A DNA stretch of 64,000 nucleotides from an uncultured Dokdonia sp. (GTDB lineage Bacteria > Bacteroidota > Bacteroidia > Flavobacteriales > Flavobacteriaceae), in NCBI RefSeq assembly GCF_947496725.1, contig NZ_CANMDS010000004.1, forward strand, positions 62,001 through 126,000. The letters run 5' to 3'. The translations under genes were made by a program, and so were the position numbers. Each line of letters begins with the position of its first letter. The first letter of the stretch is position 1. Under the pieces are notes generated by a model. That model saw only the letters and a program-made list of their open reading frames with translations. It did no database searches and was not told where the DNA came from. Shown here piece after piece: positions 1 through 64,000 of this stretch.

Positions 1-403
1 CCTCACCATTTACCTCTGTCATAGGTGTCTCTAGCGAGTGTCTGTATATAGTAGCTGTAGATGAGTTAAGCCACACCTGCGGCGGATTGCTGCACTGAGA
101 GATAGCCTTACCTATAATGGTTGTCGTGTCTACTCGTGAATTTAAAATTGCGTCTCTGTTCTTTTTGTGATAACGACAGTCTACAGATCTACCAGCCATA
201 TTTATGACTACATCTGTATCTTCAAATTCGTTTTTCCATCCTGCTACATTTTTTGCATCCCACAGTACTGTACGAACATTGTTAGAAGGTGCTTTTTGCT
301 TTCGCGAAAGCAAAACTATTTCCTCAAATTGATTTTGAAAGTGGTTAATAAGTATACTGCCTAAAAAGCCACTACCGCCAGCGATTATTAATTTTTTCAT
401 CAT
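1..403 (-). CDS. TIGR01777-type NAD(P)-dependent epimerase, N-terminal part (cut by the window edge)
   Basis: Reading the minus strand from the ATG pair at 398-403 gives an open frame to the window edge with no stop. The N-terminus carries a Rossmann glycine motif, GGSGFLGS (about residues 9-16), followed by a short-chain-dehydrogenase pattern with NSSTATIY near residue 115. This fits the YfcH/SDR39U1 (TIGR01777) epimerase group; the true substrate of that family is poorly known. The gene lies 3 nt after the small membrane-protein gene at 407-787, so the two are probably cotranscribed. A copy of the dispersed palindrome encodes LSRKQ at residues 32-36. Either ATG could be the start (403 or 400). 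The C-terminal half is outside the window. Confidence 0.8.
   Translation of the reverse strand, partial: MMKKLIIAGGSGFLGSILINHFQNQFEEIVLLSRKQKAPSNNVRTVLWDAKNVAGWKNEFEDTDVVINMAGRSVDCRYHKKNRDAILNSRVDTTTIIGKAISQCSNPPQVWLNSSTATIYRHSLETPMTEVNGE
298..311. repeat. Dispersed palindrome, perfect core (22-bp palindrome at 294-315)
   Basis: GCTTTCGCGAAAGC inside the epimerase gene, read as LSRKQ. The inverted symmetry extends 4 bp on each side with T/A pairs. Confidence 0.95.
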
Positions 404-406
404 TGC

Positions 407-787
407 CTAAATTGTTTTATTTGATACGATTGATATGTCTTTTTCTTGCGAGGTAAGTGTATACTCACTCTGCTTGTATGTGAGTATTAAAAAGTAGATA
501 CTTAGAGCAATGCCTAGTGTGATAGGAAGCCAAAACAAGAAGTCAAACGATGAGAAATAGTTTAAACATAAAAGAAGCGAAAGGCTCAAGACCGTTACAA
601 CTCCATATATTATAAAGTACTTCTTAAGATGGGGCGCTACGTCAGACCAGCGAAATAAGAGGTACACAAAGCAACATACTTGTATGGCTCCAGTTATGGG
701 CAGAAAAAGTAGACCGCCATAGACTGTTATAAATAAAATCGCATTAGTAATAATTAGAGTCTTGTTTATAAGGAATAGCGTTTTCAT
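407..787 (-). CDS. Small integral membrane protein of unknown function
   Basis: A 126-residue protein with four hydrophobic segments (about residues 8-28, 30-47, 60-78 and 84-103) and a short polar C-terminal tail. I do not recognise a family. It sits between the GbsR-type regulator gene, from which it is separated by a terminator-like hairpin, and the epimerase gene, which starts 3 nt after its stop. It therefore probably begins a two-gene transcript with the epimerase. It is likely a small inner-membrane protein. Confidence 0.65.
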   Translation of the reverse strand: MKTLFLINKTLIITNAILFITVYGGLLFLPITGAIQVCCFVYLLFRWSDVAPHLKKYFIIYGVVTVLSLSLLLCLNYFSSFDFLFWLPITLGIALSIYFLILTYKQSEYTLTSQEKDISIVSNKTI

Positions 788-823
788 AATATTTATATTT
801 CAGAAATTATTGAAACTTTTAGT

Positions 824-851
824 GAAATAAAAAGCACTTTCACAGTGCTCC
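824..851 (-). terminator. Rho-independent terminator of the GbsR-type regulator gene
   Basis: On the minus strand AGCACT and AGTGCT (833-849) form a 6-bp stem with a 5-nt loop, followed by TTTTATTT. It lies 23 nt after the regulator stop codon and separates that gene from the membrane-protein/epimerase pair. Confidence 0.65.
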
Positions 852-874
852 TTAAATGTTGAGGTTAACAATTG

Positions 875-1378
875 TTACTTCATTAACTTCATAATTGTTT
901 TTGTAATCCAGCTTTCTTTATAATCTGTAATTTTTTCTAGCATACTATCTGCTCTAGATACAAACTCATAAAGCTCTGCCGTTTTGGTCTTGAAGTGGGC
1001 AGCCTCTGTAGAGCCTGTTTCTTCTATACTACTTACTTCTTGCAAGACACGTAGCGTAGGTTTTATCTCTCTCTTGCTTCTTTCTTTGGCTATTTTTCTG
1101 GCAAGCTCATCTATATTACTTTCGGCTACAAAATACTCTCGGCGTTCACCCGTTTTATACTCTTTAAAGATAATTCCCCAGTCTATAAGTGCTCGTAGGT
1201 TCATACTCGCATTTCCTCTAGAGATATAAAGCTCGCCCATAATATCTTCCATACTTAACGCCTCTGGAGACACCATAAGTAAGGCGTGTATTTGAGCCAT
1301 TGTCTTATTAATACCCCATTGCGTACCTAGCGCTCCCCAAGTTTGTATAAACTTATTTTTTGCTTGATCAAATTCCAT
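875..1378 (-). CDS. GbsR/MarR-family winged-helix transcriptional regulator
   Basis: A 167-residue protein matching the GbsR branch of MarR regulators: an N-terminal helix with the WGALGTQWGI stretch (residues 14-23), then a winged helix-turn-helix (about 28-85) containing LYISRGNASMNLRALIDWG. The C-terminal part (about 95-167) is helical and probably dimerises. In related Flavobacteriia such regulators often sit near TIGR01777 epimerases and photolyase or cryptochrome genes, so a stress or light role is possible (inference). A TATATTTG promoter element ends only 4 nt before the start codon, which suggests a leaderless transcript. The divergent neighbour is a glycosyltransferase gene. Confidence 0.85.
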   Translation of the reverse strand: MEFDQAKNKFIQTWGALGTQWGINKTMAQIHALLMVSPEALSMEDIMGELYISRGNASMNLRALIDWGIIFKEYKTGERREYFVAESNIDELARKIAKERSKREIKPTLRVLQEVSSIEETGSTEAAHFKTKTAELYEFVSRADSMLEKITDYKESWITKTIMKLMK

Positions 1379-1382
1379 ACGT

Positions 1383-1412
1383 CAAATATAAGGATGTTAT
1401 TGTAATTTCAAA
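1383..1412 (-). promoter_or_regulatory. Promoter of the GbsR-type regulator gene
   Basis: On the minus strand, a TTTTG element (about 1409-1412 plus flank), an 18-nt spacer and TATATTTG (1383-1390) fit the Bacteroidetes consensus. TATATTTG ends 4 nt before the ATG at 1378, so the mRNA probably has little or no leader. Confidence 0.6.
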
Positions 1413-1454
1413 AATAAATGAAAGTTAAATTTTCACTGTCAGTTTTGTTATTCC

Positions 1455-1462
1455 TATTTTTG
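1455..1462 (+). promoter_or_regulatory. Predicted -7 element of the glycosyltransferase gene
   Basis: TATTTTTG fits TAnnTTTG and ends 4 nt before the ATG at 1467. The upstream element is only an approximate TTTC about 20 nt earlier. Confidence 0.45.
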
Positions 1463-1466
1463 GATT

Positions 1467-2687
1467 ATGAATGTACTTGTAATCTCAACAGTTTGGGTAG
1501 AGCCCACTTCTTCGGCAGCAGGAAGTAGGATGTTACAGCTGCTTACTATTTTTAAAGAAAAAGGCTGGAATGTCACCTATGCAAGTACAGCCGGAACTTC
1601 TCAAAATGCAATCTCGCTAAGTGATTTTGATATTGAGACCGCAACGATACAGCTTAACGATGATTCTTTTAACGCTTTCGCGAAAGCGTACAACCCCACC
1701 ATCGTACTCTTTGATAGATTTATGGCAGAGGAGCAATTTGGCTGGCGAATAGACGAAGCGTGCCCCAATGCTCTAAAAATACTAGACACCGAAGATCTGC
1801 ACTGTCTAAGAAAAGCAAGAGCGCAAGCCGTAAAAGAAGAGCGAGTTTTTGAACCCAAGGACTTAATTTCTGATATCGCCAAAAGGGAGATAGCCTCCAT
1901 TTACAGATGTGATCTCACCTTGATGATCTCAACAGTAGAGATGGATTTGCTACAAACTTTTTTTAAAGTTCCTGCTTCATTATTGCACTATGTACCATTT
2001 CTAGTTTCTGCACTTGAGAGTGATTTTGTTCCTTTTAAAGAGCGAGCGCATTTTATAGCCATAGGCAATTTTATACACCCACCTAACTGGGATGCCACCC
2101 TAGAACTAAAAAAACATATTTGGCCACACATACGCCAGCAACTGCCGCAAGCAGAGATGCATATTTATGGCGCTTATGTGCCAGAGAAGGCATTACAGCT
2201 GCATAATCCCAAAGAGGGGTTTTTGGTAAAAGGAAGAGCAGAGAGCGCTCATCAGGTGATAAGAAATGCCAGAGTTTTACTAGCACCGCTTAGGTATGGG
2301 GCTGGCCTTAAAGGTAAATTTATAGATGCGATGCAATGTGGCACTCCATCTGTAACAACAGAGATAGGAGCAGAGGGAATGAGCCAGCACTTAGACTGGC
2401 CCGGTAGTGTAAATGATGATTATGATGCATTTATAAAAGCTGCAGTCTCCTTATATAGTAATGAGTCAAAATGGCAAAAAGCCCAAGAAAATGGCGTAAG
2501 GATAATTAATACCAATTTTCAAAAAGACAATTATGCCAGCCTGCTTACAGATACATTACAGCACCTGATGGATAATTTGATTATGCATCGTGCTGCAAAC
2601 TTTACAGGCCAGATGTTACAACATCACACAATGCGTAGCACACTATTTATGTCAAAATGGATAGCAGAAAAAAACAAAAAGGAGTAA
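1467..2687 (+). CDS. Glycosyltransferase, GT4-like (GT-B fold)
   Basis: A 406-residue protein with the GT-B pattern: an N-terminal Rossmann-like domain opening MNVLVISTVW, and a C-terminal donor-binding domain. The latter has IGNFIHPPNWDA (about residues 198-209) and the loop GLKGKFIDAMQCGTPSVTTEIG, in which the acidic position of the usual EX7E motif is partly changed. It probably transfers a sugar from a nucleotide-sugar donor in surface glycan or exopolysaccharide synthesis; the substrate cannot be told. The palindromic repeat encodes AFAKA at residues 70-74, in a probable surface loop. The stop codon lies inside a strong bidirectional terminator. Confidence 0.8.
   Translation: MNVLVISTVWVEPTSSAAGSRMLQLLTIFKEKGWNVTYASTAGTSQNAISLSDFDIETATIQLNDDSFNAFAKAYNPTIVLFDRFMAEEQFGWRIDEACPNALKILDTEDLHCLRKARAQAVKEERVFEPKDLISDIAKREIASIYRCDLTLMISTVEMDLLQTFFKVPASLLHYVPFLVSALESDFVPFKERAHFIAIGNFIHPPNWDATLELKKHIWPHIRQQLPQAEMHIYGAYVPEKALQLHNPKEGFLVKGRAESAHQVIRNARVLLAPLRYGAGLKGKFIDAMQCGTPSVTTEIGAEGMSQHLDWPGSVNDDYDAFIKAAVSLYSNESKWQKAQENGVRIINTNFQKDNYASLLTDTLQHLMDNLIMHRAANFTGQMLQHHTMRSTLFMSKWIAEKNKKE
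1674..1687. repeat. Dispersed palindrome, perfect core (18-bp palindrome at 1672-1689)
   Basis: Inside the glycosyltransferase gene, read in frame as AFAKA (residues 70-74). Confidence 0.95.
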
Positions 2688-2711
2688 GCCACGCTTACTC
2701 CTTTTTGTTTT
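2671..2711. terminator. Bidirectional terminator between the glycosyltransferase and M3 peptidase genes
   Basis: A long stem, GGAGTAAGC with GCTTACTCC, flanked by an A-rich arm before and a T-rich arm after, overlapping the glycosyltransferase stop. Both strands get a U-rich tail, which suits the convergent gene pair. Confidence 0.85.
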
Positions 2712-2727
2712 TAATCGACTTAATAAA

Positions 2728-4758
2728 TTAATCTATAAGTCCTGCTCTTTTGAGTAGTGCTTCTGGTTTAGGTTCTTGACCTCTAAAACGTTTATAGAGT
2801 GTCATAGGGTCCTCAGTTCCTCCTTTTGAGAGTACGTGGTCCTTAAACTTAGTTGCTACGTCTTTATTAAATATCCCTTGTTCTTTAAAATATTCAAAAG
2901 CATCTGCATCTAGTACTTCTGCCCATTTATAACTATAATATCCAGATGAGTAACCTCCTTGAAAAATGTGAGCAAAGGCTGTACTCATACAGGTCTCTGG
3001 AGTGTCTGGATATAAAGCAGTGTTGCCAAAGGCTTCTTTTTCAAAAGCTTTTACATCTGTTATATTGCTTGGGTCTTGCCCGTGCCAAGACATATCTAGC
3101 AACCCAAAGCTAAGTTGTCTCAATGTTTGCATTCCTTCTTGAAACGTTGCTGCATCTTTTATTTTTTGAACAAGCTCCATAGGGATTACTTCGCCAGTTT
3201 CATAATGAGTAGCAAAGAGCTCTAGAGCTTCTTTTTCATAGCACCAGTTTTCTAGCACTTGGCTAGGTAACTCTACAAAGTCCCAGTATACAGAAGTTCC
3301 AGATAGGCTAGGGTAGGTAGTATTTGCTAGCATACCGTGTAACCCGTGACCAAACTCGTGAAAGAGTGTTGTAACTTCATTAAAAGTAAGTAGGGATGGC
3401 TTGCTAGGTGTAGATGGAGTGAAGTTACATACGTTAGATATGTGTGGTCGCTCATTTACTCCATTCTCAATTTTTTGACCTTTAAAAGAGGTCATCCAGG
3501 CACCACCACGTTTTCCCTTTCTTGGGTGAAAATCTGCATAAAAAAGAGAGATGTAATTACCATCTACATCTGTAACTCTATATGTTTTTACATCCTTATG
3601 ATATACATCTACATCTGTTACCTGCTCAAACTGCAACCCAAAGAGACGTGTTGCTACTTCAAACACACCATTTATTACATTTTCTAATTTGAAGTAAGGT
3701 TTGAGTTGCTCGTCATCTAGGTTAAAGAGTTCTTTTTTTAGTTTTTCAGAATAGTAAGAACCATCCCATTTTTGAAGTGCGTCTATACCGTCTTGTGTTT
3801 TTGCAAAATTTTCTAATTGTGCAAACTCTCTCTCTGCTGCAGGTTTTGCTTTTTCTAAGAGTTCGTTTAGAAAATCTTTAACCTTAGCTGGCGTTTGTGC
3901 CATACGTTCTTCAAGTACAAAATGGGCGTGCGTATCATAACCTAGTAGCTGTGCACGCTCGTGACGAAGGTTAACAATCTCAATGACGTTTTTTTGATTA
4001 TCGTACTCATTACCTTTAAAGGCTTTACTGCCAAAGGCAAGAGAAAGCTCTTTGCGTAGCTCGCGATTATCTGCATATTTCATAAAGGGAATGTAACTAG
4101 GGTAGTCAAGTGTTACTACCCAGCCTTCTTTATCTCTAGAAGCTGCATCTGCTGCAAAGGCTTCTTTTGCACTTGCAGGGACTCCATCAAGATCTTCTTC
4201 ATTTGTGAGGTGAAGCTCGTAGCTGTTTGTTTCTGCCAAGATATTTTCGCCAAAACTGAGTTTTAATTTTGCGAGAGCTGTATCAATTTCGCGTAAGCGT
4301 GATTTTTTATCTTCAGGTAGGTTTGCCCCATTACGAGCAAAACTTTTATATTTTTTTTCTAATAACGTTTTTTCTTCTACAGAAAGATCCAAATCATCTT
4401 TCTGGGCGTATATACTTTTAATACGCTCAAACAGTGTCTCGTTAAGAGTAACATCATTGCTAAAAGCGGTAAGAAGTGGCGATACTTCTTGTGCTATTTT
4501 TTGAATAGCCTCAGAGGTCTCTGCGCTATTAAGGTTAAAAAACACACTAGAAATACGATCTAGTTGTTGTCCAGAATAGTCAAGAGCAGCAATCGTGTTT
4601 TGAAAGGTAGGCGCCTCAGTATTATTTGTAATAGCATCTATCTCATTACGATTAATTTGTATCGCTTCTATAAAGGCTGGCTTAAAGTGCTCGTCCTTAA
4701 TAGTATTAAATGGAGCTTCATTAAAGTCTTGTAAAAGTGGATTAGATGTAAGTGACAT
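2728..4758 (-). CDS. M3-family zinc metallopeptidase (oligopeptidase A / Dcp type)
   Basis: A 676-residue protein of the length usual for peptidyl-dipeptidase Dcp and oligopeptidase A (PrlC). The catalytic motif FHEFGHGLH is near residues 466-474: two His and a downstream Glu bind zinc, and the Glu within HEFGH is catalytic. No signal peptide is visible (MSLTSNPLLQDFNEAPFN), so it is probably cytoplasmic and degrades short peptides, including cleaved signal peptides. It is a single-gene unit, convergent with the glycosyltransferase gene across a shared terminator. Dcp and OpdA cannot be separated by eye. Confidence 0.9.
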   Translation of the reverse strand: MSLTSNPLLQDFNEAPFNTIKDEHFKPAFIEAIQINRNEIDAITNNTEAPTFQNTIAALDYSGQQLDRISSVFFNLNSAETSEAIQKIAQEVSPLLTAFSNDVTLNETLFERIKSIYAQKDDLDLSVEEKTLLEKKYKSFARNGANLPEDKKSRLREIDTALAKLKLSFGENILAETNSYELHLTNEEDLDGVPASAKEAFAADAASRDKEGWVVTLDYPSYIPFMKYADNRELRKELSLAFGSKAFKGNEYDNQKNVIEIVNLRHERAQLLGYDTHAHFVLEERMAQTPAKVKDFLNELLEKAKPAAEREFAQLENFAKTQDGIDALQKWDGSYYSEKLKKELFNLDDEQLKPYFKLENVINGVFEVATRLFGLQFEQVTDVDVYHKDVKTYRVTDVDGNYISLFYADFHPRKGKRGGAWMTSFKGQKIENGVNERPHISNVCNFTPSTPSKPSLLTFNEVTTLFHEFGHGLHGMLANTTYPSLSGTSVYWDFVELPSQVLENWCYEKEALELFATHYETGEVIPMELVQKIKDAATFQEGMQTLRQLSFGLLDMSWHGQDPSNITDVKAFEKEAFGNTALYPDTPETCMSTAFAHIFQGGYSSGYYSYKWAEVLDADAFEYFKEQGIFNKDVATKFKDHVLSKGGTEDPMTLYKRFRGQEPKPEALLKRAGLID

Positions 4759-4992
4759 AAGTGCTTTTGAAATTATAAATTGTTTAAAAAGAGTGTTTTG
4801 TCGAAAAAAACACGCATTTTGTCGATATATGCGATATTTTTTTTATGTTCGCTATGTCTATTTGAAATAGGCATATATTTGAGAAAATATGAAATTGATT
4901 TCCCCCAATCGATGTAGATATTACTAAAGGTTTGATTAATATTTAGAATGGTTAATAAATACAGTATCAATCCCCCAACAACTGCATTGATA

Positions 4993-5022
4993 AAGACCGC
5001 TCGTAAGAGCGGTCTTTTTTTT
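4993..5022 (+). terminator. Strong intrinsic terminator downstream of purE, best formed on the plus strand
   Basis: AAGACCGCTC-GTAA-GAGCGGTCTT is a perfect 10-bp stem with a 4-nt loop, followed on the plus strand by eight T. It overlaps the purE stop codon (5021-5023). Read on the minus strand it would end purE, but with a weak U tail (TTTAT). Confidence 0.7.
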
Positions 5023-5500
5023 ATTTAATGCTTTTTGCGCCTTCTATTACTTTTTGCTTAAGCCCTTCTTTATAGGCAAGCATTTTATCTTGCAGTGCGC
5101 TATCTCTTGCGCCTAGAATTTGTGCTGCAAGGATTCCAGCATTTTTTGCGCCATCTAGGGCTACTGTTGCGACAGGTACTCCGCCTGGCATTTGTAATAT
5201 AGAGAGTACAGAGTCCCACCCATCTATAGAGTTGCGAGACTTAACTGGTACGCCTATCACTGGTAAGGGTGATAAGGAAGCAACCATACCTGGAAGGTGA
5301 GCAGCGCCACCAGCACCAGCTATAATTACATTTATGCCACGCGTATGTGCATTTTTACTATAATCAAAAAGTTTATCTGGTGTGCGGTGTGCACTTACGA
5401 TGTCTACCTCTATATCGATATCCATCTCTTTTAAGAAGTCTATAGCTTCTTGCATTACTGGGAGGTCACTCGTGCTTCCCATTATGATTCCTACTTTCAT
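5021..5500 (-). CDS. purE: N5-carboxyaminoimidazole ribonucleotide mutase PurE
   Basis: A 159-residue class I PurE that moves the carboxylate of N5-CAIR to give CAIR in de novo purine synthesis. It shows GSTSD (residues 8-12), SAHRTP (about 36-41) and the GAGGAAHLPGM stretch, which bind the substrate phosphate and carry the active-site His. It follows purK by 10 nt in the same transcript, the usual order for this two-step route (PurK makes N5-CAIR, PurE converts it). It is cytoplasmic. A hairpin terminator overlaps its stop. Confidence 0.95.
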   Translation of the reverse strand: MKVGIIMGSTSDLPVMQEAIDFLKEMDIDIEVDIVSAHRTPDKLFDYSKNAHTRGINVIIAGAGGAAHLPGMVASLSPLPVIGVPVKSRNSIDGWDSVLSILQMPGGVPVATVALDGAKNAGILAAQILGARDSALQDKMLAYKEGLKQKVIEGAKSIK

Positions 5501-5510
5501 CGTGTTTGAT

Positions 5511-6665
5511 TTATTGTGCGATTACTTTTATGCTTCCTTTTACCTTTTCGGCTACAGTTCTTGCTTTTTCTATATTGTGATCTACAATAGTTACGTGACC
5601 CATTTTTCTAAAAGGGCGCGTCTCTTTTTTACCATAAATATGAGGGGTTACCCCGTCCATACCCATTATATGCTCTATGTTCTCATATTTTACTTGGCCA
5701 GTATAGCCTTCATCTCCTACTAGATTTACCATTACAGAAGCAACTTTACTATCTGTATTGCCTAGTGGTAGATCTAAAATGGCTCTGAGGTGCTGCTCAA
5801 ACTGGTTTGTAAAACTTCCTTCTATACTGTAGTGACCACTATTGTGTGGTCTTGGAGCTACTTCATTTACAAGAATCTCATCATTTTCTGTCTGAAACAT
5901 TTCTACCGCAAGTAATCCCACGTGACCAAAAGCGTTAGAAACTCTCTCTGCAATATCTCGTGCTTTTTGAGCTACGGTCTCATCTATACGAGCTGGGCAT
6001 ATAACATACTCTACTTGGTTTGCCTCTGGATGAAACTCCATCTCTACCACAGGGTAGGTTTTAACCTCTCCAGATACATTGCGAGCTACTATTACGGCCA
6101 GCTCATTTTTAAATGGGATCATCTTTTCGGCTATGCAAGGTACTTCTGGTAAAGTGTCAAGGTCACTTGCGGTGCGCACTACAGATACTCCTTTGCCATC
6201 ATAGCCTCCTGTACAAGATTTCCAAATAAATGGTAGGTTGTCTAGCCATTGTGGAGATCCTTTTACCGCTTTCGCGAAAGCGTACTTCTCATAACTTGCC
6301 GTCGGGATGTTGTGCTTTTTATAAAAGTCCTTTTGTACACCTTTATCTTGTATGTTGCGTAAAACTGATGGTTGAGGATACACTTGTATGCCTTCCTTTT
6401 CTAACGTCTCTAGGGCATCGATGTTTACACTCTCTATCTCAAAGGTGAGTACATCTACCTTACGGCCAAATTTTACTACAGTATCATAGTCCATAAGACT
6501 ACCTTGTGTAAAATGGTTGCAGGCAATCTTGCAGGGAGCCTCATTGCTTGGGTCAAGTACGTAGGTCTGTATATCATACTTGCGGGTGTCGTAAAGCATC
6601 ATTTTACCTAGTTGACCACCACCTAAGATGCCTAATTTAAATTGAGAAGAGAAGTAATTTTTCAT
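5511..6665 (-). CDS. purK: N5-carboxyaminoimidazole ribonucleotide synthase PurK
   Basis: A 384-residue ATP-grasp enzyme that uses ATP and bicarbonate to carboxylate AIR. The N-terminal domain has LGILGGGQLGKMM (residues 12-24). The ATP-grasp part has KSCTGGYDGKGV (about 149-160) and NEVAPRPHNSGH, a PurK signature. The palindromic repeat encodes AFAKA at residues 129-133, between the linker and the ATP-grasp core. The 5' leader holds a degraded copy of the same palindrome, able to fold as a 7-bp hairpin just before the start codon. It is the first gene of purK-purE. Confidence 0.95.
   Translation of the reverse strand: MKNYFSSQFKLGILGGGQLGKMMLYDTRKYDIQTYVLDPSNEAPCKIACNHFTQGSLMDYDTVVKFGRKVDVLTFEIESVNIDALETLEKEGIQVYPQPSVLRNIQDKGVQKDFYKKHNIPTASYEKYAFAKAVKGSPQWLDNLPFIWKSCTGGYDGKGVSVVRTASDLDTLPEVPCIAEKMIPFKNELAVIVARNVSGEVKTYPVVEMEFHPEANQVEYVICPARIDETVAQKARDIAERVSNAFGHVGLLAVEMFQTENDEILVNEVAPRPHNSGHYSIEGSFTNQFEQHLRAILDLPLGNTDSKVASVMVNLVGDEGYTGQVKYENIEHIMGMDGVTPHIYGKKETRPFRKMGHVTIVDHNIEKARTVAEKVKGSIKVIAQ
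6268..6281. repeat. Dispersed palindrome, perfect core (16-bp palindrome at 6267-6282)
   Basis: Inside purK, read in frame as AFAKA (residues 129-133). Confidence 0.95.
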
Positions 6666-6674
6666 AGCATATAA

Positions 6675-6688
6675 GTTTTCGCGAAAGC
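6675..6688. repeat. Dispersed palindrome, one half changed
   Basis: GTTTTCGCGAAAGC, 10-23 nt before the purK start codon. The GCGAAAGC half is intact. With its flanks, TTTTCGC and GCGAAAA pair around a GAAA loop (plus strand) or a TTTC loop (minus strand, the purK mRNA). Confidence 0.85.
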
Positions 6689-6702
6689 GAAAAATAGTGG
6701 TT

Positions 6703-6710
6703 CAAAAATA
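6703..6710 (-). promoter_or_regulatory. Predicted -7 element of purK-purE
   Basis: The minus strand reads TATTTTTG, fitting TAnnTTTG, 37 nt before the purK ATG. No clear TTG is visible at the expected distance. A start here would place the palindrome hairpin in the short leader. Confidence 0.4.
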
Positions 6711-6782
6711 CAAAATCGTCTGAGAGTAACTCATAATTATGTATTCATATCGAGATAGCTATAAGGACTGATTTTCAAATAC

Positions 6783-6790
6783 TATCTTTG
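6783..6790 (+). promoter_or_regulatory. Predicted -7 element of the hpt-adk gene
   Basis: TATCTTTG fits TAnnTTTG and lies 13 nt before the ATG at 6804. No good TTG is visible 19 nt upstream. Confidence 0.5.
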
Positions 6791-6803
6791 CCCTTTATTA
6801 TTT

Positions 6804-7919
6804 ATGAAAAATACAATTACACTTCACGACCTAACGTTTGAAAAATCTATTTCAAAAACAGATGTGCAACACGCTGTAAACGGTGTGGCTGTGCGTCTTA
6901 ATGAAGATTATAGAGGTAAACGACCGGTGTTTCTTACAGTGCTTAATGGTGCTTTTTTATTTAGTGCAGAGCTCATAAAAAAGTTTGACTACGAGTGCGA
7001 GATGAGCTTTATCAAGGTGGCTAGTTATGATGGAACTCAACAAAGCGATGAGATTCATACAGTAATGGGGGCAGAGCCGTCACTAAAAGGACGAGATGTA
7101 ATTGTAGTAGAAGATATAGTAGACTCTGGTAATACTATAGAGACTATTATAAAAATACTTGAACAAGAAGAGGTGGCGTCATATCGTATAGCCTCACTTT
7201 TATATAAACCAGAAGCCTATAAGAAACCGTATAAGGTAGATTATATAGGCCTGGAAATTTCAAATGATTTTGTGGTAGGGTTTGGTCTAGATTATAATGG
7301 TCTAGGGCGTAACCTCACATCAATATATAAACTTAAAAAAACTCATATGACCAATCTGGTTTTATTTGGCCCTCCAGGTGCCGGTAAAGGAACACAAGCC
7401 GAAGTTTTAAAAGAGAAGTATGACCTAGTACATATAAGTACTGGTGATGTTTTTAGATACAACATAAAAAACGCTACAGAACTTGGAACACTGGCAAAGT
7501 CTTATATAGACAAAGGACAGTTAGTGCCAGATACTGTTACGATAGATATGCTTAGTGCAGAGGTAGAGAAAAACGCAGATGCAAAAGGATTTATTTTTGA
7601 CGGCTTTCCTCGTACAGAAGCTCAGGCAGATGCTCTTGCAACATTACTAGCTTCAAAAAATACAGAGGTTGCAGGTATGGTTGCATTAGAGGTAGATGAT
7701 GAGGTGCTTGTACAGCGATTACTTGAGCGTGGTAAAACTTCTGGTCGTGCAGATGATGCAGATGAGGATGTGATACGTAACCGTATAAAAGTATATTATG
7801 CAGAGACGGCAATCTTAAAAGGATACTACGAGAAGCAAGACAAGTACCACGGAGTAGATGGGGTAGGTAGTATAGAAGAGATTACTGCAAGATTAAGTGA
7901 CGTGATTGACACGTTATAG
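6804..7919 (+). CDS. adk: Fused hypoxanthine phosphoribosyltransferase - adenylate kinase
   Basis: A 371-residue protein joining two purine enzymes. Residues 1-178 are a hypoxanthine-type phosphoribosyltransferase with the PRPP loop VVEDIVDSGNT (101-111), which converts hypoxanthine (and possibly guanine) plus PRPP to the nucleotide. Residues 182-371 are a complete adenylate kinase with P-loop GPPGAGKGT (189-197), FDGFPRT and the short-LID arginine stretch GKTSGRADD. The join LKKTHM contains an ATG at 7347, where a free-standing adk would start, so adenylate kinase alone might also be made by internal initiation. The frame is open throughout with no stop between the parts. obg follows 49 nt downstream. 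Confidence 0.92.
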   Translation: MKNTITLHDLTFEKSISKTDVQHAVNGVAVRLNEDYRGKRPVFLTVLNGAFLFSAELIKKFDYECEMSFIKVASYDGTQQSDEIHTVMGAEPSLKGRDVIVVEDIVDSGNTIETIIKILEQEEVASYRIASLLYKPEAYKKPYKVDYIGLEISNDFVVGFGLDYNGLGRNLTSIYKLKKTHMTNLVLFGPPGAGKGTQAEVLKEKYDLVHISTGDVFRYNIKNATELGTLAKSYIDKGQLVPDTVTIDMLSAEVEKNADAKGFIFDGFPRTEAQADALATLLASKNTEVAGMVALEVDDEVLVQRLLERGKTSGRADDADEDVIRNRIKVYYAETAILKGYYEKQDKYHGVDGVGSIEEITARLSDVIDTL

Positions 7920-7968
7920 ATTAGTGAAGAACTAATCATTACAATTAAATATAAAGGCTAGCTGAAAG

Positions 7969-8967
7969 ATGACTGAAGGAAATTTTGTAGACTATGTAAA
8001 GATTCACACAACCTCTGGTAATGGGGGATCTGGATCTGCGCACTTACACCGCGAAAAGTTTATAGAAAAAGGAGGCCCAGACGGTGGTGATGGTGGTCGT
8101 GGTGGACATATTATAGTGCGAGGTAACTCAAACTTATGGACACTTATACACCTTAAATTTAAACGTCACTTGAGAGCTGGTCACGGAGGTAATGGTGCAA
8201 AGTCAAGATCTACTGGCCTAGATGGAGAAGATACCTATATAGACGTGCCTCTAGGTACTACAATAAAAGATACAGAGACAGATAAAGTCTTGTTTGAAAT
8301 CACAGAGGATGGTCAAGAGTTTATCGCTGCCGAAGGTGGTATGGGAGGTCGTGGTAACTGGCACTTTAAAAGTAGCACTAACCAGACACCTAGATATGCA
8401 CAACCAGGTATAGATGGTTATGAAGTCTCACTTACCTTAGAGCTTAAAGTTCTGGCAGACGTAGGTCTGGTAGGTTTTCCTAATGTAGGGAAGTCTACAT
8501 TACTAGCATCTATCACAGCGGCCAAACCAAAAATCGCAAATTATGAGTTTACCACTCTTAAGCCTAATTTAGGTATTGTAGAGTACCGCGATTACAGGTC
8601 ATTTGTAATGGCAGATATACCAGGTATTATAGAAGGAGCCTCAGAGGGTAGAGGGATAGGCCACCGATTTTTACGCCACATAGAGCGTAACTCTACATTG
8701 CTCTTTATGATTCCGGCAGATGCAGATAGTATCTCAGAGCAATATGAGATTTTGCTCAATGAGCTTAAAAAGTATAATCCAGAAATGCTCGACAAGAGCA
8801 GAATGATTGCTATTACAAAAAGTGATATGCTGGATGATGAGCTTAAAGCAGAGCTTTCTGAAGAGCTAGATAGAGAACTTCCTATTCCTTATTTATTTAT
8901 CTCTGCAGTTGCACAACAAGGTCTTATAGAACTTAAAGACGCCTTGTGGAAAATGATGAATGAGTAG
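7969..8967 (+). CDS. obg: Obg-family ribosome-associated GTPase
   Basis: A 332-residue Obg/CgtA protein. Residues 1-160 form the glycine-rich Obg fold ([27 protein letters not shown]). The G domain follows with G1 GFPNVGKST (169-177), the DIPG switch II motif near 215, and TKSD in place of NKxD near 283. It acts in late 50S assembly and stress/growth control. It follows hpt-adk by 49 nt, in which a small inverted repeat (GATTAGT/ACTAATC) is seen, and is probably in the same operon. It lacks the variable C-terminal extension of some Obg proteins. A degraded palindrome copy lies just after the stop. Confidence 0.95.
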
Positions 8968-8973
8968 TTTTAC

Positions 8974-8987
8974 GCTCTCGCGAAAGC
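8974..8987. repeat. Dispersed palindrome, one base changed
   Basis: GCTCTCGCGAAAGC, 7 nt after the obg stop codon. The GCGAAAGC half and the flanking AC/GT are kept. No other terminator is visible after obg. Confidence 0.85.
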
Positions 8988-9083
8988 GTGATAATGAAAC
9001 TTTTAGACATTAAATGTAAGTGGTTTCTTTCGTAGATATTAGTTTATTAACTATTTTCGGCGGAAGAAACCATTTTTATATTT

Positions 9084-12000
9084 ATGAAACGACTATTACT
9101 CACTTCTTTTCTACTCTTTGTAGTATTCCCATTAATTGCTCAGTGTCCCACTTCCAGTATTACACTTTCTTCACAGGCAGATGTGGATGCTTTTATTATT
9201 GACTATCCAAATTGTACGGGCTTACAAGTAGAATTAGATATAAGCGGAGCTGATATTACTGATTTAAGTCCTTTGCAGAATCTGGAATCTGTAGAAGGTA
9301 TTACGATTAGTAATAATAATAATTTAACCACTCTATATGGTTTACAAAATATACAGACTATAACAGGTTTTAATTTTATTATAAATCAAAACCCAATGCT
9401 TGAAAATCTTGATAGCCTTTCAAGTTTAGTTAATATGGATGTGCAATTTTTTGATATCTCGTTTAACGCCTCTTTAGTTAATCTAGATGGTCTAGCTAGC
9501 GCATCTATAACAACTAGAGACTTCTCTATAATGGATAATAATGTTTTAGAAAATTTTGATGGACTAATAGGTACTTCTGAAATTATAGATGCTTCAATGT
9601 TTAATATAACTAATAATCCAGCCTTAGTGTCGATAACAGGTTTGGCAAATGCAGAGATTACCGGGGCATTTGATTTTCTAATTGCAAATAATAATACGTT
9701 GTCTAGTCTAGATGGTTTAGAAGGGATTTTTGGTTTTATAGATATTATTAGTATCAATAATAACGATGCTCTTGAAAGTATTAGTGCCCTCTCTGGAGTA
9801 GACACAGTAGGTATGGTGATAGTTATGAATAACCCGACCCTAACCACACTAAATGGCTTAGAGGGATTAGAAACAGGATATAATGATTTTTTATCTATTG
9901 AAATTATTGATAATAGTAGTTTAATTGATATAAGTGCTTTAAATGGGATTGACAGATTTACATTAACAAATTTATCAGTTAATAATAATCCGGCCCTTTC
10001 AGAGTGTAGTTCTTATCTCTTGTGTAGCATCTTGCAGGATGAGAGTAGTTCTACCAGTTTTGATATCTATGATAATGCACCAGGCTGTAATAGTACAATA
10101 GAAATAGAAGAAAACTGTGTTGCCTGTCCTTCTGGCGATCTTATTTTAAACTCTCAAGCAGAGGTTGATGCTGTAGGTGTAGATTATCCAGAATGCTCAA
10201 TAATAAGTGGACTAGTTATAGACGGTGATGATATTACAGACTTGTCTCCTCTTTCTAATATCTCTAATGTACTTGGTAATATCATTATTAAAAATAATAA
10301 TATGTTACAAACCCTTGAGGGATTAAATAATCTCTCATCATTTACTGGCAGTGAATTAAGTATCGTAAACAACCCATTGATTACAAGTATAGGAGCCTTA
10401 AATAATCTTGTAAATTTAAATGAGAACTCTGAGCTGGTTGTTAAGGTAGAAAATAATGCGATGCTAGCCTCTTTACAAGGACTGGGGAGTATTGATTTTA
10501 CAAATGTTATAGAGGCTTACATTGTTAATAATGATGCGTTAGTTAATCTATTAGGACTGGAGAATGTTACTTTCCTATTTACATTAGTGATAAGCGATAA
10601 TGATGGTTTAACTTCATTAATAGGGCTAGACAATTATAATGAGGGGATGGATATTTTAATAGATAATAACGCGAGCCTCATACATTTGGACTTACCCAAT
10701 TTTATAAGTATTCAATATTTGACAATCTCAAATAATCCATCACTTCAAAATCTCGATGGCCTAAGCTCTCTACAAAATGTTTATGTAGGCATATCTCTTG
10801 AAGATAATGTATTGCTAACTAATATAGATGCTCTAAATAGTATAAACTTAAGTAATGAGACGGGAGAGATAATAATAACAGACAACAGTTCTTTAAGCTC
10901 TTGTAGTATAGATTACATATGTTCTTATCTTGAGGGAGAGGGAGTGCTTACAGTTGCAAATAATAATGAAGATTGTAATACACTAGATGAAATAAACCAA
11001 TTCTGCGCGCCGTGTGAATATCCTGTAATTTTAAATAGTCAAGAGGATGTAAATAATTTTCCAACACTTTATGCAGAATGTCCCAATTCTCTAGTAAATG
11101 GTCTTCTAATTCAAGGTGAGGATATTGTAGATTTAACACCTCTAAGTATAATAACTAATGTTGAAAATGGTCTCATAGTAGCTGGGAATCCACTTTTAGA
11201 AAGTCTAGAAGGTTTGGAGGGGCTTACAAGTGTAGATGTATTTGAAATAAACGAAAATGAACAACTCACATCTCTTGCTACTTTCTCATCACAACTCACA
11301 GTAAACAGTCTTAATGTTTTAGGGAATAGTTCTTTAACAAGCTTAGGAGGGTTTGAAAATGTGATGCAAATTGAGAATTTAGTTTTGTTCAGTGCTACCG
11401 GGTTAATCTCGCTGGATGGTTTTCCTACTGGCCAGACAACTGTAGCAAATATTGATATCTTTGAAACCACCAATCTAAATGATATTACCGCTCTCTCAAA
11501 CATATCTACAGCTGAGAGTGTAAACATTGGTTTAAATCAATCGCTTGATAATCTAGAAGGTTTTGAGGGGTTAACCACGATTCAGTCTAACTTAACTATA
11601 AGTGCTAACCAAGTACTTACGAGCCTCCAAGGATTAGATAATTTATCATCAGAACTATCAGAAATATCTATAACATTTAACCCAGTGCTAATTGACATCA
11701 GTGCCATAGGCGGCGTGATGACAAGTTCTCTTACGTCATTGCAAATTGAAGATAACGTGCTTCTAGAAGTTTGTAGTAATCTCGCAATTTGTAATTATCT
11801 CAACGACGGAGGTAATGCTGTGATAGCTAATAATAGCGAGGGATGTAATAGTATTGTCGAAATTCAAGAGGCTTGTGAGGCTTATTTTAATATAATCTCG
11901 GGCACGGTAGCTTTTGATTTTAACAATGATGGTTGTGATGTATCAGATTATGACGCCAGTAATATTTTAGTTACCACTACTGGTGAGGGTGAAATATATA

Positions 12001-13223
12001 CCTCCATTACAGATGAGAATGGATATTATGAATTATTTGTTCCAGAAGGAGTATACGTGTCCTCAGTTGTTCAATCATCATTGCCAGTCGGATTTACGGG
12101 AGCGCCAGATACCATCGAAACCGTTTTTGAGGGGTTGACAGAAAGCGCTGAGGTGAGTTTTTGTTTAGTTGCCGAAAATGATACTACAGATGTGAGTATC
12201 TCTCTACTACCCTTACAAGATCCTAGGCCTGGACTCGAAGCCCAGTATATTATACAATTTGAAAATCTAGGAGCACAAACCGTTAGCGGAAATATCTCAT
12301 TTGAATTTGATAATGAGATTATGTTTTATTTAAATTCTTCATTATCTACTTCTGCTATAAATGAAACGAATATTGAATGGACTTATGATAATCTAGCTCC
12401 TTTTGAGAGTAGGTCATTTCTTGTAAATTTTGAGTTATTTATACCGCCTACAGTACAAGGGGGGGAGGAGTTAAACTCGCTTGTACAGATCACCCCACTT
12501 GATAGTGATATAAATACAAGAAACAATACACAAGGTATAAAGGAAGTCGTTGTAAACTCTTACGATCCTAATGATAAAACGGTAATACAAGGTTCAGAAA
12601 TTTTTGAGGAGCAAGTAGGAGATTATTTAGATTATCTTGTGCGTTTTCAAAATACTGGTACAGCAGATGCCTTAGAAGTAGTAGTTACTGATACGCTAAG
12701 TAATAATCTAGACTGGAGCACATTTAGAATACTTGATGCAAGTCACGATTACCGTGTAGAAATTACAAATGAGAATGAAATTGCTTTTATTTTTGAAGAC
12801 ATAAACCTTCCTCCAGAAGAGGTGGATGCTCCAGGTAGTAATGGCCATATTGCTTTTGAAATTAAAACAAAAGATGATCTTGTACTAGGTGATACTGTAG
12901 AGAATACAGCAAATATTTATTTTGACTTTAATGAACCTATTATCACAAATACTGTTGTCACAACTGTTGTAGAACCATTGGCATTAGAAGATTTTAATCC
13001 AATAGAAGTTATAATATACCCTAACCCAGTACAGACGTTATTTACAGTAGAGTTGCCTACCTATGTTGAAGTTTACAATATAAGAGTATTGTCTGTTCAA
13101 GGTCAAGAACTTATGAAGTCTAAGGCTACAGATGTAGATATTTCTAACTTATCTAGAGGAATTTATTTTCTAAACATTAAAACATCTCAGGGTATTTATA
13201 CAAAGAAGATCGTTAAGAACTAA
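9084..13223 (+). CDS. Large T9SS-secreted surface protein with receptor-L-domain-like repeats
   Basis: A 1379-residue protein with signal peptide MKRLLLTSFLLFVVFPLIAQ. Three modules of about 300 residues each open with a CP...LNSQAEVDAF...YPEC pattern. They continue with irregular leucine-rich repeats of the form NNxxLxSLxGLxxL, like receptor L domains, and close with a Cys-rich segment (CNSTIEI and variants). Next come an SdrD-B-like domain (about 940-1000), a DUF11-like beta domain, a DUF7619-type domain starting YDPNDKTV, and a C-terminal type A sorting domain (YPNPV...LSRGIYFLNI...KKIVKN). The protein should be exported by Sec and anchored on the surface by T9SS, probably for adhesion or ligand binding. 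It is a monocistronic-looking gene after obg. Confidence 0.88.
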   Translation: MKRLLLTSFLLFVVFPLIAQCPTSSITLSSQADVDAFIIDYPNCTGLQVELDISGADITDLSPLQNLESVEGITISNNNNLTTLYGLQNIQTITGFNFIINQNPMLENLDSLSSLVNMDVQFFDISFNASLVNLDGLASASITTRDFSIMDNNVLENFDGLIGTSEIIDASMFNITNNPALVSITGLANAEITGAFDFLIANNNTLSSLDGLEGIFGFIDIISINNNDALESISALSGVDTVGMVIVMNNPTLTTLNGLEGLETGYNDFLSIEIIDNSSLIDISALNGIDRFTLTNLSVNNNPALSECSSYLLCSILQDESSSTSFDIYDNAPGCNSTIEIEENCVACPSGDLILNSQAEVDAVGVDYPECSIISGLVIDGDDITDLSPLSNISNVLGNIIIKNNNMLQTLEGLNNLSSFTGSELSIVNNPLITSIGALNNLVNLNENSELVVKVENNAMLASLQGLGSIDFTNVIEAYIVNNDALVNLLGLENVTFLFTLVISDNDGLTSLIGLDNYNEGMDILIDNNASLIHLDLPNFISIQYLTISNNPSLQNLDGLSSLQNVYVGISLEDNVLLTNIDALNSINLSNETGEIIITDNSSLSSCSIDYICSYLEGEGVLTVANNNEDCNTLDEINQFCAPCEYPVILNSQEDVNNFPTLYAECPNSLVNGLLIQGEDIVDLTPLSIITNVENGLIVAGNPLLESLEGLEGLTSVDVFEINENEQLTSLATFSSQLTVNSLNVLGNSSLTSLGGFENVMQIENLVLFSATGLISLDGFPTGQTTVANIDIFETTNLNDITALSNISTAESVNIGLNQSLDNLEGFEGLTTIQSNLTISANQVLTSLQGLDNLSSELSEISITFNPVLIDISAIGGVMTSSLTSLQIEDNVLLEVCSNLAICNYLNDGGNAVIANNSEGCNSIVEIQEACEAYFNIISGTVAFDFNNDGCDVSDYDASNILVTTTGEGEIYTSITDENGYYELFVPEGVYVSSVVQSSLPVGFTGAPDTIETVFEGLTESAEVSFCLVAENDTTDVSISLLPLQDPRPGLEAQYIIQFENLGAQTVSGNISFEFDNEIMFYLNSSLSTSAINETNIEWTYDNLAPFESRSFLVNFELFIPPTVQGGEELNSLVQITPLDSDINTRNNTQGIKEVVVNSYDPNDKTVIQGSEIFEEQVGDYLDYLVRFQNTGTADALEVVVTDTLSNNLDWSTFRILDASHDYRVEITNENEIAFIFEDINLPPEEVDAPGSNGHIAFEIKTKDDLVLGDTVENTANIYFDFNEPIITNTVVTTVVEPLALEDFNPIEVIIYPNPVQTLFTVELPTYVEVYNIRVLSVQGQELMKSKATDVDISNLSRGIYFLNIKTSQGIYTKKIVKN

Positions 13224-13277
13224 CAAAATATAATAATCCGTGTAAACCTTTGTTATCTTTATGCAAAACAAAGATTT

Positions 13278-13808
13278 ATGCGGATTTTTTTATGCCTCAT
13301 TATATGTGCGCTACTCACGAGTTGCGGGACAACATTTGTAGATTATGACTATGATACAAAGGTAGATTTCTCAAAGCTTACCTCTTATAACTATGACTTC
13401 TCTGAAGCAACTGGGCTACTTGAATTTGACGAGCGTAGAGTGGTGAAATATACAGATAGTATGCTGCAATCTCGCGGCTACATCAAGACTGAGACTAATG
13501 ACTTTTTTGTAAAAATCACCTCAGAAGAGTATGAGACACGTTCTAGAAACACCTTAGGCGTAGGCGTAGGTGTAGGAGGTGGTGGAGGTACTGTAGGGGT
13601 AGGAGTAAGTGGCGGCATACCCATAGGCGGTCCAGAGCGACACCTCAAGATGGTTGTTACTGTTTACAAAGCATTAGGTAATCAGCCCACGGTATGGGAG
13701 GCTATAAGTGAGAGTGATATTAAAGTAAACGCAAAACCTGATAAACGGGATGCACATTTTAAAAAGTTAGTAGAAAAAATTTTTAACAAATTTCCGCCAG
13801 AGCAGTAA
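13278..13808 (+). CDS. DUF4136-like lipoprotein
   Basis: A 176-residue protein with a lipoprotein signal, MRIFLCLIICALLTSC, with the lipobox Cys at residue 16. The body fits DUF4136 proteins: an N-terminal YDYDTKVDFSKLTSYNY strand, then a Gly/Val-rich stretch (about residues 95-115, GVGVGVGGGGG) and a C-terminal WEAI...D pattern. DUF4136 lipoproteins are thought to be outer-membrane associated; their role is unknown. The next gene starts 43 nt later. Confidence 0.75.
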   Translation: MRIFLCLIICALLTSCGTTFVDYDYDTKVDFSKLTSYNYDFSEATGLLEFDERRVVKYTDSMLQSRGYIKTETNDFFVKITSEEYETRSRNTLGVGVGVGGGGGTVGVGVSGGIPIGGPERHLKMVVTVYKALGNQPTVWEAISESDIKVNAKPDKRDAHFKKLVEKIFNKFPPEQ

Positions 13809-13832
13809 TTGCACTTTGGCACCATAATGGTA

Positions 13833-13840
13833 TATATTTG
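13833..13840 (+). promoter_or_regulatory. Predicted -7 element of the TPR-protein gene
   Basis: TATATTTG fits TAnnTTTG, 11 nt before the ATG at 13852. The nearest upstream TTTG is only 14 nt away, so the fit is partial. Confidence 0.35.
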
Positions 13841-13851
13841 TCTAAAATAAT

Positions 13852-14823
13852 ATGATGAAAAAGTGGTTTATTATTCTATTGTTTCCTGTGGCGCTATGTG
13901 CTCAGAATGTGAGTGATAACGCTTTCGCGAAAGCGGAAAAACTTTTTAAACAGTCTCAGTACACCCTTGCACAGCCACTGTTTGTAAACTACCTGAAAAT
14001 ACATCCAGATGACCCTCAAACTCTAGAATATCTAGGAGATATAGAAGGCTATGCAAAAAACTGGGATGGAGCAATTCCTTATTACGAAAGCTTAGTAGAA
14101 AAGTATCCAAACAACGCAAACTACCATTATAAATATGGAGGTGTACTGGGTATGAAAGCTCTTGCTGTAAACAAGCTGAGAGCCGCTACAATGATAGGTG
14201 ACATAAAAGAGCAATTTGAAACAGCAGCCCGACTAGACCCATCTCATATAGATGCACGCTGGGCACTTGTAGAATTTTATATTCAAATACCAGGTATAAT
14301 AGGTGGTAGCGAGGCAAAGGCAAGAAAATATGCAGACCAGCTACTTGATATCTCAAAAGTAGATGGATATCTCGCTCACGGCTACATTGCAGAGTATAAT
14401 GGCAAGCCTAGTGTAGCAGAGTACAATTATAGAAAGGCTGTAGATGTAGGTGGTTCTGTCACTTGTTATACCAAGTTAAGAGAGCATTATGAGAAAAATA
14501 ATGAACCACAAAAAGCCTTTGAAACGGCTTATGAGGCGCAACAAAAACATTCTCAAGAGAACAGGTTACAGTACCAGCTAGGTAAGGTGGCCGGGCAGTA
14601 CGGTATAGGGCTTGATCAAGGTATTATGGGGTTGCATCATTACATAAAATACCACTCTGCGGCAGATGGCGTGCCTAAGGATTGGGCATATTTACGCCTT
14701 GCTCAAATCTACAAGCATAAAGGTGATAAAGAAAAAGCAGAGCAATGGATTAATAAGGCACTTGCTAGTAGGTCAGATTTTAAAGAGGCCTTACAAGAGC
14801 GCAAAGCTATTAGGAATTTATAA
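13852..14823 (+). CDS. Exported tetratricopeptide-repeat protein
   Basis: A 323-residue protein with a signal peptide ending LCAQ (about residue 18), then TPR-like helical pairs over most of its length (for example AEKLFKQSQYTLAQPLFVNYLKIHP and KGDKEKAEQWINKALASRSDFKEAL). It is probably a periplasmic or outer-membrane scaffold; no catalytic motif is visible. The palindromic repeat encodes AFAKA at residues 24-28, right after the predicted cleavage site. The start could be either of two adjacent ATGs (13852 or 13855). The gene is convergent with the M15 peptidase gene, the two stops being 2 nt apart. Confidence 0.8.
   Translation: MMKKWFIILLFPVALCAQNVSDNAFAKAEKLFKQSQYTLAQPLFVNYLKIHPDDPQTLEYLGDIEGYAKNWDGAIPYYESLVEKYPNNANYHYKYGGVLGMKALAVNKLRAATMIGDIKEQFETAARLDPSHIDARWALVEFYIQIPGIIGGSEAKARKYADQLLDISKVDGYLAHGYIAEYNGKPSVAEYNYRKAVDVGGSVTCYTKLREHYEKNNEPQKAFETAYEAQQKHSQENRLQYQLGKVAGQYGIGLDQGIMGLHHYIKYHSAADGVPKDWAYLRLAQIYKHKGDKEKAEQWINKALASRSDFKEALQERKAIRNL
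13921..13934. repeat. Dispersed palindrome, perfect core (16-bp palindrome at 13920-13935)
   Basis: Inside the TPR gene, read in frame as AFAKA (residues 24-28), a few residues after the signal peptide. Confidence 0.95.
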
Positions 14824-14825
14824 TG

Positions 14826-15563
14826 CTAAGGTAGCAGCGCAGGATTTATGTCACCTACATTTTCTTTAAGATAGCGATCTATAAAAGTGTCTGTAAAGTG
14901 CTCACTTCCTAGTAAGTTTGCAGCTTGTAATTGCGACTTTATATCCAGCGCTTGATATGCTTTGAGGTAGTCTAGAGAGAGTGCTTTATAGCTATAATGC
15001 CAGGGCTCATATTTAAAGCCTTTCCTGTCATACGTATCAGTGTAGACAAGGTAAAAGCCAAAACTATTTGCGTGTGCATCCATCCATTCTTTAAACTTAC
15101 AGAAGGGACCACTTCCGTGAAATTTTGACGGAACTAGTAATCCGCTAGTAACTCCTGGTGTGGCGTCTACAATATCTATATCTGTCCCCCAGTGATGCCT
15201 TGAGGTGCCAGGTATGGTAGAGTACTCAATAATTTTATTGATGGTTGCAAGGTGGCTTAGACCGCTTTCGCGAAAGCGTTTATACTTACGCTCCCATATT
15301 CTGTTTTGATGATTATAATCTCTGTAGCTTGATACTACTTGAAATTTTATACCATCTTTAAGAGCGGCAGTTTTCATCTCTTCAAAAGCGATGGCAGCTT
15401 CTGGTCTAAGTTTATAGGTTGAGGTTGTGGTGAGTTGTGGTGAGCCTTTACCTAGTAGCTCGTCTCTATCTATCATACCCAGTATTGCTGCCCTAGCCGT
15501 AAGTGGGAGAGAAGCTGCAAGTATACCTAGTACTGTGAGTTTCGAAAATGATCTTCTATTCAT
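14826..15563 (-). CDS. M15-family D-alanyl-D-alanine carboxypeptidase (VanY-like) with Tat-like signal
   Basis: A 245-residue zinc peptidase of the VanY/DdcY type that trims D-Ala from peptidoglycan stem peptides. The motif SRHHWGTDID (121-130) provides His123 and Asp130 as metal ligands, and EPWHY near residue 186 gives the catalytic Glu and third His. The N-terminus MNRRSFSKLTVLGILAASLP resembles a twin-arginine signal (RRSFSK), so it may be exported folded. The palindrome encodes RFRES at 96-100. Its start overlaps the stop of the double GNAT gene by 4 nt, showing translational coupling. Confidence 0.88.
   Translation of the reverse strand: MNRRSFSKLTVLGILAASLPLTARAAILGMIDRDELLGKGSPQLTTTSTYKLRPEAAIAFEEMKTAALKDGIKFQVVSSYRDYNHQNRIWERKYKRFRESGLSHLATINKIIEYSTIPGTSRHHWGTDIDIVDATPGVTSGLLVPSKFHGSGPFCKFKEWMDAHANSFGFYLVYTDTYDRKGFKYEPWHYSYKALSLDYLKAYQALDIKSQLQAANLLGSEHFTDTFIDRYLKENVGDINPALLP
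15264..15277. repeat. Dispersed palindrome, perfect core (16-bp palindrome at 15263-15278)
   Basis: Inside the M15 peptidase gene, read as RFRES (residues 96-100). Confidence 0.95.
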
Positions 15564-16519
15564 AAGAGCTGCTTTTTCATTCTATAATGAGGTCCCACTT
15601 TAGGAATATCAAACAAGGTGCCATCTACTTGATAACCTAAATTTTTATAAAACTGTAAAGCAACAACTCGGGCATTAAACCATAGTAGTGTTTTGCCTTT
15701 TTCTTTAAGTAGTGCCTCGCCTTTTTTTAATAGGAGTTCTGCAATGCCTTTTCTTCTATACTCAGGCAACACGGCCATTCCTCGTAGTCTATATTGTGCG
15801 CCAGTAAAGCCGTCGTGACTGTCATCCATAAAACTCGCAACACCTATAATGTCATTATTATGAAACATACCTAGGTGAAAGGTGCTTGTCTGCTCGTCTG
15901 CCTCCATATAGACATCTTCTAGCGGACGCCCTTTTCTTAAAACAGGATGTCGCACGGGCCAGGTTTCTTTGGCGCTTATTTCTTTGAGTTGATAGGCCTT
16001 GTTTTTAAGGTGATATAACCTAGAGGGCATATCGTGATGTATAATAGTTTTTATATATGAGAAGCCTTGATTGTCTAGCAAGATTTGAGATGCAGTATTA
16101 TCACGATGTGTACGAGCAATTATATAAGGTAGCTTTAAAGTATCAAAAGCATATGTAATACAAGCTTGTGCGCTTTCTGTAGCATATCCTTGTCTCCAGT
16201 ATTTTTTATGTAACCTATATCCAAGATCAACCTCTCGACTTTCAGTATTATACTTGAGCCCGCACCAGCCTAAAAAGGTGTTGTCAGTTTTTCGTACGAT
16301 AGCAAATCTACCCAGCCCCGTTTTTATTGTTGTTTGGGGTTTGTAGTAAACTGTTTCAATATAATTTTTTATAAAAGCTTGTGCCTCTTCTGTATTTGTA
16401 AAGGCTTTGTCCCCCGTATATTTAAGCACCTCTGGGTCTGCATTCATCTGGAAAAGATCTTCAGAATCTTGAGGTATAAAATCTCTAAGATACAAACGTT
16501 CTGTTTCCATCGTAACCAT
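15560..16519 (-). CDS. Tandem-domain GNAT N-acetyltransferase
   Basis: A 319-residue protein with two GNAT folds. Residues 1-170 are RimJ/RimL-like, opening METERLYLRDF with the acetyl-CoA loop near YRLHKKYWRQGYATES. Residues 180-319 are a second GNAT domain with GMAVLPEYRRKGIAELLLKKG, the canonical acetyl-CoA loop, and the closing ALQFYKNLGYQ. The substrates are unknown; the first domain resembles protein N-terminal acetyltransferases. The start at 16519 gives MVTMETER; the Met at 16510 is an alternative. It lies between a small GNAT gene and the M15 peptidase gene, overlapping both (1 and 4 nt), so three proteins come from one transcript. Confidence 0.82.
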   Translation of the reverse strand: MVTMETERLYLRDFIPQDSEDLFQMNADPEVLKYTGDKAFTNTEEAQAFIKNYIETVYYKPQTTIKTGLGRFAIVRKTDNTFLGWCGLKYNTESREVDLGYRLHKKYWRQGYATESAQACITYAFDTLKLPYIIARTHRDNTASQILLDNQGFSYIKTIIHHDMPSRLYHLKNKAYQLKEISAKETWPVRHPVLRKGRPLEDVYMEADEQTSTFHLGMFHNNDIIGVASFMDDSHDGFTGAQYRLRGMAVLPEYRRKGIAELLLKKGEALLKEKGKTLLWFNARVVALQFYKNLGYQVDGTLFDIPKVGPHYRMKKQLL

Positions 16520-16800
16520 TAGGCAAGTACGTCTTTAAAATCTGGATTACGGTCAAATTGAACTTCGGCAAAGGGGCAAAGAGGGTTGATTTTTAGGCCA
16601 TTCTCTCTAGCAAAAGTAACTGTGTGAGCCACAAGTCTTGAGGCAAATCCTTTACCTTCTTCTGGAATTTTTGTTTCGGTATGGTCTATCGTTATGACAG
16701 CGTCTTTGTCTTTAGAGTAGGTAAGTTCTGAGATGATGCCATTATCACCTTTCATATAAAATACACCTCGATCTTCTCTTTCTTTATGCTGGATATCCAT
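16519..16800 (-). CDS. Small GNAT-like acetyltransferase (COG2388 type)
   Basis: A 93-residue protein of the short GNAT group (COG2388, YidJ/At1g77540-like). It has ITIDHTETKIPEEGKGFASRLVAHTV, containing the acetyl-CoA loop, and a conserved Cys in NPLCPFAEVQF near residue 78. The family acts on unknown substrates. It is first in a three-gene minus-strand transcript with the double GNAT protein and the M15 peptidase. Confidence 0.8.
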   Translation of the reverse strand: MDIQHKEREDRGVFYMKGDNGIISELTYSKDKDAVITIDHTETKIPEEGKGFASRLVAHTVTFARENGLKINPLCPFAEVQFDRNPDFKDVLA

Positions 16801-16871
16801 ATCTCTCTGTTGTGGTTAAAGCCGGAAATATAGATTAAAGAAGTTTAGTAATGATTGACTTTAGGAAAATT

Positions 16872-18041
16872 TTAGCGGTTTAGGTAGAAGGCTCCTGCTT
16901 GATCTTTTTGATCCTTTAATTTAAGCACATAATAATAAGTCCCCACAGGGAGTTTATTATCTTCTGCGATAGTAACGCGGCCTTGCGATGTCCCGTCAAA
17001 AGAGTTGTCATAGTTTTTCATACTAAAGACTTCTACACCCCATCTATTATAGAGGTATAGTTCATTGTCTGGACTAGTAGCAAGTCCTTCTATGACAAAA
17101 GTGTCGTTAACACCATCTCCGTTTGGGGAGAAAAATGTGTATACATTAATACCGCTACTTGCCTTAAGAACAGATCCCAGTGTATAAGCCGAAAAGTCAT
17201 TAGGCTCAAAAAGCTCAGATGTAATTTGGCCATTGGTCTCATCACCAGAAAAACTAGCATTTCCTAAATTCACCCATCTATTTAAAACATTAGAAAAACC
17301 TACAACACGCAGTGAGCTCAAGCCATCTGCAAGTACTGGTACCTGAGTATCTTCATCCCAAGTGAGTCTTGCTTGTACTGGTAGAGGCCCGTTTAAATCC
17401 CAATACTCATTAGGGTCTATAATAGAGAGTGTATTTTCAAATAAATCTGTGTTAAATGATCCAGGTAATGTACTAGGAGTGTCTGGATCTTCAAAAAAGT
17501 ATGCAGCTTGATAAGTAGTTATTGCAGGGTTGAGAGGTATTACTTTAAGCTGGCGAATTTTAAAATCATCTCCTATAGGAAAGTCAAATTCTAGGTTACC
17601 TTGATTTGTAACATAACCATCTACGTGATTGCTATCGCTTTCTCCAAGATAGATAGCGTTGTTTGTGAAGTCAAGATTAATACCAAGGTCTTCACGAGGT
17701 GTGGTAATTCTACCATTTATAAAATCTAGTAGGCTAGTAACCCCTACAGATACCTCAAAGTTAAGATCATTTGGTACGTCAACCTCCATATTGAAGAATA
17801 CAGGCTTGTTATTACCTAGTACAAAAAGTTCTTCTGTTGGATTGTAAAAACCAGCAAGACCAAGATTACTGTCAAAGTCTCCATCATTAATTAAATCACC
17901 GTGAAAACCTATAGCCCCATCTTGATGTATCTGTATATTACCAAAGTTGTGCAAAGATTCTTGAGCATATGTGACAGAAGTACTTAAAGCTGTAGCTAGA
18001 AGAACTAATGTTACAATTGCATATGTTTTTATATCATTCAT
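16872..18041 (-). CDS. Surface protein with T9SS type B (gliding-motility-associated) C-terminal domain
   Basis: A 389-residue protein with a signal peptide ending SVTYAQ (about residue 27). The middle is beta-rich (HNFGNIQIHQDGAIGFHGDLIN opening). The C-terminal 90 residues form the CHU_C/type B sorting domain: FFSPNGDGVNDTFVIEG, LYNRWGVEVF and the ending GTYYYVLKL...FYLNR. It is the last gene of the fibre operon and the only one with a recognisable T9SS sorting domain, so it is a candidate anchor or secretion partner for the fibres (inference). It begins 3 nt after the preceding stop. Confidence 0.85.
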   Translation of the reverse strand: MNDIKTYAIVTLVLLATALSTSVTYAQESLHNFGNIQIHQDGAIGFHGDLINDGDFDSNLGLAGFYNPTEELFVLGNNKPVFFNMEVDVPNDLNFEVSVGVTSLLDFINGRITTPREDLGINLDFTNNAIYLGESDSNHVDGYVTNQGNLEFDFPIGDDFKIRQLKVIPLNPAITTYQAAYFFEDPDTPSTLPGSFNTDLFENTLSIIDPNEYWDLNGPLPVQARLTWDEDTQVPVLADGLSSLRVVGFSNVLNRWVNLGNASFSGDETNGQITSELFEPNDFSAYTLGSVLKASSGINVYTFFSPNGDGVNDTFVIEGLATSPDNELYLYNRWGVEVFSMKNYDNSFDGTSQGRVTIAEDNKLPVGTYYYVLKLKDQKDQAGAFYLNR

Positions 18042-18044
18042 AAT

Positions 18045-19049
18045 TTAGGGTAATAAGTAAAAGGTAATACAACCGCAAGAAGTACCTGTTCCCGTGCTTG
18101 TAACAAAATTAACTGAGCTTGCAGATATCTCACGATAAGCATTATTACCATTTATAGGGCTAGTGCTAGTAAATAAATAGTCAAAAGTTCCATCTAGATT
18201 ATCCTGCTCTACTACTGTGTGATTGCCTAGGTTTAAAGTACCTATATCATAAGGTACATTATCTAGTAATATTTCATAATTGTATGTCCCGGGAGCATTA
18301 GGCGCATTAAATTGTAATGCCCAGTAAAATGCATTGTTATCATTGAGCTGTATGTTTGTGAAGTCTCCCGTAGGAGTTCCGCTAGAAGTTAATGAGGTCA
18401 CGCCACTAGGGGGTGAGGTACTTCCAGATAAGGATACATCTGTAACAACTTCAATCTCTGCTGTGACATTAAAATACCAAACTTCCTCTACATAAACATC
18501 TGCAGTACCACCGTTATCACCAGTGCCTATATATACATCAAACCCGTTTGCAGTCTGTGTGCCTGTCACTACTTGTGCGATGCGACCGTCTCTGTTAGTT
18601 AAATCTTCTTGTATACCTAGAGTTATTGGGTATGATGCTCCATTAGGGTGTGGAGATGTAAATGCGACACTATATCTTCCAGTTGTTCCTGCAATTTTTG
18701 TCACAGTACAGTTAGTATTATAGTTATTTGTTCCATTTGCAGCTGTTTGAGCAGCAGCAAAGGAATAACCAATGGTTTGCTTGGTAACATTAAGAGTAGG
18801 AGTACTACTGTTATTTGACCCAAGGTCATTTGTACTTAGTAGACGTACCCATTGTGTAGTGTTTCTGTAGTAAATAGAGTCTAGATTATCGTCGTACATA
18901 ATAGTCCCCTCAAGAGGTGTTCCAGTAACATTAGAGGTTCCTACACCATCGTCGTGCTTAAGTTGTTGTAATAACTGGGCATCTACTGTTTGCGCTTTCG
19001 CGAAAGCGATAGAAAATATAACACCGAAAATATATAGGTAACTTTTCAT
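18045..19049 (-). CDS. Fibre-type surface protein, short stalk
   Basis: A 334-residue protein with signal peptide MKSYLYIFGVIFSIAFAKAQ, the palindrome encoding the AFAKA of the cleavage site (15-19). The N-terminal cap GTIMYDDNLDSIYYRNTTQW is of the VYNTD...YxYxxxxW type shared across this operon. A module at about 105-205 (RYSVAFTSPHPNGASYP, then NGFDVYIGTGDNGG) resembles the C-terminal end of the 3063-residue protein. A second beta domain closes the protein with CGCITFYLL. No T9SS sorting domain is visible. It is the fourth gene of the operon. Similar caps occur in tail-fibre-like proteins of Bacteroidetes; function is not known. Confidence 0.7.
   Translation of the reverse strand: MKSYLYIFGVIFSIAFAKAQTVDAQLLQQLKHDDGVGTSNVTGTPLEGTIMYDDNLDSIYYRNTTQWVRLLSTNDLGSNNSSTPTLNVTKQTIGYSFAAAQTAANGTNNYNTNCTVTKIAGTTGRYSVAFTSPHPNGASYPITLGIQEDLTNRDGRIAQVVTGTQTANGFDVYIGTGDNGGTADVYVEEVWYFNVTAEIEVVTDVSLSGSTSPPSGVTSLTSSGTPTGDFTNIQLNDNNAFYWALQFNAPNAPGTYNYEILLDNVPYDIGTLNLGNHTVVEQDNLDGTFDYLFTSTSPINGNNAYREISASSVNFVTSTGTGTSCGCITFYLLP
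18994..19007. repeat. Dispersed palindrome, perfect core (16-bp palindrome at 18993-19008)
   Basis: Encodes AFAKA (15-19) at the end of the signal peptide of the 334-residue fibre protein. Confidence 0.95.
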
Positions 19050-19063
19050 ATTTTAGATTTTCA

Positions 19064-19795
19064 TTATTTATAAGCCGTGTATAATACGAGTAGTGCTTCA
19101 TTATTTACATCTCCAGGTTGAACATCTACTAGAACGTTTGTACTATTTGCGGTCACTATACCATCTGTATAATTTACTGTAACAATAAAGCCATCTGTAG
19201 TAAATTCTTTAAAAGCAGCTTCTATCTTACCTAGGCTATTTCCGTTTTGATCGCTATAGCGCACACCTATACAATTACTGCTACTGGCATATCTTGATAT
19301 ATCGTTTATAGAATTTCCGTGACCTCCAGAAAACATTGCCTGTTGAGTTATAGAACTAGCAGCATCTTCTCTTGCAAAACCTTTCATTGTGCCAAAGGAG
19401 TTATCAATCCCTCTATCATTATCACCCACACCATTGTCAGAATCTAAATCGCGGCTCTCCACATTTGCAGACGCCGAAAATGTGACTTGCGATGGTTTAA
19501 AAGGTATGTTGTCTACTGTCACATCACCCTCTCCAGAGATGATAAACCATCCAGTGTATATATTCTTCTCTGTAAGAAGTTCCAAAAACCCATTATTTGT
19601 ATATTCGAAAATCCTATTTTCATCTGTATTATAAACCAGCATACCAATCTCTAAATCTGCCGGATCGTATGCGTCAATTTCTAACTGTGATGCCTTCTGC
19701 ACATTAACTAAATATGCAGGGTCTGTGGTTTGCGCTTTCGCGAAAGCGTAAACAAAAACAAGAAGTATAGTTAAATATAAAGGGTTGTTTTTCAT
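19064..19795 (-). CDS. Fibre-type surface protein, almost no stalk
   Basis: A 243-residue protein made of a signal peptide (MKNNPLYLTILLVFVYAFAKAQ), an N-terminal cap ([33 protein letters not shown]) and a C-terminal head of about 160 residues starting YTGWFIISGEG. Cap and head are both clearly homologous to those of the collagen-like protein upstream; here they are joined with nothing between. Head landmarks are PFKPSQVTFSA, FGTMKGFAR, ISRYASSSNCIGVRYS and the ending VLYTAY. The palindrome encodes AFAKA (17-21) at the cleavage site. It is the third gene of the operon. I know no function for this head. Confidence 0.75.
   Translation of the reverse strand: MKNNPLYLTILLVFVYAFAKAQTTDPAYLVNVQKASQLEIDAYDPADLEIGMLVYNTDENRIFEYTNNGFLELLTEKNIYTGWFIISGEGDVTVDNIPFKPSQVTFSASANVESRDLDSDNGVGDNDRGIDNSFGTMKGFAREDAASSITQQAMFSGGHGNSINDISRYASSSNCIGVRYSDQNGNSLGKIEAAFKEFTTDGFIVTVNYTDGIVTANSTNVLVDVQPGDVNNEALLVLYTAYK
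19734..19747. repeat. Dispersed palindrome, perfect core (16-bp palindrome at 19733-19748)
   Basis: Encodes AFAKA (17-21) at the end of the signal peptide of the 243-residue fibre protein. Confidence 0.95.
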
Positions 19796-19801
19796 AGTTT
19801 T

Positions 19802-21292
19802 TTATTCGTAGGCTGTAAATAATACAATAACAGACTCATCAAGTATGTCATCACTAAAAGCAGTACCTCCTATTGTTCCTATGGTATAAGTTACATTAAG
19901 ATTAAAACCTGTAGCTGTAAAGCTCGCTAGAGATGCTGAGATAACACCTAGATTGTTACCGTTATTATTAGTATACCTTAAGCCTATGCACTGTGTATCA
20001 TTAGCATATCTAGATATGTTATTAATAGAGCTACCACTTCCGCCAGAAAATATAACCGCTTGTGCAATAGGACTGCCTGCTCGAGCAAATCCATTCATTG
20101 CGCCAAAGGTGTTTTCAAGCAATCCAGTATTATTTGCTCCTAGCGCATTATCATCATTAATGTTAAACGCCCCTATATTAGGATGCGCCTTAAAAGTAAC
20201 TTGCGAAGGCTCAAAAGGGATGCCTGATATACTCTGGCTATATGTTCCAGTGGTGGTTAATGTGCTGTTGTCTATAATAAAAAATCCGGTGTATGTTCCT
20301 GATGGTCCTACGGGTCCCTGGGGTCCTTCTACTCCTTGAGCGCCTGTGGGTCCAGCTGGTCCTTGAGGTCCTACAGGGCCTTGTGCTCCAGTAGGTCCAG
20401 CAGGTCCAGTTGCGCCATCTGCTCCGGTTGCACCAGTAGATCCCTGTGGTCCAGCATCTCCTTGCGGGCCAGTGGCACCTGTCGCTCCGTCTGCACCAGC
20501 TGGCCCTTGCGGTCCTGTAGCGCCAGTCGCACCGTCAGCTCCTTTTGGACCTATTGGTCCTTGTGGCCCAGTTGCGCCTGTTGCTCCGTCTGCACCTGCT
20601 GGTCCTTGTGGTCCCTGCGGTCCAATTGCACCTGTTGCTCCATCTGCACCTGCCGGTCCAATCGCTCCAGTTGCTCCGTCTGCACCTGCAGGTCCCTGTG
20701 GTCCAGTTGCACCTGTTGCTCCGTCTGCACCTGCCGGTCCTTGCGGTCCAATTGCTCCAGTTGCTCCATCTGCACCTGCCGGTCCTTGTGGTCCAGTTGC
20801 ACCCGTTGCTCCGTCTGCACCTGCCGGTCCTTGCGGTCCAGTTGCGCCCGTTGCACCATCTGCACCTGCTGGTCCCTGCGGTCCAGTTGCGCCTGTAGCT
20901 CCATCTGCACCTGCTGGTCCCTGCGGTCCAGTTGCACCTGTTGCTCCGTCAGCCCCTGCTGGTCCTTGTGGACCTACAATTCCTACAGTGACAGCGGTGT
21001 TATTTTCATTTGTGTACGTAGCCGTGCCATTACCATTATCTACAAAAGTAGTTACTGTTTCAGATACATCGACATCGGTTAGTATTACTAAAAAGCCTGA
21101 TGTCGTATATTCAAATATTCTATTTACATCTGTATTGTATACTAGCATACCTATTTCTAGATCTGCCGGGTCATAGGCATCAATTTCTGATTGCGACGCT
21201 TTTTGCACATTTATTAAATATGCAGGGTCTGTGGTTTGCGCTTTCGCGAAAGCGTAAAAACTTAAGAGAATTATAAAAATTGCTTTTTTCAT
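19802..21292 (-). CDS. Collagen-like fibre protein
   Basis: A 496-residue protein: signal peptide [20 protein letters not shown]-terminal cap ([13 protein letters not shown]); a short [15 protein letters not shown] element like those of the giant neighbour; about 75 Gly-X-Y triplets (roughly residues 108-333), mostly the 15-residue unit [15 protein letters not shown]; and a C-terminal head of about 160 residues ([44 protein letters not shown]). Collagen stalk plus globular head is the architecture of trimeric bacterial collagens and phage tail fibres, so a trimeric surface fibre is likely (inference). No T9SS sorting domain is visible. It is second in the operon, 15 nt after the giant gene. 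Confidence 0.85.
20293..20971 (-). repeat. 45-bp tandem repeats encoding the collagen-like stalk
   Basis: Tandem 45-bp units, each encoding about five Gly-X-Y triplets. Copies differ at a few third positions, and one part is shortened ([13 protein letters not shown]). GC is clearly higher than in the flanks because of Gly, Pro and Ala codons. Confidence 0.9.
21240..21253. repeat. Dispersed palindrome, perfect core (16-bp palindrome at 21239-21254)
   Basis: Encodes AFAKA (14-18) at the end of the signal peptide of the collagen-like protein. Confidence 0.95.
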
Positions 21293-21307
21293 AGTAGGGG
21301 GGAGTTC

Positions 21308-24300
21308 TTAAAATCCTGGGATGGTTAATACAGTAAACATAAATTCTGAATTGAAGAATGCTCGATCAGAACCACCATTATCATTATCTCCAATATTAAC
21401 TATAAATCCAGTTGCAGATTGTCCTGAGTATGATATACCTGGATCATCATTTCCTGCGCCTGCTCTTCCTGGCTGGCTTAACTGAATGATGTAATTTGCA
21501 TTTGGTAGTGCAGTGGTAAATGTTACTTGGTACGTACCTGTACCTGTATTTACTACGGTAGCATTAAAAAGTGCTCCTCCACCAGCAGCTCCCACTTTTC
21601 CTACTGAATAAACCGCAGGAGCGACTGCCATAAATGCTCCACCATCTGTTCCGACAGAGAGTGCATTATCTGCATCTGCACTTACAACCTGAGCGGTAAA
21701 AGGATTACCAGCCTCATCAGTATAAGTAATTTCTCCTGTTGCTGTAGCATCTGTAGTAGTAGGGGTGTCGTCTTGTACAAAAGTTGTTACTGTCTCTGCT
21801 GCGGCATCTGCCCATTCTGTGCCGGTTGCAGTAGCTGTTAGTACTTGCCCTGCTGTTCCAGGTAAATCATTTTCGTCTAGTACAGGTCCGTCAAGGTCTA
21901 AGGTCTGATTGATTATAACAACGGTGTTTCCGGTTGTTGCTTCATCGATTTTCATTGCTTCAAATCCTCCTACTGTAAAGCCTATTTCATCTGCTGCTGG
22001 ACTGTACATTCCTGTATTTGTGTCATCTGTAAATCTATACGCAGGTTCGCCAGCATTACCATCAGAATTTAAAAAACCTGCAGAACGAATAGCTCCCGTT
22101 ACTTGTAGCTTGTTATCTGGTGTATTAGTACCAACTCCCAATCTATTATTTGTAGCATCCCAAAATAACTGGTCATTATCTTCAGTAGGAGTTTCGTCTG
22201 CTCCTGCAAAGAAAATAGAACCTTCAGTTCCTGTATGTTCTAGTGAGCTTAAATCTACTGGGTTTGGAGTGCCAGTTTCATCTATAAACTCTAACTCGTT
22301 TGTAGTATCGTCAAAGGTTAGTGAAGTAACTGTCTCTTCAATAGCAAAAGGAGTTGCACCTTCATTGTTATATGTTCCAATAAGATTTGTATTTGTAGCA
22401 GTGTTTAAATCTGTTACATCAGTAACTGTTTCCTCTGCTGTTACATCTACAAATAATGCTCCGTCTGTTCCTGCGGTGATGTTGTTATCAGTATCTGCTG
22501 ATATTAGGTTCACATTAGCATTTGTAGCATCTTCGTTTGCGTAAGTAAGTTCTCCTGCTGCGATTGCTAGTTCCGTTACTGTTTCTTCTTCTGAAACATC
22601 TACAAATAATGCTCCGTCTGCACCTGCAGTAATGTTGTTATCTGCATCTGCTGATATCAGGTTCACATTAGCATTTGTAGCATCTTCGTTTGCGTAAGTA
22701 AGTTCACCTGCTGCGATTGCTAGTTCCGTCACTGTCTCTTCTTCTGAAACATCTACAAATAGTGCTCCGTCTGCGCCTGCAGTGATGTTGTTATCTGCGT
22801 CTGCTGATATTAGGTTTACATTAGCATTTGTAGCATCTTCGTTTGCGTAAGTAAGTTCTCCTGCTGCGATTGCTAATTCAGTTACTGTTTCTTCTTCTGA
22901 AACATCTACAAACAATGCTCCGTCTGCACCTGCAGTTATGTTGTTATCTACATCTGTTGATATTAGATTCACATTAGCATTTGTAGCATCTTCGTTTGCG
23001 TAAGTAAGTTCTCCTGCTGCGATTGCTAATTCAGTTACTGTTTCTTCTTCTGAAACATCTACAAACAATGCTCCGTCTGCACCTGCAGTGATGTTGTTAT
23101 CTGCGTCTGCTGATATCAGGTTCACATTAGCATTTGTAGCATCTTCGTTTGCGTAAGTAAGTTCTCCTGCTGCGATTGCTAGTTCTGTTACTGTTTCTTC
23201 TTCTGAAACATCTACAAACAATGCTCCGTCTGCACCTGCAGTGATGTTGTTATCTACATCTGTTGATATTAGGTTCACATTAGCATTTGTAGCATCTTCA
23301 TTTGCGTAGGTAAGTTCACCAGCAGCGATTGCTAATTCAGTTACTGTTTCTTCTTCTGAAACATCTACAAACAATGCTCCGTCTGCACCTGCAGTGATGT
23401 TGTTATCTGCATCTGCTGATATTAGGTTCACATTAGCATTAGTTGCATCTTCGTTTGCGTAAGTAAGCTCCCCTGCAGCGATTGCTAGTTCCGTTACTGT
23501 TTCTTCTATAGCAAAAGGAGTAGCATCCTCATTGTTATAAGTTCCAATCAGGTTTGTGTTTGCTGCAGCATTTAGATCTGTAACATCGGTTACTGTTTGT
23601 TCAGCCGTTACATCTACAAATAAAGCTCCGTCTGCACCTGCAGTGATGTTGTTATCTGCATCTGCTGATATTAGATTTACATTAGCATTAGTAGCATCTT
23701 CATTTGCGTATGTAAGTTCACCAGCAGCGATTGCTAATTCAGTTACTGTTTCTTCTTCTGAAACATCTACAAACAATGCTCCGTCTGCGCCTGCAGTGAT
23801 GTTGTTATCTGCATCTGCTGATATCAGGTTTACATTAGCATTTGTAGCATCTTCGTTTGCGTAAGTAAGTTCTCCTGCTGCGATTGCTAGTTCCGTCACT
23901 GTTTCTTCTATAGCAAAAGGAGTAGCATCCTCATTGTTATATGTTCCAATTAGGTTTGTGTTTGCTGCAGCATTTAGATCTGTAACATCGGTTACTGTTT
24001 GCTCAGCCGTTACATCTACAAATAAAGCTCCGTCTGCACCTGCAGTGATGTTGTTATCTGCGTCTGCTGATATTAGGTTTACATTAGCATTAGTAGCATC
24101 TTCATTTGCGTATGTAAGTTCACCAGCAGCGATTGCTAATTCAGTTACTGTTTCTTCTTCTGAAACATCTACAAACAATGCTCCGTCTGCACCTGCAGTG
24201 ATGTTGTTATCTGCGTCTGCTGATATTAGATTCACATTAGCATTTGTAGCATCTTCGTTTGCGTAAGTAAGTTCACCAGCAGCGATTGCTAGTTCCGTCA

Positions 24301-27300
24301 CTGTTTCTTCTATAGCAAAAGGAGTAGCATCCTCATTGTTATATGTTCCAATTAGGTTTGTGTTTGCTGCAGCATTTAGATCTGTAACATCGGTTACTGT
24401 TTGCTCAGCCGTTACATCTACAAATAAAGCTCCGTCTGCACCTGCAGTGATGTTGTTATCTGCATCTGCTGATATTAGATTTACATTAGCATTAGTAGCA
24501 TCTTCATTTGCGTATGTAAGTTCACCAGCAGCGATTGCTAATTCAGTTACTGTTTCTTCTTCTGAAACATCTACAAACAATGCTCCGTCTGCACCTGCAG
24601 TTATGTTGTTATCTGCATCTGCTGATATTAGGTTCACATTAGCATTTGTAGCATCTTCGTTTGCGTAAGTAAGTTCCCCTGCAGCGATTGCTAGTTCCGT
24701 CACTGTTTCTTCTTCTGATACATCTACAAATAATGCTCCGTCCGTTCCTGCGGTGATGTTGTTATCTGCATCTGCTGATATTAGGTTCACATTAGCATTT
24801 GTAGCATCTTCGTTTGCGTATGTAAGTTCTCCTGCAGCGATTGCTAGTTCCGTTACTGTTTCTTCTTCTGAAACATCTACAAACAATGCCCCGTCTGCAC
24901 CTGCAGTGATGTTGTTATCTGCGTCTGCTGATATCAGGTTCACATTAGCATTTGTAGCATCTTCGTTTGCGTAAGTAAGTTCACCAGCAGCGATTGCTAG
25001 TTCCGTCACTGTTTCTTCTATAGCAAAAGGAGTAGCATCCTCATTGTTATATGTTCCAATTAGGTTTGTGTTTGCTGCAGCATTTAGATCTGTAACATCG
25101 GTTACTGTTTGCTCAGCCGTTACATCTACAAATAAAGCTCCGTCTGCACCTGCAGTTATGTTGTTATCTGTATCTGCTGATATCAAATTCACATTAGCAT
25201 TTGTAGCATCTTCGTTTGCGTATGTAAGTTCACCTGCAGCGATTGCTAGTTCCGTTACTGTTTCTTCTATAGCAAAAGGAGTAGCATCCTCATTGTTATA
25301 TGTTCCAATCAGGTTTGTGTTTGCTGCAGCATTTAGATCTGTAACATCGGTTACTGTTTGTTCAGCCGTTACATCTACAAATAAAGCTCCATCTGTTCCT
25401 GCAGTTATGTTGTTATCTGTATCTGCTGATATCAAATTCACATTAGCATTTGTAGCATCTTCGTTTGCGTAAGTAAGTTCCCCTGCAGCGATTGCTAGTT
25501 CCGTTACTGTTTCTTCTTCTGAAACATCTACAAACAATGCTCCGTCTGCACCTGCAGTGATGTTGTTATCTGCGTCTGCTGATATTAGGTTCACATTAGC
25601 ATTTGTAGCATCTTCGTTTGCGTAGGTAAGCTCCCCAGCAGCGATTGCTAATTCCGTTACTGTTTCTTCTATAGCAAAAGGAGTAGCATCCTCATTGTTA
25701 TATGTTCCAATCAGGTTTGTGTTTGCTGCAGCATTTAGATCTGTAACATCGGTTACTGTTTGCTCAGCCGTTACATCTACAAACAATGCTCCGTCTGCAC
25801 CTGCAGTTATGTTGTTATCTGCATCTGCTGATATTAGGTTCACATTAGCATTTGTAGCATCTTCGTTTGCGTAAGTAAGTTCCCCTGCAGCGATTGCTAG
25901 TTCCGTCACTGTTTCTTCTTCTGATACATCTACAAATAATGCTCCGTCTGCACCTGCAGTGATGTTGTTATCTGCGTCTGCTGATATCAGGTTCACATTA
26001 GCGTTTGTAGCATCTTCGTTTGCGTAAGTAAGCTCCCCTGCAGCGATTGCTAGTTCCGTTACTGTTTCTTCTATAGCAAAAGGAGTAGCATCCTCATTGT
26101 TATAAGTTCCAATCAGGTTTGTGTTTGCTGCAGCATTTAGATCTGTAACATCGGTTACTGTTTGTTCAGCCGTTACATCTACAAATAAAGCTCCATCTGT
26201 TCCTGCAGTGATGTTGTTATCTGCATCTGCTGATATTAGATTTACATTAGCATTAGTAGCATCTTCATTTGCGTATGTAAGTTCACCAGCAGCGATTGCT
26301 AATTCAGTTACTGTTTCTTCTTCTGAAACATCTACAAACAATGCTCCGTCTGCGCCTGCAGTGATGTTGTTATCTGCATCTGCTGATATTAGGTTCACAT
26401 TAGCATTTGTAGCATCTTCATTTGCGTATGTAAGTTCACCAGCAGCGATTGCTAATTCAGTTACTGTTTCTTCTTCTGAAACATCTACAAACAATGCTCC
26501 GTCTGCACCTGCAGTGATGTTGTTATCTACATCTGTTGATATTAGGTTCACATTAGCATTTGTAGCATCTTCGTTTGCGTATGTAAGTTCACCTGCAGCG
26601 ATTGCTAGTTCCGTTACTGTTTCTTCTATAGCAAAAGGAGTAGCATCCTCATTGTTATATGTTCCAATCAGGTTTGTGTTTGCTGCAGCATTTAGATCTG
26701 TAACATCGGTTACTGTTTGTTCAGCCGTTACATCTACAAATAAAGCTCCATCTGTTCCTGCAGTTATGTTGTTATCTGTATCTGCTGATATCAAATTCAC
26801 ATTAGCATTTGTAGCATCTTCGTTTGCGTAAGTAAGTTCCCCTGCAGCGATTGCTAGTTCCGTTACTGTTTCTTCTTCTGAAACATCTACAAACAATGCT
26901 CCGTCTGCACCTGCAGTGATGTTGTTATCTGCATCTGCTGATATTAGGTTCACATTAGCATTTGTAGCATCTTCGTTTGCGAAGGTAAGCTCCCCAGCAG
27001 CGATTGCTAATTCCGTTACTGTTTCTTCTATAGCAAAAGGAGTAGCATCCTCATTGTTATATGTTCCAATCAGGTTTGTGTTTGCTGCAGCATTTAGATC
27101 TGTAACATCGGTTACTGTTTGCTCAGCCGTTACATCTACAAATAATGCTCCGTCTGCACCTGCAGTGATGTTGTTATCTGCATCTGTTGATATTAGATTC
27201 ACATTAGCATTTGTAGCATCTTCGTTTGCGTATGTAAGTTCACCTGCAGCGATTGCCAATTCAGTTATTGTTTCTTCTATATTAGTTAGTGTTCCGTCAG

Positions 27301-30300
27301 CTTCTGTGATAGTTGCAATAACCTTTCCATCATTAATATCTGCAACAACTATCCCATTTGTGTTTATGACTACATCAGATCCATCATTATTAGTAAATGT
27401 GTAAGTTCCGTTTTCATTATCTGTGATATCTGACTTAGCTACTGTTTGTGGATCTCCATTTTCATCAGTATATGTGATTAAACCGTCCATTGCGTCTGCA
27501 AATGTTGTTACAGTTTCATTAATATCTGTTGCATTTCCTGCCGCGTCAGTAACCGTGGCAATTGTATTGCCTGCTACAGTATTTGTGATATTAAAGCCAT
27601 TGGTATCAATTACTGTGGTTATTCCAGTTTCATCGGTATAACCATAGGTTCCGTTGCCATTATCAACAAGCGTTGATACAGAAGTATCTGCGATAGTCGT
27701 TGTAGTTCCGCTTGCGTCTGTGAAATCATATGTTCCGTCACCGTTATCTACGAGCGCTACTGTTCCTGCTGCTGCGTTGATTTCGTCGATGGCGTCTTGA
27801 ACGTTTGTTGCTGCTAATCCAGATGTTGAATTGTCATAAGGATTTGCAGAAGCGTTTGTATCGATTATTTGTGTTGCTCCCGTTTCATCTGTGTAGGTGT
27901 ATGTTCCGTCTGCGTTGTCAACAAGTGTCGAGATAGACGTATCTGCGATAGTCGTTGTAGTTCCGCTTGCGTCTGTAAAATCGTATGTTCCATCGCCGTT
28001 ATCTACGAGCGCTACTGTTCCAGCTGCTGCGTTGATTTCATCAATAGCGTCTTGCACGTTTGTTGCTGCTAACCCAGAAGTTGTATTGTCATAAGGATTT
28101 GCAGAAGCGTTTGTGTCAATTACTTGTGTTGCTCCTGTCTCATCTGTATAGGTGTATGTTCCGTCTGCGTTGTCAACGAGTGTCGAGATAGACGTATCTG
28201 CGATAGTCGTTGTAGTTCCGCTTGCGTCTGTGAAATCATATGTTCCATCACCATTGTCTACAAGAGCTACTGTTCCTGCAGCTGCGTTGATTTCATCTAT
28301 AGCATCTTGCACGTTTGTCGCTACGAGTCCTGAAGTCGTGTTGTCATATGGATTTGCAGAAGCGTTTGTGTCAATTACTTGCGTAGCTCCCGTTTCATCT
28401 GTGTAGGTATATGTGCCATCTGCGTTGTCTACGAGTGTCGAGATAGACGTATCTGCTATGGTCGTTGTAGTTCCGCTTGCGTCTGTGAAATCATATGTTC
28501 CGTCTCCATTATCTACTAGCGCTACTGTTCCAGCTGCTGCGTTGATTTCATCTATAGCGTCTTGTACATTAGTTGCTACTAATCCGGAAGTTGAATTGTC
28601 ATAAGGATTTGCAGAAGCGTTTGTGTCGATTACTTGTGTAGCCCCCGTTTCATCTGTGTATGTGTATGTTCCGTCTGCGTTGTCAACAAGTGTCGAGATA
28701 GAAGTATCTGCGATGGTCGTTGTAGTTCCGCTTGCGTCTGTGAAGTCGTATGTTCCGTCACCGTTATCTACTAGCGCTACTGTTCCAGCTGCTACGTTAA
28801 TTTCATCAATTGCGTCTTGAACGTTTGTCGCTACTAGCCCTGAAGTTGTATTATCATAAGGATTTGCAGAAGCGTTTGTATCGATCACTTGTGTTGCTCC
28901 TGTTTCATCTGTGTAGGTGTATGTTCCGTCTGCGTTGTCAACGAGTGTCGAGATAGAAGTATCTGCGATGGTCGTTGTAGTTCCGCTTGCGTCTGTGAAA
29001 TCATATGTTCCATCACCATTATCTACAAGTGCTACTGTTCCAGCCGCTGCGTTGATTTCATCAATTGCGTCTTGAACGTTTGTTGCTGCTAGCCCTGAAG
29101 TTGTGTTGTCATATGGATTCGCAGAAGCATTTGTGTCAATTACCTGCGTTGCTCCTGTCTCATCTGTATAGGTGTATGTTCCGTCTGCGTTATCAACGAG
29201 TGTCGAGATAGAAGTATCTGCAATAGTCGTTGTAGTTCCGTTTGCGTCTGTGAAGTCATATGTCCCATCACCGTTATCTACGAGCGCTACTGTTCCTGCC
29301 GCTGCGTTGATTTCATCGATAGCGTCTTGCACGTTTGTTGCTGCTAATCCAGACGTTGAATTGTCATAAGGATTTGCAGAAGCGTTTGTGTCGATTACTT
29401 GTGTAGCTCCCATTTCATCTGTATAGGTGTATGTTCCGTCTGCGTTGTCAACGAGTGTAGAGATAGAAGTGTCTGAGATAGTTGTTGTATTTCCTAAAAC
29501 ATCTGTGAAAGTATATGTGCCATCATTATTATCTATAAGTGTTACGTTTACGGAGTTTATTTGGTTTAAGATTTCATCTATAGCATCTTGAACATTTGTA
29601 GATACTAAACCAGATGTTGAATTGTCATACGGATTTGCAGAAGCGTTTGTGTCGATTATTTGTGTTGCTCCTGTTTCATCTGTATATGTATATGTTCCAT
29701 CTCCATTGTCTACTAGTGTAGATATTGAGGTGTCAGAAATAGTTATAGTAGTGCCACTTGCATCTGTAAATTGATAAGTCCCATCGCCATTATCTATTAA
29801 GCCTACTGTTCCTATAGCAGCATTTATCTCTTCGATAGCATCTTGAACATTTGTAGAAAGTAAACCTGTCCCTGTATTGTCAAAACTATTACCCTCAGCT
29901 GAGATGTCTATAATTTGTGTTGCTCCTGTTTCGTCTGTATATGTGTACGTTCCGTCTCCGTTATCTACTAAAGTGGAGATAGAAGTATCTGCGATAGTTG
30001 TGGCTGTTCCACTTGCGTCTGTAAAAATGTAAGTACCGTCGCCGTTATCAACAAGAGCTACTGTTCCTGCTGCGGCATTAATTTCGTCTATAGCGTCTTG
30101 CACATTTGTCGCAACAAGTCCTGATATTGTGTTATCATAAGGATTTGAAGATGCCTGAGTGTTTATGATTTGAGAATTGCCATTTGCATCTGTATAAGTG
30201 TATGTGCCATCGCCGTTATCAACTATCATAGAGGCCATCTGGCATAAACTTAGCCAGTTAGATCCATCATATTGATAAAAACAGCTCTCATCTGTATTAA

Positions 30301-30499
30301 AAACAAGCCCTCCAGCAAGAGGAGAGATACTGTTCATCTGAGAAGTGCTAACTCTTGTTGCCACAAGAACCTTGTTTGTGCTCTCGAGCTCTAGGAGTGA
30401 TGACGCGTTAATTGTGTTTGGATTATCACCTACCTTAACCTGACCTATTGCAGATATTGATAGTATGAGAAAACTTGTAAGGGTAAGTAGTTTTTTCAT
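21308..30499 (-). CDS. Giant repetitive surface-fibre protein
   Basis: A 3063-residue protein from the start at 30499 (MKKLLTLTSFLILSISAIGQ, a clear signal peptide); the frame stays open 30 codons further upstream, but that extension is not signal-like. After a cap (LVFNTDESCFYQYDGSNW) come ten repeats of about 85 residues (about 115-963; DNGDGTYTYTDETG signature). A linker leads to 26 repeats of 48-51 residues (about 1073-2725; ETVTELAIAAGELTYANED), ten of them followed by a 35-residue insert. The end has LGVGTNTPDNKLQVTG and a tail-fibre-like module homologous to part of the 334-residue neighbour. The repeats are very acidic and contain no Cys. No T9SS sorting domain is visible. It heads the five-gene operon. 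Confidence 0.85.
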   Translation of the reverse strand: MKKLLTLTSFLILSISAIGQVKVGDNPNTINASSLLELESTNKVLVATRVSTSQMNSISPLAGGLVFNTDESCFYQYDGSNWLSLCQMASMIVDNGDGTYTYTDANGNSQIINTQASSNPYDNTISGLVATNVQDAIDEINAAAGTVALVDNGDGTYIFTDASGTATTIADTSISTLVDNGDGTYTYTDETGATQIIDISAEGNSFDNTGTGLLSTNVQDAIEEINAAIGTVGLIDNGDGTYQFTDASGTTITISDTSISTLVDNGDGTYTYTDETGATQIIDTNASANPYDNSTSGLVSTNVQDAIDEILNQINSVNVTLIDNNDGTYTFTDVLGNTTTISDTSISTLVDNADGTYTYTDEMGATQVIDTNASANPYDNSTSGLAATNVQDAIDEINAAAGTVALVDNGDGTYDFTDANGTTTTIADTSISTLVDNADGTYTYTDETGATQVIDTNASANPYDNTTSGLAATNVQDAIDEINAAAGTVALVDNGDGTYDFTDASGTTTTIADTSISTLVDNADGTYTYTDETGATQVIDTNASANPYDNTTSGLVATNVQDAIDEINVAAGTVALVDNGDGTYDFTDASGTTTTIADTSISTLVDNADGTYTYTDETGATQVIDTNASANPYDNSTSGLVATNVQDAIDEINAAAGTVALVDNGDGTYDFTDASGTTTTIADTSISTLVDNADGTYTYTDETGATQVIDTNASANPYDNTTSGLVATNVQDAIDEINAAAGTVALVDNGDGTYDFTDASGTTTTIADTSISTLVDNADGTYTYTDETGATQVIDTNASANPYDNTTSGLAATNVQDAIDEINAAAGTVALVDNGDGTYDFTDASGTTTTIADTSISTLVDNADGTYTYTDETGATQIIDTNASANPYDNSTSGLAATNVQDAIDEINAAAGTVALVDNGDGTYDFTDASGTTTTIADTSVSTLVDNGNGTYGYTDETGITTVIDTNGFNITNTVAGNTIATVTDAAGNATDINETVTTFADAMDGLITYTDENGDPQTVAKSDITDNENGTYTFTNNDGSDVVINTNGIVVADINDGKVIATITEADGTLTNIEETITELAIAAGELTYANEDATNANVNLISTDADNNITAGADGALFVDVTAEQTVTDVTDLNAAANTNLIGTYNNEDATPFAIEETVTELAIAAGELTFANEDATNANVNLISADADNNITAGADGALFVDVSEEETVTELAIAAGELTYANEDATNANVNLISADTDNNITAGTDGALFVDVTAEQTVTDVTDLNAAANTNLIGTYNNEDATPFAIEETVTELAIAAGELTYANEDATNANVNLISTDVDNNITAGADGALFVDVSEEETVTELAIAAGELTYANEDATNANVNLISADADNNITAGADGALFVDVSEEETVTELAIAAGELTYANEDATNANVNLISADADNNITAGTDGALFVDVTAEQTVTDVTDLNAAANTNLIGTYNNEDATPFAIEETVTELAIAAGELTYANEDATNANVNLISADADNNITAGADGALFVDVSEEETVTELAIAAGELTYANEDATNANVNLISADADNNITAGADGALFVDVTAEQTVTDVTDLNAAANTNLIGTYNNEDATPFAIEETVTELAIAAGELTYANEDATNANVNLISADADNNITAGADGALFVDVSEEETVTELAIAAGELTYANEDATNANVNLISADTDNNITAGTDGALFVDVTAEQTVTDVTDLNAAANTNLIGTYNNEDATPFAIEETVTELAIAAGELTYANEDATNANVNLISADTDNNITAGADGALFVDVTAEQTVTDVTDLNAAANTNLIGTYNNEDATPFAIEETVTELAIAAGELTYANEDATNANVNLISADADNNITAGADGALFVDVSEEETVTELAIAAGELTYANEDATNANVNLISADADNNITAGTDGALFVDVSEEETVTELAIAAGELTYANEDATNANVNLISADADNNITAGADGALFVDVSEEETVTELAIAAGELTYANEDATNANVNLISADADNNITAGADGALFVDVTAEQTVTDVTDLNAAANTNLIGTYNNEDATPFAIEETVTELAIAAGELTYANEDATNANVNLISADADNNITAGADGALFVDVSEEETVTELAIAAGELTYANEDATNANVNLISADADNNITAGADGALFVDVTAEQTVTDVTDLNAAANTNLIGTYNNEDATPFAIEETVTELAIAAGELTYANEDATNANVNLISADADNNITAGADGALFVDVSEEETVTELAIAAGELTYANEDATNANVNLISADADNNITAGADGALFVDVTAEQTVTDVTDLNAAANTNLIGTYNNEDATPFAIEETVTELAIAAGELTYANEDATNANVNLISADADNNITAGADGALFVDVSEEETVTELAIAAGELTYANEDATNANVNLISTDVDNNITAGADGALFVDVSEEETVTELAIAAGELTYANEDATNANVNLISADADNNITAGADGALFVDVSEEETVTELAIAAGELTYANEDATNANVNLISTDVDNNITAGADGALFVDVSEEETVTELAIAAGELTYANEDATNANVNLISADADNNITAGADGALFVDVSEEETVTELAIAAGELTYANEDATNANVNLISADADNNITAGADGALFVDVSEEETVTELAIAAGELTYANEDATNANVNLISADTDNNITAGTDGALFVDVTAEETVTDVTDLNTATNTNLIGTYNNEGATPFAIEETVTSLTFDDTTNELEFIDETGTPNPVDLSSLEHTGTEGSIFFAGADETPTEDNDQLFWDATNNRLGVGTNTPDNKLQVTGAIRSAGFLNSDGNAGEPAYRFTDDTNTGMYSPAADEIGFTVGGFEAMKIDEATTGNTVVIINQTLDLDGPVLDENDLPGTAGQVLTATATGTEWADAAAETVTTFVQDDTPTTTDATATGEITYTDEAGNPFTAQVVSADADNALSVGTDGGAFMAVAPAVYSVGKVGAAGGGALFNATVVNTGTGTYQVTFTTALPNANYIIQLSQPGRAGAGNDDPGISYSGQSATGFIVNIGDNDNGGSDRAFFNSEFMFTVLTIPGF
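22325..27280 (-). repeat. Array of 26 near-identical repeats (153-bp unit, or 249 bp with insert)
   Basis: Each unit encodes ETVTELAIAAGELT...DGALFVDV. Sixteen units are linked by SEE (153 bp); ten are followed by a 35-residue insert beginning TAEQTVTDVTDLN (249 bp). Differences between copies are few and mostly silent or at set positions (SADADN, SADTDN, STDVDN), which points to recent duplication or gene conversion. Confidence 0.9.
27600..30155 (-). repeat. Array of ten 255-bp repeats
   Basis: Ten 85-residue units beginning NPYDN(S/T)TSGL and containing two DNGDGTY(D/T)FTD-like hairpins. Units 4-10 are nearly identical. Units 1-3, nearest the N-terminus, have diverged more, as expected if expansion happened in the interior. 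Confidence 0.9.
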
Positions 30500-30607
30500 T
30501 TGAGGGAACATAATTTTATTATATTTCATTGTCGCGAAATTTACGCATTTACTTGTACATTTTTTGTTAAAAATACATACGTAGTACATAGCTTATTAGT
30601 TCTAATT

Positions 30608-30626
30608 TAGAATAAAATTTATTCTA
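30608..30626. promoter_or_regulatory. Candidate operator palindrome at the fibre-operon start
   Basis: TAGAATAAA-A-TTTATTCTA on the plus strand is a perfect 9-1-9 inverted repeat. It begins 5 nt downstream of the predicted -7 element of the minus-strand fibre operon, so it overlaps the expected transcription start. It could bind a repressor or form a hairpin at the mRNA 5' end. Confidence 0.5.
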
Positions 30627-30630
30627 GGCT

Positions 30631-30638
30631 CAAAGTTA
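30631..30638 (-). promoter_or_regulatory. Predicted -7 element of the fibre operon
   Basis: The minus strand reads TAACTTTG, fitting TAnnTTTG, with CTG (one mismatch to TTG) 19 nt upstream. This would give a leader of about 125 nt before the start at 30499. Confidence 0.5.
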
Positions 30639-30745
30639 AAATAAGGACTCTGTAAATCAGACGGTTTCAGACGAAGTGCGTATTTGTGTCGATGAAATGC
30701 GTTATTTTTGAAAATGTTGTATAATAATATTTTTTAATTTTTTTC

Positions 30746-30775
30746 TTGTGTATCGCTTAAAAAGATTTATTTTTG
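30746..30775 (+). promoter_or_regulatory. Promoter of tRNA-Gly
   Basis: TTG (30746-30748), a 19-nt spacer and TATTTTTG (30768-30775) match the Bacteroidetes consensus exactly. The tRNA begins 73 nt downstream. Confidence 0.7.
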
Positions 30776-30848
30776 CCTCGCTTTAGTATTTGAGCTTGTT
30801 TATTGAGCCATTTACTAATTACCTTTTGAAGAGTGTTCTTCAATAAAT

Positions 30849-30921
30849 GCGGGAGTAGCTCAGTTGGTAGAGCGTCAGCCTTCCAAGCTGAATGTCGCCA
30901 GTTCGAACCTGGTCTCCCGCT
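30849..30921 (+). tRNA. tRNA-Gly (anticodon TCC)
   Basis: A complete cloverleaf: acceptor stem GCGGGAG/CTCCCGC (30849-30855, 30914-30920), D-loop AGCTCAGTTGGTAGAGC, anticodon stem TCAGC/GCTGA around loop CTTCCAA (anticodon TCC), and T-loop GTTCGAACC. The discriminator base is T and CCA is not encoded. It is a single-gene unit with its own promoter and terminator. Confidence 0.97.
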
Positions 30922-30926
30922 CAAAG

Positions 30927-30957
30927 AAAAAGCCCTGTAGTCACACAGGGCTTTTTT
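30927..30957 (+). terminator. Terminator after tRNA-Gly
   Basis: AAAAAGCCCTGT and ACAGGGCTTTTT pair around a 6-nt loop, followed by a T run. It lies 5 nt after the tRNA. Confidence 0.9.
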
Positions 30958-30962
30958 TATTT

Positions 30963-30976
30963 TATTTCGCGAAAGC
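30963..30976. repeat. Dispersed palindrome, one half changed
   Basis: TATTTCGCGAAAGC between the tRNA terminator and the pepE stop codon. The GCGAAAGC half is intact. Confidence 0.8.
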
Positions 30977-30981
30977 GTAAT

Positions 30982-31686
30982 TTATAGTTCAATTGTAGAC
31001 AAAGACTCAATCTCATAAGGCTCTTTATCTTGTTTAAATACTCGAGCTGTATGGTCACCCTGTAATGTGATTTCTTTATCCTTAACTCGTATCCAGCTTC
31101 CTTCTCGTATTCCTAATACTGTGACTGTGTTGTAAATGTGGTATTCTTTAATACGTGTCTCTCGGGTCTCACCCATATGCGTAGAGTCTGTATCTGGGTC
31201 TAGGTAGTGCGGGTTTACATTAAAAGGTAATACTCCCAATGTTTTAAAACTTGGAGGGTAGGCAATGGGCATATCATTTGTAGTTTGCATAGTGAGACCA
31301 CAAAGATTACTTCCAGCGCTTGTGCCAAGATAGGGAGTTCCGTTTAAGATTACATCTCTAAGCGTATGCATTACATCTATTTTGTATAGCTGGTTAACTA
31401 GAACAAACGTATTTCCTCCGCCAGTAAATATGCCTTGGGCAACCTTTAGCGCTTCTGTTGCGTCTTTATAAGTATGGAGACCTTTTACAGAGATATTAAT
31501 TTTTGCAAAGGCTTTTTGAGCAATCGTTGTATAGTCGTCGTGGGTAATACCACCAGGTCTAGCATACGGTATGAATATAATCTCAGTTACGTTATGAAAT
31601 AACTTTTTAAGTTCTGGTAGTAAATACTCCAGGTAGGTGCCTCCATAGATTGTAGAAGTACTTGCGGCAATAATGTTTTTTGACAT
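30982..31686 (-). CDS. pepE: Peptidase E (aspartyl dipeptidase, S51 family)
   Basis: A 234-residue S51 peptidase that splits N-terminal Asp dipeptides in the cytoplasm. The nucleophile Ser123 lies in GTSAGSN (121-127), and GGGNTF (about 89-94) is the conserved upstream loop. NPHYLDPD near residue 160 carries the conserved His. No signal peptide is visible. It stands alone between the tRNA and two plus-strand surface genes. Confidence 0.9.
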   Translation of the reverse strand: MSKNIIAASTSTIYGGTYLEYLLPELKKLFHNVTEIIFIPYARPGGITHDDYTTIAQKAFAKINISVKGLHTYKDATEALKVAQGIFTGGGNTFVLVNQLYKIDVMHTLRDVILNGTPYLGTSAGSNLCGLTMQTTNDMPIAYPPSFKTLGVLPFNVNPHYLDPDTDSTHMGETRETRIKEYHIYNTVTVLGIREGSWIRVKDKEITLQGDHTARVFKQDKEPYEIESLSTIEL

Positions 31687-31843
31687 AAATAATCTTTACT
31701 CAAAAATACAAACTTGATGAGGGATATGTGAATTAACAAAACATTAAACCTACAGATTAAAGAGCTGGCCTATTTTTACAACACACATAAAACAGAATAA
31801 TATCGCAAGACATTACATCTATATAATTTCCATACTATTATCT

Positions 31844-32608
31844 ATGAGCAGTTTACTCACTGCTCAAAATAGTACAATGTTAGAAGGTAGAGTTCTTAAT
31901 GATAGTGTTGAGATAGCTTCCATAACAGTGGTAAATATTAATATGCGTACGGGCACTGTTACTAATCTAGATGGGATTTTTGAAATACCAGTACGAGTAA
32001 ATGATACGCTTAATATAAGTGCTGTGCAGTATGAGAGTAAGCGCATAATTATTACTCCAGTTATATATAAACGTAAGAAGCTCTCTTTGTATCTTGTGCC
32101 TAAGCTTAATGAGCTAGATGAAGTGGTGATAAGTAATATAGACCTTACAGGTGATATGACTAAGGATCTCAAGGCGGTGCCGCTTAAAAAGTTTATCTCT
32201 CCCACGTCTTTAGGTATACCAGAAAATGCAAAGCCTACGATGACTATAGAAGAACGCAGAGTATATGTAGCTACCGCAGGGGCTGGGCCACTGGGATCCC
32301 TCATAAACGCAATAAGCGGGCGTACTAAAATGCTAAAAAAACACTTAAAAATTTCAAAGTTTAAGATGATGGTTGAACGCAATCGCGAGACATTTTCTGA
32401 CAGTACTTATATCAAGTCTCTTAATATACCAGAAGACCTTATAGAAGACTTTGTATACTATATTTTTGAAGATAAAAAAGCCGTACATCTATCAAATCAA
32501 GGAGATGCTATGGCAATTTTAGACCTTATGTTATTAAAATCTTCTGGATATTTGAAACTAAAAGAGGACGAAGGCGTCTTATTAAATAAACCTCCTAATG
32601 ATGAGTAA
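31844..32608 (+). CDS. Exported protein with carboxypeptidase-regulatory-like domain; start doubtful
   Basis: A 254-residue protein from the first ATG. Residues 10-95 form a CarboxypepD_reg-like beta domain (MLEGRVLNDSVEIAS, ISAVQYESKRI, LNELDEVVISNIDLTGD). The rest is helical and not recognised. It is paralogous to the next gene throughout. From this ATG only eight residues precede the mature-like sequence, but in-frame codons upstream (from 31787) encode a full hydrophobic signal ending SSLLTAQ with no ATG, GTG or TTG. An ATA followed by AAA stands where ATG AAA is expected. The true start may be non-AUG, or the gene may have lost its start and be weakly expressed. It overlaps the next gene by 11 nt. 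Confidence 0.7.
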   Translation: MSSLLTAQNSTMLEGRVLNDSVEIASITVVNINMRTGTVTNLDGIFEIPVRVNDTLNISAVQYESKRIIITPVIYKRKKLSLYLVPKLNELDEVVISNIDLTGDMTKDLKAVPLKKFISPTSLGIPENAKPTMTIEERRVYVATAGAGPLGSLINAISGRTKMLKKHLKISKFKMMVERNRETFSDSTYIKSLNIPEDLIEDFVYYIFEDKKAVHLSNQGDAMAILDLMLLKSSGYLKLKEDEGVLLNKPPNDE

Positions 32609-33374
32609 GTATATAAGCTTCTGTTTGCTTTTTTTTATATCCGTAGTATTGTATTCTCAAGATGCCATTATGCTAGAGGGACAAGTGCTTAATGATACTA
32701 TAGATAAGGCAAACCTTACCGTAGTAAATATGACATTAAGAACGGGAACGATCACATCCAAAAATGGAAAATTTACAATTAAAGCACGTCTCAATGACAC
32801 CATAAATGTGAGTGCTGTACAGTATGAGCCTAGGCAGTTTGTGGTAAATAGCACCATATTTAATAGAGAGAGAATTACATTATATTTAATTCCTAAAATA
32901 ACAGAGCTGGATCAAGTAACCATAAGTAATATAGACCTTACTGGTGATATATCAAAAGATGTGGGTACTACAGAGTATGAGATAAAAATTACACCTACAG
33001 ATCTCGGTATACCAGAAAATACAGCCCCGCCACGTACGGTAGAAGAGCGTCGTTATTATACTGCTATAACCAGTGGGGGAGGCATCCCGCTAGATGGACT
33101 CATAAACTCTATAACAGGAAGATTAAAAATGCTCAAAAAACATATTGAAATATCTAGATTCGAAAAACTTGTACAAGAAAGTAGGCACAGCTTCTCAGAC
33201 AGTGTTTATATGAATGAGCTAGCTATAAATAAAGAATCTATAGAAGATTTTGTGTATTTTACCTTTGAAGATCCAAAAGCAAAAGAGCTCGTAGATACAG
33301 ATAACGTCTTGGGACTGCTTGAGTTTATGATGAAAAAGTCTGCAGATTATAAAAAACTCAACCCACAAGATTAA
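32598..33374 (+). CDS. Exported protein with carboxypeptidase-regulatory-like domain (paralogue of the preceding gene)
   Basis: A 258-residue protein with a normal signal peptide, MMSKYISFCLLFFISVVLYSQ. A CarboxypepD_reg-like domain follows (MLEGQVLNDTIDKAN, VSAVQYEPRQF, ITELDQVTISNIDLTGD). The C-terminal half shares PTDLGIPENT, VEERRYYTA, LINSITGRLKMLKKH and FSDSVY with the preceding protein. It probably sits in the periplasm or at the outer membrane. The pair is a tandem duplication, read in one transcript with an 11-nt overlap. Function is unknown; similar proteins are common in Flavobacteriia. Confidence 0.75.
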   Translation: MMSKYISFCLLFFISVVLYSQDAIMLEGQVLNDTIDKANLTVVNMTLRTGTITSKNGKFTIKARLNDTINVSAVQYEPRQFVVNSTIFNRERITLYLIPKITELDQVTISNIDLTGDISKDVGTTEYEIKITPTDLGIPENTAPPRTVEERRYYTAITSGGGIPLDGLINSITGRLKMLKKHIEISRFEKLVQESRHSFSDSVYMNELAINKESIEDFVYFTFEDPKAKELVDTDNVLGLLEFMMKKSADYKKLNPQD

Positions 33375-33406
33375 CTACTGGCACGTTTATTGAAAATTTT
33401 TATTAC

Positions 33407-33420
33407 GCTTTCGCGAAAGC
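33407..33420. repeat. Dispersed palindrome, perfect core (22-bp palindrome at 33403-33424)
   Basis: Intergenic, 33 nt after one stop codon and 25 nt before the next start. It could form a hairpin in the read-through mRNA. Confidence 0.95.
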
Positions 33421-33444
33421 GTAAACCCACCATTTATAATCATT

Positions 33445-33939
33445 ATGAAAAAAGTCCTTTTATTATTTATAATCGCTCCATTACTTATGGCAGCTTCCTT
33501 ACATAAATACTATTTAAGCGTAACAGATCTTGCATATGACCAAGATGAGAAGTCTGTACAAATGATTACCAGACTTTTTTATGATGATCTTGAAGCAGTG
33601 CTCCAAGAACGCTATGATGAAACTATTCTAGTAGACGCAACGGCAGATCAAGAAAAGCTAGATGTATACTTAAATAAATACCTGCAAAAGAAACTGGTAA
33701 TTACCATAAATGGAGAAGAGAGAAAGTTTCAGTTTTTAGGTAAAGAGTATGAAGATGATTATGTGGTTTGTTATATGGAAATAACAGATGTTGAGAGTGT
33801 TGACGCATTTTTGATAGATAATCAACTACTTATGGATTTGTTTCCAGACCAAAAAAATATGGTACATACTACTATAGGAAATAACAAGAAAAGTTTCCTG
33901 CTCACGATGGGAAATGCTAAAGGGTTGTTAAAATTTTAA
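33445..33939 (+). CDS. DUF6702-type exported protein
   Basis: A 164-residue protein with a signal peptide (MKKVLLLFIIAPLLMAAS) and the opening HKYYLSVTDLAYDQDEKSVQM typical of DUF6702, whose His and Tyr after the signal are conserved. The domain ends with a hydrophobic FLLTMGNAKGLLKF. The family nearly always precedes an M1 metallopeptidase gene in Flavobacteriia, as here (63 nt upstream), so a shared role is likely. Its activity is not known. Confidence 0.82.
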   Translation: MKKVLLLFIIAPLLMAASLHKYYLSVTDLAYDQDEKSVQMITRLFYDDLEAVLQERYDETILVDATADQEKLDVYLNKYLQKKLVITINGEERKFQFLGKEYEDDYVVCYMEITDVESVDAFLIDNQLLMDLFPDQKNMVHTTIGNNKKSFLLTMGNAKGLLKF

Positions 33940-34002
33940 AAATAATTCCTAAAGCCTCTTAAGGATGGCTATTTTTAGAGCTAAAACTAATTCAACACAC
34001 TT

Positions 34003-36309
34003 ATGATTCGTTACTCGTATATGCTGCTCGCAGCATTTTTACTTCTTGGCACAAGCGCCTTTGCTCAAGAAGAACAAACAGAAGAGCGTGCAATGGGGCA
34101 CGAAAACACAAACAGGTTTAGACAACTTTATAATGAAATGTCTACGCCTAACCAGTACAGAACAGCCTCTGGAGCGCCAGGTCACGCATACTACCAGAAT
34201 AATGCAGATTACAAAATGACCATTGAACTTAACGATGATACACACATCATCAATGGGTTTGAAACAATAACTTATAAAAACAACTCACCAGATGATCTTG
34301 AGTACCTATGGGTACAACTTGATCAAAACGTAAGAGAGAAAGACTCACCAGCCAAAGAGAAAAATGGTGGAGGAGTAGGTGCTGTATCACAGCCAGGTTC
34401 TTTTGTAGGGTCATATATGAAGAGTGAGCCTTTTGACGGAGGTTTTAAAATACAAGAAGTAAAAGCTAACGGTCGTAACCTTAACCACACGATTAACTGG
34501 ACGATGATGCGCATAGATATGCCACAGTCTCTTAAAGCTGGCGAGTCTTATACATTTTCTATAAAGTGGAGTTACCTTATACCAGAGCACACCGTAGATC
34601 GTTCAAGATCTGGATATGAGACTTATAAAGATGGTAATAAAGGATATATCATCGCACAGTTCTTCCCAAGAATGGCAGTTTATAATGATGTAGAAGGATG
34701 GCAGAACTACCAGTTCTGGGGTAACGGAGAGTTTGCACTACCATTTGGAGACTATGAAGTAGATATCACAGTTCCTAAAGATCACTTACTTGATGGTACG
34801 GGTGAGATTGTAAACCTAAAAGACGTTTACAGCAAAGAAGAAATGAAGAGATGGGAAAAGGCAAAAAAATCTTACGATAAGCCAGTAATCATCCGTACTC
34901 AAGCAGAGGCAGAAAAAATGGCCGCTGGAAAAATGAAAGCAACACAAACGTGGAAGCTTAGAGCAAAAAATGTACGTGACTTTGCATTTACATCATCACG
35001 TCGTTACATAATGGATGCACAGGCAGTAAAGTTTCCAGAGCGTGATGTAATGGCAATCTCTATTTACCCACCAGAAGGTAACCCATTATGGGAGGAGTAC
35101 TCTACAAAAGCAATTGTACAAACATTAGACACCTACTCAAAGTATACTTTTAACTACCCTTACCCTAAAGCGATATCTGTACACGCAAAAGGTCAAGGTA
35201 TGGAGTACCCTATGATATGCTGGAACTACGGTCGTCCTAATGAAGATGGAACGTACAGTGACAGAACAAAGTTTGGAATGATCTCAGTAATTATACACGA
35301 GGTAGGTCACAACTACTTCCCTATGATTGTAAACAGTGACGAGCGCCAGTGGGGATGGATGGATGAAGGTCTAGATACCTTTATGCAATATCTTACAGAG
35401 CAAGAGTTTGGTCAGAACTTCCCAGAGGCTATAAAAGGAAATGATGCATACCCATCAAGAAGAGGAGCACCTTCTAAAATAGTAGGATATATGAAAGGAA
35501 ACCAAGAGTATATCGCTCCTATTATGTCTAACCCAGAAAATGCTTTTAACTTAGGGGCAAACGCATATGGTAAGCCTGCAACTGCACTTAACATCTTACG
35601 TGAGACAGTAATGGGTCACGAGTTATTTGATCACGCATTTAAGACATATGCACAACGCTGGATGTTTAAACACCCTTCACCAGAAGATTTCTTCCGTACT
35701 ATGGAAGATGCATCTGCAGTAGATCTTGATTGGTTCTGGAGAGGATGGTTTTACAGTACAGAAGCAGTAGATATAGGTCTTAAAGAAGTAAAGCAATATT
35801 ACATTACAGATAATGTAACAGAGTCTGGTAGAGCATTACTAGCACGTTATGGCGTTACAGACCCAAGCCAGATAGAAGCTATCTATGTGGTAGATGAAGA
35901 TAGCCCAGAGTTTACAGAAGATATGAGAGGTAAAGATATGCTAGAAGCATCACCTACCCTTAAAGAATACCTTATGGATAACTTTACGCCAGAGCAGCGC
36001 GCAAAGATCAAAACGCCTAAGTATTTATACAAAGTGGTTTTTGAAAAACCAGGAGGAATCCCAATGCCTATTATCGTAGAATACGAGTATGCAGATGGAT
36101 CAAAAAAGAAGGTAACATATCCTGCACAAGTGTGGAGAAAGAATGATGCAGAGGTAAGTAAAGCTATTGCTTCAGATAAGGAAATCGTAAAAGTAACGGT
36201 AGATCCAGATCTTGAAACAGCAGATATCGATACAGATAATAACAGCTGGCCTAAAGCAAAGAAACTAGGTAAGTTTGATAAGTTTAAAAACAATGCAAAA
36301 GGTAACTAG
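34003..36309 (+). CDS. M1-family zinc metallopeptidase
   Basis: A 768-residue exported peptidase with signal peptide MIRYSYMLLAAFLLLGTSAFAQ. The catalytic domain has the GQGMEYPMI substrate motif and HEVGH (432-436); the third zinc ligand is Glu455 in WMDEG. It resembles aminopeptidase N-type enzymes but is shorter and lacks the full C-terminal helical domain. It probably digests peptides in the periplasm or outside the cell. The gene follows the DUF6702 gene and ends in an 18-bp palindrome overlapping its stop, then a strong terminator. Confidence 0.9.
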   Translation: MIRYSYMLLAAFLLLGTSAFAQEEQTEERAMGHENTNRFRQLYNEMSTPNQYRTASGAPGHAYYQNNADYKMTIELNDDTHIINGFETITYKNNSPDDLEYLWVQLDQNVREKDSPAKEKNGGGVGAVSQPGSFVGSYMKSEPFDGGFKIQEVKANGRNLNHTINWTMMRIDMPQSLKAGESYTFSIKWSYLIPEHTVDRSRSGYETYKDGNKGYIIAQFFPRMAVYNDVEGWQNYQFWGNGEFALPFGDYEVDITVPKDHLLDGTGEIVNLKDVYSKEEMKRWEKAKKSYDKPVIIRTQAEAEKMAAGKMKATQTWKLRAKNVRDFAFTSSRRYIMDAQAVKFPERDVMAISIYPPEGNPLWEEYSTKAIVQTLDTYSKYTFNYPYPKAISVHAKGQGMEYPMICWNYGRPNEDGTYSDRTKFGMISVIIHEVGHNYFPMIVNSDERQWGWMDEGLDTFMQYLTEQEFGQNFPEAIKGNDAYPSRRGAPSKIVGYMKGNQEYIAPIMSNPENAFNLGANAYGKPATALNILRETVMGHELFDHAFKTYAQRWMFKHPSPEDFFRTMEDASAVDLDWFWRGWFYSTEAVDIGLKEVKQYYITDNVTESGRALLARYGVTDPSQIEAIYVVDEDSPEFTEDMRGKDMLEASPTLKEYLMDNFTPEQRAKIKTPKYLYKVVFEKPGGIPMPIIVEYEYADGSKKKVTYPAQVWRKNDAEVSKAIASDKEIVKVTVDPDLETADIDTDNNSWPKAKKLGKFDKFKNNAKGN

Positions 36310-36319
36310 TACTAGTTAC
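36302..36319. repeat. 18-bp perfect palindrome over the M1 peptidase stop codon
   Basis: GTAACTAGTACTAGTTAC includes the TAG stop (36307-36309). It is unrelated to the dispersed palindrome. Confidence 0.7.
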
Positions 36320-36334
36320 ACTTTTGTAATACAT

Positions 36335-36375
36335 TAATAAAGCCGCCTCTCAATCGAGAGGCGGCTTTCTTTATT
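36335..36375. terminator. Bidirectional terminator after the M1 peptidase gene
   Basis: GCCGCCTCTC-AATC-GAGAGGCGGC (36342-36365) is a 10-bp stem with a 4-nt loop and T-rich tails on both strands. Confidence 0.9.
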
Positions 36376-36513
36376 AACATCTTGTATTCATAACACTTTT
36401 GTAAGCTTGTATAAGCCTTCTTGAGTTCTATGAAGTATATACCTCTTGTATGCAATTGTAATAGATAGAACCTTTCTTAAGTAACGGTTAAGAATATAGA
36501 TGTGCGGGTTTAC

Positions 36514-36527
36514 GCTTTCGCGAAAGC
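36514..36527. repeat. Dispersed palindrome, perfect core (24-bp palindrome at 36509-36532)
   Basis: Intergenic, between convergent genes, about 53 nt beyond the end of the minus-strand beta-barrel gene. This is the longest symmetric copy in the window. Confidence 0.95.
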
Positions 36528-36584
36528 GTAAAAAAGACCTTTTGTCACCCTTTTTTCTAGAGCATTGCGGTAATGATGTGAGTC

Positions 36585-38093
36585 TTAAAACTTGTAAGAC
36601 ATCCCAAATTGAGCACCTATGTAGTAAGGTCTAAAATTGCTTAAGTTATTAGAATAAGGGTTGAGTTGGTATCTAAATACGGGCTCAACATTAAGGCGCC
36701 ATTTCTCGTTTATATTGTAGTGACCTCCTAGACCAAAGTTAAAGGCAAGGCTTAAGCCATTAAGATTAGTCTCTCTTCCTACAAAGACAGATTCTCCAGA
36801 TGTCGCAGTTGCATAAATCTCATTGTTGCTTAGAACGAAGAGACTTACACCAGGACTTACGCTTAAGGCTAAGCGCTTGTTTAGTAACCTATACTGAAAA
36901 TCTAAAGGGACTTCTATATAAGAGATATTTTGCTCTATAGATACTACATCATTTGTATTAAAGAAACTTTGAGCTTCTGGTGAAGTTTCTGTAGTACTGC
37001 CTCCGTTGAGCGTCGCTAGATTAATAGCCGAAAGTTCATATATATTAATGTTTCCATCGGTTACAGATACTTGAAAGTTTTCTGTTTGGTATTTTAGAGG
37101 TGCATAACCCACACCTAGCCTAAGGCTAGTTCTTTCGTTTAAAGTATAGTCTACGCGCACGCCATACCCTACGGTAGATATTGCGTCACGTGGATTATTT
37201 ACCAGTCTATCATCTATGGAGGATCCTTTGGTCACAGATCCATAGTTTAAAACACTGGTGTAAGGAGATATTGCTATCTCATACTCTGTAGCACGTTTGC
37301 GATCTTGAGTGCGTTCTTCTTGTGTTTTAGGAAGGTTTAATTTTTTCGTTTCTGTAGTGTTTTTTGCTAGCATTATTTTTGCTGCATTGTCAAGACTATC
37401 TTCCTTTTTCTTTATCAAAGCTGCTATATCTGCCGCAGCTTGTCTCCTTTGTTCTGCAATTTCTAGGGCTGTAGCTTGCTTACTTCTTTCTTGATATTTA
37501 AGAAGCGCCTCTTTGTTTTCTTTGCTTGATAAAGATGGTGAAGAGCTGTTAGTTTTGTTTAAAGCTATATTACTTGTTTGAGGATTGTTGTTATTAACTT
37601 TAAGCGCTTCAATCTCTTTTAGGGAGTAGTTTGTGTTTTCCTTAGAAATGCTAGATGTCACTATTTGTTTATTAGCTTTCGGCTTTGTGTTTGTGCCGTG
37701 TAAATAATTTTGTAGTTGTTCTTTAGATTGTGCTCGTTGTGAATTGTAAGGCTTTATTGCATCACTAGAAGTAATTGTTTTGTCACTTTTTGCTATTACT
37801 GTATTTGAGTCTATAATAGAGGCACTGCTTACTGAGTCAAGTTTTATAATAGTATTGTTTACCAGTACTGGCTTTTTCTTTTGAATAGTTACTTCTGGTT
37901 GAGCAAACCAGAGCAAGCTTAGAGCTCCTATGACCAGAGCACCTCCAAAAAAGTACCAGAACGGGGCAATACGACGGCCTTTAGTCTGGTCAAGTTCTGC
38001 GGCAATGTTGTCCCATAGTCCAGCATCTGGTGATTGCTCTATACCACCTAGACGCTCCTTAAAGAGTTTGCCTATGTCTTTTCTAGTTCCCAT
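36585..38093 (-). CDS. Sigma-partner membrane protein with outer-membrane beta-barrel end
   Basis: A 502-residue protein. Residues 1-40 (GKLFKERLGGIEQSPDAGLWDNIAAEL) resemble the cytoplasmic part of Bacteroidetes proteins encoded with ECF sigma factors. One transmembrane helix follows (about 43-64, FFGGALVIGALSLLWF), then a polar, partly coiled linker (about 65-265, with EIAEQRRQAAADIAALIKKK). The C-terminal part (about 270-502) looks like a small outer-membrane barrel ending in YKF. The gene overlaps the sigma factor gene by 11 nt. It may sense envelope state and hold the sigma factor (inference); the anti-sigma role is not shown by sequence alone. Confidence 0.75.
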   Translation of the reverse strand: MGTRKDIGKLFKERLGGIEQSPDAGLWDNIAAELDQTKGRRIAPFWYFFGGALVIGALSLLWFAQPEVTIQKKKPVLVNNTIIKLDSVSSASIIDSNTVIAKSDKTITSSDAIKPYNSQRAQSKEQLQNYLHGTNTKPKANKQIVTSSISKENTNYSLKEIEALKVNNNNPQTSNIALNKTNSSSPSLSSKENKEALLKYQERSKQATALEIAEQRRQAAADIAALIKKKEDSLDNAAKIMLAKNTTETKKLNLPKTQEERTQDRKRATEYEIAISPYTSVLNYGSVTKGSSIDDRLVNNPRDAISTVGYGVRVDYTLNERTSLRLGVGYAPLKYQTENFQVSVTDGNINIYELSAINLATLNGGSTTETSPEAQSFFNTNDVVSIEQNISYIEVPLDFQYRLLNKRLALSVSPGVSLFVLSNNEIYATATSGESVFVGRETNLNGLSLAFNFGLGGHYNINEKWRLNVEPVFRYQLNPYSNNLSNFRPYYIGAQFGMSYKF

Positions 38094-38640
38094 TAACTAT
38101 GGAATTTTTTTGAGCAGCCATTAAGGCTATTATTCTTTCTTTTAATATCATTTTGGCCCTGTGTAAATTAGATTTAGACGTGCCCTGGCTTATATTTAAT
38201 GATGCTGCTATTTCCTTATGGGTGTAGTTATCTAGTTGGTATAAGTTAAATACGAGTCTATAGCGATCTGGTAATTCTTGTACAAATGTGAGTAAGGTTT
38301 GTAATGGTACGGTTATATTATCTTCATCTATGGTAATATCATCTTCTTTAATCTGGTGGTCATCTATAGACTCTAAATATGGTTTCCTTTTGTACCTATC
38401 TATTGCTTTATTTATTACAATGCGTTTCATCCAGCCTTCAAAAGAACCTGCGTTCTTAAATGAGTCTATTTTTGTAAATATGGTTACAAATGAATCTTGA
38501 AGATTATCTTGTGCCTCATCTCTGTTTTTGCAGTACTTCATACTAAGCGCAAAAAGTCTGTCTTTGTATAAATTATACAAAGATTGTTGTGCCTTACGGT
38601 CACCCTTTTTACATTTTTTTAAAAGCTTCTCTAGTTCCAA
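38083..38640 (-). CDS. ECF-type RNA polymerase sigma factor
   Basis: A 185-residue sigma-70-family protein. Region 2 lies at about residues 10-90 (QQSLYNLYKDRLFALSMKYC, DEAQDNLQDSFVTIF, FEGWMKRIVINKAID). Region 4 lies at about 115-170 (LPDRYRLVFNLYQLDNYTHK, EIAASLNISQGTSKSNLHRAK). It directs RNA polymerase to an unknown gene set. It is coupled by an 11-nt overlap to the downstream membrane protein. An 11-bp inverted repeat lies 34-72 nt upstream and may govern its expression. Confidence 0.92.
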   Translation of the reverse strand: MELEKLLKKCKKGDRKAQQSLYNLYKDRLFALSMKYCKNRDEAQDNLQDSFVTIFTKIDSFKNAGSFEGWMKRIVINKAIDRYKRKPYLESIDDHQIKEDDITIDEDNITVPLQTLLTFVQELPDRYRLVFNLYQLDNYTHKEIAASLNISQGTSKSNLHRAKMILKERIIALMAAQKNSIVNGN

Positions 38641-38673
38641 GAGATTTGATGTTTGACGTGTGTGTATATTAAA

Positions 38674-38712
38674 AGTTTAAGGTCATTTGGGGCAATATTT
38701 AGACCTTAAACT
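38674..38712. promoter_or_regulatory. Inverted repeat upstream of the sigma-factor gene
   Basis: AGTTTAAGGTC (38674-38684) and GACCTTAAACT (38702-38712) are a perfect 11-bp inverted repeat with a 17-nt spacer. It could be an operator, a sigma recognition region or a leader hairpin. Confidence 0.55.
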
Positions 38713-38906
38713 ATCAATATACTAATAGGAGTTTCTCAAATTCATAACAATCTTTTTCTGTTCTTCATATTATAGACTTGAAGATGTAGAAAGGTTGCGT
38801 CACAATGTAACTTTTTATCGGAAACGGTGCTTATACTACTATGTATACAGTTACTTTGATAAGTAGTTAATTAAAATAGAACTTGGTTTTTACAAGAAGA
38901 GTACTA

Positions 38907-39455
38907 CTAGTTAACCTCTGTGTTAATTATAAAGTCTATGTTAAGACCTCCATTAACAGCCGTGTTTGTAGAAGAAAAAATACGACCATCTGTAAGAAGT
39001 AATTCAAATCTTGTAGTAAAGATATCACCAGCAGCAATACTGGTAGATGTATTATTTGTGTTACTTAAAAATTGATCTGCTGTAATTGCTAGGTCATAAA
39101 CAGGGAAGCTGTTTTCGCCAGCAATGAAGCTACTAGCCGCGATTGTCTCAAAAAGAATTTCTTGTTCTACAAGCGCTTCTGTGCTGTCACCACTCATCTC
39201 AGATAGATCGTAGTAAGTTACATACACTCTCATTTCTTCTAGCAATGTGCCATTTTCATCATCCCTGTATTCAAGTCTCGCTTCAAGTGAGCCCTGAGCA
39301 TCTTCTTGAGAAATGGTGTTGTTTGTTGTGCTTACTAGTTCTATTACAGCTCCACTTGAAGCCTCTTCTGTGATGTTACTTAAATTATTGTTGTCGTCAT
39401 CACAGCTTGTAAATGCCGCGAGTAGTATAAGAATGTAAATTGCTTTTAATTTCAT
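38907..39455 (-). CDS. Small lipoprotein related to the SusCD-linked lipoprotein
   Basis: A 182-residue protein with lipoprotein signal MKLKAIYILILLAAFTSC. The body follows the same plan as the first half of the lipoprotein encoded at 55931-56938: a GAVI(E)LVSTTNN opening, an acidic middle with two-residue DD stretches, YDLAITADQFLS, and DGRIFSS followed by NGGLNID. It is probably anchored at the outer membrane. Unlike its larger relative it has no SusC or SusD partner beside it. No motif identifies its ligand. Confidence 0.7.
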   Translation of the reverse strand: MKLKAIYILILLAAFTSCDDDNNNLSNITEEASSGAVIELVSTTNNTISQEDAQGSLEARLEYRDDENGTLLEEMRVYVTYYDLSEMSGDSTEALVEQEILFETIAASSFIAGENSFPVYDLAITADQFLSNTNNTSTSIAAGDIFTTRFELLLTDGRIFSSTNTAVNGGLNIDFIINTEVN

Positions 39456-39570
39456 AATAGTTTGATTTTTGATTAATAATTACAATTTACAAATCAACTT
39501 TTAAAATGACTATACAAGTAAAGTCAACTATTATCGGGAGTTACTAAGTGATGTGGTATGCGGTGATTAT

Positions 39571-39584
39571 GCTTTCGCGAAAGC
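39571..39584. repeat. Dispersed palindrome, perfect 14-bp core
   Basis: Intergenic, between the small lipoprotein gene and the end of the esterase gene. Confidence 0.95.
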
Positions 39585-39606
39585 GTAATAATACACTGTT
39601 GAGACA

Positions 39607-40443
39607 TTATTTTTTTTGGTCTTCTTTTTTGAAAATTTTTTCAAATGCATCGTAAGTAGCTAGATGTAACACATCGCCGTGGTCTTGTTTTTCAAAAAAC
39701 TTAAAATATAGTTTAGTGTTTCCAGTATTAAGGGCTACTAGTTTATCATAAAACCTCTGCATAGCGTCTTTGGCTCGTGCACCCTCATTACCTACGCCTA
39801 TATAAATAGACTTTTGGTTGGTGTATAATTTTGGTGTGTCGTTATATAGCGATTGATCATCCCACCATAAACTAGGGCTTATAATCACGTAGTTGTCAAA
39901 CATATCTGGGTTTTTAAATAAAATCTCAGAAGCAAGAAGTCCTCCAAGAGATTGACCTATTAATGTTTTTGTTTTATTTGTATTGTAGTTATTATCTATA
40001 TAAGGTTGCACTTCCTTATCAATAAAGTTTATAAATGATGCAGAGTGCCCAGATGTAGGAAACTCATCTTGATCTAATTTGCTTTTTGAGGGCCAGGTAA
40101 AATCTTTTTTTCGATCTACATTAGAGATTCCTACAACTATAGATTGGGGAAGTATGTTAATCCAAGAAAAGGATCCAAATTGAACAAGACCAGAGATGTG
40201 TATAAAATCTTCATCTATAGACCCGTCTAGAAGATAAATGACTGGATAAGATGTATTACCACTAGCATTATAACCGTGAGGAAGGTAGATGTTGAGAACT
40301 CTATTCTCTTTGAGAATATTTGAGCGCAAAGTAACTTTTTCTCCTATGGATAGTGGTTCTTTTTGATGTGTTGGCTTACTGTCTTGCGCAGCTAGAGTGA
40401 TTGCGTTTATGATAATGAGAAAGTATATAAAATGTGCTTTCAT
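39607..40443 (-). CDS. Exported alpha/beta-hydrolase (esterase D / PF00756 type)
   Basis: A 278-residue protein with a signal peptide (MKAHFIYFLIIINAITLAAQ). The esterase fold shows LNIYLPHGYN, YPVIYLLDG and the nucleophile elbow GQSLGG (Ser near residue 167). A His close to HGDVLHL near the end can complete the triad. The family includes feruloyl, siderophore and S-formylglutathione esterases; the substrate here cannot be assigned. It follows marC by 37 nt on the same strand. Confidence 0.82.
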   Translation of the reverse strand: MKAHFIYFLIIINAITLAAQDSKPTHQKEPLSIGEKVTLRSNILKENRVLNIYLPHGYNASGNTSYPVIYLLDGSIDEDFIHISGLVQFGSFSWINILPQSIVVGISNVDRKKDFTWPSKSKLDQDEFPTSGHSASFINFIDKEVQPYIDNNYNTNKTKTLIGQSLGGLLASEILFKNPDMFDNYVIISPSLWWDDQSLYNDTPKLYTNQKSIYIGVGNEGARAKDAMQRFYDKLVALNTGNTKLYFKFFEKQDHGDVLHLATYDAFEKIFKKEDQKK

Positions 40444-40480
40444 ATAGGGTAATATTTATTTGATACGTATTGCAACTAGT

Positions 40481-41092
40481 TTAAATCTTGCTAAAATAGT
40501 GGCTTATCCCAGATAGGATACTCTGTACCGCATAAGCTGCCAGTATGAGTCCCATAATCTTACTTATGACAGTTATTCCATAATTGCCTATGCGTTTTTG
40601 TAAATTATTTGCGCCTAGTAAGATCAAGCAAGTGAGACCTATAACTACAAGTACGAGCACGGTGGTTATAAGTTGTTCTTGTATGGAATATAAATGATTA
40701 TCTGTGAGTAAAACAACTGCCATTATAGCCCCCGGAGAAGCTATAGAGGGTATCGCAATAGGAAATATAGTAACGTGTTTATAATCTGTAATGCCATTTT
40801 TTTCTTGATCTGGCTTACCATCACCAAAAATCATAGTAAGGGCAAAGAGAAATAAAATCACACCTCCAGAAATCTGAAATGCGTCTAGCGAGACAGACAT
40901 TCCCTCTAGTATAAGCTGGCCTATAACAATAAAAAAGAGTAAAATCATAAAGGCCATAACAGAGGCTCTTATGGCAATTTTCTTTTTATACCTTAAGTCA
41001 AACTCTTTAGTCGCCTCAAGGTAAACAGGTATGGTCCCTATGGGATCAATAACGGCAAATATGAAAAATATAGATGTTAGTATTTCTGTCAT
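40481..41092 (-). CDS. MarC-family membrane protein
   Basis: A 203-residue integral membrane protein with six hydrophobic segments, typical of MarC (UPF0056). Family landmarks are the N-terminal FAVIDPIGTIPVYL and AIPSIASPGAI in the middle. The family's transport role is unproven. It lies 9 nt after the DUF1569 gene and before the esterase gene, probably one transcript. Confidence 0.88.
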   Translation of the reverse strand: MTEILTSIFFIFAVIDPIGTIPVYLEATKEFDLRYKKKIAIRASVMAFMILLFFIVIGQLILEGMSVSLDAFQISGGVILFLFALTMIFGDGKPDQEKNGITDYKHVTIFPIAIPSIASPGAIMAVVLLTDNHLYSIQEQLITTVLVLVVIGLTCLILLGANNLQKRIGNYGITVISKIMGLILAAYAVQSILSGISHYFSKI

Positions 41093-41101
41093 AGGTGTAA
41101 A

Positions 41102-41542
41102 TTATACGCCAAACTGGCCTAAGTGATAATCAAGGTGCTTATACTCAAGTTGCCCCCATTGCTCGTGAGTAAAGTGGCCAAACATAGGGTGCGGTTGCCA
41201 CTCTTGTTGCTCACGTTTGTTATAAAAAGCATCAACCATAGATAGAAGTTTCTCACGTTCAAAATCTAGATCACGGTTATCTGTTATTTTTGCCTCTGGA
41301 GCCGTAGGCAGGTTTTTACGCCAGGGCTTATCATTATATAACGATTTTTTAAATAACCGCATAATAGGATTCCACTTTGCCTTTCTTGGTTTATCACTAA
41401 GCGCAACCTTTAAAGGAAATTGACAGTGCGTTACCATTTGCCCTACATTCATCTTACCCCAGCTAGCTGCACTATCTGGTTGTAGTGCTTGTATTCTAGT
41501 TTTGGTCTCTTTGTATGTAGTTGGGTCAAAAAGTGATTTCAT
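41102..41542 (-). CDS. DUF1569 (DinB-like) protein
   Basis: A 146-residue protein with the DinB-like four-helix pattern: KMNVGQMVTHCQFPLKVAL near the N-terminus and HPMFGHFTHEQWGQLEYKHLDYHLGQFG at the C-terminus, whose His residues probably bind a metal. Function in the DUF1569 group is unknown; some relatives are thiol-dependent transferases. It is the first gene before marC on the minus strand, divergent from radC. Confidence 0.85.
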   Translation of the reverse strand: MKSLFDPTTYKETKTRIQALQPDSAASWGKMNVGQMVTHCQFPLKVALSDKPRKAKWNPIMRLFKKSLYNDKPWRKNLPTAPEAKITDNRDLDFEREKLLSMVDAFYNKREQQEWQPHPMFGHFTHEQWGQLEYKHLDYHLGQFGV

Positions 41543-41701
41543 AGCCTATTCTTTGTGATTAGTATTTCTTACGTCAATATTAGACTATTAATGTACAACA
41601 ATTACAATTCTCAAAAAAAATATGGTTACAGTGATTATAAGTATAATATTCTTTAGAAATGAAATAAAATGTAAGGCTGTAAAGTGCTATATTTAAGCCT
41701 T

Positions 41702-42415
41702 ATGCAAGAAAAAAGTGCCGCAGATATATCTTCATATATATCAATAAAAAATTGGTCTGAAGATGACCGACCTCGAGAGAAATTAATGATTAAAGGTCGC
41801 TCTGTCCTTTCAGATGCAGAGCTTATAGCGATACTTATAGGCTCTGGCTCCCGAGAAGAGAGTGCCGTATCCCTTAGTAAACGCATTCTTGCACAAGCCG
41901 AAAATAACTTGTCTGAACTAGGTAAGCTTTCGGTTAAGGATTTAATGAAGTTTAAAGGAATAGGCGAGGCAAAGGCAGTCACTATCGCAGCGGCACTAGA
42001 GCTGGGTAGAAGACGTAGCGGTGGAGAGACGCTTTCGCGAAAGCGTATTACTTCCTCAAAAGATGCATATACCATCTTACAACCCATTATAGGTGAGTTG
42101 CCTCACGAAGAATTCTGGGTGTTGTTTCTTAATAATTCTAATAAAGTTTTACGCAAGGAGCAAGTAAGTAAAGGAGGTCTTACAGGCACGCTAGTAGATG
42201 TGCGTATGGTAATGAAAACCGCCATAGAGCTCAGTGCTGTAGGGATGATACTAGGGCATAATCACCCATCTGGAACGCTTAAGCCCTCTCAGGCAGATAA
42301 GATGCTCACTACAAAGTTAAAAACCGCTGCTCAAAGCTTAGATATACAAGTATTAGACCATATTATTGTGACCGAAAAGCAGTATTTTAGCTTTGCCGAT
42401 GATGGTATTCTATAA
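41702..42415 (+). CDS. radC: RadC-family JAB-domain protein
   Basis: A 237-residue RadC protein. A helix-hairpin-helix region (about 60-95, FKGIGEAKAVTIAAALELGRR) is followed by the JAB/MPN metalloprotease-like domain with LGHNHPSGTLKPSQAD (about 184-199), the JAMM metal site. The name RadC is historical and its repair role is doubted. A GTG six codons upstream (41684) is also in frame, but TATATTTA at 41688-41695 looks like the -7 element, so the ATG at 41702 is chosen. The palindrome encodes LSRKR (111-115), between the two domains. Confidence 0.92.
   Translation: MQEKSAADISSYISIKNWSEDDRPREKLMIKGRSVLSDAELIAILIGSGSREESAVSLSKRILAQAENNLSELGKLSVKDLMKFKGIGEAKAVTIAAALELGRRRSGGETLSRKRITSSKDAYTILQPIIGELPHEEFWVLFLNNSNKVLRKEQVSKGGLTGTLVDVRMVMKTAIELSAVGMILGHNHPSGTLKPSQADKMLTTKLKTAAQSLDIQVLDHIIVTEKQYFSFADDGIL
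42031..42044. repeat. Dispersed palindrome, perfect core (18-bp palindrome at 42029-42046)
   Basis: Inside radC, read as LSRKR (residues 111-115), in the linker between the HhH and JAB domains. Confidence 0.95.
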
Positions 42416-42429
42416 CAGCAGCACCCCAT

Positions 42430-43713
42430 ATGTTACTCGTTTACACCCATAAAATTACCCCGCGAGTCTCTTATGTTTTCAAGCATATTTGTACCCGTGT
42501 CCTTGGGATTCCTGTAAAGTTTACTAGCAAACTAGAAGAGTTTATTGCACACGAGGGAGCAAAACTGTCTTACACCTCAAAAAAGCTAGGTAATGAATTA
42601 CATATACGTAGTGTAGACTTGCTTTTTGAGCAAGGTATACTAGCTATGGATATTGCCGTACAAGACTGGGATGGTGTGCCTTGCTTTTTTCAAATTAAAG
42701 ATGCCACAGCACAAGTGCCTTATGATATTTTTGCTGCAACTTTTTATTTGCTTAGTAGGTATGAAGAGTATTTGCCACACGTAAAAGATAGTCTAGGTCG
42801 CTTTCCAGCAAGCGAGAGTATTGCTGGTGTACACGATTTTCTAGAACAGCCAGTTGTAGATATCTGGATACAAAGATTTGCAGAGGTGCTCGCTATGCAA
42901 TTTCCTAACCTAGCTATACAATCTACTACCTATAAAGCACATATGCTTGTGACAGTTCCGCAGGCATTTAAATATAAAAAGCTTGGAGTATTGCGTGCTG
43001 TGGGTGGGTACTTTAAGGATTTTGGGAAATTACGCTTTCGCGAAATTTTAAAACGCACTCAAGTCCTTCTCGGGACGAGAAAAGATCCTTACGACAGCTT
43101 TGGCTGGCTTGCAAACGTGCAAAAACAAAGTGCTATTCCGTTTCAAATTTTTTTTCAAATAGGTGATTACGGTCAGACAGCAAAAAATATCAAACACTCA
43201 AAGCGTAGTTTTCAAAGCACCATAAAGATGATAGGTGACTATTGCAGTGTGGGGCTCTTACTATCGCCACAAGCTGCAACAGATAGGCAAGTACTTGCAG
43301 TAGAGCGTAAACGTCTTCAAGAAATCATACATAGACCTATGAGAAGTATGCACGTCTCAGATTTTAAACTCAATTTACCGTATGTGTATAGAGATGCACT
43401 AGACCAAGAGATACAAAGTGACTATACAATGGGCTATGCAAATACCACTGGTTTTAGAGCGGGAACCTCTCTGTCATTCTTGTTTTATGATCTGGACTAC
43501 GAGATACAAACGCCATTACTCATACATCCTGTATGTATGCAATCTGATAATGTGATTAATTACAAAAATCACACTATAGATTTTGTAAACCTCAAAGAAC
43601 TAAGTGACCGAATTAAAACCGTAAACGGTGTGTTTAGAATTTCATTTTCAAATCATTCCTTTGACGATATTTATAGTAAAAAACTTTTTAGACACCTTAT
43701 AACAGATGAGTAA
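42430..43713 (+). CDS. Polysaccharide-deacetylase-like protein (DUF7033 type)
   Basis: A 427-residue protein of the Bacteroidetes group with an N-terminal DUF7033-like domain (MLLVYTHKITPRVSYVFKHI, YDIFAATFYLLSRYEEYLPH) and a C-terminal polysaccharide-deacetylase-like barrel (FQIFFQIGDYGQTAKNIKH, TTGFRAGTS). The usual catalytic and metal-binding His/Asp set is not obvious, so activity is uncertain. No signal peptide is visible. A half-degraded palindrome encodes RFREI (202-206). It begins 14 nt after radC and overlaps the nucleotidase gene by 8 nt, so radC and these two genes form one transcript. Confidence 0.8.
   Translation: MLLVYTHKITPRVSYVFKHICTRVLGIPVKFTSKLEEFIAHEGAKLSYTSKKLGNELHIRSVDLLFEQGILAMDIAVQDWDGVPCFFQIKDATAQVPYDIFAATFYLLSRYEEYLPHVKDSLGRFPASESIAGVHDFLEQPVVDIWIQRFAEVLAMQFPNLAIQSTTYKAHMLVTVPQAFKYKKLGVLRAVGGYFKDFGKLRFREILKRTQVLLGTRKDPYDSFGWLANVQKQSAIPFQIFFQIGDYGQTAKNIKHSKRSFQSTIKMIGDYCSVGLLLSPQAATDRQVLAVERKRLQEIIHRPMRSMHVSDFKLNLPYVYRDALDQEIQSDYTMGYANTTGFRAGTSLSFLFYDLDYEIQTPLLIHPVCMQSDNVINYKNHTIDFVNLKELSDRIKTVNGVFRISFSNHSFDDIYSKKLFRHLITDE
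43034..43047. repeat. Dispersed palindrome, right half changed
   Basis: GCTTTCGCGAAATT inside the deacetylase-like gene, read as RFREI. The left half GCTTTCGC, which is GCGAAAGC on the other strand, is intact. Confidence 0.85.
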
Positions 43714-44389
43714 CATTACAGATGTTTTTTTTGACTTAGACCATACACTATGGGATTTTGATCGCAACAGCGGTCTTGCGTTTATAAAGATTTTTGAAAA
43801 AAATAATCTCAGTGTCAATTATGATGAGTTTCTAGAAGTATACAGTCCCATTAATTTTAAACAATGGAAATGGTATAGAGAAGAGCGCATCACAAAAGCT
43901 CAGCTACGTTACGGTAGGTTTAAAAAAACATTTGACAAGATGGGTATCTCTGTTACAGATGATATTATAGACAAACTCTCTGAAGATTATATAGATTGTC
44001 TACCAGAAAACAATCATCTCTTTGAGGGCACCATAGAGCTGCTAGATTACTTGTCACCACGCTACAAGATGCATATTATCACAAATGGGTTTCAAGAAGT
44101 ACAGACTACAAAAATGAACAAATCAGGGCTCGCACCATATTTTGAAACAATGACTACCAGCGAGTCTGTAGGAGTAAAAAAGCCTAATGAGAAGATATTT
44201 CATTTTGCTATGGATAAAGCGGGTGCAAATCCATCTCAAAGTATAATGATAGGCGATACTTACGAGGCAGATATAGTAGGGGCTTTAAAGGTAGGTATGG
44301 ATGCTATATGTTTTAACTATCATAAGCTCGTGCTACCTCAAGAAATTAAGGTGGTGGATGATATTAAACATCTTAAGAGCTTTTTATAA
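43706..44389 (+). CDS. YjjG-type HAD pyrimidine nucleotidase
   Basis: A 227-residue HAD phosphatase of the YjjG/TIGR02254 group, which dephosphorylates non-canonical pyrimidine nucleotides. HAD motif I is DVFFDLDHTLWDFD (nucleophile Asp near residue 10), motif II is IITNGF, and motifs III/IV are KKPNEKIF and MIGDTYEADI. It is cytoplasmic. It overlaps the deacetylase-like gene by 8 nt. Confidence 0.9.
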   Translation: MSNITDVFFDLDHTLWDFDRNSGLAFIKIFEKNNLSVNYDEFLEVYSPINFKQWKWYREERITKAQLRYGRFKKTFDKMGISVTDDIIDKLSEDYIDCLPENNHLFEGTIELLDYLSPRYKMHIITNGFQEVQTTKMNKSGLAPYFETMTTSESVGVKKPNEKIFHFAMDKAGANPSQSIMIGDTYEADIVGALKVGMDAICFNYHKLVLPQEIKVVDDIKHLKSFL

Positions 44390-44441
44390 CAGCAATAACA
44401 TATGGGTAAAAAACGTTTATAAACCATAAAGAGCCCCAATT

Positions 44442-45002
44442 ATGAAACAATTATCTGTAAGACTATGCTTGAGATATGTACTACTGTTACCACTTTGTTT
44501 CACCTCTTGTGTAGATGATGTAGATTTTGACCGCTTAGATCAGGTAATACTTGCGCCACGTTTTGATATAGGCCTGCTGTTTTTTTCAGTTAACTATACA
44601 AGTCTTAGCAACGAGGAGATTGTAAATAGTCAGATAATTTTAAGAGATACCACACAGCTCAATTTTTTAGACGACGAGGTTACACAAGAAAATCTTGTTG
44701 AGATTGCAATTAGTTATAGAGCTACGAATACATTTAACCATTCTATTACAAACAAAGCTGCATTTTTAAATCAAAATGGAGATGTTCAGTATGAGATTAC
44801 CTTTCCAGTATCTCGTTCTAGTGATGGAACACCTGTTGTCACAGAATTTACTGAGGTTGTTGAGACACAAGATTTAGAAAACATTCGTAATTCTATACAA
44901 CTAGCAAATGAGGTTATTATTTCTGCTGGGACTTTACCGCAATCTGGAGACTTGAATTTGCAAAGCAAAGCTATTTATTCACTAGAATTTACAGATTTAT
45001 AA
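44442..45002 (+). CDS. Lipoprotein of unknown function
   Basis: A 186-residue protein with a lipoprotein signal ending LPLCFTSC (Cys near residue 23), then an acidic VDDVDFDRLD stretch and a beta-rich body. I do not recognise a family. It starts a four-gene plus-strand set: its stop is 1 nt before the DUF5723-type gene. Lipoproteins of this shape commonly precede DUF5723 genes in Flavobacteriia (recollection). It is probably in the outer membrane. Confidence 0.7.
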   Translation: MKQLSVRLCLRYVLLLPLCFTSCVDDVDFDRLDQVILAPRFDIGLLFFSVNYTSLSNEEIVNSQIILRDTTQLNFLDDEVTQENLVEIAISYRATNTFNHSITNKAAFLNQNGDVQYEITFPVSRSSDGTPVVTEFTEVVETQDLENIRNSIQLANEVIISAGTLPQSGDLNLQSKAIYSLEFTDL

Positions 45003-45003
45003 G

Positions 45004-46410
45004 ATGCGATATATCTTATTTGCTACCTGTTTTTTTAGTCTGTTTTATGCTTCGGCACAAAACAAGCCACAATTGTATAATCAAGATGAGCTACCACAAA
45101 CGTTATTGAGTAATCCAGGCGCAGCCATAAGTTTTGATAAACATATAGGAGTCCCGCTCCTTTCTGGTTTTTCATTTCAAGTAGGCTCGTCAGGAGTAAG
45201 TGTTTATGATATTTTCAGGGATGATATTCCTATAAATGCTGCAATAAATGAGGCGCTTTTGGATTTGAGTAGTACAGATTACTTTAATATGAATGTGCAA
45301 CTAGAGTTATTGTCTTTTGGCTGGCGTTCCTCAAGTTCAGATATATATTATTCTGGAGGAGTATACCACGAGATAGATGCTTTCTCATATTTCCCTAAAG
45401 ATTTAGCAACACTTGCATACAACGGTAATGCAGATTATATAGATGTGCCTTTTGAGTTTTCTGAGTTGGCTTTTACTGCAGAGTCCCTTTCGGTTTACCA
45501 TTTTGGGATTAATAAGAAGGTAAACAACTCCTGGCAACTAGGTGCAAGAGCAAAAGTGTATATGAGCGTTGCAAACGTAAATAGTATAAATAATAGAGGA
45601 GATTTTACCACTAGAACAACACCTAATGGGCCTAATTTTTATACTCACACCCTGCGCAACGTTAGTCTCGTGGCAAATACTTCTGGTGTGGAGTCTTTTT
45701 ATGATGACGAGATAGATACAGGCGTTACAGAGCTAGTGAGTAATGCCTTTTTGAGTAAAAACTATGGTTTTGGATTAGACATAGGCTTAACTCATTTTAT
45801 AAATGAGCAGTGGTCTTTATCAGCCAGTATTATTGATCTAGGTTTTATAAATCATAGGGAAGATGTGCGAAATTTTACTGCAGCAGGTAATTATGAGACT
45901 AATGGTATTGAGCTTACATTTCCTGCGCTTATTGAGGGAGATGAGTTTACAGACTACTGGCAAAATATAGAAGATGAGTTTGAGGACTCAATTAATTTAA
46001 GTGATAGTTTATCTAATGATTACACCTCTTGGCGACCGGTAAAGTTTAATACTTCTTTACAGTATGCGTTTGGTGAAGATCGCAGTGGCGAGTGTAATTG
46101 TAAGTCTGGAGGTGGTAGAAAGTATATAAATAATGTAGGACTTCATATAAACAGTATTAAGAGACCTAGAGGGTTGCAAACAGCCATAACAGCTTATTAT
46201 GATAGAAAATGGAATAGTGGGTTGCTTACCAGAGTTACATATACCTATGACAAGCGTTCTGCTACTAATCTTGGGTTCTTAGTTAGTACAAAAATTAATA
46301 AATTTAATCTTTATCTTGCTGCCGATAATCTTGTGCAGTCTACAAACATTGCAAAAGCTAGAGGTGCGAGCCTACGGCTCGGGATGCAGCTCGTATTTGA
46401 AAATAAATAA
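45004..46410 (+). CDS. DUF5723-type outer-membrane beta-barrel protein
   Basis: A 468-residue protein with signal peptide MRYILFATCFFSLFYASAQ. The body has the DUF5723 opening (TLLSNPGAAISFDKHIGVPL) and alternating strands typical of an outer-membrane barrel, ending RLGMQLVFENK. DUF5723 proteins resemble PorP/SprF-type barrels, so a link to surface-protein export or attachment is possible (inference). A Cys pair, CNC, lies near residue 366. It is second in the four-gene set. Confidence 0.8.
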   Translation: MRYILFATCFFSLFYASAQNKPQLYNQDELPQTLLSNPGAAISFDKHIGVPLLSGFSFQVGSSGVSVYDIFRDDIPINAAINEALLDLSSTDYFNMNVQLELLSFGWRSSSSDIYYSGGVYHEIDAFSYFPKDLATLAYNGNADYIDVPFEFSELAFTAESLSVYHFGINKKVNNSWQLGARAKVYMSVANVNSINNRGDFTTRTTPNGPNFYTHTLRNVSLVANTSGVESFYDDEIDTGVTELVSNAFLSKNYGFGLDIGLTHFINEQWSLSASIIDLGFINHREDVRNFTAAGNYETNGIELTFPALIEGDEFTDYWQNIEDEFEDSINLSDSLSNDYTSWRPVKFNTSLQYAFGEDRSGECNCKSGGGRKYINNVGLHINSIKRPRGLQTAITAYYDRKWNSGLLTRVTYTYDKRSATNLGFLVSTKINKFNLYLAADNLVQSTNIAKARGASLRLGMQLVFENK

Positions 46411-46417
46411 GAACCTT

Positions 46418-47203
46418 ATGAAATATCTTTTTACACTACTTATGATTGCCAGCTTAAGTAGTAATTTATATGCACAATCTGTTAATGATTATAAGTATGT
46501 AATTGTCCCAGAGAAGTATGATTTTTTAAAGTCACCAGATCAATATCAAGTAAACAGTCTCACAAAATTCTTATTTAATAAATATGGTTTTGAGGCATAT
46601 AAAGAAAAAGATAAGGAAATACTTAAAAACCCTATTGACCCTTGTGAAGCACTTTATGCACAAGTAACCAGTGAGTCTACTTTTATACAAGCAAAACTCA
46701 CCGTTATTTTAAAAGACTGCAATGATCAAGTGATCTTTAAAACCTCAGAGGGGAGGAGTAAGAATAAAGATTATAAAAAGGCATACCACGGTGCATTGCG
46801 AGAAGCTTTTCTAGATATAGAGGCCTTACAATATAGTTATAACCCCTCTGCAACAGCAGTTGAGCGTAAAACTACGAAAATACCAGAGTCTAGTATAGCA
46901 AAAGATAAATCACCAGATCTAGACGAAAAAAAGCAGATAGTATCTAAAACTTCTAGTATGCCAGCTGCTATTATTTTTGCCAGCGAAGATGGTTTTTATA
47001 AAGCAAAGCAAACAGGAACTACAATCACATTTTATGATGACTCAAAAAAGATAGGCCTTGCAGAGATGGGTAATGGAGAAGCATTTGATGTTACTACAAC
47101 AGACTTTAGCGGAACAGCTTTTTTCTTAGAAGGTAGGCTTGTGGTACAGCGAAAAATAAAAGGTATAGCAGGCGTGGTTGAAATGATATTTACAAAAGAA
47201 TAA
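46418..47203 (+). CDS. Exported protein of unknown function
   Basis: A 261-residue protein with signal peptide MKYLFTLLMIASLSSNLYAQ. The start at 46418 is chosen over an in-frame one 102 nt upstream, which would overlap the barrel gene and lack a signal. Residues 21-140 have YKYVIVPEKYDFLKSPDQYQ, a pattern seen in many Flavobacteriia proteins of unknown role. The C-terminal 80 residues are beta-rich. The stop overlaps the next ATG by 1 nt. Confidence 0.72.
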   Translation: MKYLFTLLMIASLSSNLYAQSVNDYKYVIVPEKYDFLKSPDQYQVNSLTKFLFNKYGFEAYKEKDKEILKNPIDPCEALYAQVTSESTFIQAKLTVILKDCNDQVIFKTSEGRSKNKDYKKAYHGALREAFLDIEALQYSYNPSATAVERKTTKIPESSIAKDKSPDLDEKKQIVSKTSSMPAAIIFASEDGFYKAKQTGTTITFYDDSKKIGLAEMGNGEAFDVTTTDFSGTAFFLEGRLVVQRKIKGIAGVVEMIFTKE

Positions 47204-50200
47204 TGAAGCAATTATACACACTACTTATAAGTATACTTATACTGTCTTGTGGGGATAAGACAGAACAAACTATATTAAAAGAAACTAGTCCTTCAAAAGT
47301 CATAAAGACTAAGGATGTAAAGATTTTTGAACAAATCTCTAGTGACTCCAGTGGTATCACTTTTTCAAACACTCTTAAAGAAGATGTAGGTTCTCTAGCA
47401 AACCTATTTGATTTTGACTATTTCTATAATGGAGCAGGCGTAGGAGTAGCAGATGTTAATAATGACGGACTTCAAGATTTATTTTTTACAGGTAACCAGG
47501 TGCCTAACAAATTGTATCTCAACAAAGGTAATTTACAGTTTGAAGATATTTCAGATGCCGCAGGTATTAATGTAGGTAAACAATGGGCAAACGGTGTCAC
47601 ATTTGCAGATGTAAATAATGACGGCCTCATAGATATTTACGTATCACAGGGAGGACCTAAGCAAGCACAAGAGCGTGGTAACTTGTTATATATAAATGAG
47701 GGTGAAAACCGCTTTCGCGAAAGCGCAAAACAATACAACATTTCAGATACGGGCATAAGCACGCAATCTTCGTTTTTTGACTTTGATAAGGATGGAGATC
47801 TTGATCTTGTTGTGTCAAATGAAAACGAACTTTATGGACTAGACCCGCAACGATTTTTTGCAAGTATGAAGATTCGTAAAAATCTTGAAAAAAGCAGTGT
47901 ACAACTTTACGAAAATACGGGCAACACGTTTAAGAATGTAACAGAAAGTGCTGGATTGCTCAAACCGGCATTTGGACTAGGCCTCGTAGTAAGTGATATA
48001 AATAACGATGGCTGGCTAGACCTCTATATTGCAAATGATTATTATGTGCCAGATGCGATGTACATAAATAACCAAGACGGCACTTTTACAGATAAAATAA
48101 AAGAACAGACCGCACAAGTCTCATTTTATGGAATGGGGGTAGACATTGCAGATATTAACAATGATATGCTGCAAGATATATTTGTACTAGATATGGCGGC
48201 CAGTGATCACGTGCGCTCTAAAACGCTTATGGCAAGTATGAATGAGCAGCGTTTTAATATGCTTACAGAAGATATGGGTTTCCAGCATCAGTATATGTTT
48301 AACTCACTACAGCTTAACCGTGGTAATGGTAGGTTTGATAACGTAGTGCATCAAGCACATATGGCTAAGACAGACTGGAGCTGGGCGGGACTTATAGCAG
48401 ATCTTGATAACGATGCAGATCGTGATGTTTATGTTACAAATGGATATAGAAGATATGCCCTTGATAATGATTTACAAAATCAGGTAAGAGACACGCAGCG
48501 CGCTTTTAATGGTACTGTGCCTCTTGATGTAAAGCAAAAGTTATATGATGCAATGCCTACAGAAAAGCTTAGTAATATTGCCTTTGTAAACAATGGAGAT
48601 TTAGACTTTAAAAATAACTCCTACCAGTGGGGTCTAGCTGTGGCTTCTTATTCTAACGGTGGTGCTTATGCAGATCTTGATAATGATGGTGACCTTGAAC
48701 TTATAACTAATAATATAGATGATACCGCTTTTCTCTTTAAGAATACCTCTGTAGAAAATAAGCTAGGTAATTTCATAAAAATTAAAACAAAAGGAACGCT
48801 TTCAGAAGACTTTGCAAAGGTGACTGTTATTACAAAAAATGGTACACAAGTAGCCGAGAATAAAAGGACAAGAGGATACCTTTCGGCAGTAGAGGAGGGT
48901 GCTCACTTTGGTTTAGGCACTGTAGAGAATGTAGATAAAGTGATTGTACAGTGGCTCTCTGGAAAACGTAGTGAGTTTACAGATATAAAAGCAAACCAGA
49001 CACTTGTTGTAAAAGAAAACGAAGCAACACTTACTGGGCTTCCTGTTATCGATACAAAAGAGCCTATGTACGCTTTCGCGAAAGCAAAAAATGACTTAGG
49101 CATAGATTTTAGTCACAAGGAAAATACCTTTAACGATTTTACAAAGGAAGTATTATTGCCTTATAAGCAATCACAACTAGGCCCTTTTATATCAAAAGGA
49201 GATGCAAATAATGATGGTCTTGAAGACTTGTTTATAGGAGGTGCTTCAGGACAAGCGGGAGCGTTATACATACAATCAACAACTGGATTTAATAAGATAT
49301 CACAGCCTGCATTAGATAAAGACAAGGCTTATGAAGATATGGAATCATTATTTGTAGATGTAGATGGTGATGGAGACCAAGATCTTATCGTAGTAAGTGG
49401 AGGTAATGAATTTGCCAAACAAGATGCGCTATTAGAAAATAGGCTGTATCTAAATGATGGTGCTGGTAATTATGATAAGGCAGCTTTTGATCAGACCGGG
49501 AATAACCGTTTTGTTTATAGTAAAAGTATTGCTGCAATAGATTTTGACCAAGATGGTGATCAAGATATTGTAATAGGTAATCGTATTGAGCAGGGGCAGT
49601 TTCCTGTTAGTGCCTCTTCTGTGCTTTATCGTAACGATAGAGGTGTGTTTACAGATGTAACTGTAGATGTGGCGCCAGATTTATTAGATTTTGGTATAAT
49701 AAACGATGTGCTTACTACAGATTATGATAATGATGGAAAAGAAGATTTACTTATAGTAGGAGAGTGGTCACCTATAGGATTACTTAAAAATATAGGAGGG
49801 CATTTTGTACGTCAAAGTCTTCCGGAACTTGACGAAAATCTAGGTTTATGGTTTACTGCTGTGGAGACAGATGTAAATAATGATGGAATAAAAGATTATG
49901 TGATAGGAAATATAGGAGAGAACACTAAGTATAAGGCCTCAAAGAAAAAACCATTTAAGGTCTTTGCAAATGATTTTGATAATAATGGCACCTTTGATCT
50001 TGTACTCAGTAATGAATATAACGGTAGTTATGTGCCCGCAAGAGGTAGAGAGTGTAGCTCACAGCAAATGCCTTTTATTTTAGATAAGTTTGCTACCTAC
50101 TCAGATTTTGCAAATGCAACACTAGATGATATATATGGAGATGCATTAAAAGAAGCCTACACAAAAGAAGTAAATACATTTTCTTCCATACTACTTATAG

Positions 50201-50550
50201 GCCATAAAGATGGAGGGTTTACCACCTCTATGTTACCTGCAATTGCACAAAGTGGTCCAGGTTTATCTATAGAAACAGTAGATGTAAATGATGATGGTTA
50301 TCAAGATTTAATACTAGCAGGTGCCATTTATGAAACAGAAGTAGAGACTCCTAGATATGATGCGGGAGTAGGTGTTGTACTTATGTCTAATAAGAAAGAT
50401 GGTTATGAAGGACTTTCAACCGTAGAGACCTTACTTTTCTTAGATGGAAATGTAAAAGATGTGGCATCTATTACTCACAAAGGATTGTCAAAAAAACTAC
50501 TTATATCTGCAGTAAATAATGGGCAAGCTCAAGTTGTAAATCTAGATTAG
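47203..50550 (+). CDS. FG-GAP/VCBS-repeat lipoprotein with ASPIC/UnbV domain
   Basis: A 1115-residue lipoprotein (MKQLYTLLISILILSC, Cys 16). Repeated FG-GAP/VCBS blades with calcium-binding DxNxDGxxD loops (ADVNNDGLQDLFF, DFDKDGDLDLVV, DANNDGLEDLFIG) form two beta-propellers. Between them is an ASPIC/UnbV domain (VIVQWLSGKRSEFTDIKANQ, about 580-610). Such CRTAC1-like proteins are surface-exposed, often near Sus systems, and probably bind glycans or proteins. Two palindrome copies lie inside: RFRES (170-174) and AFAKA (624-628). It is the last gene of the set, convergent with rarA (4-nt overlap). Confidence 0.88.
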   Translation: MKQLYTLLISILILSCGDKTEQTILKETSPSKVIKTKDVKIFEQISSDSSGITFSNTLKEDVGSLANLFDFDYFYNGAGVGVADVNNDGLQDLFFTGNQVPNKLYLNKGNLQFEDISDAAGINVGKQWANGVTFADVNNDGLIDIYVSQGGPKQAQERGNLLYINEGENRFRESAKQYNISDTGISTQSSFFDFDKDGDLDLVVSNENELYGLDPQRFFASMKIRKNLEKSSVQLYENTGNTFKNVTESAGLLKPAFGLGLVVSDINNDGWLDLYIANDYYVPDAMYINNQDGTFTDKIKEQTAQVSFYGMGVDIADINNDMLQDIFVLDMAASDHVRSKTLMASMNEQRFNMLTEDMGFQHQYMFNSLQLNRGNGRFDNVVHQAHMAKTDWSWAGLIADLDNDADRDVYVTNGYRRYALDNDLQNQVRDTQRAFNGTVPLDVKQKLYDAMPTEKLSNIAFVNNGDLDFKNNSYQWGLAVASYSNGGAYADLDNDGDLELITNNIDDTAFLFKNTSVENKLGNFIKIKTKGTLSEDFAKVTVITKNGTQVAENKRTRGYLSAVEEGAHFGLGTVENVDKVIVQWLSGKRSEFTDIKANQTLVVKENEATLTGLPVIDTKEPMYAFAKAKNDLGIDFSHKENTFNDFTKEVLLPYKQSQLGPFISKGDANNDGLEDLFIGGASGQAGALYIQSTTGFNKISQPALDKDKAYEDMESLFVDVDGDGDQDLIVVSGGNEFAKQDALLENRLYLNDGAGNYDKAAFDQTGNNRFVYSKSIAAIDFDQDGDQDIVIGNRIEQGQFPVSASSVLYRNDRGVFTDVTVDVAPDLLDFGIINDVLTTDYDNDGKEDLLIVGEWSPIGLLKNIGGHFVRQSLPELDENLGLWFTAVETDVNNDGIKDYVIGNIGENTKYKASKKKPFKVFANDFDNNGTFDLVLSNEYNGSYVPARGRECSSQQMPFILDKFATYSDFANATLDDIYGDALKEAYTKEVNTFSSILLIGHKDGGFTTSMLPAIAQSGPGLSIETVDVNDDGYQDLILAGAIYETEVETPRYDAGVGVVLMSNKKDGYEGLSTVETLLFLDGNVKDVASITHKGLSKKLLISAVNNGQAQVVNLD
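47711..47724. repeat. Dispersed palindrome, perfect core (16-bp palindrome at 47710-47725)
   Basis: Inside the VCBS-repeat gene, read as RFRES (170-174). Confidence 0.95.
49072..49085. repeat. Dispersed palindrome, perfect 14-bp core
   Basis: Second copy in the VCBS-repeat gene, in a different frame, read as AFAKA (624-628), at the start of the second propeller. Confidence 0.95.
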
Positions 50551-51824
50551 TAATTATACTTAGTACCCCACTTTGCTTTTAGGTTTTCCTTGATGGCTTT
50601 TTCTCTTGTGTTATCTGTAGGCTCGTAAAAAGTGGTTCCGCTTATTTCTTTTGGTAAAAACTCTTGTGGTATAAAGTTTCCAGGGTAGTCGTGAGAATAC
50701 TTGTAATCATCACCGTAGCCTATTTCTTTCATAAGCTTTGTAGGTGCATTGCGCAAGGGTAATGGTACAGATAAGTCTCCAGTTTGCTTAACAAGCTGTT
50801 GAGCCTTCCCTATTGCAAGATATGCAGCATTACTTTTTGGCGAGCTAGCAAGATAAGTAACGCACTGGCTAAGTATAATGCGCGACTCTGGGTAACCTAT
50901 AGTCGTAACCGCTTGAAAGCAGTTATTTGCTATGACAAGAGCAGTAGGGTTTGCATTGCCTATATCCTCAGAAGCAGCAATAATGAGTCTTCTGGCGATA
51001 AATTTCACATCTTCTCCACCTTCTATCATTCTAGCGAGCCAGTAAACGGCTGCGTTAGGGTCGCTACCACGTATGGATTTTATAAAAGCAGATATGATGT
51101 CATAGTGTTGCTCCCCAGTTTTATCATAGCGCACAATATTTTGTTGCACTTTAGAGAGCACCATATCATTTGTAACATCTACCTCCTTTTCTTTTTCTGT
51201 TGTAACAATGAGCTCAAATATGTTGAGTAGTTTCCTTGCATCTCCACCACTTAGCCGTAGTAATGCTTCAGTTTCAGAAAGTGTGATGTCTTTCTTCTTT
51301 AAGATTTCATCTTTCTCAATGGCTCGATTAAGGAGTAAAACAAGATCTTTTTTTTCAAACGGTTTTAAAATATACACTTGGCATCTCGACAGTAATGCAG
51401 GTATAACTTCAAAACTAGGATTTTCTGTCGTTGCACCCACAAGGGTAACCCAGCCACGCTCTACAGCCCCTAGTAAAGAGTCTTGTTGAGACTTTGAAAA
51501 TCTGTGTATCTCATCTATAAATAAAATAGGATTCTTTTGGGTAAATAACCCTCCACTTTGCTTTGCCTTGTCTATTACCTCACGTATATCTTTTACACCG
51601 CTGTTTATGGCACTCAGTGTGTAGAATGGTCTCTTAGACTCTTCGGCAATAATTGTTGCTAGTGTGGTCTTACCTATGCCTGGAGGACCCCAAAGTATGA
51701 GAGATGGTATAATCCCTGCCTTGAGTGCTTGTTGCAGTGAGCCATTCTCACCTACTAGGTGATGCTGGCTGAGGTAATCTTCAAGTTTTTTAGGGCGTAA
51801 ACGTTCTGCAAGAGGTGTATTCAT
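50547..51824 (-). CDS. rarA: Replication-associated recombination protein RarA (MgsA)
   Basis: A 425-residue AAA+ ATPase acting at stalled replication forks. Walker A is GPPGIGKTT, Walker B is ILFIDEIHRF and sensor 1 is GATTENPSFE. The C-terminal part has the RarA/MgsA tetramerisation pattern (DPNAAVYWLARMIEGGED). The start MNTPLAERLRPKKLEDY at 51824 fits family length; a frame open 13 codons further upstream adds a non-conserved stretch. It is convergent with the VCBS gene and divergent from the rhomboid gene. Confidence 0.93.
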   Translation of the reverse strand: MNTPLAERLRPKKLEDYLSQHHLVGENGSLQQALKAGIIPSLILWGPPGIGKTTLATIIAEESKRPFYTLSAINSGVKDIREVIDKAKQSGGLFTQKNPILFIDEIHRFSKSQQDSLLGAVERGWVTLVGATTENPSFEVIPALLSRCQVYILKPFEKKDLVLLLNRAIEKDEILKKKDITLSETEALLRLSGGDARKLLNIFELIVTTEKEKEVDVTNDMVLSKVQQNIVRYDKTGEQHYDIISAFIKSIRGSDPNAAVYWLARMIEGGEDVKFIARRLIIAASEDIGNANPTALVIANNCFQAVTTIGYPESRIILSQCVTYLASSPKSNAAYLAIGKAQQLVKQTGDLSVPLPLRNAPTKLMKEIGYGDDYKYSHDYPGNFIPQEFLPKEISGTTFYEPTDNTREKAIKENLKAKWGTKYNY

Positions 51825-51922
51825 CATACAAAAATAGCTATTTTGAAGTTTCTTATATGACAATCTTTCATTTCACATAGTAATGGTTAAAGATTTGCTT
51901 TAATAAAGAAAATCATACACTT

Positions 51923-52699
51923 ATGGAGAGTGAGTCGTCTTATTTTAAGTTTTATAATGGAGTAGTGGGGTACCCCTTGCTGTTTGTGCTCATTATCTGG
52001 TTTGTGTTTTGGATAGAGATCAAGTTTGGTTTAGATTTTACGCGCTGGGGAGTACGACCTAGAACAGGGATGGGTTTACGAGGTGTGCTTTTCTCACCCT
52101 TTATACATAGCGGGATAAAACACTTATGGCATAATACCACCCCATTGCTGGTACTTAGTACTGCACTGTTTTATTTTTATAGAAATATCTCGTGGAAGGT
52201 TTTATTATGGATTACCATTTTGAGCGGTTTGGGTACCTGGCTTATAGGCAGGACGTCGTATCACATCGGGATGAGTGGTGTGATTTATGCGCTCGTATCA
52301 TTTTTATTTTTCAAAGGAATAATAGCGAAGCATTATAGGCTTGTTGCTTTGTCGCTTGTAGTTGTATTTCTTTATGGCAGTCTAATTTGGGGGACAATGC
52401 CTACCAGTGAGAATATATCGTGGGAGGGACATCTTTCAGGTTTTATAGCTGGGGCATTTATTGCTTTACGCTTTCGCGAAAGCGTACCTAACCCTATAAA
52501 ATATGCTTGGGAACAGCCAGATTACAAAGAAGAAGATGATCTATTTATGCGTCAGTTTGATGAAGACGGTAACTTTTTTGAACTACCCCCAGAGCCTACC
52601 GTAAATACGGAGGCTGATACTTACACCATCGTTTATCATTATATAACACAAGATGACGAGAAGATTAAGGGTGATAATGCTTATAAAGACGAATTATAA
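51923..52699 (+). CDS. Rhomboid-family intramembrane serine protease
   Basis: A 258-residue integral membrane protein with six hydrophobic segments. The catalytic dyad is Ser118 in GMSG (116-119) and His170 in EGHLSG. The HSGIKHLWHN motif before the second helix fits the family. It should cleave membrane helices of unknown substrates in the inner membrane. The cytoplasmic tail (about 185-258) is acidic. The palindrome encodes RFRES (183-187), just after the last helix. The stop overlaps the rlmB stop by 6 nt, convergently. Confidence 0.9.
   Translation: MESESSYFKFYNGVVGYPLLFVLIIWFVFWIEIKFGLDFTRWGVRPRTGMGLRGVLFSPFIHSGIKHLWHNTTPLLVLSTALFYFYRNISWKVLLWITILSGLGTWLIGRTSYHIGMSGVIYALVSFLFFKGIIAKHYRLVALSLVVVFLYGSLIWGTMPTSENISWEGHLSGFIAGAFIALRFRESVPNPIKYAWEQPDYKEEDDLFMRQFDEDGNFFELPPEPTVNTEADTYTIVYHYITQDDEKIKGDNAYKDEL
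52470..52483. repeat. Dispersed palindrome, perfect core (20-bp palindrome at 52467-52486)
   Basis: Inside the rhomboid gene, read as RFRES (183-187), at the membrane-to-cytoplasm junction. Confidence 0.95.
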
Positions 52700-53428
52700 G
52701 CGCTGTCTTACTACTTCATAAAGAAAAGCTCCACAGGCTACAGAAACATTTAAAGATGCGATAGAGCCTTTAAGAGGGAGTTTTGCTTGTTGATCTACAA
52801 TTTTGAGAACTCCAGGAGATACCCCACTATCTTCACGTCCCATCACAATAGCGGTAGGTTGATTAAAATCTACATCATATAATGTATTGTCTGTCTTTTC
52901 TGTAGCAGCTACAACTTGTATTCCGGAACCTTGTAAATAGTAGATGGCATCTTTTATGTGATCAACTTTTGCAATAGGCATACTAAAAGCAGCTCCGGCA
53001 GATGTTTTTACCGCAACACCATTAAGTGGTGCTCCACCTTTTTTAGGTATAATAACACCGTGCGCTCCTGTACACTCTGCGGTACGAATTATAGCTCCAA
53101 AGTTACGTACATCAGATAATTGGTCTAGTAAGATAAAAAGTGGCGTCTCGCCGCTCTCTACTATTTTGTTTACAAGCTCTTCAAAATCGTGATATTTTAC
53201 AGGAGATATCGTAGCGACTGCCCCTTGGTGATTGAGTTGGGTAAGCTTGTTAAGCTTTTCAATAGGCACAAAGGATGTTTGTATACCGTGCTTTTTGATG
53301 AGCGTGTTAAGTTCGCTTAAAAGTGAGTTGTGTAATCCTTTTTGTAAAAACACTTTGTCTACTTCTTTTCCTGCCTCTATCGCTTCTATTATTGCACGAG
53401 TCCCGTGTATTTGTAGTGTTTTTTCCAT
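52694..53428 (-). CDS. rlmB: 23S rRNA (guanosine-2'-O)-methyltransferase RlmB
   Basis: A 244-residue SpoU-family enzyme. An N-terminal substrate-binding domain (about 1-75, IHGTRAIIEAIEAGKEVDKV) precedes the knotted methyltransferase domain with LDQLSDVRNFGAIIRTAECTG (motif 1), IVMGREDSGVSP (motif 2) and LNVSVACGAFLYE (motif 3). It methylates a guanosine of 23S rRNA (G2251 in E. coli) using S-adenosylmethionine. It lies 16 nt after the DUF6503-type lipoprotein gene and may share its transcript. Confidence 0.93.
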   Translation of the reverse strand: MEKTLQIHGTRAIIEAIEAGKEVDKVFLQKGLHNSLLSELNTLIKKHGIQTSFVPIEKLNKLTQLNHQGAVATISPVKYHDFEELVNKIVESGETPLFILLDQLSDVRNFGAIIRTAECTGAHGVIIPKKGGAPLNGVAVKTSAGAAFSMPIAKVDHIKDAIYYLQGSGIQVVAATEKTDNTLYDVDFNQPTAIVMGREDSGVSPGVLKIVDQQAKLPLKGSIASLNVSVACGAFLYEVVRQRL

Positions 53429-53444
53429 TAGGTCTTTAATATAA

Positions 53445-54206
53445 TTATTTAAGCAAATTTTTTACTTCAATGTTTTTGTAAGTGACTTGTTCTATTGGCT
53501 TTAAAGTTAAATTTGAGAAGCCAGTATGTAATTTGTCTATAGGTAGTGTTCCGTTATCGGCTTGGAAAAGATAGTAATCAGCAAATAAAATTCCTTTTAT
53601 TTTTTTGTGATTAGTGTAGCGTCTGAATGTTGGTGAATCATACGATAGTTTGTGGTATTGAGCCGAGTACATAACTAAATTGGTCTTTTTGTCAATATAA
53701 AAGTAATACTCGTCTGTTGGGACGTCAGGTACTTTTTTTGATTTAACCCGTAAGGTTAGATATACACTATCGTTAATAACTGTATCAGGTAAATTTTCAA
53801 CGTTGTAACGGTTTCCTGTTAATAAATGTGGCGCAAAGGTATTAAATATAAAACCATCAAGTTTAGAATCAAAAAACTTTCTGTTATAAGTTGATTCATC
53901 CTGTAGGGAATCATTTATGAAATATTCAATAAACCCATTTTTGTATGTTGTTTTGTAATCAACATCTCTAGAAGTACGAGACATTGTATAGTGGGTGTCC
54001 TGATTATTTAGTTCTATTTTATAATTAACATCATTAACATCAAATGTAATTTCACGTTGCTGTAAAACAGAACTTCCATAATTATTCTGTAGAGAATTTA
54101 AAATGTTTTGAGGTGATCTTTTTTGAGGAGAGGATGTCTTGCTTTCGCAGGAAATAATTCCTATTAGTAAAAACCCTATTGAAAAAGAGTATATGAGGTT
54201 TTTCAT
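53445..54206 (-). CDS. DUF6503-type lipoprotein
   Basis: A 253-residue lipoprotein (signal MKNLIYSFSIGFLLIGIISC). The body fits DUF6503: YKNGFIEYFIND, a YFYIDKKTNLVMYSAQYHK segment, and GILFADYYLFQ near the end. The family resembles outer-membrane carrier-like lipoproteins of unknown ligand. Its start codon overlaps the stop of the arylsulfotransferase-like gene by 1 nt, so the two are translationally coupled and may act together. Confidence 0.8.
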   Translation of the reverse strand: MKNLIYSFSIGFLLIGIISCESKTSSPQKRSPQNILNSLQNNYGSSVLQQREITFDVNDVNYKIELNNQDTHYTMSRTSRDVDYKTTYKNGFIEYFINDSLQDESTYNRKFFDSKLDGFIFNTFAPHLLTGNRYNVENLPDTVINDSVYLTLRVKSKKVPDVPTDEYYFYIDKKTNLVMYSAQYHKLSYDSPTFRRYTNHKKIKGILFADYYLFQADNGTLPIDKLHTGFSNLTLKPIEQVTYKNIEVKNLLK

Positions 54207-55846
54207 TAGTTTTTTAAAATTTTATGTGTTTCAATGATTCCATTTTTATGTGTTATTTCTACGAAATATAAGCCTCTTGGTAGATGTGATATATTGAGAG
54301 TTTTTTTGCTGGACTCTATGAGCTTTTGACCACTTAAATTGAATATAGCAGCTTGCGAAAATATGTAGTCTGTAGAAATATTTATGATGTTCAATGCTGG
54401 ATTAGGATATACACTTGAATGTTGAGTTAAGGTTGGATTTTCTTGTAAATTCAAAATTTCGCACTCATCCGTTATAGGATTGAGCTCAATGGGACTCCCA
54501 GGTGTTAGGTCTTTGTTTTCAAATGCTGAATATTGTGGAGAATATCTCAATGATCTAAAAACCCTAGTTTGACTTGCATCAGGATCATCTCCATCTTGTA
54601 GAATTTCTAGATTACTTACGGGGCTTAAGTATTCCCATACAATACTGCCATCTGTTGTAATTTCAAATAATTTTCCATCAGGTCCCGACGTTATAAGGAT
54701 ATTACCATTAGGTAATTCTTGTGCTCCTGAAAGAAATGCAGAAAAAAAGTCACTGGGATTTATGTAAGAAAAAAACGGATTTTCTGGGCCATAAGCACCT
54801 CCTGAGTATTCGTAGTTTGAATTCGCCTCGTCATATAAAGGGTCAATGATTAGTATCTCTGAAAATCCTTCATCTGGTTGGTTGTTGAATATTAATATTT
54901 TACCCGCATTCGGTCCTGTGTCTTCTATAAACTGGACGTCGTGCATTGCGTTTAATGCTTGGGAATTTATATCACCTTGCCTGTAGCTTTCAGGATTACC
55001 ATATCTATATAAAATATCTCCCCCTTTCCCACTATTACCTCCAGAGCCTGTGGCTGCTTCTTCCGTAGTTGTACTATGGTCAATAATTATAAACTCATCT
55101 AGATTTCTATTGCTAATGATAATATGATCTCTCTCTGGATGATAACTTATGGCATTTGAATGCCACCAGTCAGCTTCGCCAAAACTGGTTCCATAATTGA
55201 AGTCAACTTTTTGAGGATTTTCTGCAACATTTCCAAATGTACTACTTTGACTATTGAAGTCTTGTATAATATGATCCCAAGATCGCCATTCCCATATTAC
55301 ATTATAGCTGTCTGCTCCTTGTAATTCTATTTCCCAAATGCGTTCTTCATACAATTCATCCGTTGCTACTGTTTGAGGATCTCGCCCCAGAGCTATGGCT
55401 TCGTCTTTTGTCCTCCGGACTGCTACCAAAATGAGAAGATTTCCATTATCTAGCACAACATAATCGTGATGAAAACTTAGATTGGTTTCAGATATTGTAG
55501 CCCCCCATAATAGTTCACCCTCCCAAGAAAAGTGTTCTATACGCCCTGTATTACCTGGTATGTTCAAGGTAGATTGATTGTCAACAACAGATCTGAAGAG
55601 GGAACCGTCAGGAAGGAGATAATCAGTGCTGAAAAGTGGAAATTGAGATTCCCAAGTATTAATTATTCTTCCACAGTTATCAATCAAATAAGTGTATCTA
55701 GGAACTTCAGATGTACGTGGGGAGAATAGTGTATAGCCATTATAAGACTCTGCGAGATTAGTTTGAATCCCAACTGTATTTTGGCAGTTGGTGATTGTGG
55801 TAAGGAAAAGTAATAGTAAAAATAAAAGCCGTTTTATAGTATACAT
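54206..55846 (-). CDS. Arylsulfotransferase-like T9SS-secreted protein
   Basis: A 546-residue protein with a signal peptide (MYTIKRLLFLLLLFLTTITNCQ). The central propeller fits aryl-sulfate sulfotransferase (ASST)-like proteins: TYLIDNCGRIINTWES, HHDYVVLDNGNLLILV, NAISYHPERDHIIISNR, NAMHDVQFI, and ELPNGNILITSGPDGKLFEI. The conserved histidines are present, but the catalytic set was not verified. The C-terminus has a type A sorting domain (YPNPALNIINIS, LPRGLYFVEI), so it should reach the surface by T9SS. It follows the SusCD operon after a terminator and may act on its substrate (inference). Confidence 0.82.
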   Translation of the reverse strand: MYTIKRLLFLLLLFLTTITNCQNTVGIQTNLAESYNGYTLFSPRTSEVPRYTYLIDNCGRIINTWESQFPLFSTDYLLPDGSLFRSVVDNQSTLNIPGNTGRIEHFSWEGELLWGATISETNLSFHHDYVVLDNGNLLILVAVRRTKDEAIALGRDPQTVATDELYEERIWEIELQGADSYNVIWEWRSWDHIIQDFNSQSSTFGNVAENPQKVDFNYGTSFGEADWWHSNAISYHPERDHIIISNRNLDEFIIIDHSTTTEEAATGSGGNSGKGGDILYRYGNPESYRQGDINSQALNAMHDVQFIEDTGPNAGKILIFNNQPDEGFSEILIIDPLYDEANSNYEYSGGAYGPENPFFSYINPSDFFSAFLSGAQELPNGNILITSGPDGKLFEITTDGSIVWEYLSPVSNLEILQDGDDPDASQTRVFRSLRYSPQYSAFENKDLTPGSPIELNPITDECEILNLQENPTLTQHSSVYPNPALNIINISTDYIFSQAAIFNLSGQKLIESSKKTLNISHLPRGLYFVEITHKNGIIETHKILKN

Positions 55847-55869
55847 ATTGTATGTAGTTATATGACTAA

Positions 55870-55903
55870 AATAAGAAAAGCATCTCTGTTAGGAGATGCT
55901 TTT
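55870..55903 (-). terminator. Terminator of the SusC-SusD-lipoprotein operon
   Basis: AAAAGCATCTC and GAGATGCTTTT form an 11-bp stem with a 6-nt loop (55876-55903), followed on the minus strand by a T-rich tail. Confidence 0.85.
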
Positions 55904-55930
55904 AACTTTAACATTGAATGTTGATTATGT

Positions 55931-56938
55931 TTATTGCTTTGTAAAGCTTAATGAAGTTTGTATAGCTCCACCACAGTCACCAGTCTCGTCATCTGTTATA
56001 ATAAGAACAAATGAAGTGTCATCTTGGAAATCATAAGTTCCAAATACATCAGTAGGTGGCCCTATTGTAATTCCAGCACTACACTGTACCCCTGTTGTAG
56101 ATCCTGTTGGTATAGAAACCTCACCACAAATAAAGTTTAATGTAAATGTACGAGTATTTCCAAATCCTAGTGCTGCTAAGTAATCAGCATCAAATAATCT
56201 TTGAGTGTCTTCTAGTACAGTTTCAGTTCCAGGGATAAATCCGTCTTCGTCATTTTCAATTAAAGTAAGAATAACACCACCACCATCTGGATCAAAAGTA
56301 TCGTATCCGAAAATAGAAGGAGTAAGTTGTTCAACTAGATAATCACCTGAGAAGGTATCGTCATTAACTGGACAAACTACAGGAGTTAAATATTGGAATG
56401 GGCTAGCAAAGAAACCACCAGTAATTACTCCACCAGCATTTTCTGCATTGAAAACACGTCCATCAGTAAGATTGAGTGTTAAGAATGTTGAGAAGCTATC
56501 TCCTCCAAATATATCTTCATCAGTTAAGTTAACTAATGATAATAATTCAGTTAAAGGTAAAGTAAGTGTATGTCTAGGAAGACCAAATGGGCCATCTTCA
56601 AAATCACTTGCAGGAATATTACGCACAAATACGCGTTCTCCAACTATTCCGTTAGATGAATCACCTACATCATCAGAACCATCTGTAAATAGTATTTCAA
56701 CATCTACACTTTCTAGTAAATCACCTCCAAAGGCATCTTGCTCTTCAAGTAATACCGAAAACTCTGCTGTTGGTACTCCAATAGGAAGAGAGTTTGATAT
56801 TAATGAAACTGTTCTTAGAACCGCACCTCTCTCTACAGTTTCCTGTACAAGGTCAGTTGTGTTTTGTTCATCGTCCTCACAAGAGGCCATTCCAAAAAGA
56901 ATGGCTCCAGCAAAGGCAAATTTTAATATATTTTTCAT
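55931..56938 (-). CDS. SusCD-associated surface lipoprotein
   Basis: A 335-residue lipoprotein (MKNILKFAFAGAILFGMASC, then EDDEQN). The first half (about 35-180) has GAVLRTVSLIS, DGSDDVGDSSN and DGRVFNAENAGG and is homologous to the small lipoprotein at 38907-39455. The second half (about 185-335) begins with CPVNDDTFSGDYLVEQ and has four Cys. It is third in the operon, 18 nt after susD, in the position taken by SusE/SusF-type binding lipoproteins. The ligand is unknown. Confidence 0.8.
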   Translation of the reverse strand: MKNILKFAFAGAILFGMASCEDDEQNTTDLVQETVERGAVLRTVSLISNSLPIGVPTAEFSVLLEEQDAFGGDLLESVDVEILFTDGSDDVGDSSNGIVGERVFVRNIPASDFEDGPFGLPRHTLTLPLTELLSLVNLTDEDIFGGDSFSTFLTLNLTDGRVFNAENAGGVITGGFFASPFQYLTPVVCPVNDDTFSGDYLVEQLTPSIFGYDTFDPDGGGVILTLIENDEDGFIPGTETVLEDTQRLFDADYLAALGFGNTRTFTLNFICGEVSIPTGSTTGVQCSAGITIGPPTDVFGTYDFQDDTSFVLIITDDETGDCGGAIQTSLSFTKQ

Positions 56939-56956
56939 TGTTATTTTTTTTAAATG

Positions 56957-58639
56957 TTAGTTCGAAGCCGGGAATCCTCCGTTCGGTGAAGATGGTGGGT
57001 TCGTATCCCAAAATACTTGAGTATTTTGATCAGGCTTTTGATTAATATTTGGATTAGCAATAACTTCAGAAGATGCATATGGGAATGATCTTGGGAAGTT
57101 TCCTGGGTCAGCCTCTAAGTTTGGTTGAAGAGTTGTTGGGAATCCTTGTCTTCTGTAGAAGTTGTAAGATTCAGCAGCTCCTCCGTAAAGAGTTACCCAG
57201 TATTGTTGAGCATAAACATTCCATTTACCAGTCATATCTGCTGCATCAAAGTCAGCAATTATATCGCTAATAAAATTATCTACAACCACACTTGAAGGCT
57301 CAGTAGAACCATCATTTGTAGCATCTAGAGCTCCAAAAGATTGAACTTTAGCTATAGATTTAATTAAACCAGCTTCAATAAAATCTGCCGCTCCATCAGC
57401 ATCCCCAGCAATTAGTGCTGCTTCAGCTCTCCAGAAATCTACGTAAGATGCAAGGATGATAGGCTCTATTCCAGCTCCACCGCCACCGGCTCCTAGTGAT
57501 ACACTTTCAAATTCTCCTTGATCATAAAGACCTCCTGAAGGATAAACACCTGTAACAGTTCTTAAGAAGTTGTCAGGAGGAGTTCCGTCATCATCACCGT
57601 GATCTCTACCCCAATAACCGTTTTCTAAGAAACAGTAAGTAAATCCAGCATAGTGAGGTGGTGAAGTTTCTAAAGAACAAGATAAAGTTTCACCATTTCC
57701 TTCTGGTAAACAAGATGCACCAGGAGTACAATCAGATTGACGATAGAAGTAATAAGTCATTCTAGGATCATTAGTCTCAGACATATAGTTCATCAACCAA
57801 TTAGAACGGTATAAGTTACCTCCTGAAGGAGTGTAATCTTGTTGGTAATCTGGATGTCTTGTATCTGGATTTAATAAGTTAGACCCAAATTGTAATTGAA
57901 GATCATCTTCTGTATCGCTAATGAAATTGTCTCCTGCAACAAGTGCATTAAAAGTAGCTAAGTCACCTGTAGTGATAGCAGCCTTCATTTCTATTGTATT
58001 TGATGCTTTAATCCATTTTGAGATGTCTTCATCATAAAATAAATCTTCGATAGCACTGTTTACATCCCCCTCAGAAGCTATAAGATCTGCATTAAGAGCA
58101 CTTAGAGTAGCTCTACCTTCAGCAACAAGGTTAATAGCCGCTTCATAGACAGAAGCACCATCCTGCACATTCGGACTAGGAAAATCTATTGGATTAAAAG
58201 CCTCGTCAAAAGGAATATCACCAATGTAATCTACTAACCACAATAAAGAATGTCCTAGCATTATCTTACCTGTTCCTACTTGAAAACGAAGATCAATACT
58301 TGGGTCTGCGTCTAATTCTTCAATAGTCCTAACATCTACAAGCATTCCTGCATATGTACGAGACCAAGCACCATCTAAAGTACCTCCAGTTAATCCAGCG
58401 AAATAGTTTCTGTTTCCGAAATACTGTACTCTTGTTAAAGCGCCACCGTTACCATTAAATGTTTGTGCATTCAATTGGTAGTTCAGTTGAACTGAATTTA
58501 GCAGAAAATTTGGATCTGCTTGGTCTGATGTCAAGTTATTTGGGTCATTTACTAACTCCAATTCTGTGGTCTCACAAGAATAGAAGAGAGATGAACCAGC
58601 TATAACAACAGCCATTATGAACTTAAATGTATTTTTCAT
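56957..58639 (-). CDS. SusD/RagB-family nutrient-binding lipoprotein
   Basis: A 560-residue lipoprotein (signal ending SLFYSC, Cys near residue 23) of the SusD-like_2 group: the opening ELVNDPNNLTSDQADPNFLL, helical TPR-like N-terminal region (AAINLVAEGRATLSALNADL) and the C-terminal SYNFYRRQGFPTTLQP and YASSEVIANPNI. SusD proteins cap the SusC channel and bind the substrate outside the cell. This subgroup is often linked to peptide or protein-derived substrates as well as glycans, so the substrate is open. It is second in the operon. Confidence 0.92.
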   Translation of the reverse strand: MKNTFKFIMAVVIAGSSLFYSCETTELELVNDPNNLTSDQADPNFLLNSVQLNYQLNAQTFNGNGGALTRVQYFGNRNYFAGLTGGTLDGAWSRTYAGMLVDVRTIEELDADPSIDLRFQVGTGKIMLGHSLLWLVDYIGDIPFDEAFNPIDFPSPNVQDGASVYEAAINLVAEGRATLSALNADLIASEGDVNSAIEDLFYDEDISKWIKASNTIEMKAAITTGDLATFNALVAGDNFISDTEDDLQLQFGSNLLNPDTRHPDYQQDYTPSGGNLYRSNWLMNYMSETNDPRMTYYFYRQSDCTPGASCLPEGNGETLSCSLETSPPHYAGFTYCFLENGYWGRDHGDDDGTPPDNFLRTVTGVYPSGGLYDQGEFESVSLGAGGGGAGIEPIILASYVDFWRAEAALIAGDADGAADFIEAGLIKSIAKVQSFGALDATNDGSTEPSSVVVDNFISDIIADFDAADMTGKWNVYAQQYWVTLYGGAAESYNFYRRQGFPTTLQPNLEADPGNFPRSFPYASSEVIANPNINQKPDQNTQVFWDTNPPSSPNGGFPASN

Positions 58640-58664
58640 AATTCTATTTTTATAAATCTTTTAA

Positions 58665-61600
58665 TTAAAATGATGCTTTTACGCTTAATCCATAACGCTT
58701 TGAAGAAGGACCATTGATATAGTCAAATCCACGACCATTACCAACACCTACACCAGCTACGTTAGGGTCGAAGTTTGCTCCATCAGGAGTGTTATAAGCG
58801 TCATACCATAAGTTAAATCCACTAGCAGTAACGCTGAATGAACCGAATGGAGTTTTATCTAAGAACTTCTTAGGTAATGAATATCCTAAAGAAAGCTCTT
58901 GTAATCTAATAACTGAAGCATCATATACTTGAAGCTCTTTAGGGCCGAAAAGTACATTGTTGAAGTAATACTGTGAGTTGTTGATTTGTACTTGGTTTTC
59001 AGATCCATCCGCTTGAACACCTGGAAGAATGTAAGTATTCTCACGATCTTCAGTTTCTGTAATAAGACCACGACCTAATAATACACCTATAGTAGAAGAA
59101 GCAATATCTCCACCTTTAGTATAATTCATTTGGAAACCAAGGTTAAAGTTCTTATAAGATAATGTGTTAATCCAGTTTAAAACATAATCTGGGTTAGGGT
59201 TACCAATGATAGGAGTAATGCTACGACCATCATCAAGAATAACGTTATCCTGTACAACATAGTTACCAGCACCGTTTACTACAAAGTTGCCGTCGTCATC
59301 TCTAAGGATTCTAGTTCCTACAATTACACCTAACTGTTCTCCTCTAATAGCAGCATTACCTCCTAAGAATGGTTGGGTAGATCCAGCATAGATAATTTGG
59401 TCATCATCTTGCTCAGTTACAATTTGCTCACTAGTTGTGAAGTTTGCTCTAGTATTCCAGTTGAATCCATCATTTTCACTTTGGAAAATATCAACTCCTA
59501 AATCAACTTCAAATCCGTCACCTTCAACCTTACCAATGTTACTCTGTGTAGAAGTAAATCCAGTTGATGGAGGTAATGGTTTAAATACAATTAGATCATC
59601 AGTAGATCTGTTAAAGTAAGAGAAATCTAAGCTTACTCTGTTCTTAAGTAAACGAGCATCAAATCCAACTTCAAATTCAGAGATAAGCTCTGGTTTAAGA
59701 TCAGGATTAGCTTGGAAGTTACTTACACTGTTCGTTGTAGTGTTACCACCACCAGCGTTTTGATCAATGTATTGGTTTGTGAATTGGTTAACAGTATTTA
59801 CTGTTGGGAAACCACCAGGGAAACCAGCAGAAGTACCAAGACCTGCTCTTACTTTTAAATAGTTAAGTGCATCACCTTTAAGACCGTCAAATGCAGTAGT
59901 AGGTAAGAATGATAAACTTACAGAAGGATATAGTTGTGAGTTGTTTTCCTTTGGAAGGTTAGATACCCAGTCATTACGAGCAGCAAGCGTAAGGAAAAGC
60001 ATATTATCATAATCAATATCTGCTTGACCTAAAACACCTACGATGTTTTGGAAAGATGTAAATTGGATAGGAGCCTGCTCTAAGAAGTTAAAGTGTCTCT
60101 GTACACCAAATACAAGTTGTCCTGTACTAGCCACACCTTGTTGATCAAATTCAACAGATCTAGAAGTAGCACCTGTAATGAAAGTTAAACCAACTTTGTC
60201 AGAAAGATCGTAATCTCCACTTAATGCTAAGTAGTGATCCCAGATACGGTTGTTGTTATCCCAAGTGTTATATTCACCGTTGATATCGTCAACAGTAGCA
60301 CCTAGTACACCACCTTTATTTACATAACTTACGTTGCGCTCGTTGTAGAAATCTACACCAGCACGGTATTGTAAGTTTAGGTTATCATTAATGCTGTATT
60401 GTAAAGTCGATGTTCCATATACACGGTTAGTTAACTGTGTATTTTTTGCATTTTGCACAATCCAGTTAGGGTTGTTAATGTCATTACCTTGACGGTAGTA
60501 AACACTTCCTCCTGTTTCAGGAATAGTAAACGGTAAGTTTGCTAAGTCTACGTTACGAGGTGTAAAGAATACGTTTGCAAATACTGAGAATCCTAAAGTA
60601 CCATTACCACGTGATGCAGCTACCGGAGGAGAAGAGAAGTCAGTTCTAGAGAAGTTTAACGTTCCTGAGATTGTAAACTTATTAGATAATTGTGCTCTAC
60701 CACCTACAGAAAGGTTGTTTCTACGTAATTGGTTTCCAGGGATAAATCCTTTATCCTCTAAGTGACCGTAGTTTAAGTTGTAGTTTACTTTACCGTCTTC
60801 AGATGCACCGTTTATGTTTATAGAAGTGTTAGAAACACCACCTGTACGGAAAAACTGAGATACGTTATTGTAAGGTCTGTACTCATAACGTTGTCCATCA
60901 AACTCATCTCTTAAAATTTGTCCTATATCTGCTCCAGTAGTTGAGTATGGGTGAGCTACTGTACCGTTTTCGTCTATCTGTCCTGAAGGCTCATTTAAGT
61001 ATCCTGCAACACCACCTGCTTCAAAAGCTGGACCCCAGTTTGAGAAGAACCATCCGAAAGATTGGTCAAAACCTCCACCAAACTTGTCTTGGTAATCTGG
61101 TAATGAAGCAATTTCATTAACAAAGTAAGACTGGTTAATTGTGATTTCAGTTTTCTTAGGCCCGCCAGCTCCACTTTGACCTGACTTTGTAGTAATTACG
61201 ATAACCCCGTTACGTCCAGCTGTACCATATAACGTTGCTGCAGCAAGTCCTTTAAGAACGTTTACACTTGCAATGTTGTTTGGATCAAGATCTAAGAAAC
61301 GTGAAGAACCATTGTTACCAGCAAGAAAACTACCCTGTGCGTTAGTATCACTACTAAAAGGCACACCATCTACGATAAATAATGCTTGGTTACTTCCGTT
61401 TATTGAAGTATACCCACGAATTACAACATTTGTTGCAGATCCAGAAGCACCACTCTGAGAAGTAATCTGTACACCAGAAGCTTTTCCTGATAGTACACGA
61501 GCAACGTCACCTTCTGTACGTCCTTCGATTTCTTCAGAAGCAACTTCACTTACTGCGTAACCAAGCGCTTTTTTCTCACGCTTAACTCCTTGTGCTGTTA

Positions 61601-61910
61601 CAATTACCTCGTCTAGAGCATTGTCAGCAGCAAGAGCCACATTAATTGTTGATTGACTTCCTACTGTCACCTCTTGAGTTGAGAAACCAACAAAACTAAA
61701 GACAAGTACATCTGTTGGACTTGCTTGAATTGAGTAATTTCCATCAAAATCGGTCTGAGTTCCTGTAGACGTACCTTTGATAATGACATTTGCACCAGGC
61801 AAAGGACCATTATCTTCAGTAACCGTCCCGGAAACTGTTGATTGTGCAAACGAAACTTGCACTACAAACGCTAGCAATAGCGTTAAAATTCCACTAAACT
61901 TTGTTTTCAT
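58665..61910 (-). CDS. SusC/RagA-family TonB-dependent outer-membrane transporter
   Basis: A 1081-residue TonB-linked transporter. Signal peptide MKTKFSGILTLLLAFVVQVSFAQ is followed by a CarboxypepD_reg-like domain (STVSGTVTEDNGPLPGANVI). The plug has the SusC signature ALDEVIVTAQG and FIVDGVP (about residue 180). The 22-strand barrel region ends KRYGLSVKASF. It imports, with the SusD protein that follows 25 nt later, an unknown substrate using TonB. No glycoside hydrolase lies beside it in the window, so the substrate may be protein-derived (inference). Confidence 0.95.
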   Translation of the reverse strand: MKTKFSGILTLLLAFVVQVSFAQSTVSGTVTEDNGPLPGANVIIKGTSTGTQTDFDGNYSIQASPTDVLVFSFVGFSTQEVTVGSQSTINVALAADNALDEVIVTAQGVKREKKALGYAVSEVASEEIEGRTEGDVARVLSGKASGVQITSQSGASGSATNVVIRGYTSINGSNQALFIVDGVPFSSDTNAQGSFLAGNNGSSRFLDLDPNNIASVNVLKGLAAATLYGTAGRNGVIVITTKSGQSGAGGPKKTEITINQSYFVNEIASLPDYQDKFGGGFDQSFGWFFSNWGPAFEAGGVAGYLNEPSGQIDENGTVAHPYSTTGADIGQILRDEFDGQRYEYRPYNNVSQFFRTGGVSNTSININGASEDGKVNYNLNYGHLEDKGFIPGNQLRRNNLSVGGRAQLSNKFTISGTLNFSRTDFSSPPVAASRGNGTLGFSVFANVFFTPRNVDLANLPFTIPETGGSVYYRQGNDINNPNWIVQNAKNTQLTNRVYGTSTLQYSINDNLNLQYRAGVDFYNERNVSYVNKGGVLGATVDDINGEYNTWDNNNRIWDHYLALSGDYDLSDKVGLTFITGATSRSVEFDQQGVASTGQLVFGVQRHFNFLEQAPIQFTSFQNIVGVLGQADIDYDNMLFLTLAARNDWVSNLPKENNSQLYPSVSLSFLPTTAFDGLKGDALNYLKVRAGLGTSAGFPGGFPTVNTVNQFTNQYIDQNAGGGNTTTNSVSNFQANPDLKPELISEFEVGFDARLLKNRVSLDFSYFNRSTDDLIVFKPLPPSTGFTSTQSNIGKVEGDGFEVDLGVDIFQSENDGFNWNTRANFTTSEQIVTEQDDDQIIYAGSTQPFLGGNAAIRGEQLGVIVGTRILRDDDGNFVVNGAGNYVVQDNVILDDGRSITPIIGNPNPDYVLNWINTLSYKNFNLGFQMNYTKGGDIASSTIGVLLGRGLITETEDRENTYILPGVQADGSENQVQINNSQYYFNNVLFGPKELQVYDASVIRLQELSLGYSLPKKFLDKTPFGSFSVTASGFNLWYDAYNTPDGANFDPNVAGVGVGNGRGFDYINGPSSKRYGLSVKASF

Positions 61911-61939
61911 TTTTATAAATTATTTGAATTAGCCAATGC

Positions 61940-61970
61940 CAAAAATCACAATAAAAAGTTAATTACACAA
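61940..61970 (-). promoter_or_regulatory. Tentative promoter of the SusC operon
   Basis: The minus strand has TTG (61968-61970), a 20-nt spacer and GATTTTTG (61940-61947), one mismatch from TAnnTTTG, 29 nt before the start codon. Confidence 0.35.
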
Positions 61971-62031
61971 CTAATAGTTGCTAAAATTTAGTTTTTTTTT
62001 AACGCTTTGTAAATCGTGTTAATCCCCTTAT

Positions 62032-63723
62032 TTAAAAGCGTACAGCGAGAATTAGGTGCAGTTTTGTGTTTGAGAAGTCGAACGAAGAATTGTTAAATTT
62101 TCCATTTGCAATATTTATTTTAAGGACCCCTGCCTTGGTTTGTATTCCTGCTCCCGCACCTACACTAAGCAAGTAGTTGTTGTTATTGTCTAAGGCGTTT
62201 TCAATATAGCCTCCATCCAGTACTGTGTTGATGTATAGGCTGTTGCCTACTTGTATGCGGTACTCTGTATTGACTGCAATGGCAAGATTTGCAAAGAGAC
62301 TGTTTTCTTCAAACCCGCGTATCGATGTAATTCCGCCAAGTCTAAAAAGTTCATTTGTAAGGTAGGTTTTAGAAAATAAATTGTTAAAAATCCCAGAAAC
62401 ATAGATTGAGTTTTTAGCATCAAAATTGAAAATCTTTTTAATATTTAATAAAATTTTCGTCTGAGGTGTTTTTGTCATATTCGCAATTCTTGATCCGTGG
62501 TCTATGACTATTGTCGATTGCGTCGAAATTGGGAAAAATATACTCTTTTGGCGTTTTAGGTAGGTGTGTTCTAGTTGAAGGGAGGACGTTTTGTAGTTGT
62601 TTAGGTTGTTTTGGTTCGTTATCGAGTTGAGTAAGTTGTCAGAAGTTGTAGAGTTGTATCCTGCTGCAATTTTGTGTTGAGTGCTTGGTTTATAAAATAC
62701 CTGTAAGTTGGTTTGCGTAGTTGAGAATGTGCTGTCTTTTCTAAAGATGGATAAGGAGGCTTCTATGCCTACTGGTGTTTTAAAAAGATAAGGAAGTGCG
62801 GTTCTGATTTTGAGTTGTGATTGATCCTCACCATCAGATTTGTAATTAAGTGATATCTCCTCGCCGTAGTTAAAGTTGTTTAAGAGTTGTAGATTGAGAT
62901 AGCCATCTAGTCTAAGTGTGTTGTTGTTATTTGAGGCAAAACCTAAAAATCCGTCAAACTGGTTTTGGTTTGTCTTTTCTATGTAATAAAATATTGTGGT
63001 GCTGTCTTTTTTGAATAAAGCTTCTGGTGTTCTTGTTGTGTTGAGGAATCGTAAAGTGCTTATTTCATTGTTTACGGTTTCAACTCGCTCTTGGTTGTAA
63101 GGTTTGAGGAGTAGTTTTTTGCTTAGGCTTTGTAGATATGTTTTTGGGTATTTCTCATATCCTTTATATATAACGCTTGTTATGGCTCTTTCTTTTTCTG
63201 AAATTAATGTTAGTTCTCCGGTGAGCTGGTCGTTTGCTTTCTTAATGTTGGTTATTTGAAAAGTAGCAAATGGATTTCCGTTGTTTGATGCGATTGTCGT
63301 GAGCTGTTTGAGTAGCGCTTTCGCGAAAGCGGTTTCAATCTTTATTGAGTTGCTGGCTATTGTGTAGGATGTCTCCTTTATATATGTCTCTAGTTTTGTG
63401 TTATTGTCTTGAGGAATTGTTAAGAGAATGTGTTTGTATTTTTTGCCTAGGCTGATATATGCCGTCAGGTTGTTATTGTTGAATGTTGTTTTGGTTTTTA
63501 AATCAATGTACCCTTGGTTAGTGAGTTTTTTTTCTATCTGTTGTATTTCTAGGTAGGCTCTTGATGTTTCGTTAAAGGTTTTTAGGTGTTCAATAGATTT
63601 TAGAGTGAGTTTGTCTTGAGGGTTGTGGCTGGTGATGTTTAAAGTTATTTGCGATTTGTCTTTTTGGGCATTTGTGCAAATGCTGAAGATTAATGATAAT
63701 ATAAGGAGTAGATATGTCTTCAA
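62032..63723 (-). CDS. Omp85-like outer-membrane protein (BamA/TamA family)
   Basis: A 563-residue protein with a signal peptide (MKTYLLLILSLIFSICTNAQ). The N-terminal 240 residues carry one or two POTRA-like modules (SVIYKGYEKYPKTYLQSLSKK). The C-terminal barrel has the Omp85 loop motif SIRGFEENS and a final strand ending LHLILAVRF. It is too short to be the main BamA and may assemble or export particular surface proteins. The palindrome encodes AFAKA (132-136). It is transcribed away from rpsL. Confidence 0.8.
   Translation of the reverse strand: MKTYLLLILSLIFSICTNAQKDKSQITLNITSHNPQDKLTLKSIEHLKTFNETSRAYLEIQQIEKKLTNQGYIDLKTKTTFNNNNLTAYISLGKKYKHILLTIPQDNNTKLETYIKETSYTIASNSIKIETAFAKALLKQLTTIASNNGNPFATFQITNIKKANDQLTGELTLISEKERAITSVIYKGYEKYPKTYLQSLSKKLLLKPYNQERVETVNNEISTLRFLNTTRTPEALFKKDSTTIFYYIEKTNQNQFDGFLGFASNNNNTLRLDGYLNLQLLNNFNYGEEISLNYKSDGEDQSQLKIRTALPYLFKTPVGIEASLSIFRKDSTFSTTQTNLQVFYKPSTQHKIAAGYNSTTSDNLLNSITNQNNLNNYKTSSLQLEHTYLKRQKSIFFPISTQSTIVIDHGSRIANMTKTPQTKILLNIKKIFNFDAKNSIYVSGIFNNLFSKTYLTNELFRLGGITSIRGFEENSLFANLAIAVNTEYRIQVGNSLYINTVLDGGYIENALDNNNNYLLSVGAGAGIQTKAGVLKINIANGKFNNSSFDFSNTKLHLILAVRF
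63317..63330. repeat. Dispersed palindrome, perfect core (16-bp palindrome at 63316-63331)
   Basis: Inside the Omp85-like gene, read as AFAKA (132-136). Confidence 0.95.
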
Positions 63724-63825
63724 AGAAGCAATTTTTGTGGTGTGTTTTGTAACGTTGTTTTGTGGTGCTAAAGTATGTTAGTTTTTTGGCATTCAGAACT
63801 TTTTTGAAAAATTAGCAAGCTGCTA

Positions 63826-63856
63826 TTTGATGGCTTAGAAAAATTTCATACTTTTG
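63826..63856 (+). promoter_or_regulatory. Promoter of rpsL
   Basis: TTTG (63826-63829), an exact 19-nt spacer and TACTTTTG (63849-63856): a full match to the Bacteroidetes consensus, about 55 nt before the rpsL ATG. Confidence 0.8.
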
Positions 63857-63910
63857 CCAACCCTTAAAATGGGTATATTAAGTAAATTAACAATTAGGTA
63901 GAAAGAAATT

Positions 63911-64000
63911 ATGCCAACAATTTCACAATTAGTACGTAAAGGAAGAACCAAGATTACCAAGAAGAGTAAATCGGCGGCCCTTGAATCGTGCCCACAACGC
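63911..64000 (+). CDS. rpsL: 30S ribosomal protein S12, N-terminal part (cut by the window edge)
   Basis: Thirty codons from the ATG at 63911 read [12 protein letters not shown] then [18 protein letters not shown], the invariant start of S12. The rest is beyond the window. S12 lies in the 30S decoding centre. In most bacteria rpsL begins the str operon (rpsL, rpsG, fusA), probably continuing outside the window. Confidence 0.96.

Follow-up and report, generated by a model that had tools for sequence, protein, structure and literature searches.

The window, by which we mean the whole stretch of 64,000 nucleotides of Dokdonia DNA analysed here, is studded with the 14-bp palindrome GCTTTCGCGAAAGC. 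A sequence-only reading had counted 16 exact copies, and all were recovered in place. The first (298..311) lies at the window edge. Several fall within coding sequences in a frame that reads AFAKA, at 1674..1687 (CDS 1467-2687), 6268..6281 (CDS 5511-6665), 13921..13934 (CDS 13852-14823, residue about 24) and 63317..63330 (CDS 62032-63723), and three more AFAKA copies sit close to the starts of their genes, at 18994..19007 (CDS 18045-19049), 19734..19747 (CDS 19064-19795) and 21240..21253 (CDS 19802-21292). The copy at 15264..15277 (CDS 14826-15563) is in the FRES frame and that at 42031..42044 (gene-caller CDS 41702-42415, or ORF 41684-42415 in the mechanical list) in the LSRK frame; CDS 47203-50550 holds one of each of two kinds, FRES at 47711..47724 and AFAKA at 49072..49085. 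Intergenic copies occupy 33407..33420, 36514..36527 and 39571..39584, the first of them kept at the aligned position in 12 other Dokdonia genomes with flanks 66-88% identical. Our home-made gene caller puts the site at 52470..52483 in intergenic DNA, the mechanical list within ORF 51923-52699.

The four degraded copies are equally real, two with one mismatch (6675 and 8974) and two with two (30963 and 43034). Three of them belong to a regular class, with the 10-bp core intact and one end GC gone: 6675..6688 (plus strand, left GC changed to GT, TTTCGCGAAAGC intact), 30963..30976 (plus strand, left GC to TA, ~40 bp past a tRNA-Gly) and 43034..43047 (minus strand, right GC to TT). The fourth, 8974..8987, has one core mismatch (GCTCTCGCGAAAGC). 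Chance would supply 0.14 sites per 64 kb at up to two mismatches, and none of 100 shuffles got to 20.

The proposal of a genome-wide address is supported by a whole-genome count, which gave 905 copies in 3.29 Mb, or ~1 per 3.6 kb, against zero for a reversed-order control; enrichment is thus not confined to the window. A contiguous 400 kb held 120 copies where a third-order Markov model expects 0.0006; a fifth-order model expects 2.5, a value pushed up by the motif itself. One-mismatch relatives numbered just four in the same 400 kb. The corresponding figures for Chi in 350 kb of E. coli are 105 copies and 762 one-mismatch 8-mers, a comparison that is not like for like because an 8-mer has many chance neighbours. 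The palindromes are also evenly spaced, with a gap coefficient of variation (CV) of 0.50 across the contiguous 400 kb against 0.99 for random placement (0 of 5000 random placements were as low). Around the chromosome of another carrier, G016, 20 stretches were sampled, each 20 kb long and taken irrespective of origin and terminus; every one contained 3-9 copies, and no uneven zone appeared among them.

Each palindrome consists of two halves. A half comprises the core TTTCGCGAAA together with an end GC(G) and an arm of ~25 nt that is G-poor on the outward strand; the arms occur at sites within genes and at intergenic sites alike. The strand entering the site 5' to 3' is G/T-rich and C-poor. The extended symmetry of 16-24 bp reported earlier holds as a consensus (TTAC...GTAA) and fails as a per-site feature: of 136 sites, 61 keep perfect symmetry for more than one extra base per side and 4 for more than four. 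A long hairpin built from site-by-site arm complementarity was rejected, there being no excess of left-right pairing over 40 positions (largest z 1.9).

The sites are, as had been claimed, not tied to a gene type, but they over-use intergenic DNA, where 62 of 136 lie although only 11-13% of the DNA is intergenic by the home-made gene caller. Their positions, intergenic or near gene starts, look tolerant of sites. A mobile repeat of the REP/MITE kind or a transcription terminator would fit a palindrome with so many intergenic copies. Both readings are disfavoured by frames, alignments and gene context, and we regard them as very remote. Intragenic sites occupy all three reading frames and carry arms, as do those between genes. 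The miniature mobile repeat entertained in the sequence-only reading would spread by insertion, which is not borne out by 11 alignments in which the partner clearly lacks the site: these show small gaps and no clean insert of the palindrome. As for termination, intergenic sites do not cluster between convergent genes: 12 lie in convergent, 12 in divergent, 37 in tandem and 1 in undefined settings.

The palindrome is present in all 18 Dokdonia genomes (369-905 copies each). Among 397 Flavobacteriaceae genomes drawn, six reach 400 copies, and these six represent three genera. The flanks vary by genus, with GCGTA in Dokdonia and more GCGGA in g26 (15 sites), and alignments among relatives show sites retained where flanks fell to 66-73% identity. 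Core mismatches are few in the carriers G000 and G016 (7 against 361 perfect sites in the samples taken). Mobile-DNA sites in stretches of three non-carriers look more often misspelt (8 core mismatches against 33 perfect; p = 2e-5 versus G000 and G016, and p = 8e-4 versus all carriers pooled, with 494 perfect and 22 mismatched), a difference that is not significant once G000 and G016 are left out of the carriers (133 perfect sites and 15 with core mismatches; p = 0.11). Mobile islands and some virus contigs bear real sites with arms. A scan of six non-carrier genomes (40-60 kb each) for other motif dialects found no comparable 10- to 12-mer, the top of the list in G207 and G246 being taken up by repeated sequence. 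G133 and G110 showed a moderate enrichment of some 8-mers, TTCAGAAA and CTTCGGAA among them. A second palindrome, TGCTGCAGCA, has 9 of its 10 copies within one giant ORF. The literature searched contained no mention of the 12-mer CTTTCGCGAAAG; most subscription journals were outside its scope and may have the motif in print. Matches to the core appear unrelated by title, and among the papers listed none on Dokdonia and palindromes or methyltransferases concerns this motif, judging by titles and the opening of abstracts; the other listings likewise showed nothing on it.

The earlier likening to HIP1 of cyanobacteria is fair as to abundance, the present palindrome being longer. A HIP1-like site would be maintained by an orphan methyltransferase whose target within it would be CGCG or TCGCGA; the core does contain TCGCGA, and HIP1 has been tied to such enzymes (PMC4390886). 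We nevertheless consider this origin quite improbable. In C1 of the window's genome TCGCGA occurs 156 times, 132 of them within the core, so that the hexamer by itself is not the enriched thing, and the conservation of 14 bp plus arms, together with an orientation rule, goes beyond the needs of a 4-8 bp enzyme site.

This rule concerns the one-sided copies, those without one end GC, which look directional from their arrangement in two genomes. Neighbouring one-sided pairs less than 3 kb apart were oppositely oriented in 43 of 49 cases in G005 (p = 6e-8), and neighbouring pairs in G016 in 16 of 19 (p = 0.004). Pairs closer than 1 kb pointed outward in 14 of 18 cases; at 1-3 kb, G005 pairs had no outward preference (12 outward, 20 inward). 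In G003 and in the window's genome, one-sided pairs are too scarce for a judgement: one pair under 3 kb in G003, pointing the same way, and three of four opposite under 4 kb (among the matches listed, 50 of 96 sites), and two pairs under 3 kb in C1 of the window's genome, one of them opposite. Replication polarity was rejected as a source of the orientations, both of which are intermixed along G016 (among the matches listed, 100 of 111). So was the splitting of a palindrome by an inserted element to give close outward half-pairs; some pairs lie within one unbroken ORF, and no shared inner ends were seen.

The orientation rule, with outward pairs at close range, would suit a chromosome-architecture site, at which a putative dimeric protein bound about every 3 kb would serve as an anchor or as a one-way barrier to an SMC-type motor, with a logic like that of CTCF. 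A nucleoid-type site of this sort is possible, and a long armed palindrome, evenly spaced and uniform round the chromosome, would fit it. Noc and MatP sites are, however, unevenly distributed on the chromosome, unlike the sites in the 20 G016 stretches, and no binding protein was found among the families searched. On balance we think architecture improbable, ranking it above a HIP1-like origin and below the two readings that follow.

The best reading, held tentatively and with the chances somewhat against it, is that the palindrome marks self DNA throughout the genome as uptake sequences do, each half being a putative arrow. A machine for DNA import and recombination would bind one half plus its arm and import or process the DNA on that half's side, so that a palindrome would serve two flanks and a half-site one. 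Fragments with a good site would have a better chance of uptake and back-conversion, and the motif would therefore spread and stay pure by molecular drive, so that each imported tract (~3 kb) would have roughly one functional site for either direction. The candidate reader is the unusual transformation system described in Flavobacteriaceae, distinct from the type IV pilus kind of uptake, with DUF5689 a domain of an essential Riemerella transformation protein (PMC8459023). A preference for own DNA is described for R. columbina (PMC7965970).

Several observations are consistent with an uptake-type signal: the restriction of high counts to three genera among the genomes drawn, the even spacing, the dialect-like flank variants, the seemingly tolerant locations, the rarity of core mismatches in carriers and the directionality of one-sided copies. 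A test for DUF5689 in 29 genomes was positive in 27, one of these being the window's. The uptake literature describes a "relatively even distribution" of the H. influenzae USS, as expected from drive (PMC7811141), and a DUS spacing in Neisseria that matches conversion tracts (PMC2397512). Other points tell against it. One DUS copy is enough whatever the arrangement (PMC2397512), whereas one-sided copies here obey an orientation rule, itself resting on two genomes. DUS are also described there as scarce in transferred regions (PMC2397512), and mobile islands and some virus contigs here have real sites with arms. DUF5689 proteins occur in non-carriers too, and carriers did not group in a DUF5689 tree, a weak test with a wrong ORF for G011 (79 aa) and a doubtful one for G043. 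T2SSE (PilB-type) hits over the cut-off were absent from 10 of 15 carriers, including the window's genome, and present in 5 of 15; 3 of 16 non-carriers had them. The apparent decay of sites in non-carriers falls short of significance against the other carriers alone. We know of no directional uptake sequence.

The main rival is a two-way Chi-like signal, which we judge unlikely, if less so than an architectural site. An AddAB-type helicase-nuclease entering at a break would switch its mode on reaching a half-signal from one side, and the DNA beyond would be spared and recombined; a palindrome would be two divergent Chi-like signals, and both directions would therefore be covered. Directional halves required both ways fit this scheme, as do the sites with arms on some virus contigs and the AddAB-type PDDEXK_1 proteins in all 31 genomes. 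RecC occurs in none of the 31, and RecBCD was rejected as the reader. RecA favours GT-rich DNA, and the G/T-rich, C-poor strand lies where a Chi-type enzyme would load it. On the other side, E. coli Chi, in the 350 kb used as a yardstick, is spaced randomly (gap CV 1.01) and lacks arms of the G-poor type, and to our knowledge no Chi is as long as 12-14 nt. Nor did a comparison of 20 AddB proteins (11 carriers, 9 non-carriers) reveal a residue fixed in carriers and absent from non-carriers, one position being fixed in the nine non-carriers only.

Taken together, some 900 even, seldom misspelt copies that behave like back-to-back arrows suggest a little-known self-DNA signal with a putative reader machine. 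More specifically, though with less than even confidence, the chromosomes of Dokdonia and two other genera may carry an arrow code, with divergent half-signals every ~3 kb each flagging its own side as self and addressing a putative DNA-translocating machine, be it for import, for repair or for defence. We know of no earlier such code in Bacteroidota; if true, it would be the first known there, and the strand-specific G-poor arm would be a new kind of recognition element. An uptake-type function would provide a natural test case for self/foreign DNA discrimination by an unusual transformation system, with directional halves showing that such signals can have polarity. A Chi-like or architectural one would be far more orderly than known signals. 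Since the sequence is enough to recognise the sites, their function is testable by relocating individual copies in a marine genus that can be cultured.

Among known systems, the USS of Pasteurellaceae and the DUS of Neisseriaceae share the great abundance, the clade limitation, the even spacing, the flanking extension, the coding and non-coding sites and the flank variants between genera, which resemble the dialects of uptake sequences. The palindrome differs from both in its two divergent halves, its one-sided copies under an orientation rule, its strand-specific G-poor arms and the 10 of 15 carriers without an over-cut-off PilB-type ATPase, and from USS in density, the latter standing at ~1 per kb (PMC7811141) and the palindrome at ~1 per 3.6 kb. 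With Chi it has in common a directional logic (from the arrangement in two genomes), kilobase spacing and a GT-rich strand at the RecA-loading place, but it is even, armed and longer where E. coli Chi is random, armless and much shorter. Noc/ParB and MatP/SlmA are chromosome proteins whose binding sites are likewise long palindromes; the present motif differs in its ~900 copies and its uniformity in the G016 stretches sampled. HIP1 (GCGATCGC) is similarly a highly repeated palindrome across one lineage, than which the Dokdonia palindrome is longer, arms and directional halves being features measured in the latter.

All 16 exact and four degraded copies of the 14-bp palindrome (the 10-bp core TTTCGCGAAA with GC at both ends) claimed by the sequence-only reading are present in the window. 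Counted genome-wide against a Markov expectation, as that reading had proposed, the motif is far above chance: 905 copies were counted across the window genome, and 120 in one unbroken 400-kb piece of its contig C1, versus 0.0006 expected from a third-order model. A fifth-order model, whose expectation is inflated by the motif itself, gives 2.5 for the same 400 kb, and a control motif in reversed order has 0 copies in the same genome. About 2 Mb of DNA from motif-rich genomes (carriers), which are partly drafts, was sampled in total. Palindromes in C1 are evenly spaced, with a gap coefficient of variation (CV) of 0.50 that 0 of 5000 random placements equalled and with no gap below 500 bp (16.7 expected); the window alone is less even (CV 0.81, 15 gaps). 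In samples of genome G016, part of which was selected around one-sided sites (core intact, one terminal GC lost), 2 of 112 gaps are below 500 bp, the shortest being 197 bp. Along the G016 chromosome, with origin and terminus positions not fixed, each of 20 stretches holds 3-9 copies per 20 kb, even all round; that the palindrome is a site of chromosome architecture we consider unlikely.

The core occurs 132 times in C1, with GC at both ends in 120 copies, at one end in 12 and at neither in 0. A sole core lacking both was noted in the G016 samples, in stretch L250 (G016:C1:2086001-2106000). Outward of the palindrome the bases G, T, A and A follow at frequencies of 0.92, 0.62, 0.75 and 0.65, and beyond them G on the outward strand is mostly 2-10% (maximum 16%) to about +25, against a background of 19% that is regained by about +30. 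For the 16 full sites in the window, G fills 77 of 768 outward positions (+2 to +25). A site-by-site comparison of left and right arms revealed no pairing. G-poor arms are also found in G016, other Dokdonia and the genus g26, where G outnumbers T at the second flank position (15 sites); the genus g206 shows them weakly, and only to about +9 (11 sites). Outward-strand G is 9-10% for sites in genes, whichever side or reading frame is taken, and 6% between genes. At one-sided sites the arm is better kept on the intact side (G 10.7% versus 14.4% on the broken side, p = 5e-5; 135 sites, some mutual orthologues).

According to a home-made gene caller, mechanical throughout, 74 of 136 sites lie in genes and 62 between them, intergenic DNA being 11-13% of the sequence. 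The genic sites are read as AFAKA (46), FRES (14) or LSRK (14); 21 of the 74 lie within 100 bp of a called gene start and two in the last 100 bp, and many gene-start sites give the impression of signal-peptide ends. Intergenic sites show no preference for gaps between convergent genes, and 11 alignments with a clearly site-free partner displayed small gaps and no clean insert; a mobile repeat or terminator is hardly credible. TGCTGCAGCA, which ranks second in frequency among 10-bp palindromes in the window, was rejected as a genome signal and assigned to a repeat protein, because nine of its ten window copies lie in the periodic repeat at 22600-27250 (CTGCAG mostly every 69-174 bp) of a 3093-aa ORF (21308-30589).

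The site that precedes the gene at 34003 of the window recurs at the aligned position in 12 other Dokdonia genomes (aligned flanks 66-88% identical), and other sites have been gained or lost within the genus. Within 30849-30976 a one-sided site lies ~40 bp past tRNA-Gly, and several relatives carry one-sided sites with varying end bases 2.4-3.3 kb before the conserved intergenic site. Motif purity varies among carriers: one-mismatch versus perfect cores number 7 versus 361 in the G000 and G016 samples, 9 versus 72 in other Dokdonia, 5 versus 41 in g26 and 1 versus 20 in g206. In non-carriers (an 84-kb island of G108 together with parts of G083 and G119) the ratio is 8 versus 33, an excess relative to G000 and G016 (p = 2e-5) and to all carriers pooled (p = 8e-4), though not to the other carriers alone (p = 0.11), so decay of sites where the system is absent is likely but not proven.

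All 18 genomes of Dokdonia, the genus to which the window genome belongs, carry the motif (369-905 copies each), and none of 21 non-Dokdonia genomes of the same draw has a copy. Among 397 Flavobacteriaceae genomes, 317 have none, 74 have 1-19 and six have at least 400: two Dokdonia, three of three g26 and one of one g206. Outside the family, 15 genomes of the order were sampled. Four Leeuwenhoekiella loci (~22 kb each) contain no full palindrome, and a single core in two of four, although their marker protein is 71-73% identical, versus 61-62% in motif-bearing g26. Carriers are not a single group in the best AddB tree, which needs three changes (single-change trees make up 0% of 200 bootstrap replicates), whereas its strongly supported branches, taken alone, are compatible with one origin. 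Since these Leeuwenhoekiella loci lack the full motif though nearer than g26 in the marker protein, and carriers are ungrouped in this tree, the trait looks patchy across genera, and its reader may have moved between them or often been lost. In 15 of 20 genomes read (L292-L311), two AddAB-type genes flank two ORFs (~397-401 and 449-478 aa); the AddB gene of g26 lies elsewhere, away from this cluster.

A large mobile island in the non-carrier G108 (L312-L317; G108:C3, about 31-115 kb) has a palindrome density near that of carriers. Some of its genes are, we presume from their sequences, metal-efflux-like, and an ORF at one end is presumably serine-recombinase-like. Pfam matches include a Strawberry-notch helicase and N6 methylases. 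A 933-bp palindrome spacing is common to G108, G318, G110, G119, G133 and G246, and G083 has other spacings in common with this group (e.g. 4330 and 5254 bp). Because spacings recur across several non-carriers, the island probably derives from a carrier host. Among the virus matches listed, at least 15 contigs (35-48% GC) contain the palindrome more than once, in most cases with G-poor arms (including L030/L047/L052, L051/L055/L121, L060, L084/L115 and L094, several evidently near copies of one another), and 96 hold a single palindrome (mean GC 0.55); the latter look mostly like chance.

Sites that have lost the left base C number 111 in G016, 96 in G003 and 223 in G005. Among 100 listed for G016, 19 neighbour pairs lie within 3 kb (9.2 expected), 16 of them opposite-facing, versus 14 of 28 at 10-30 kb. 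G005 (191 sites used) has 49 such pairs versus 34 expected (P = 0.001), 43 of them opposite (p = 6e-8), and 60 of 119 from 6 kb up. Below 1 kb, intact halves point outward in 14 of 18 pairs of the two genomes (p = 4e-6 versus one in four), a preference absent at 1-3 kb (outward/inward 12/20 in G005, 7/4 in G016). Among 50 sites listed for G003, the one pair within 3 kb is same-facing and three of four within 4 kb are opposite; in C1 one of two pairs within 3 kb is opposite. Genic one-sided sites divide 34 to 16 by orientation relative to the gene, probably a codon effect, which within operons would favour equal rather than opposite orientations. From the arrangement of one-sided sites we infer that halves may be directional units, each acting for a kilobase or more into the DNA on its side; the palindrome would be two such halves back to back.

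Because the motif is even, mostly pure, lineage-limited and located where proteins tolerate it, we tentatively favour a self-DNA signal of the uptake type, as a possibility still short of probable; these properties are described for uptake sequences under molecular drive (PMC7811141, PMC2397512). Riemerella, assigned to this family by the authors of the study, is described as having transformation proteins unlike known uptake machinery, an essential one containing DUF5689 (PMC8459023), and R. columbina as preferring its own DNA, although the k-mer count given there yields A-rich 10-mers (PMC7965970). Of 29 genomes tested, 27 encode DUF5689, whether or not they carry the motif, and no family among RecC, PDDEXK_1, T2SSE and DUF5689, sought as partner genes, matches the motif distribution. 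We know of nothing in uptake systems that predicts the directional halves. A Chi-like recombination signal, which would predict both these and the GT-rich strand, is a less favoured and rather unlikely reading, and a HIP1-like methylation site a very improbable one; what probability remains we assign to some unnamed explanation. By the same measurement, 105 E. coli Chi sites in 350 kb have a CV of 1.01 and are armless, whereas the palindrome combines a CV of 0.50 in C1 with G-poor arms.
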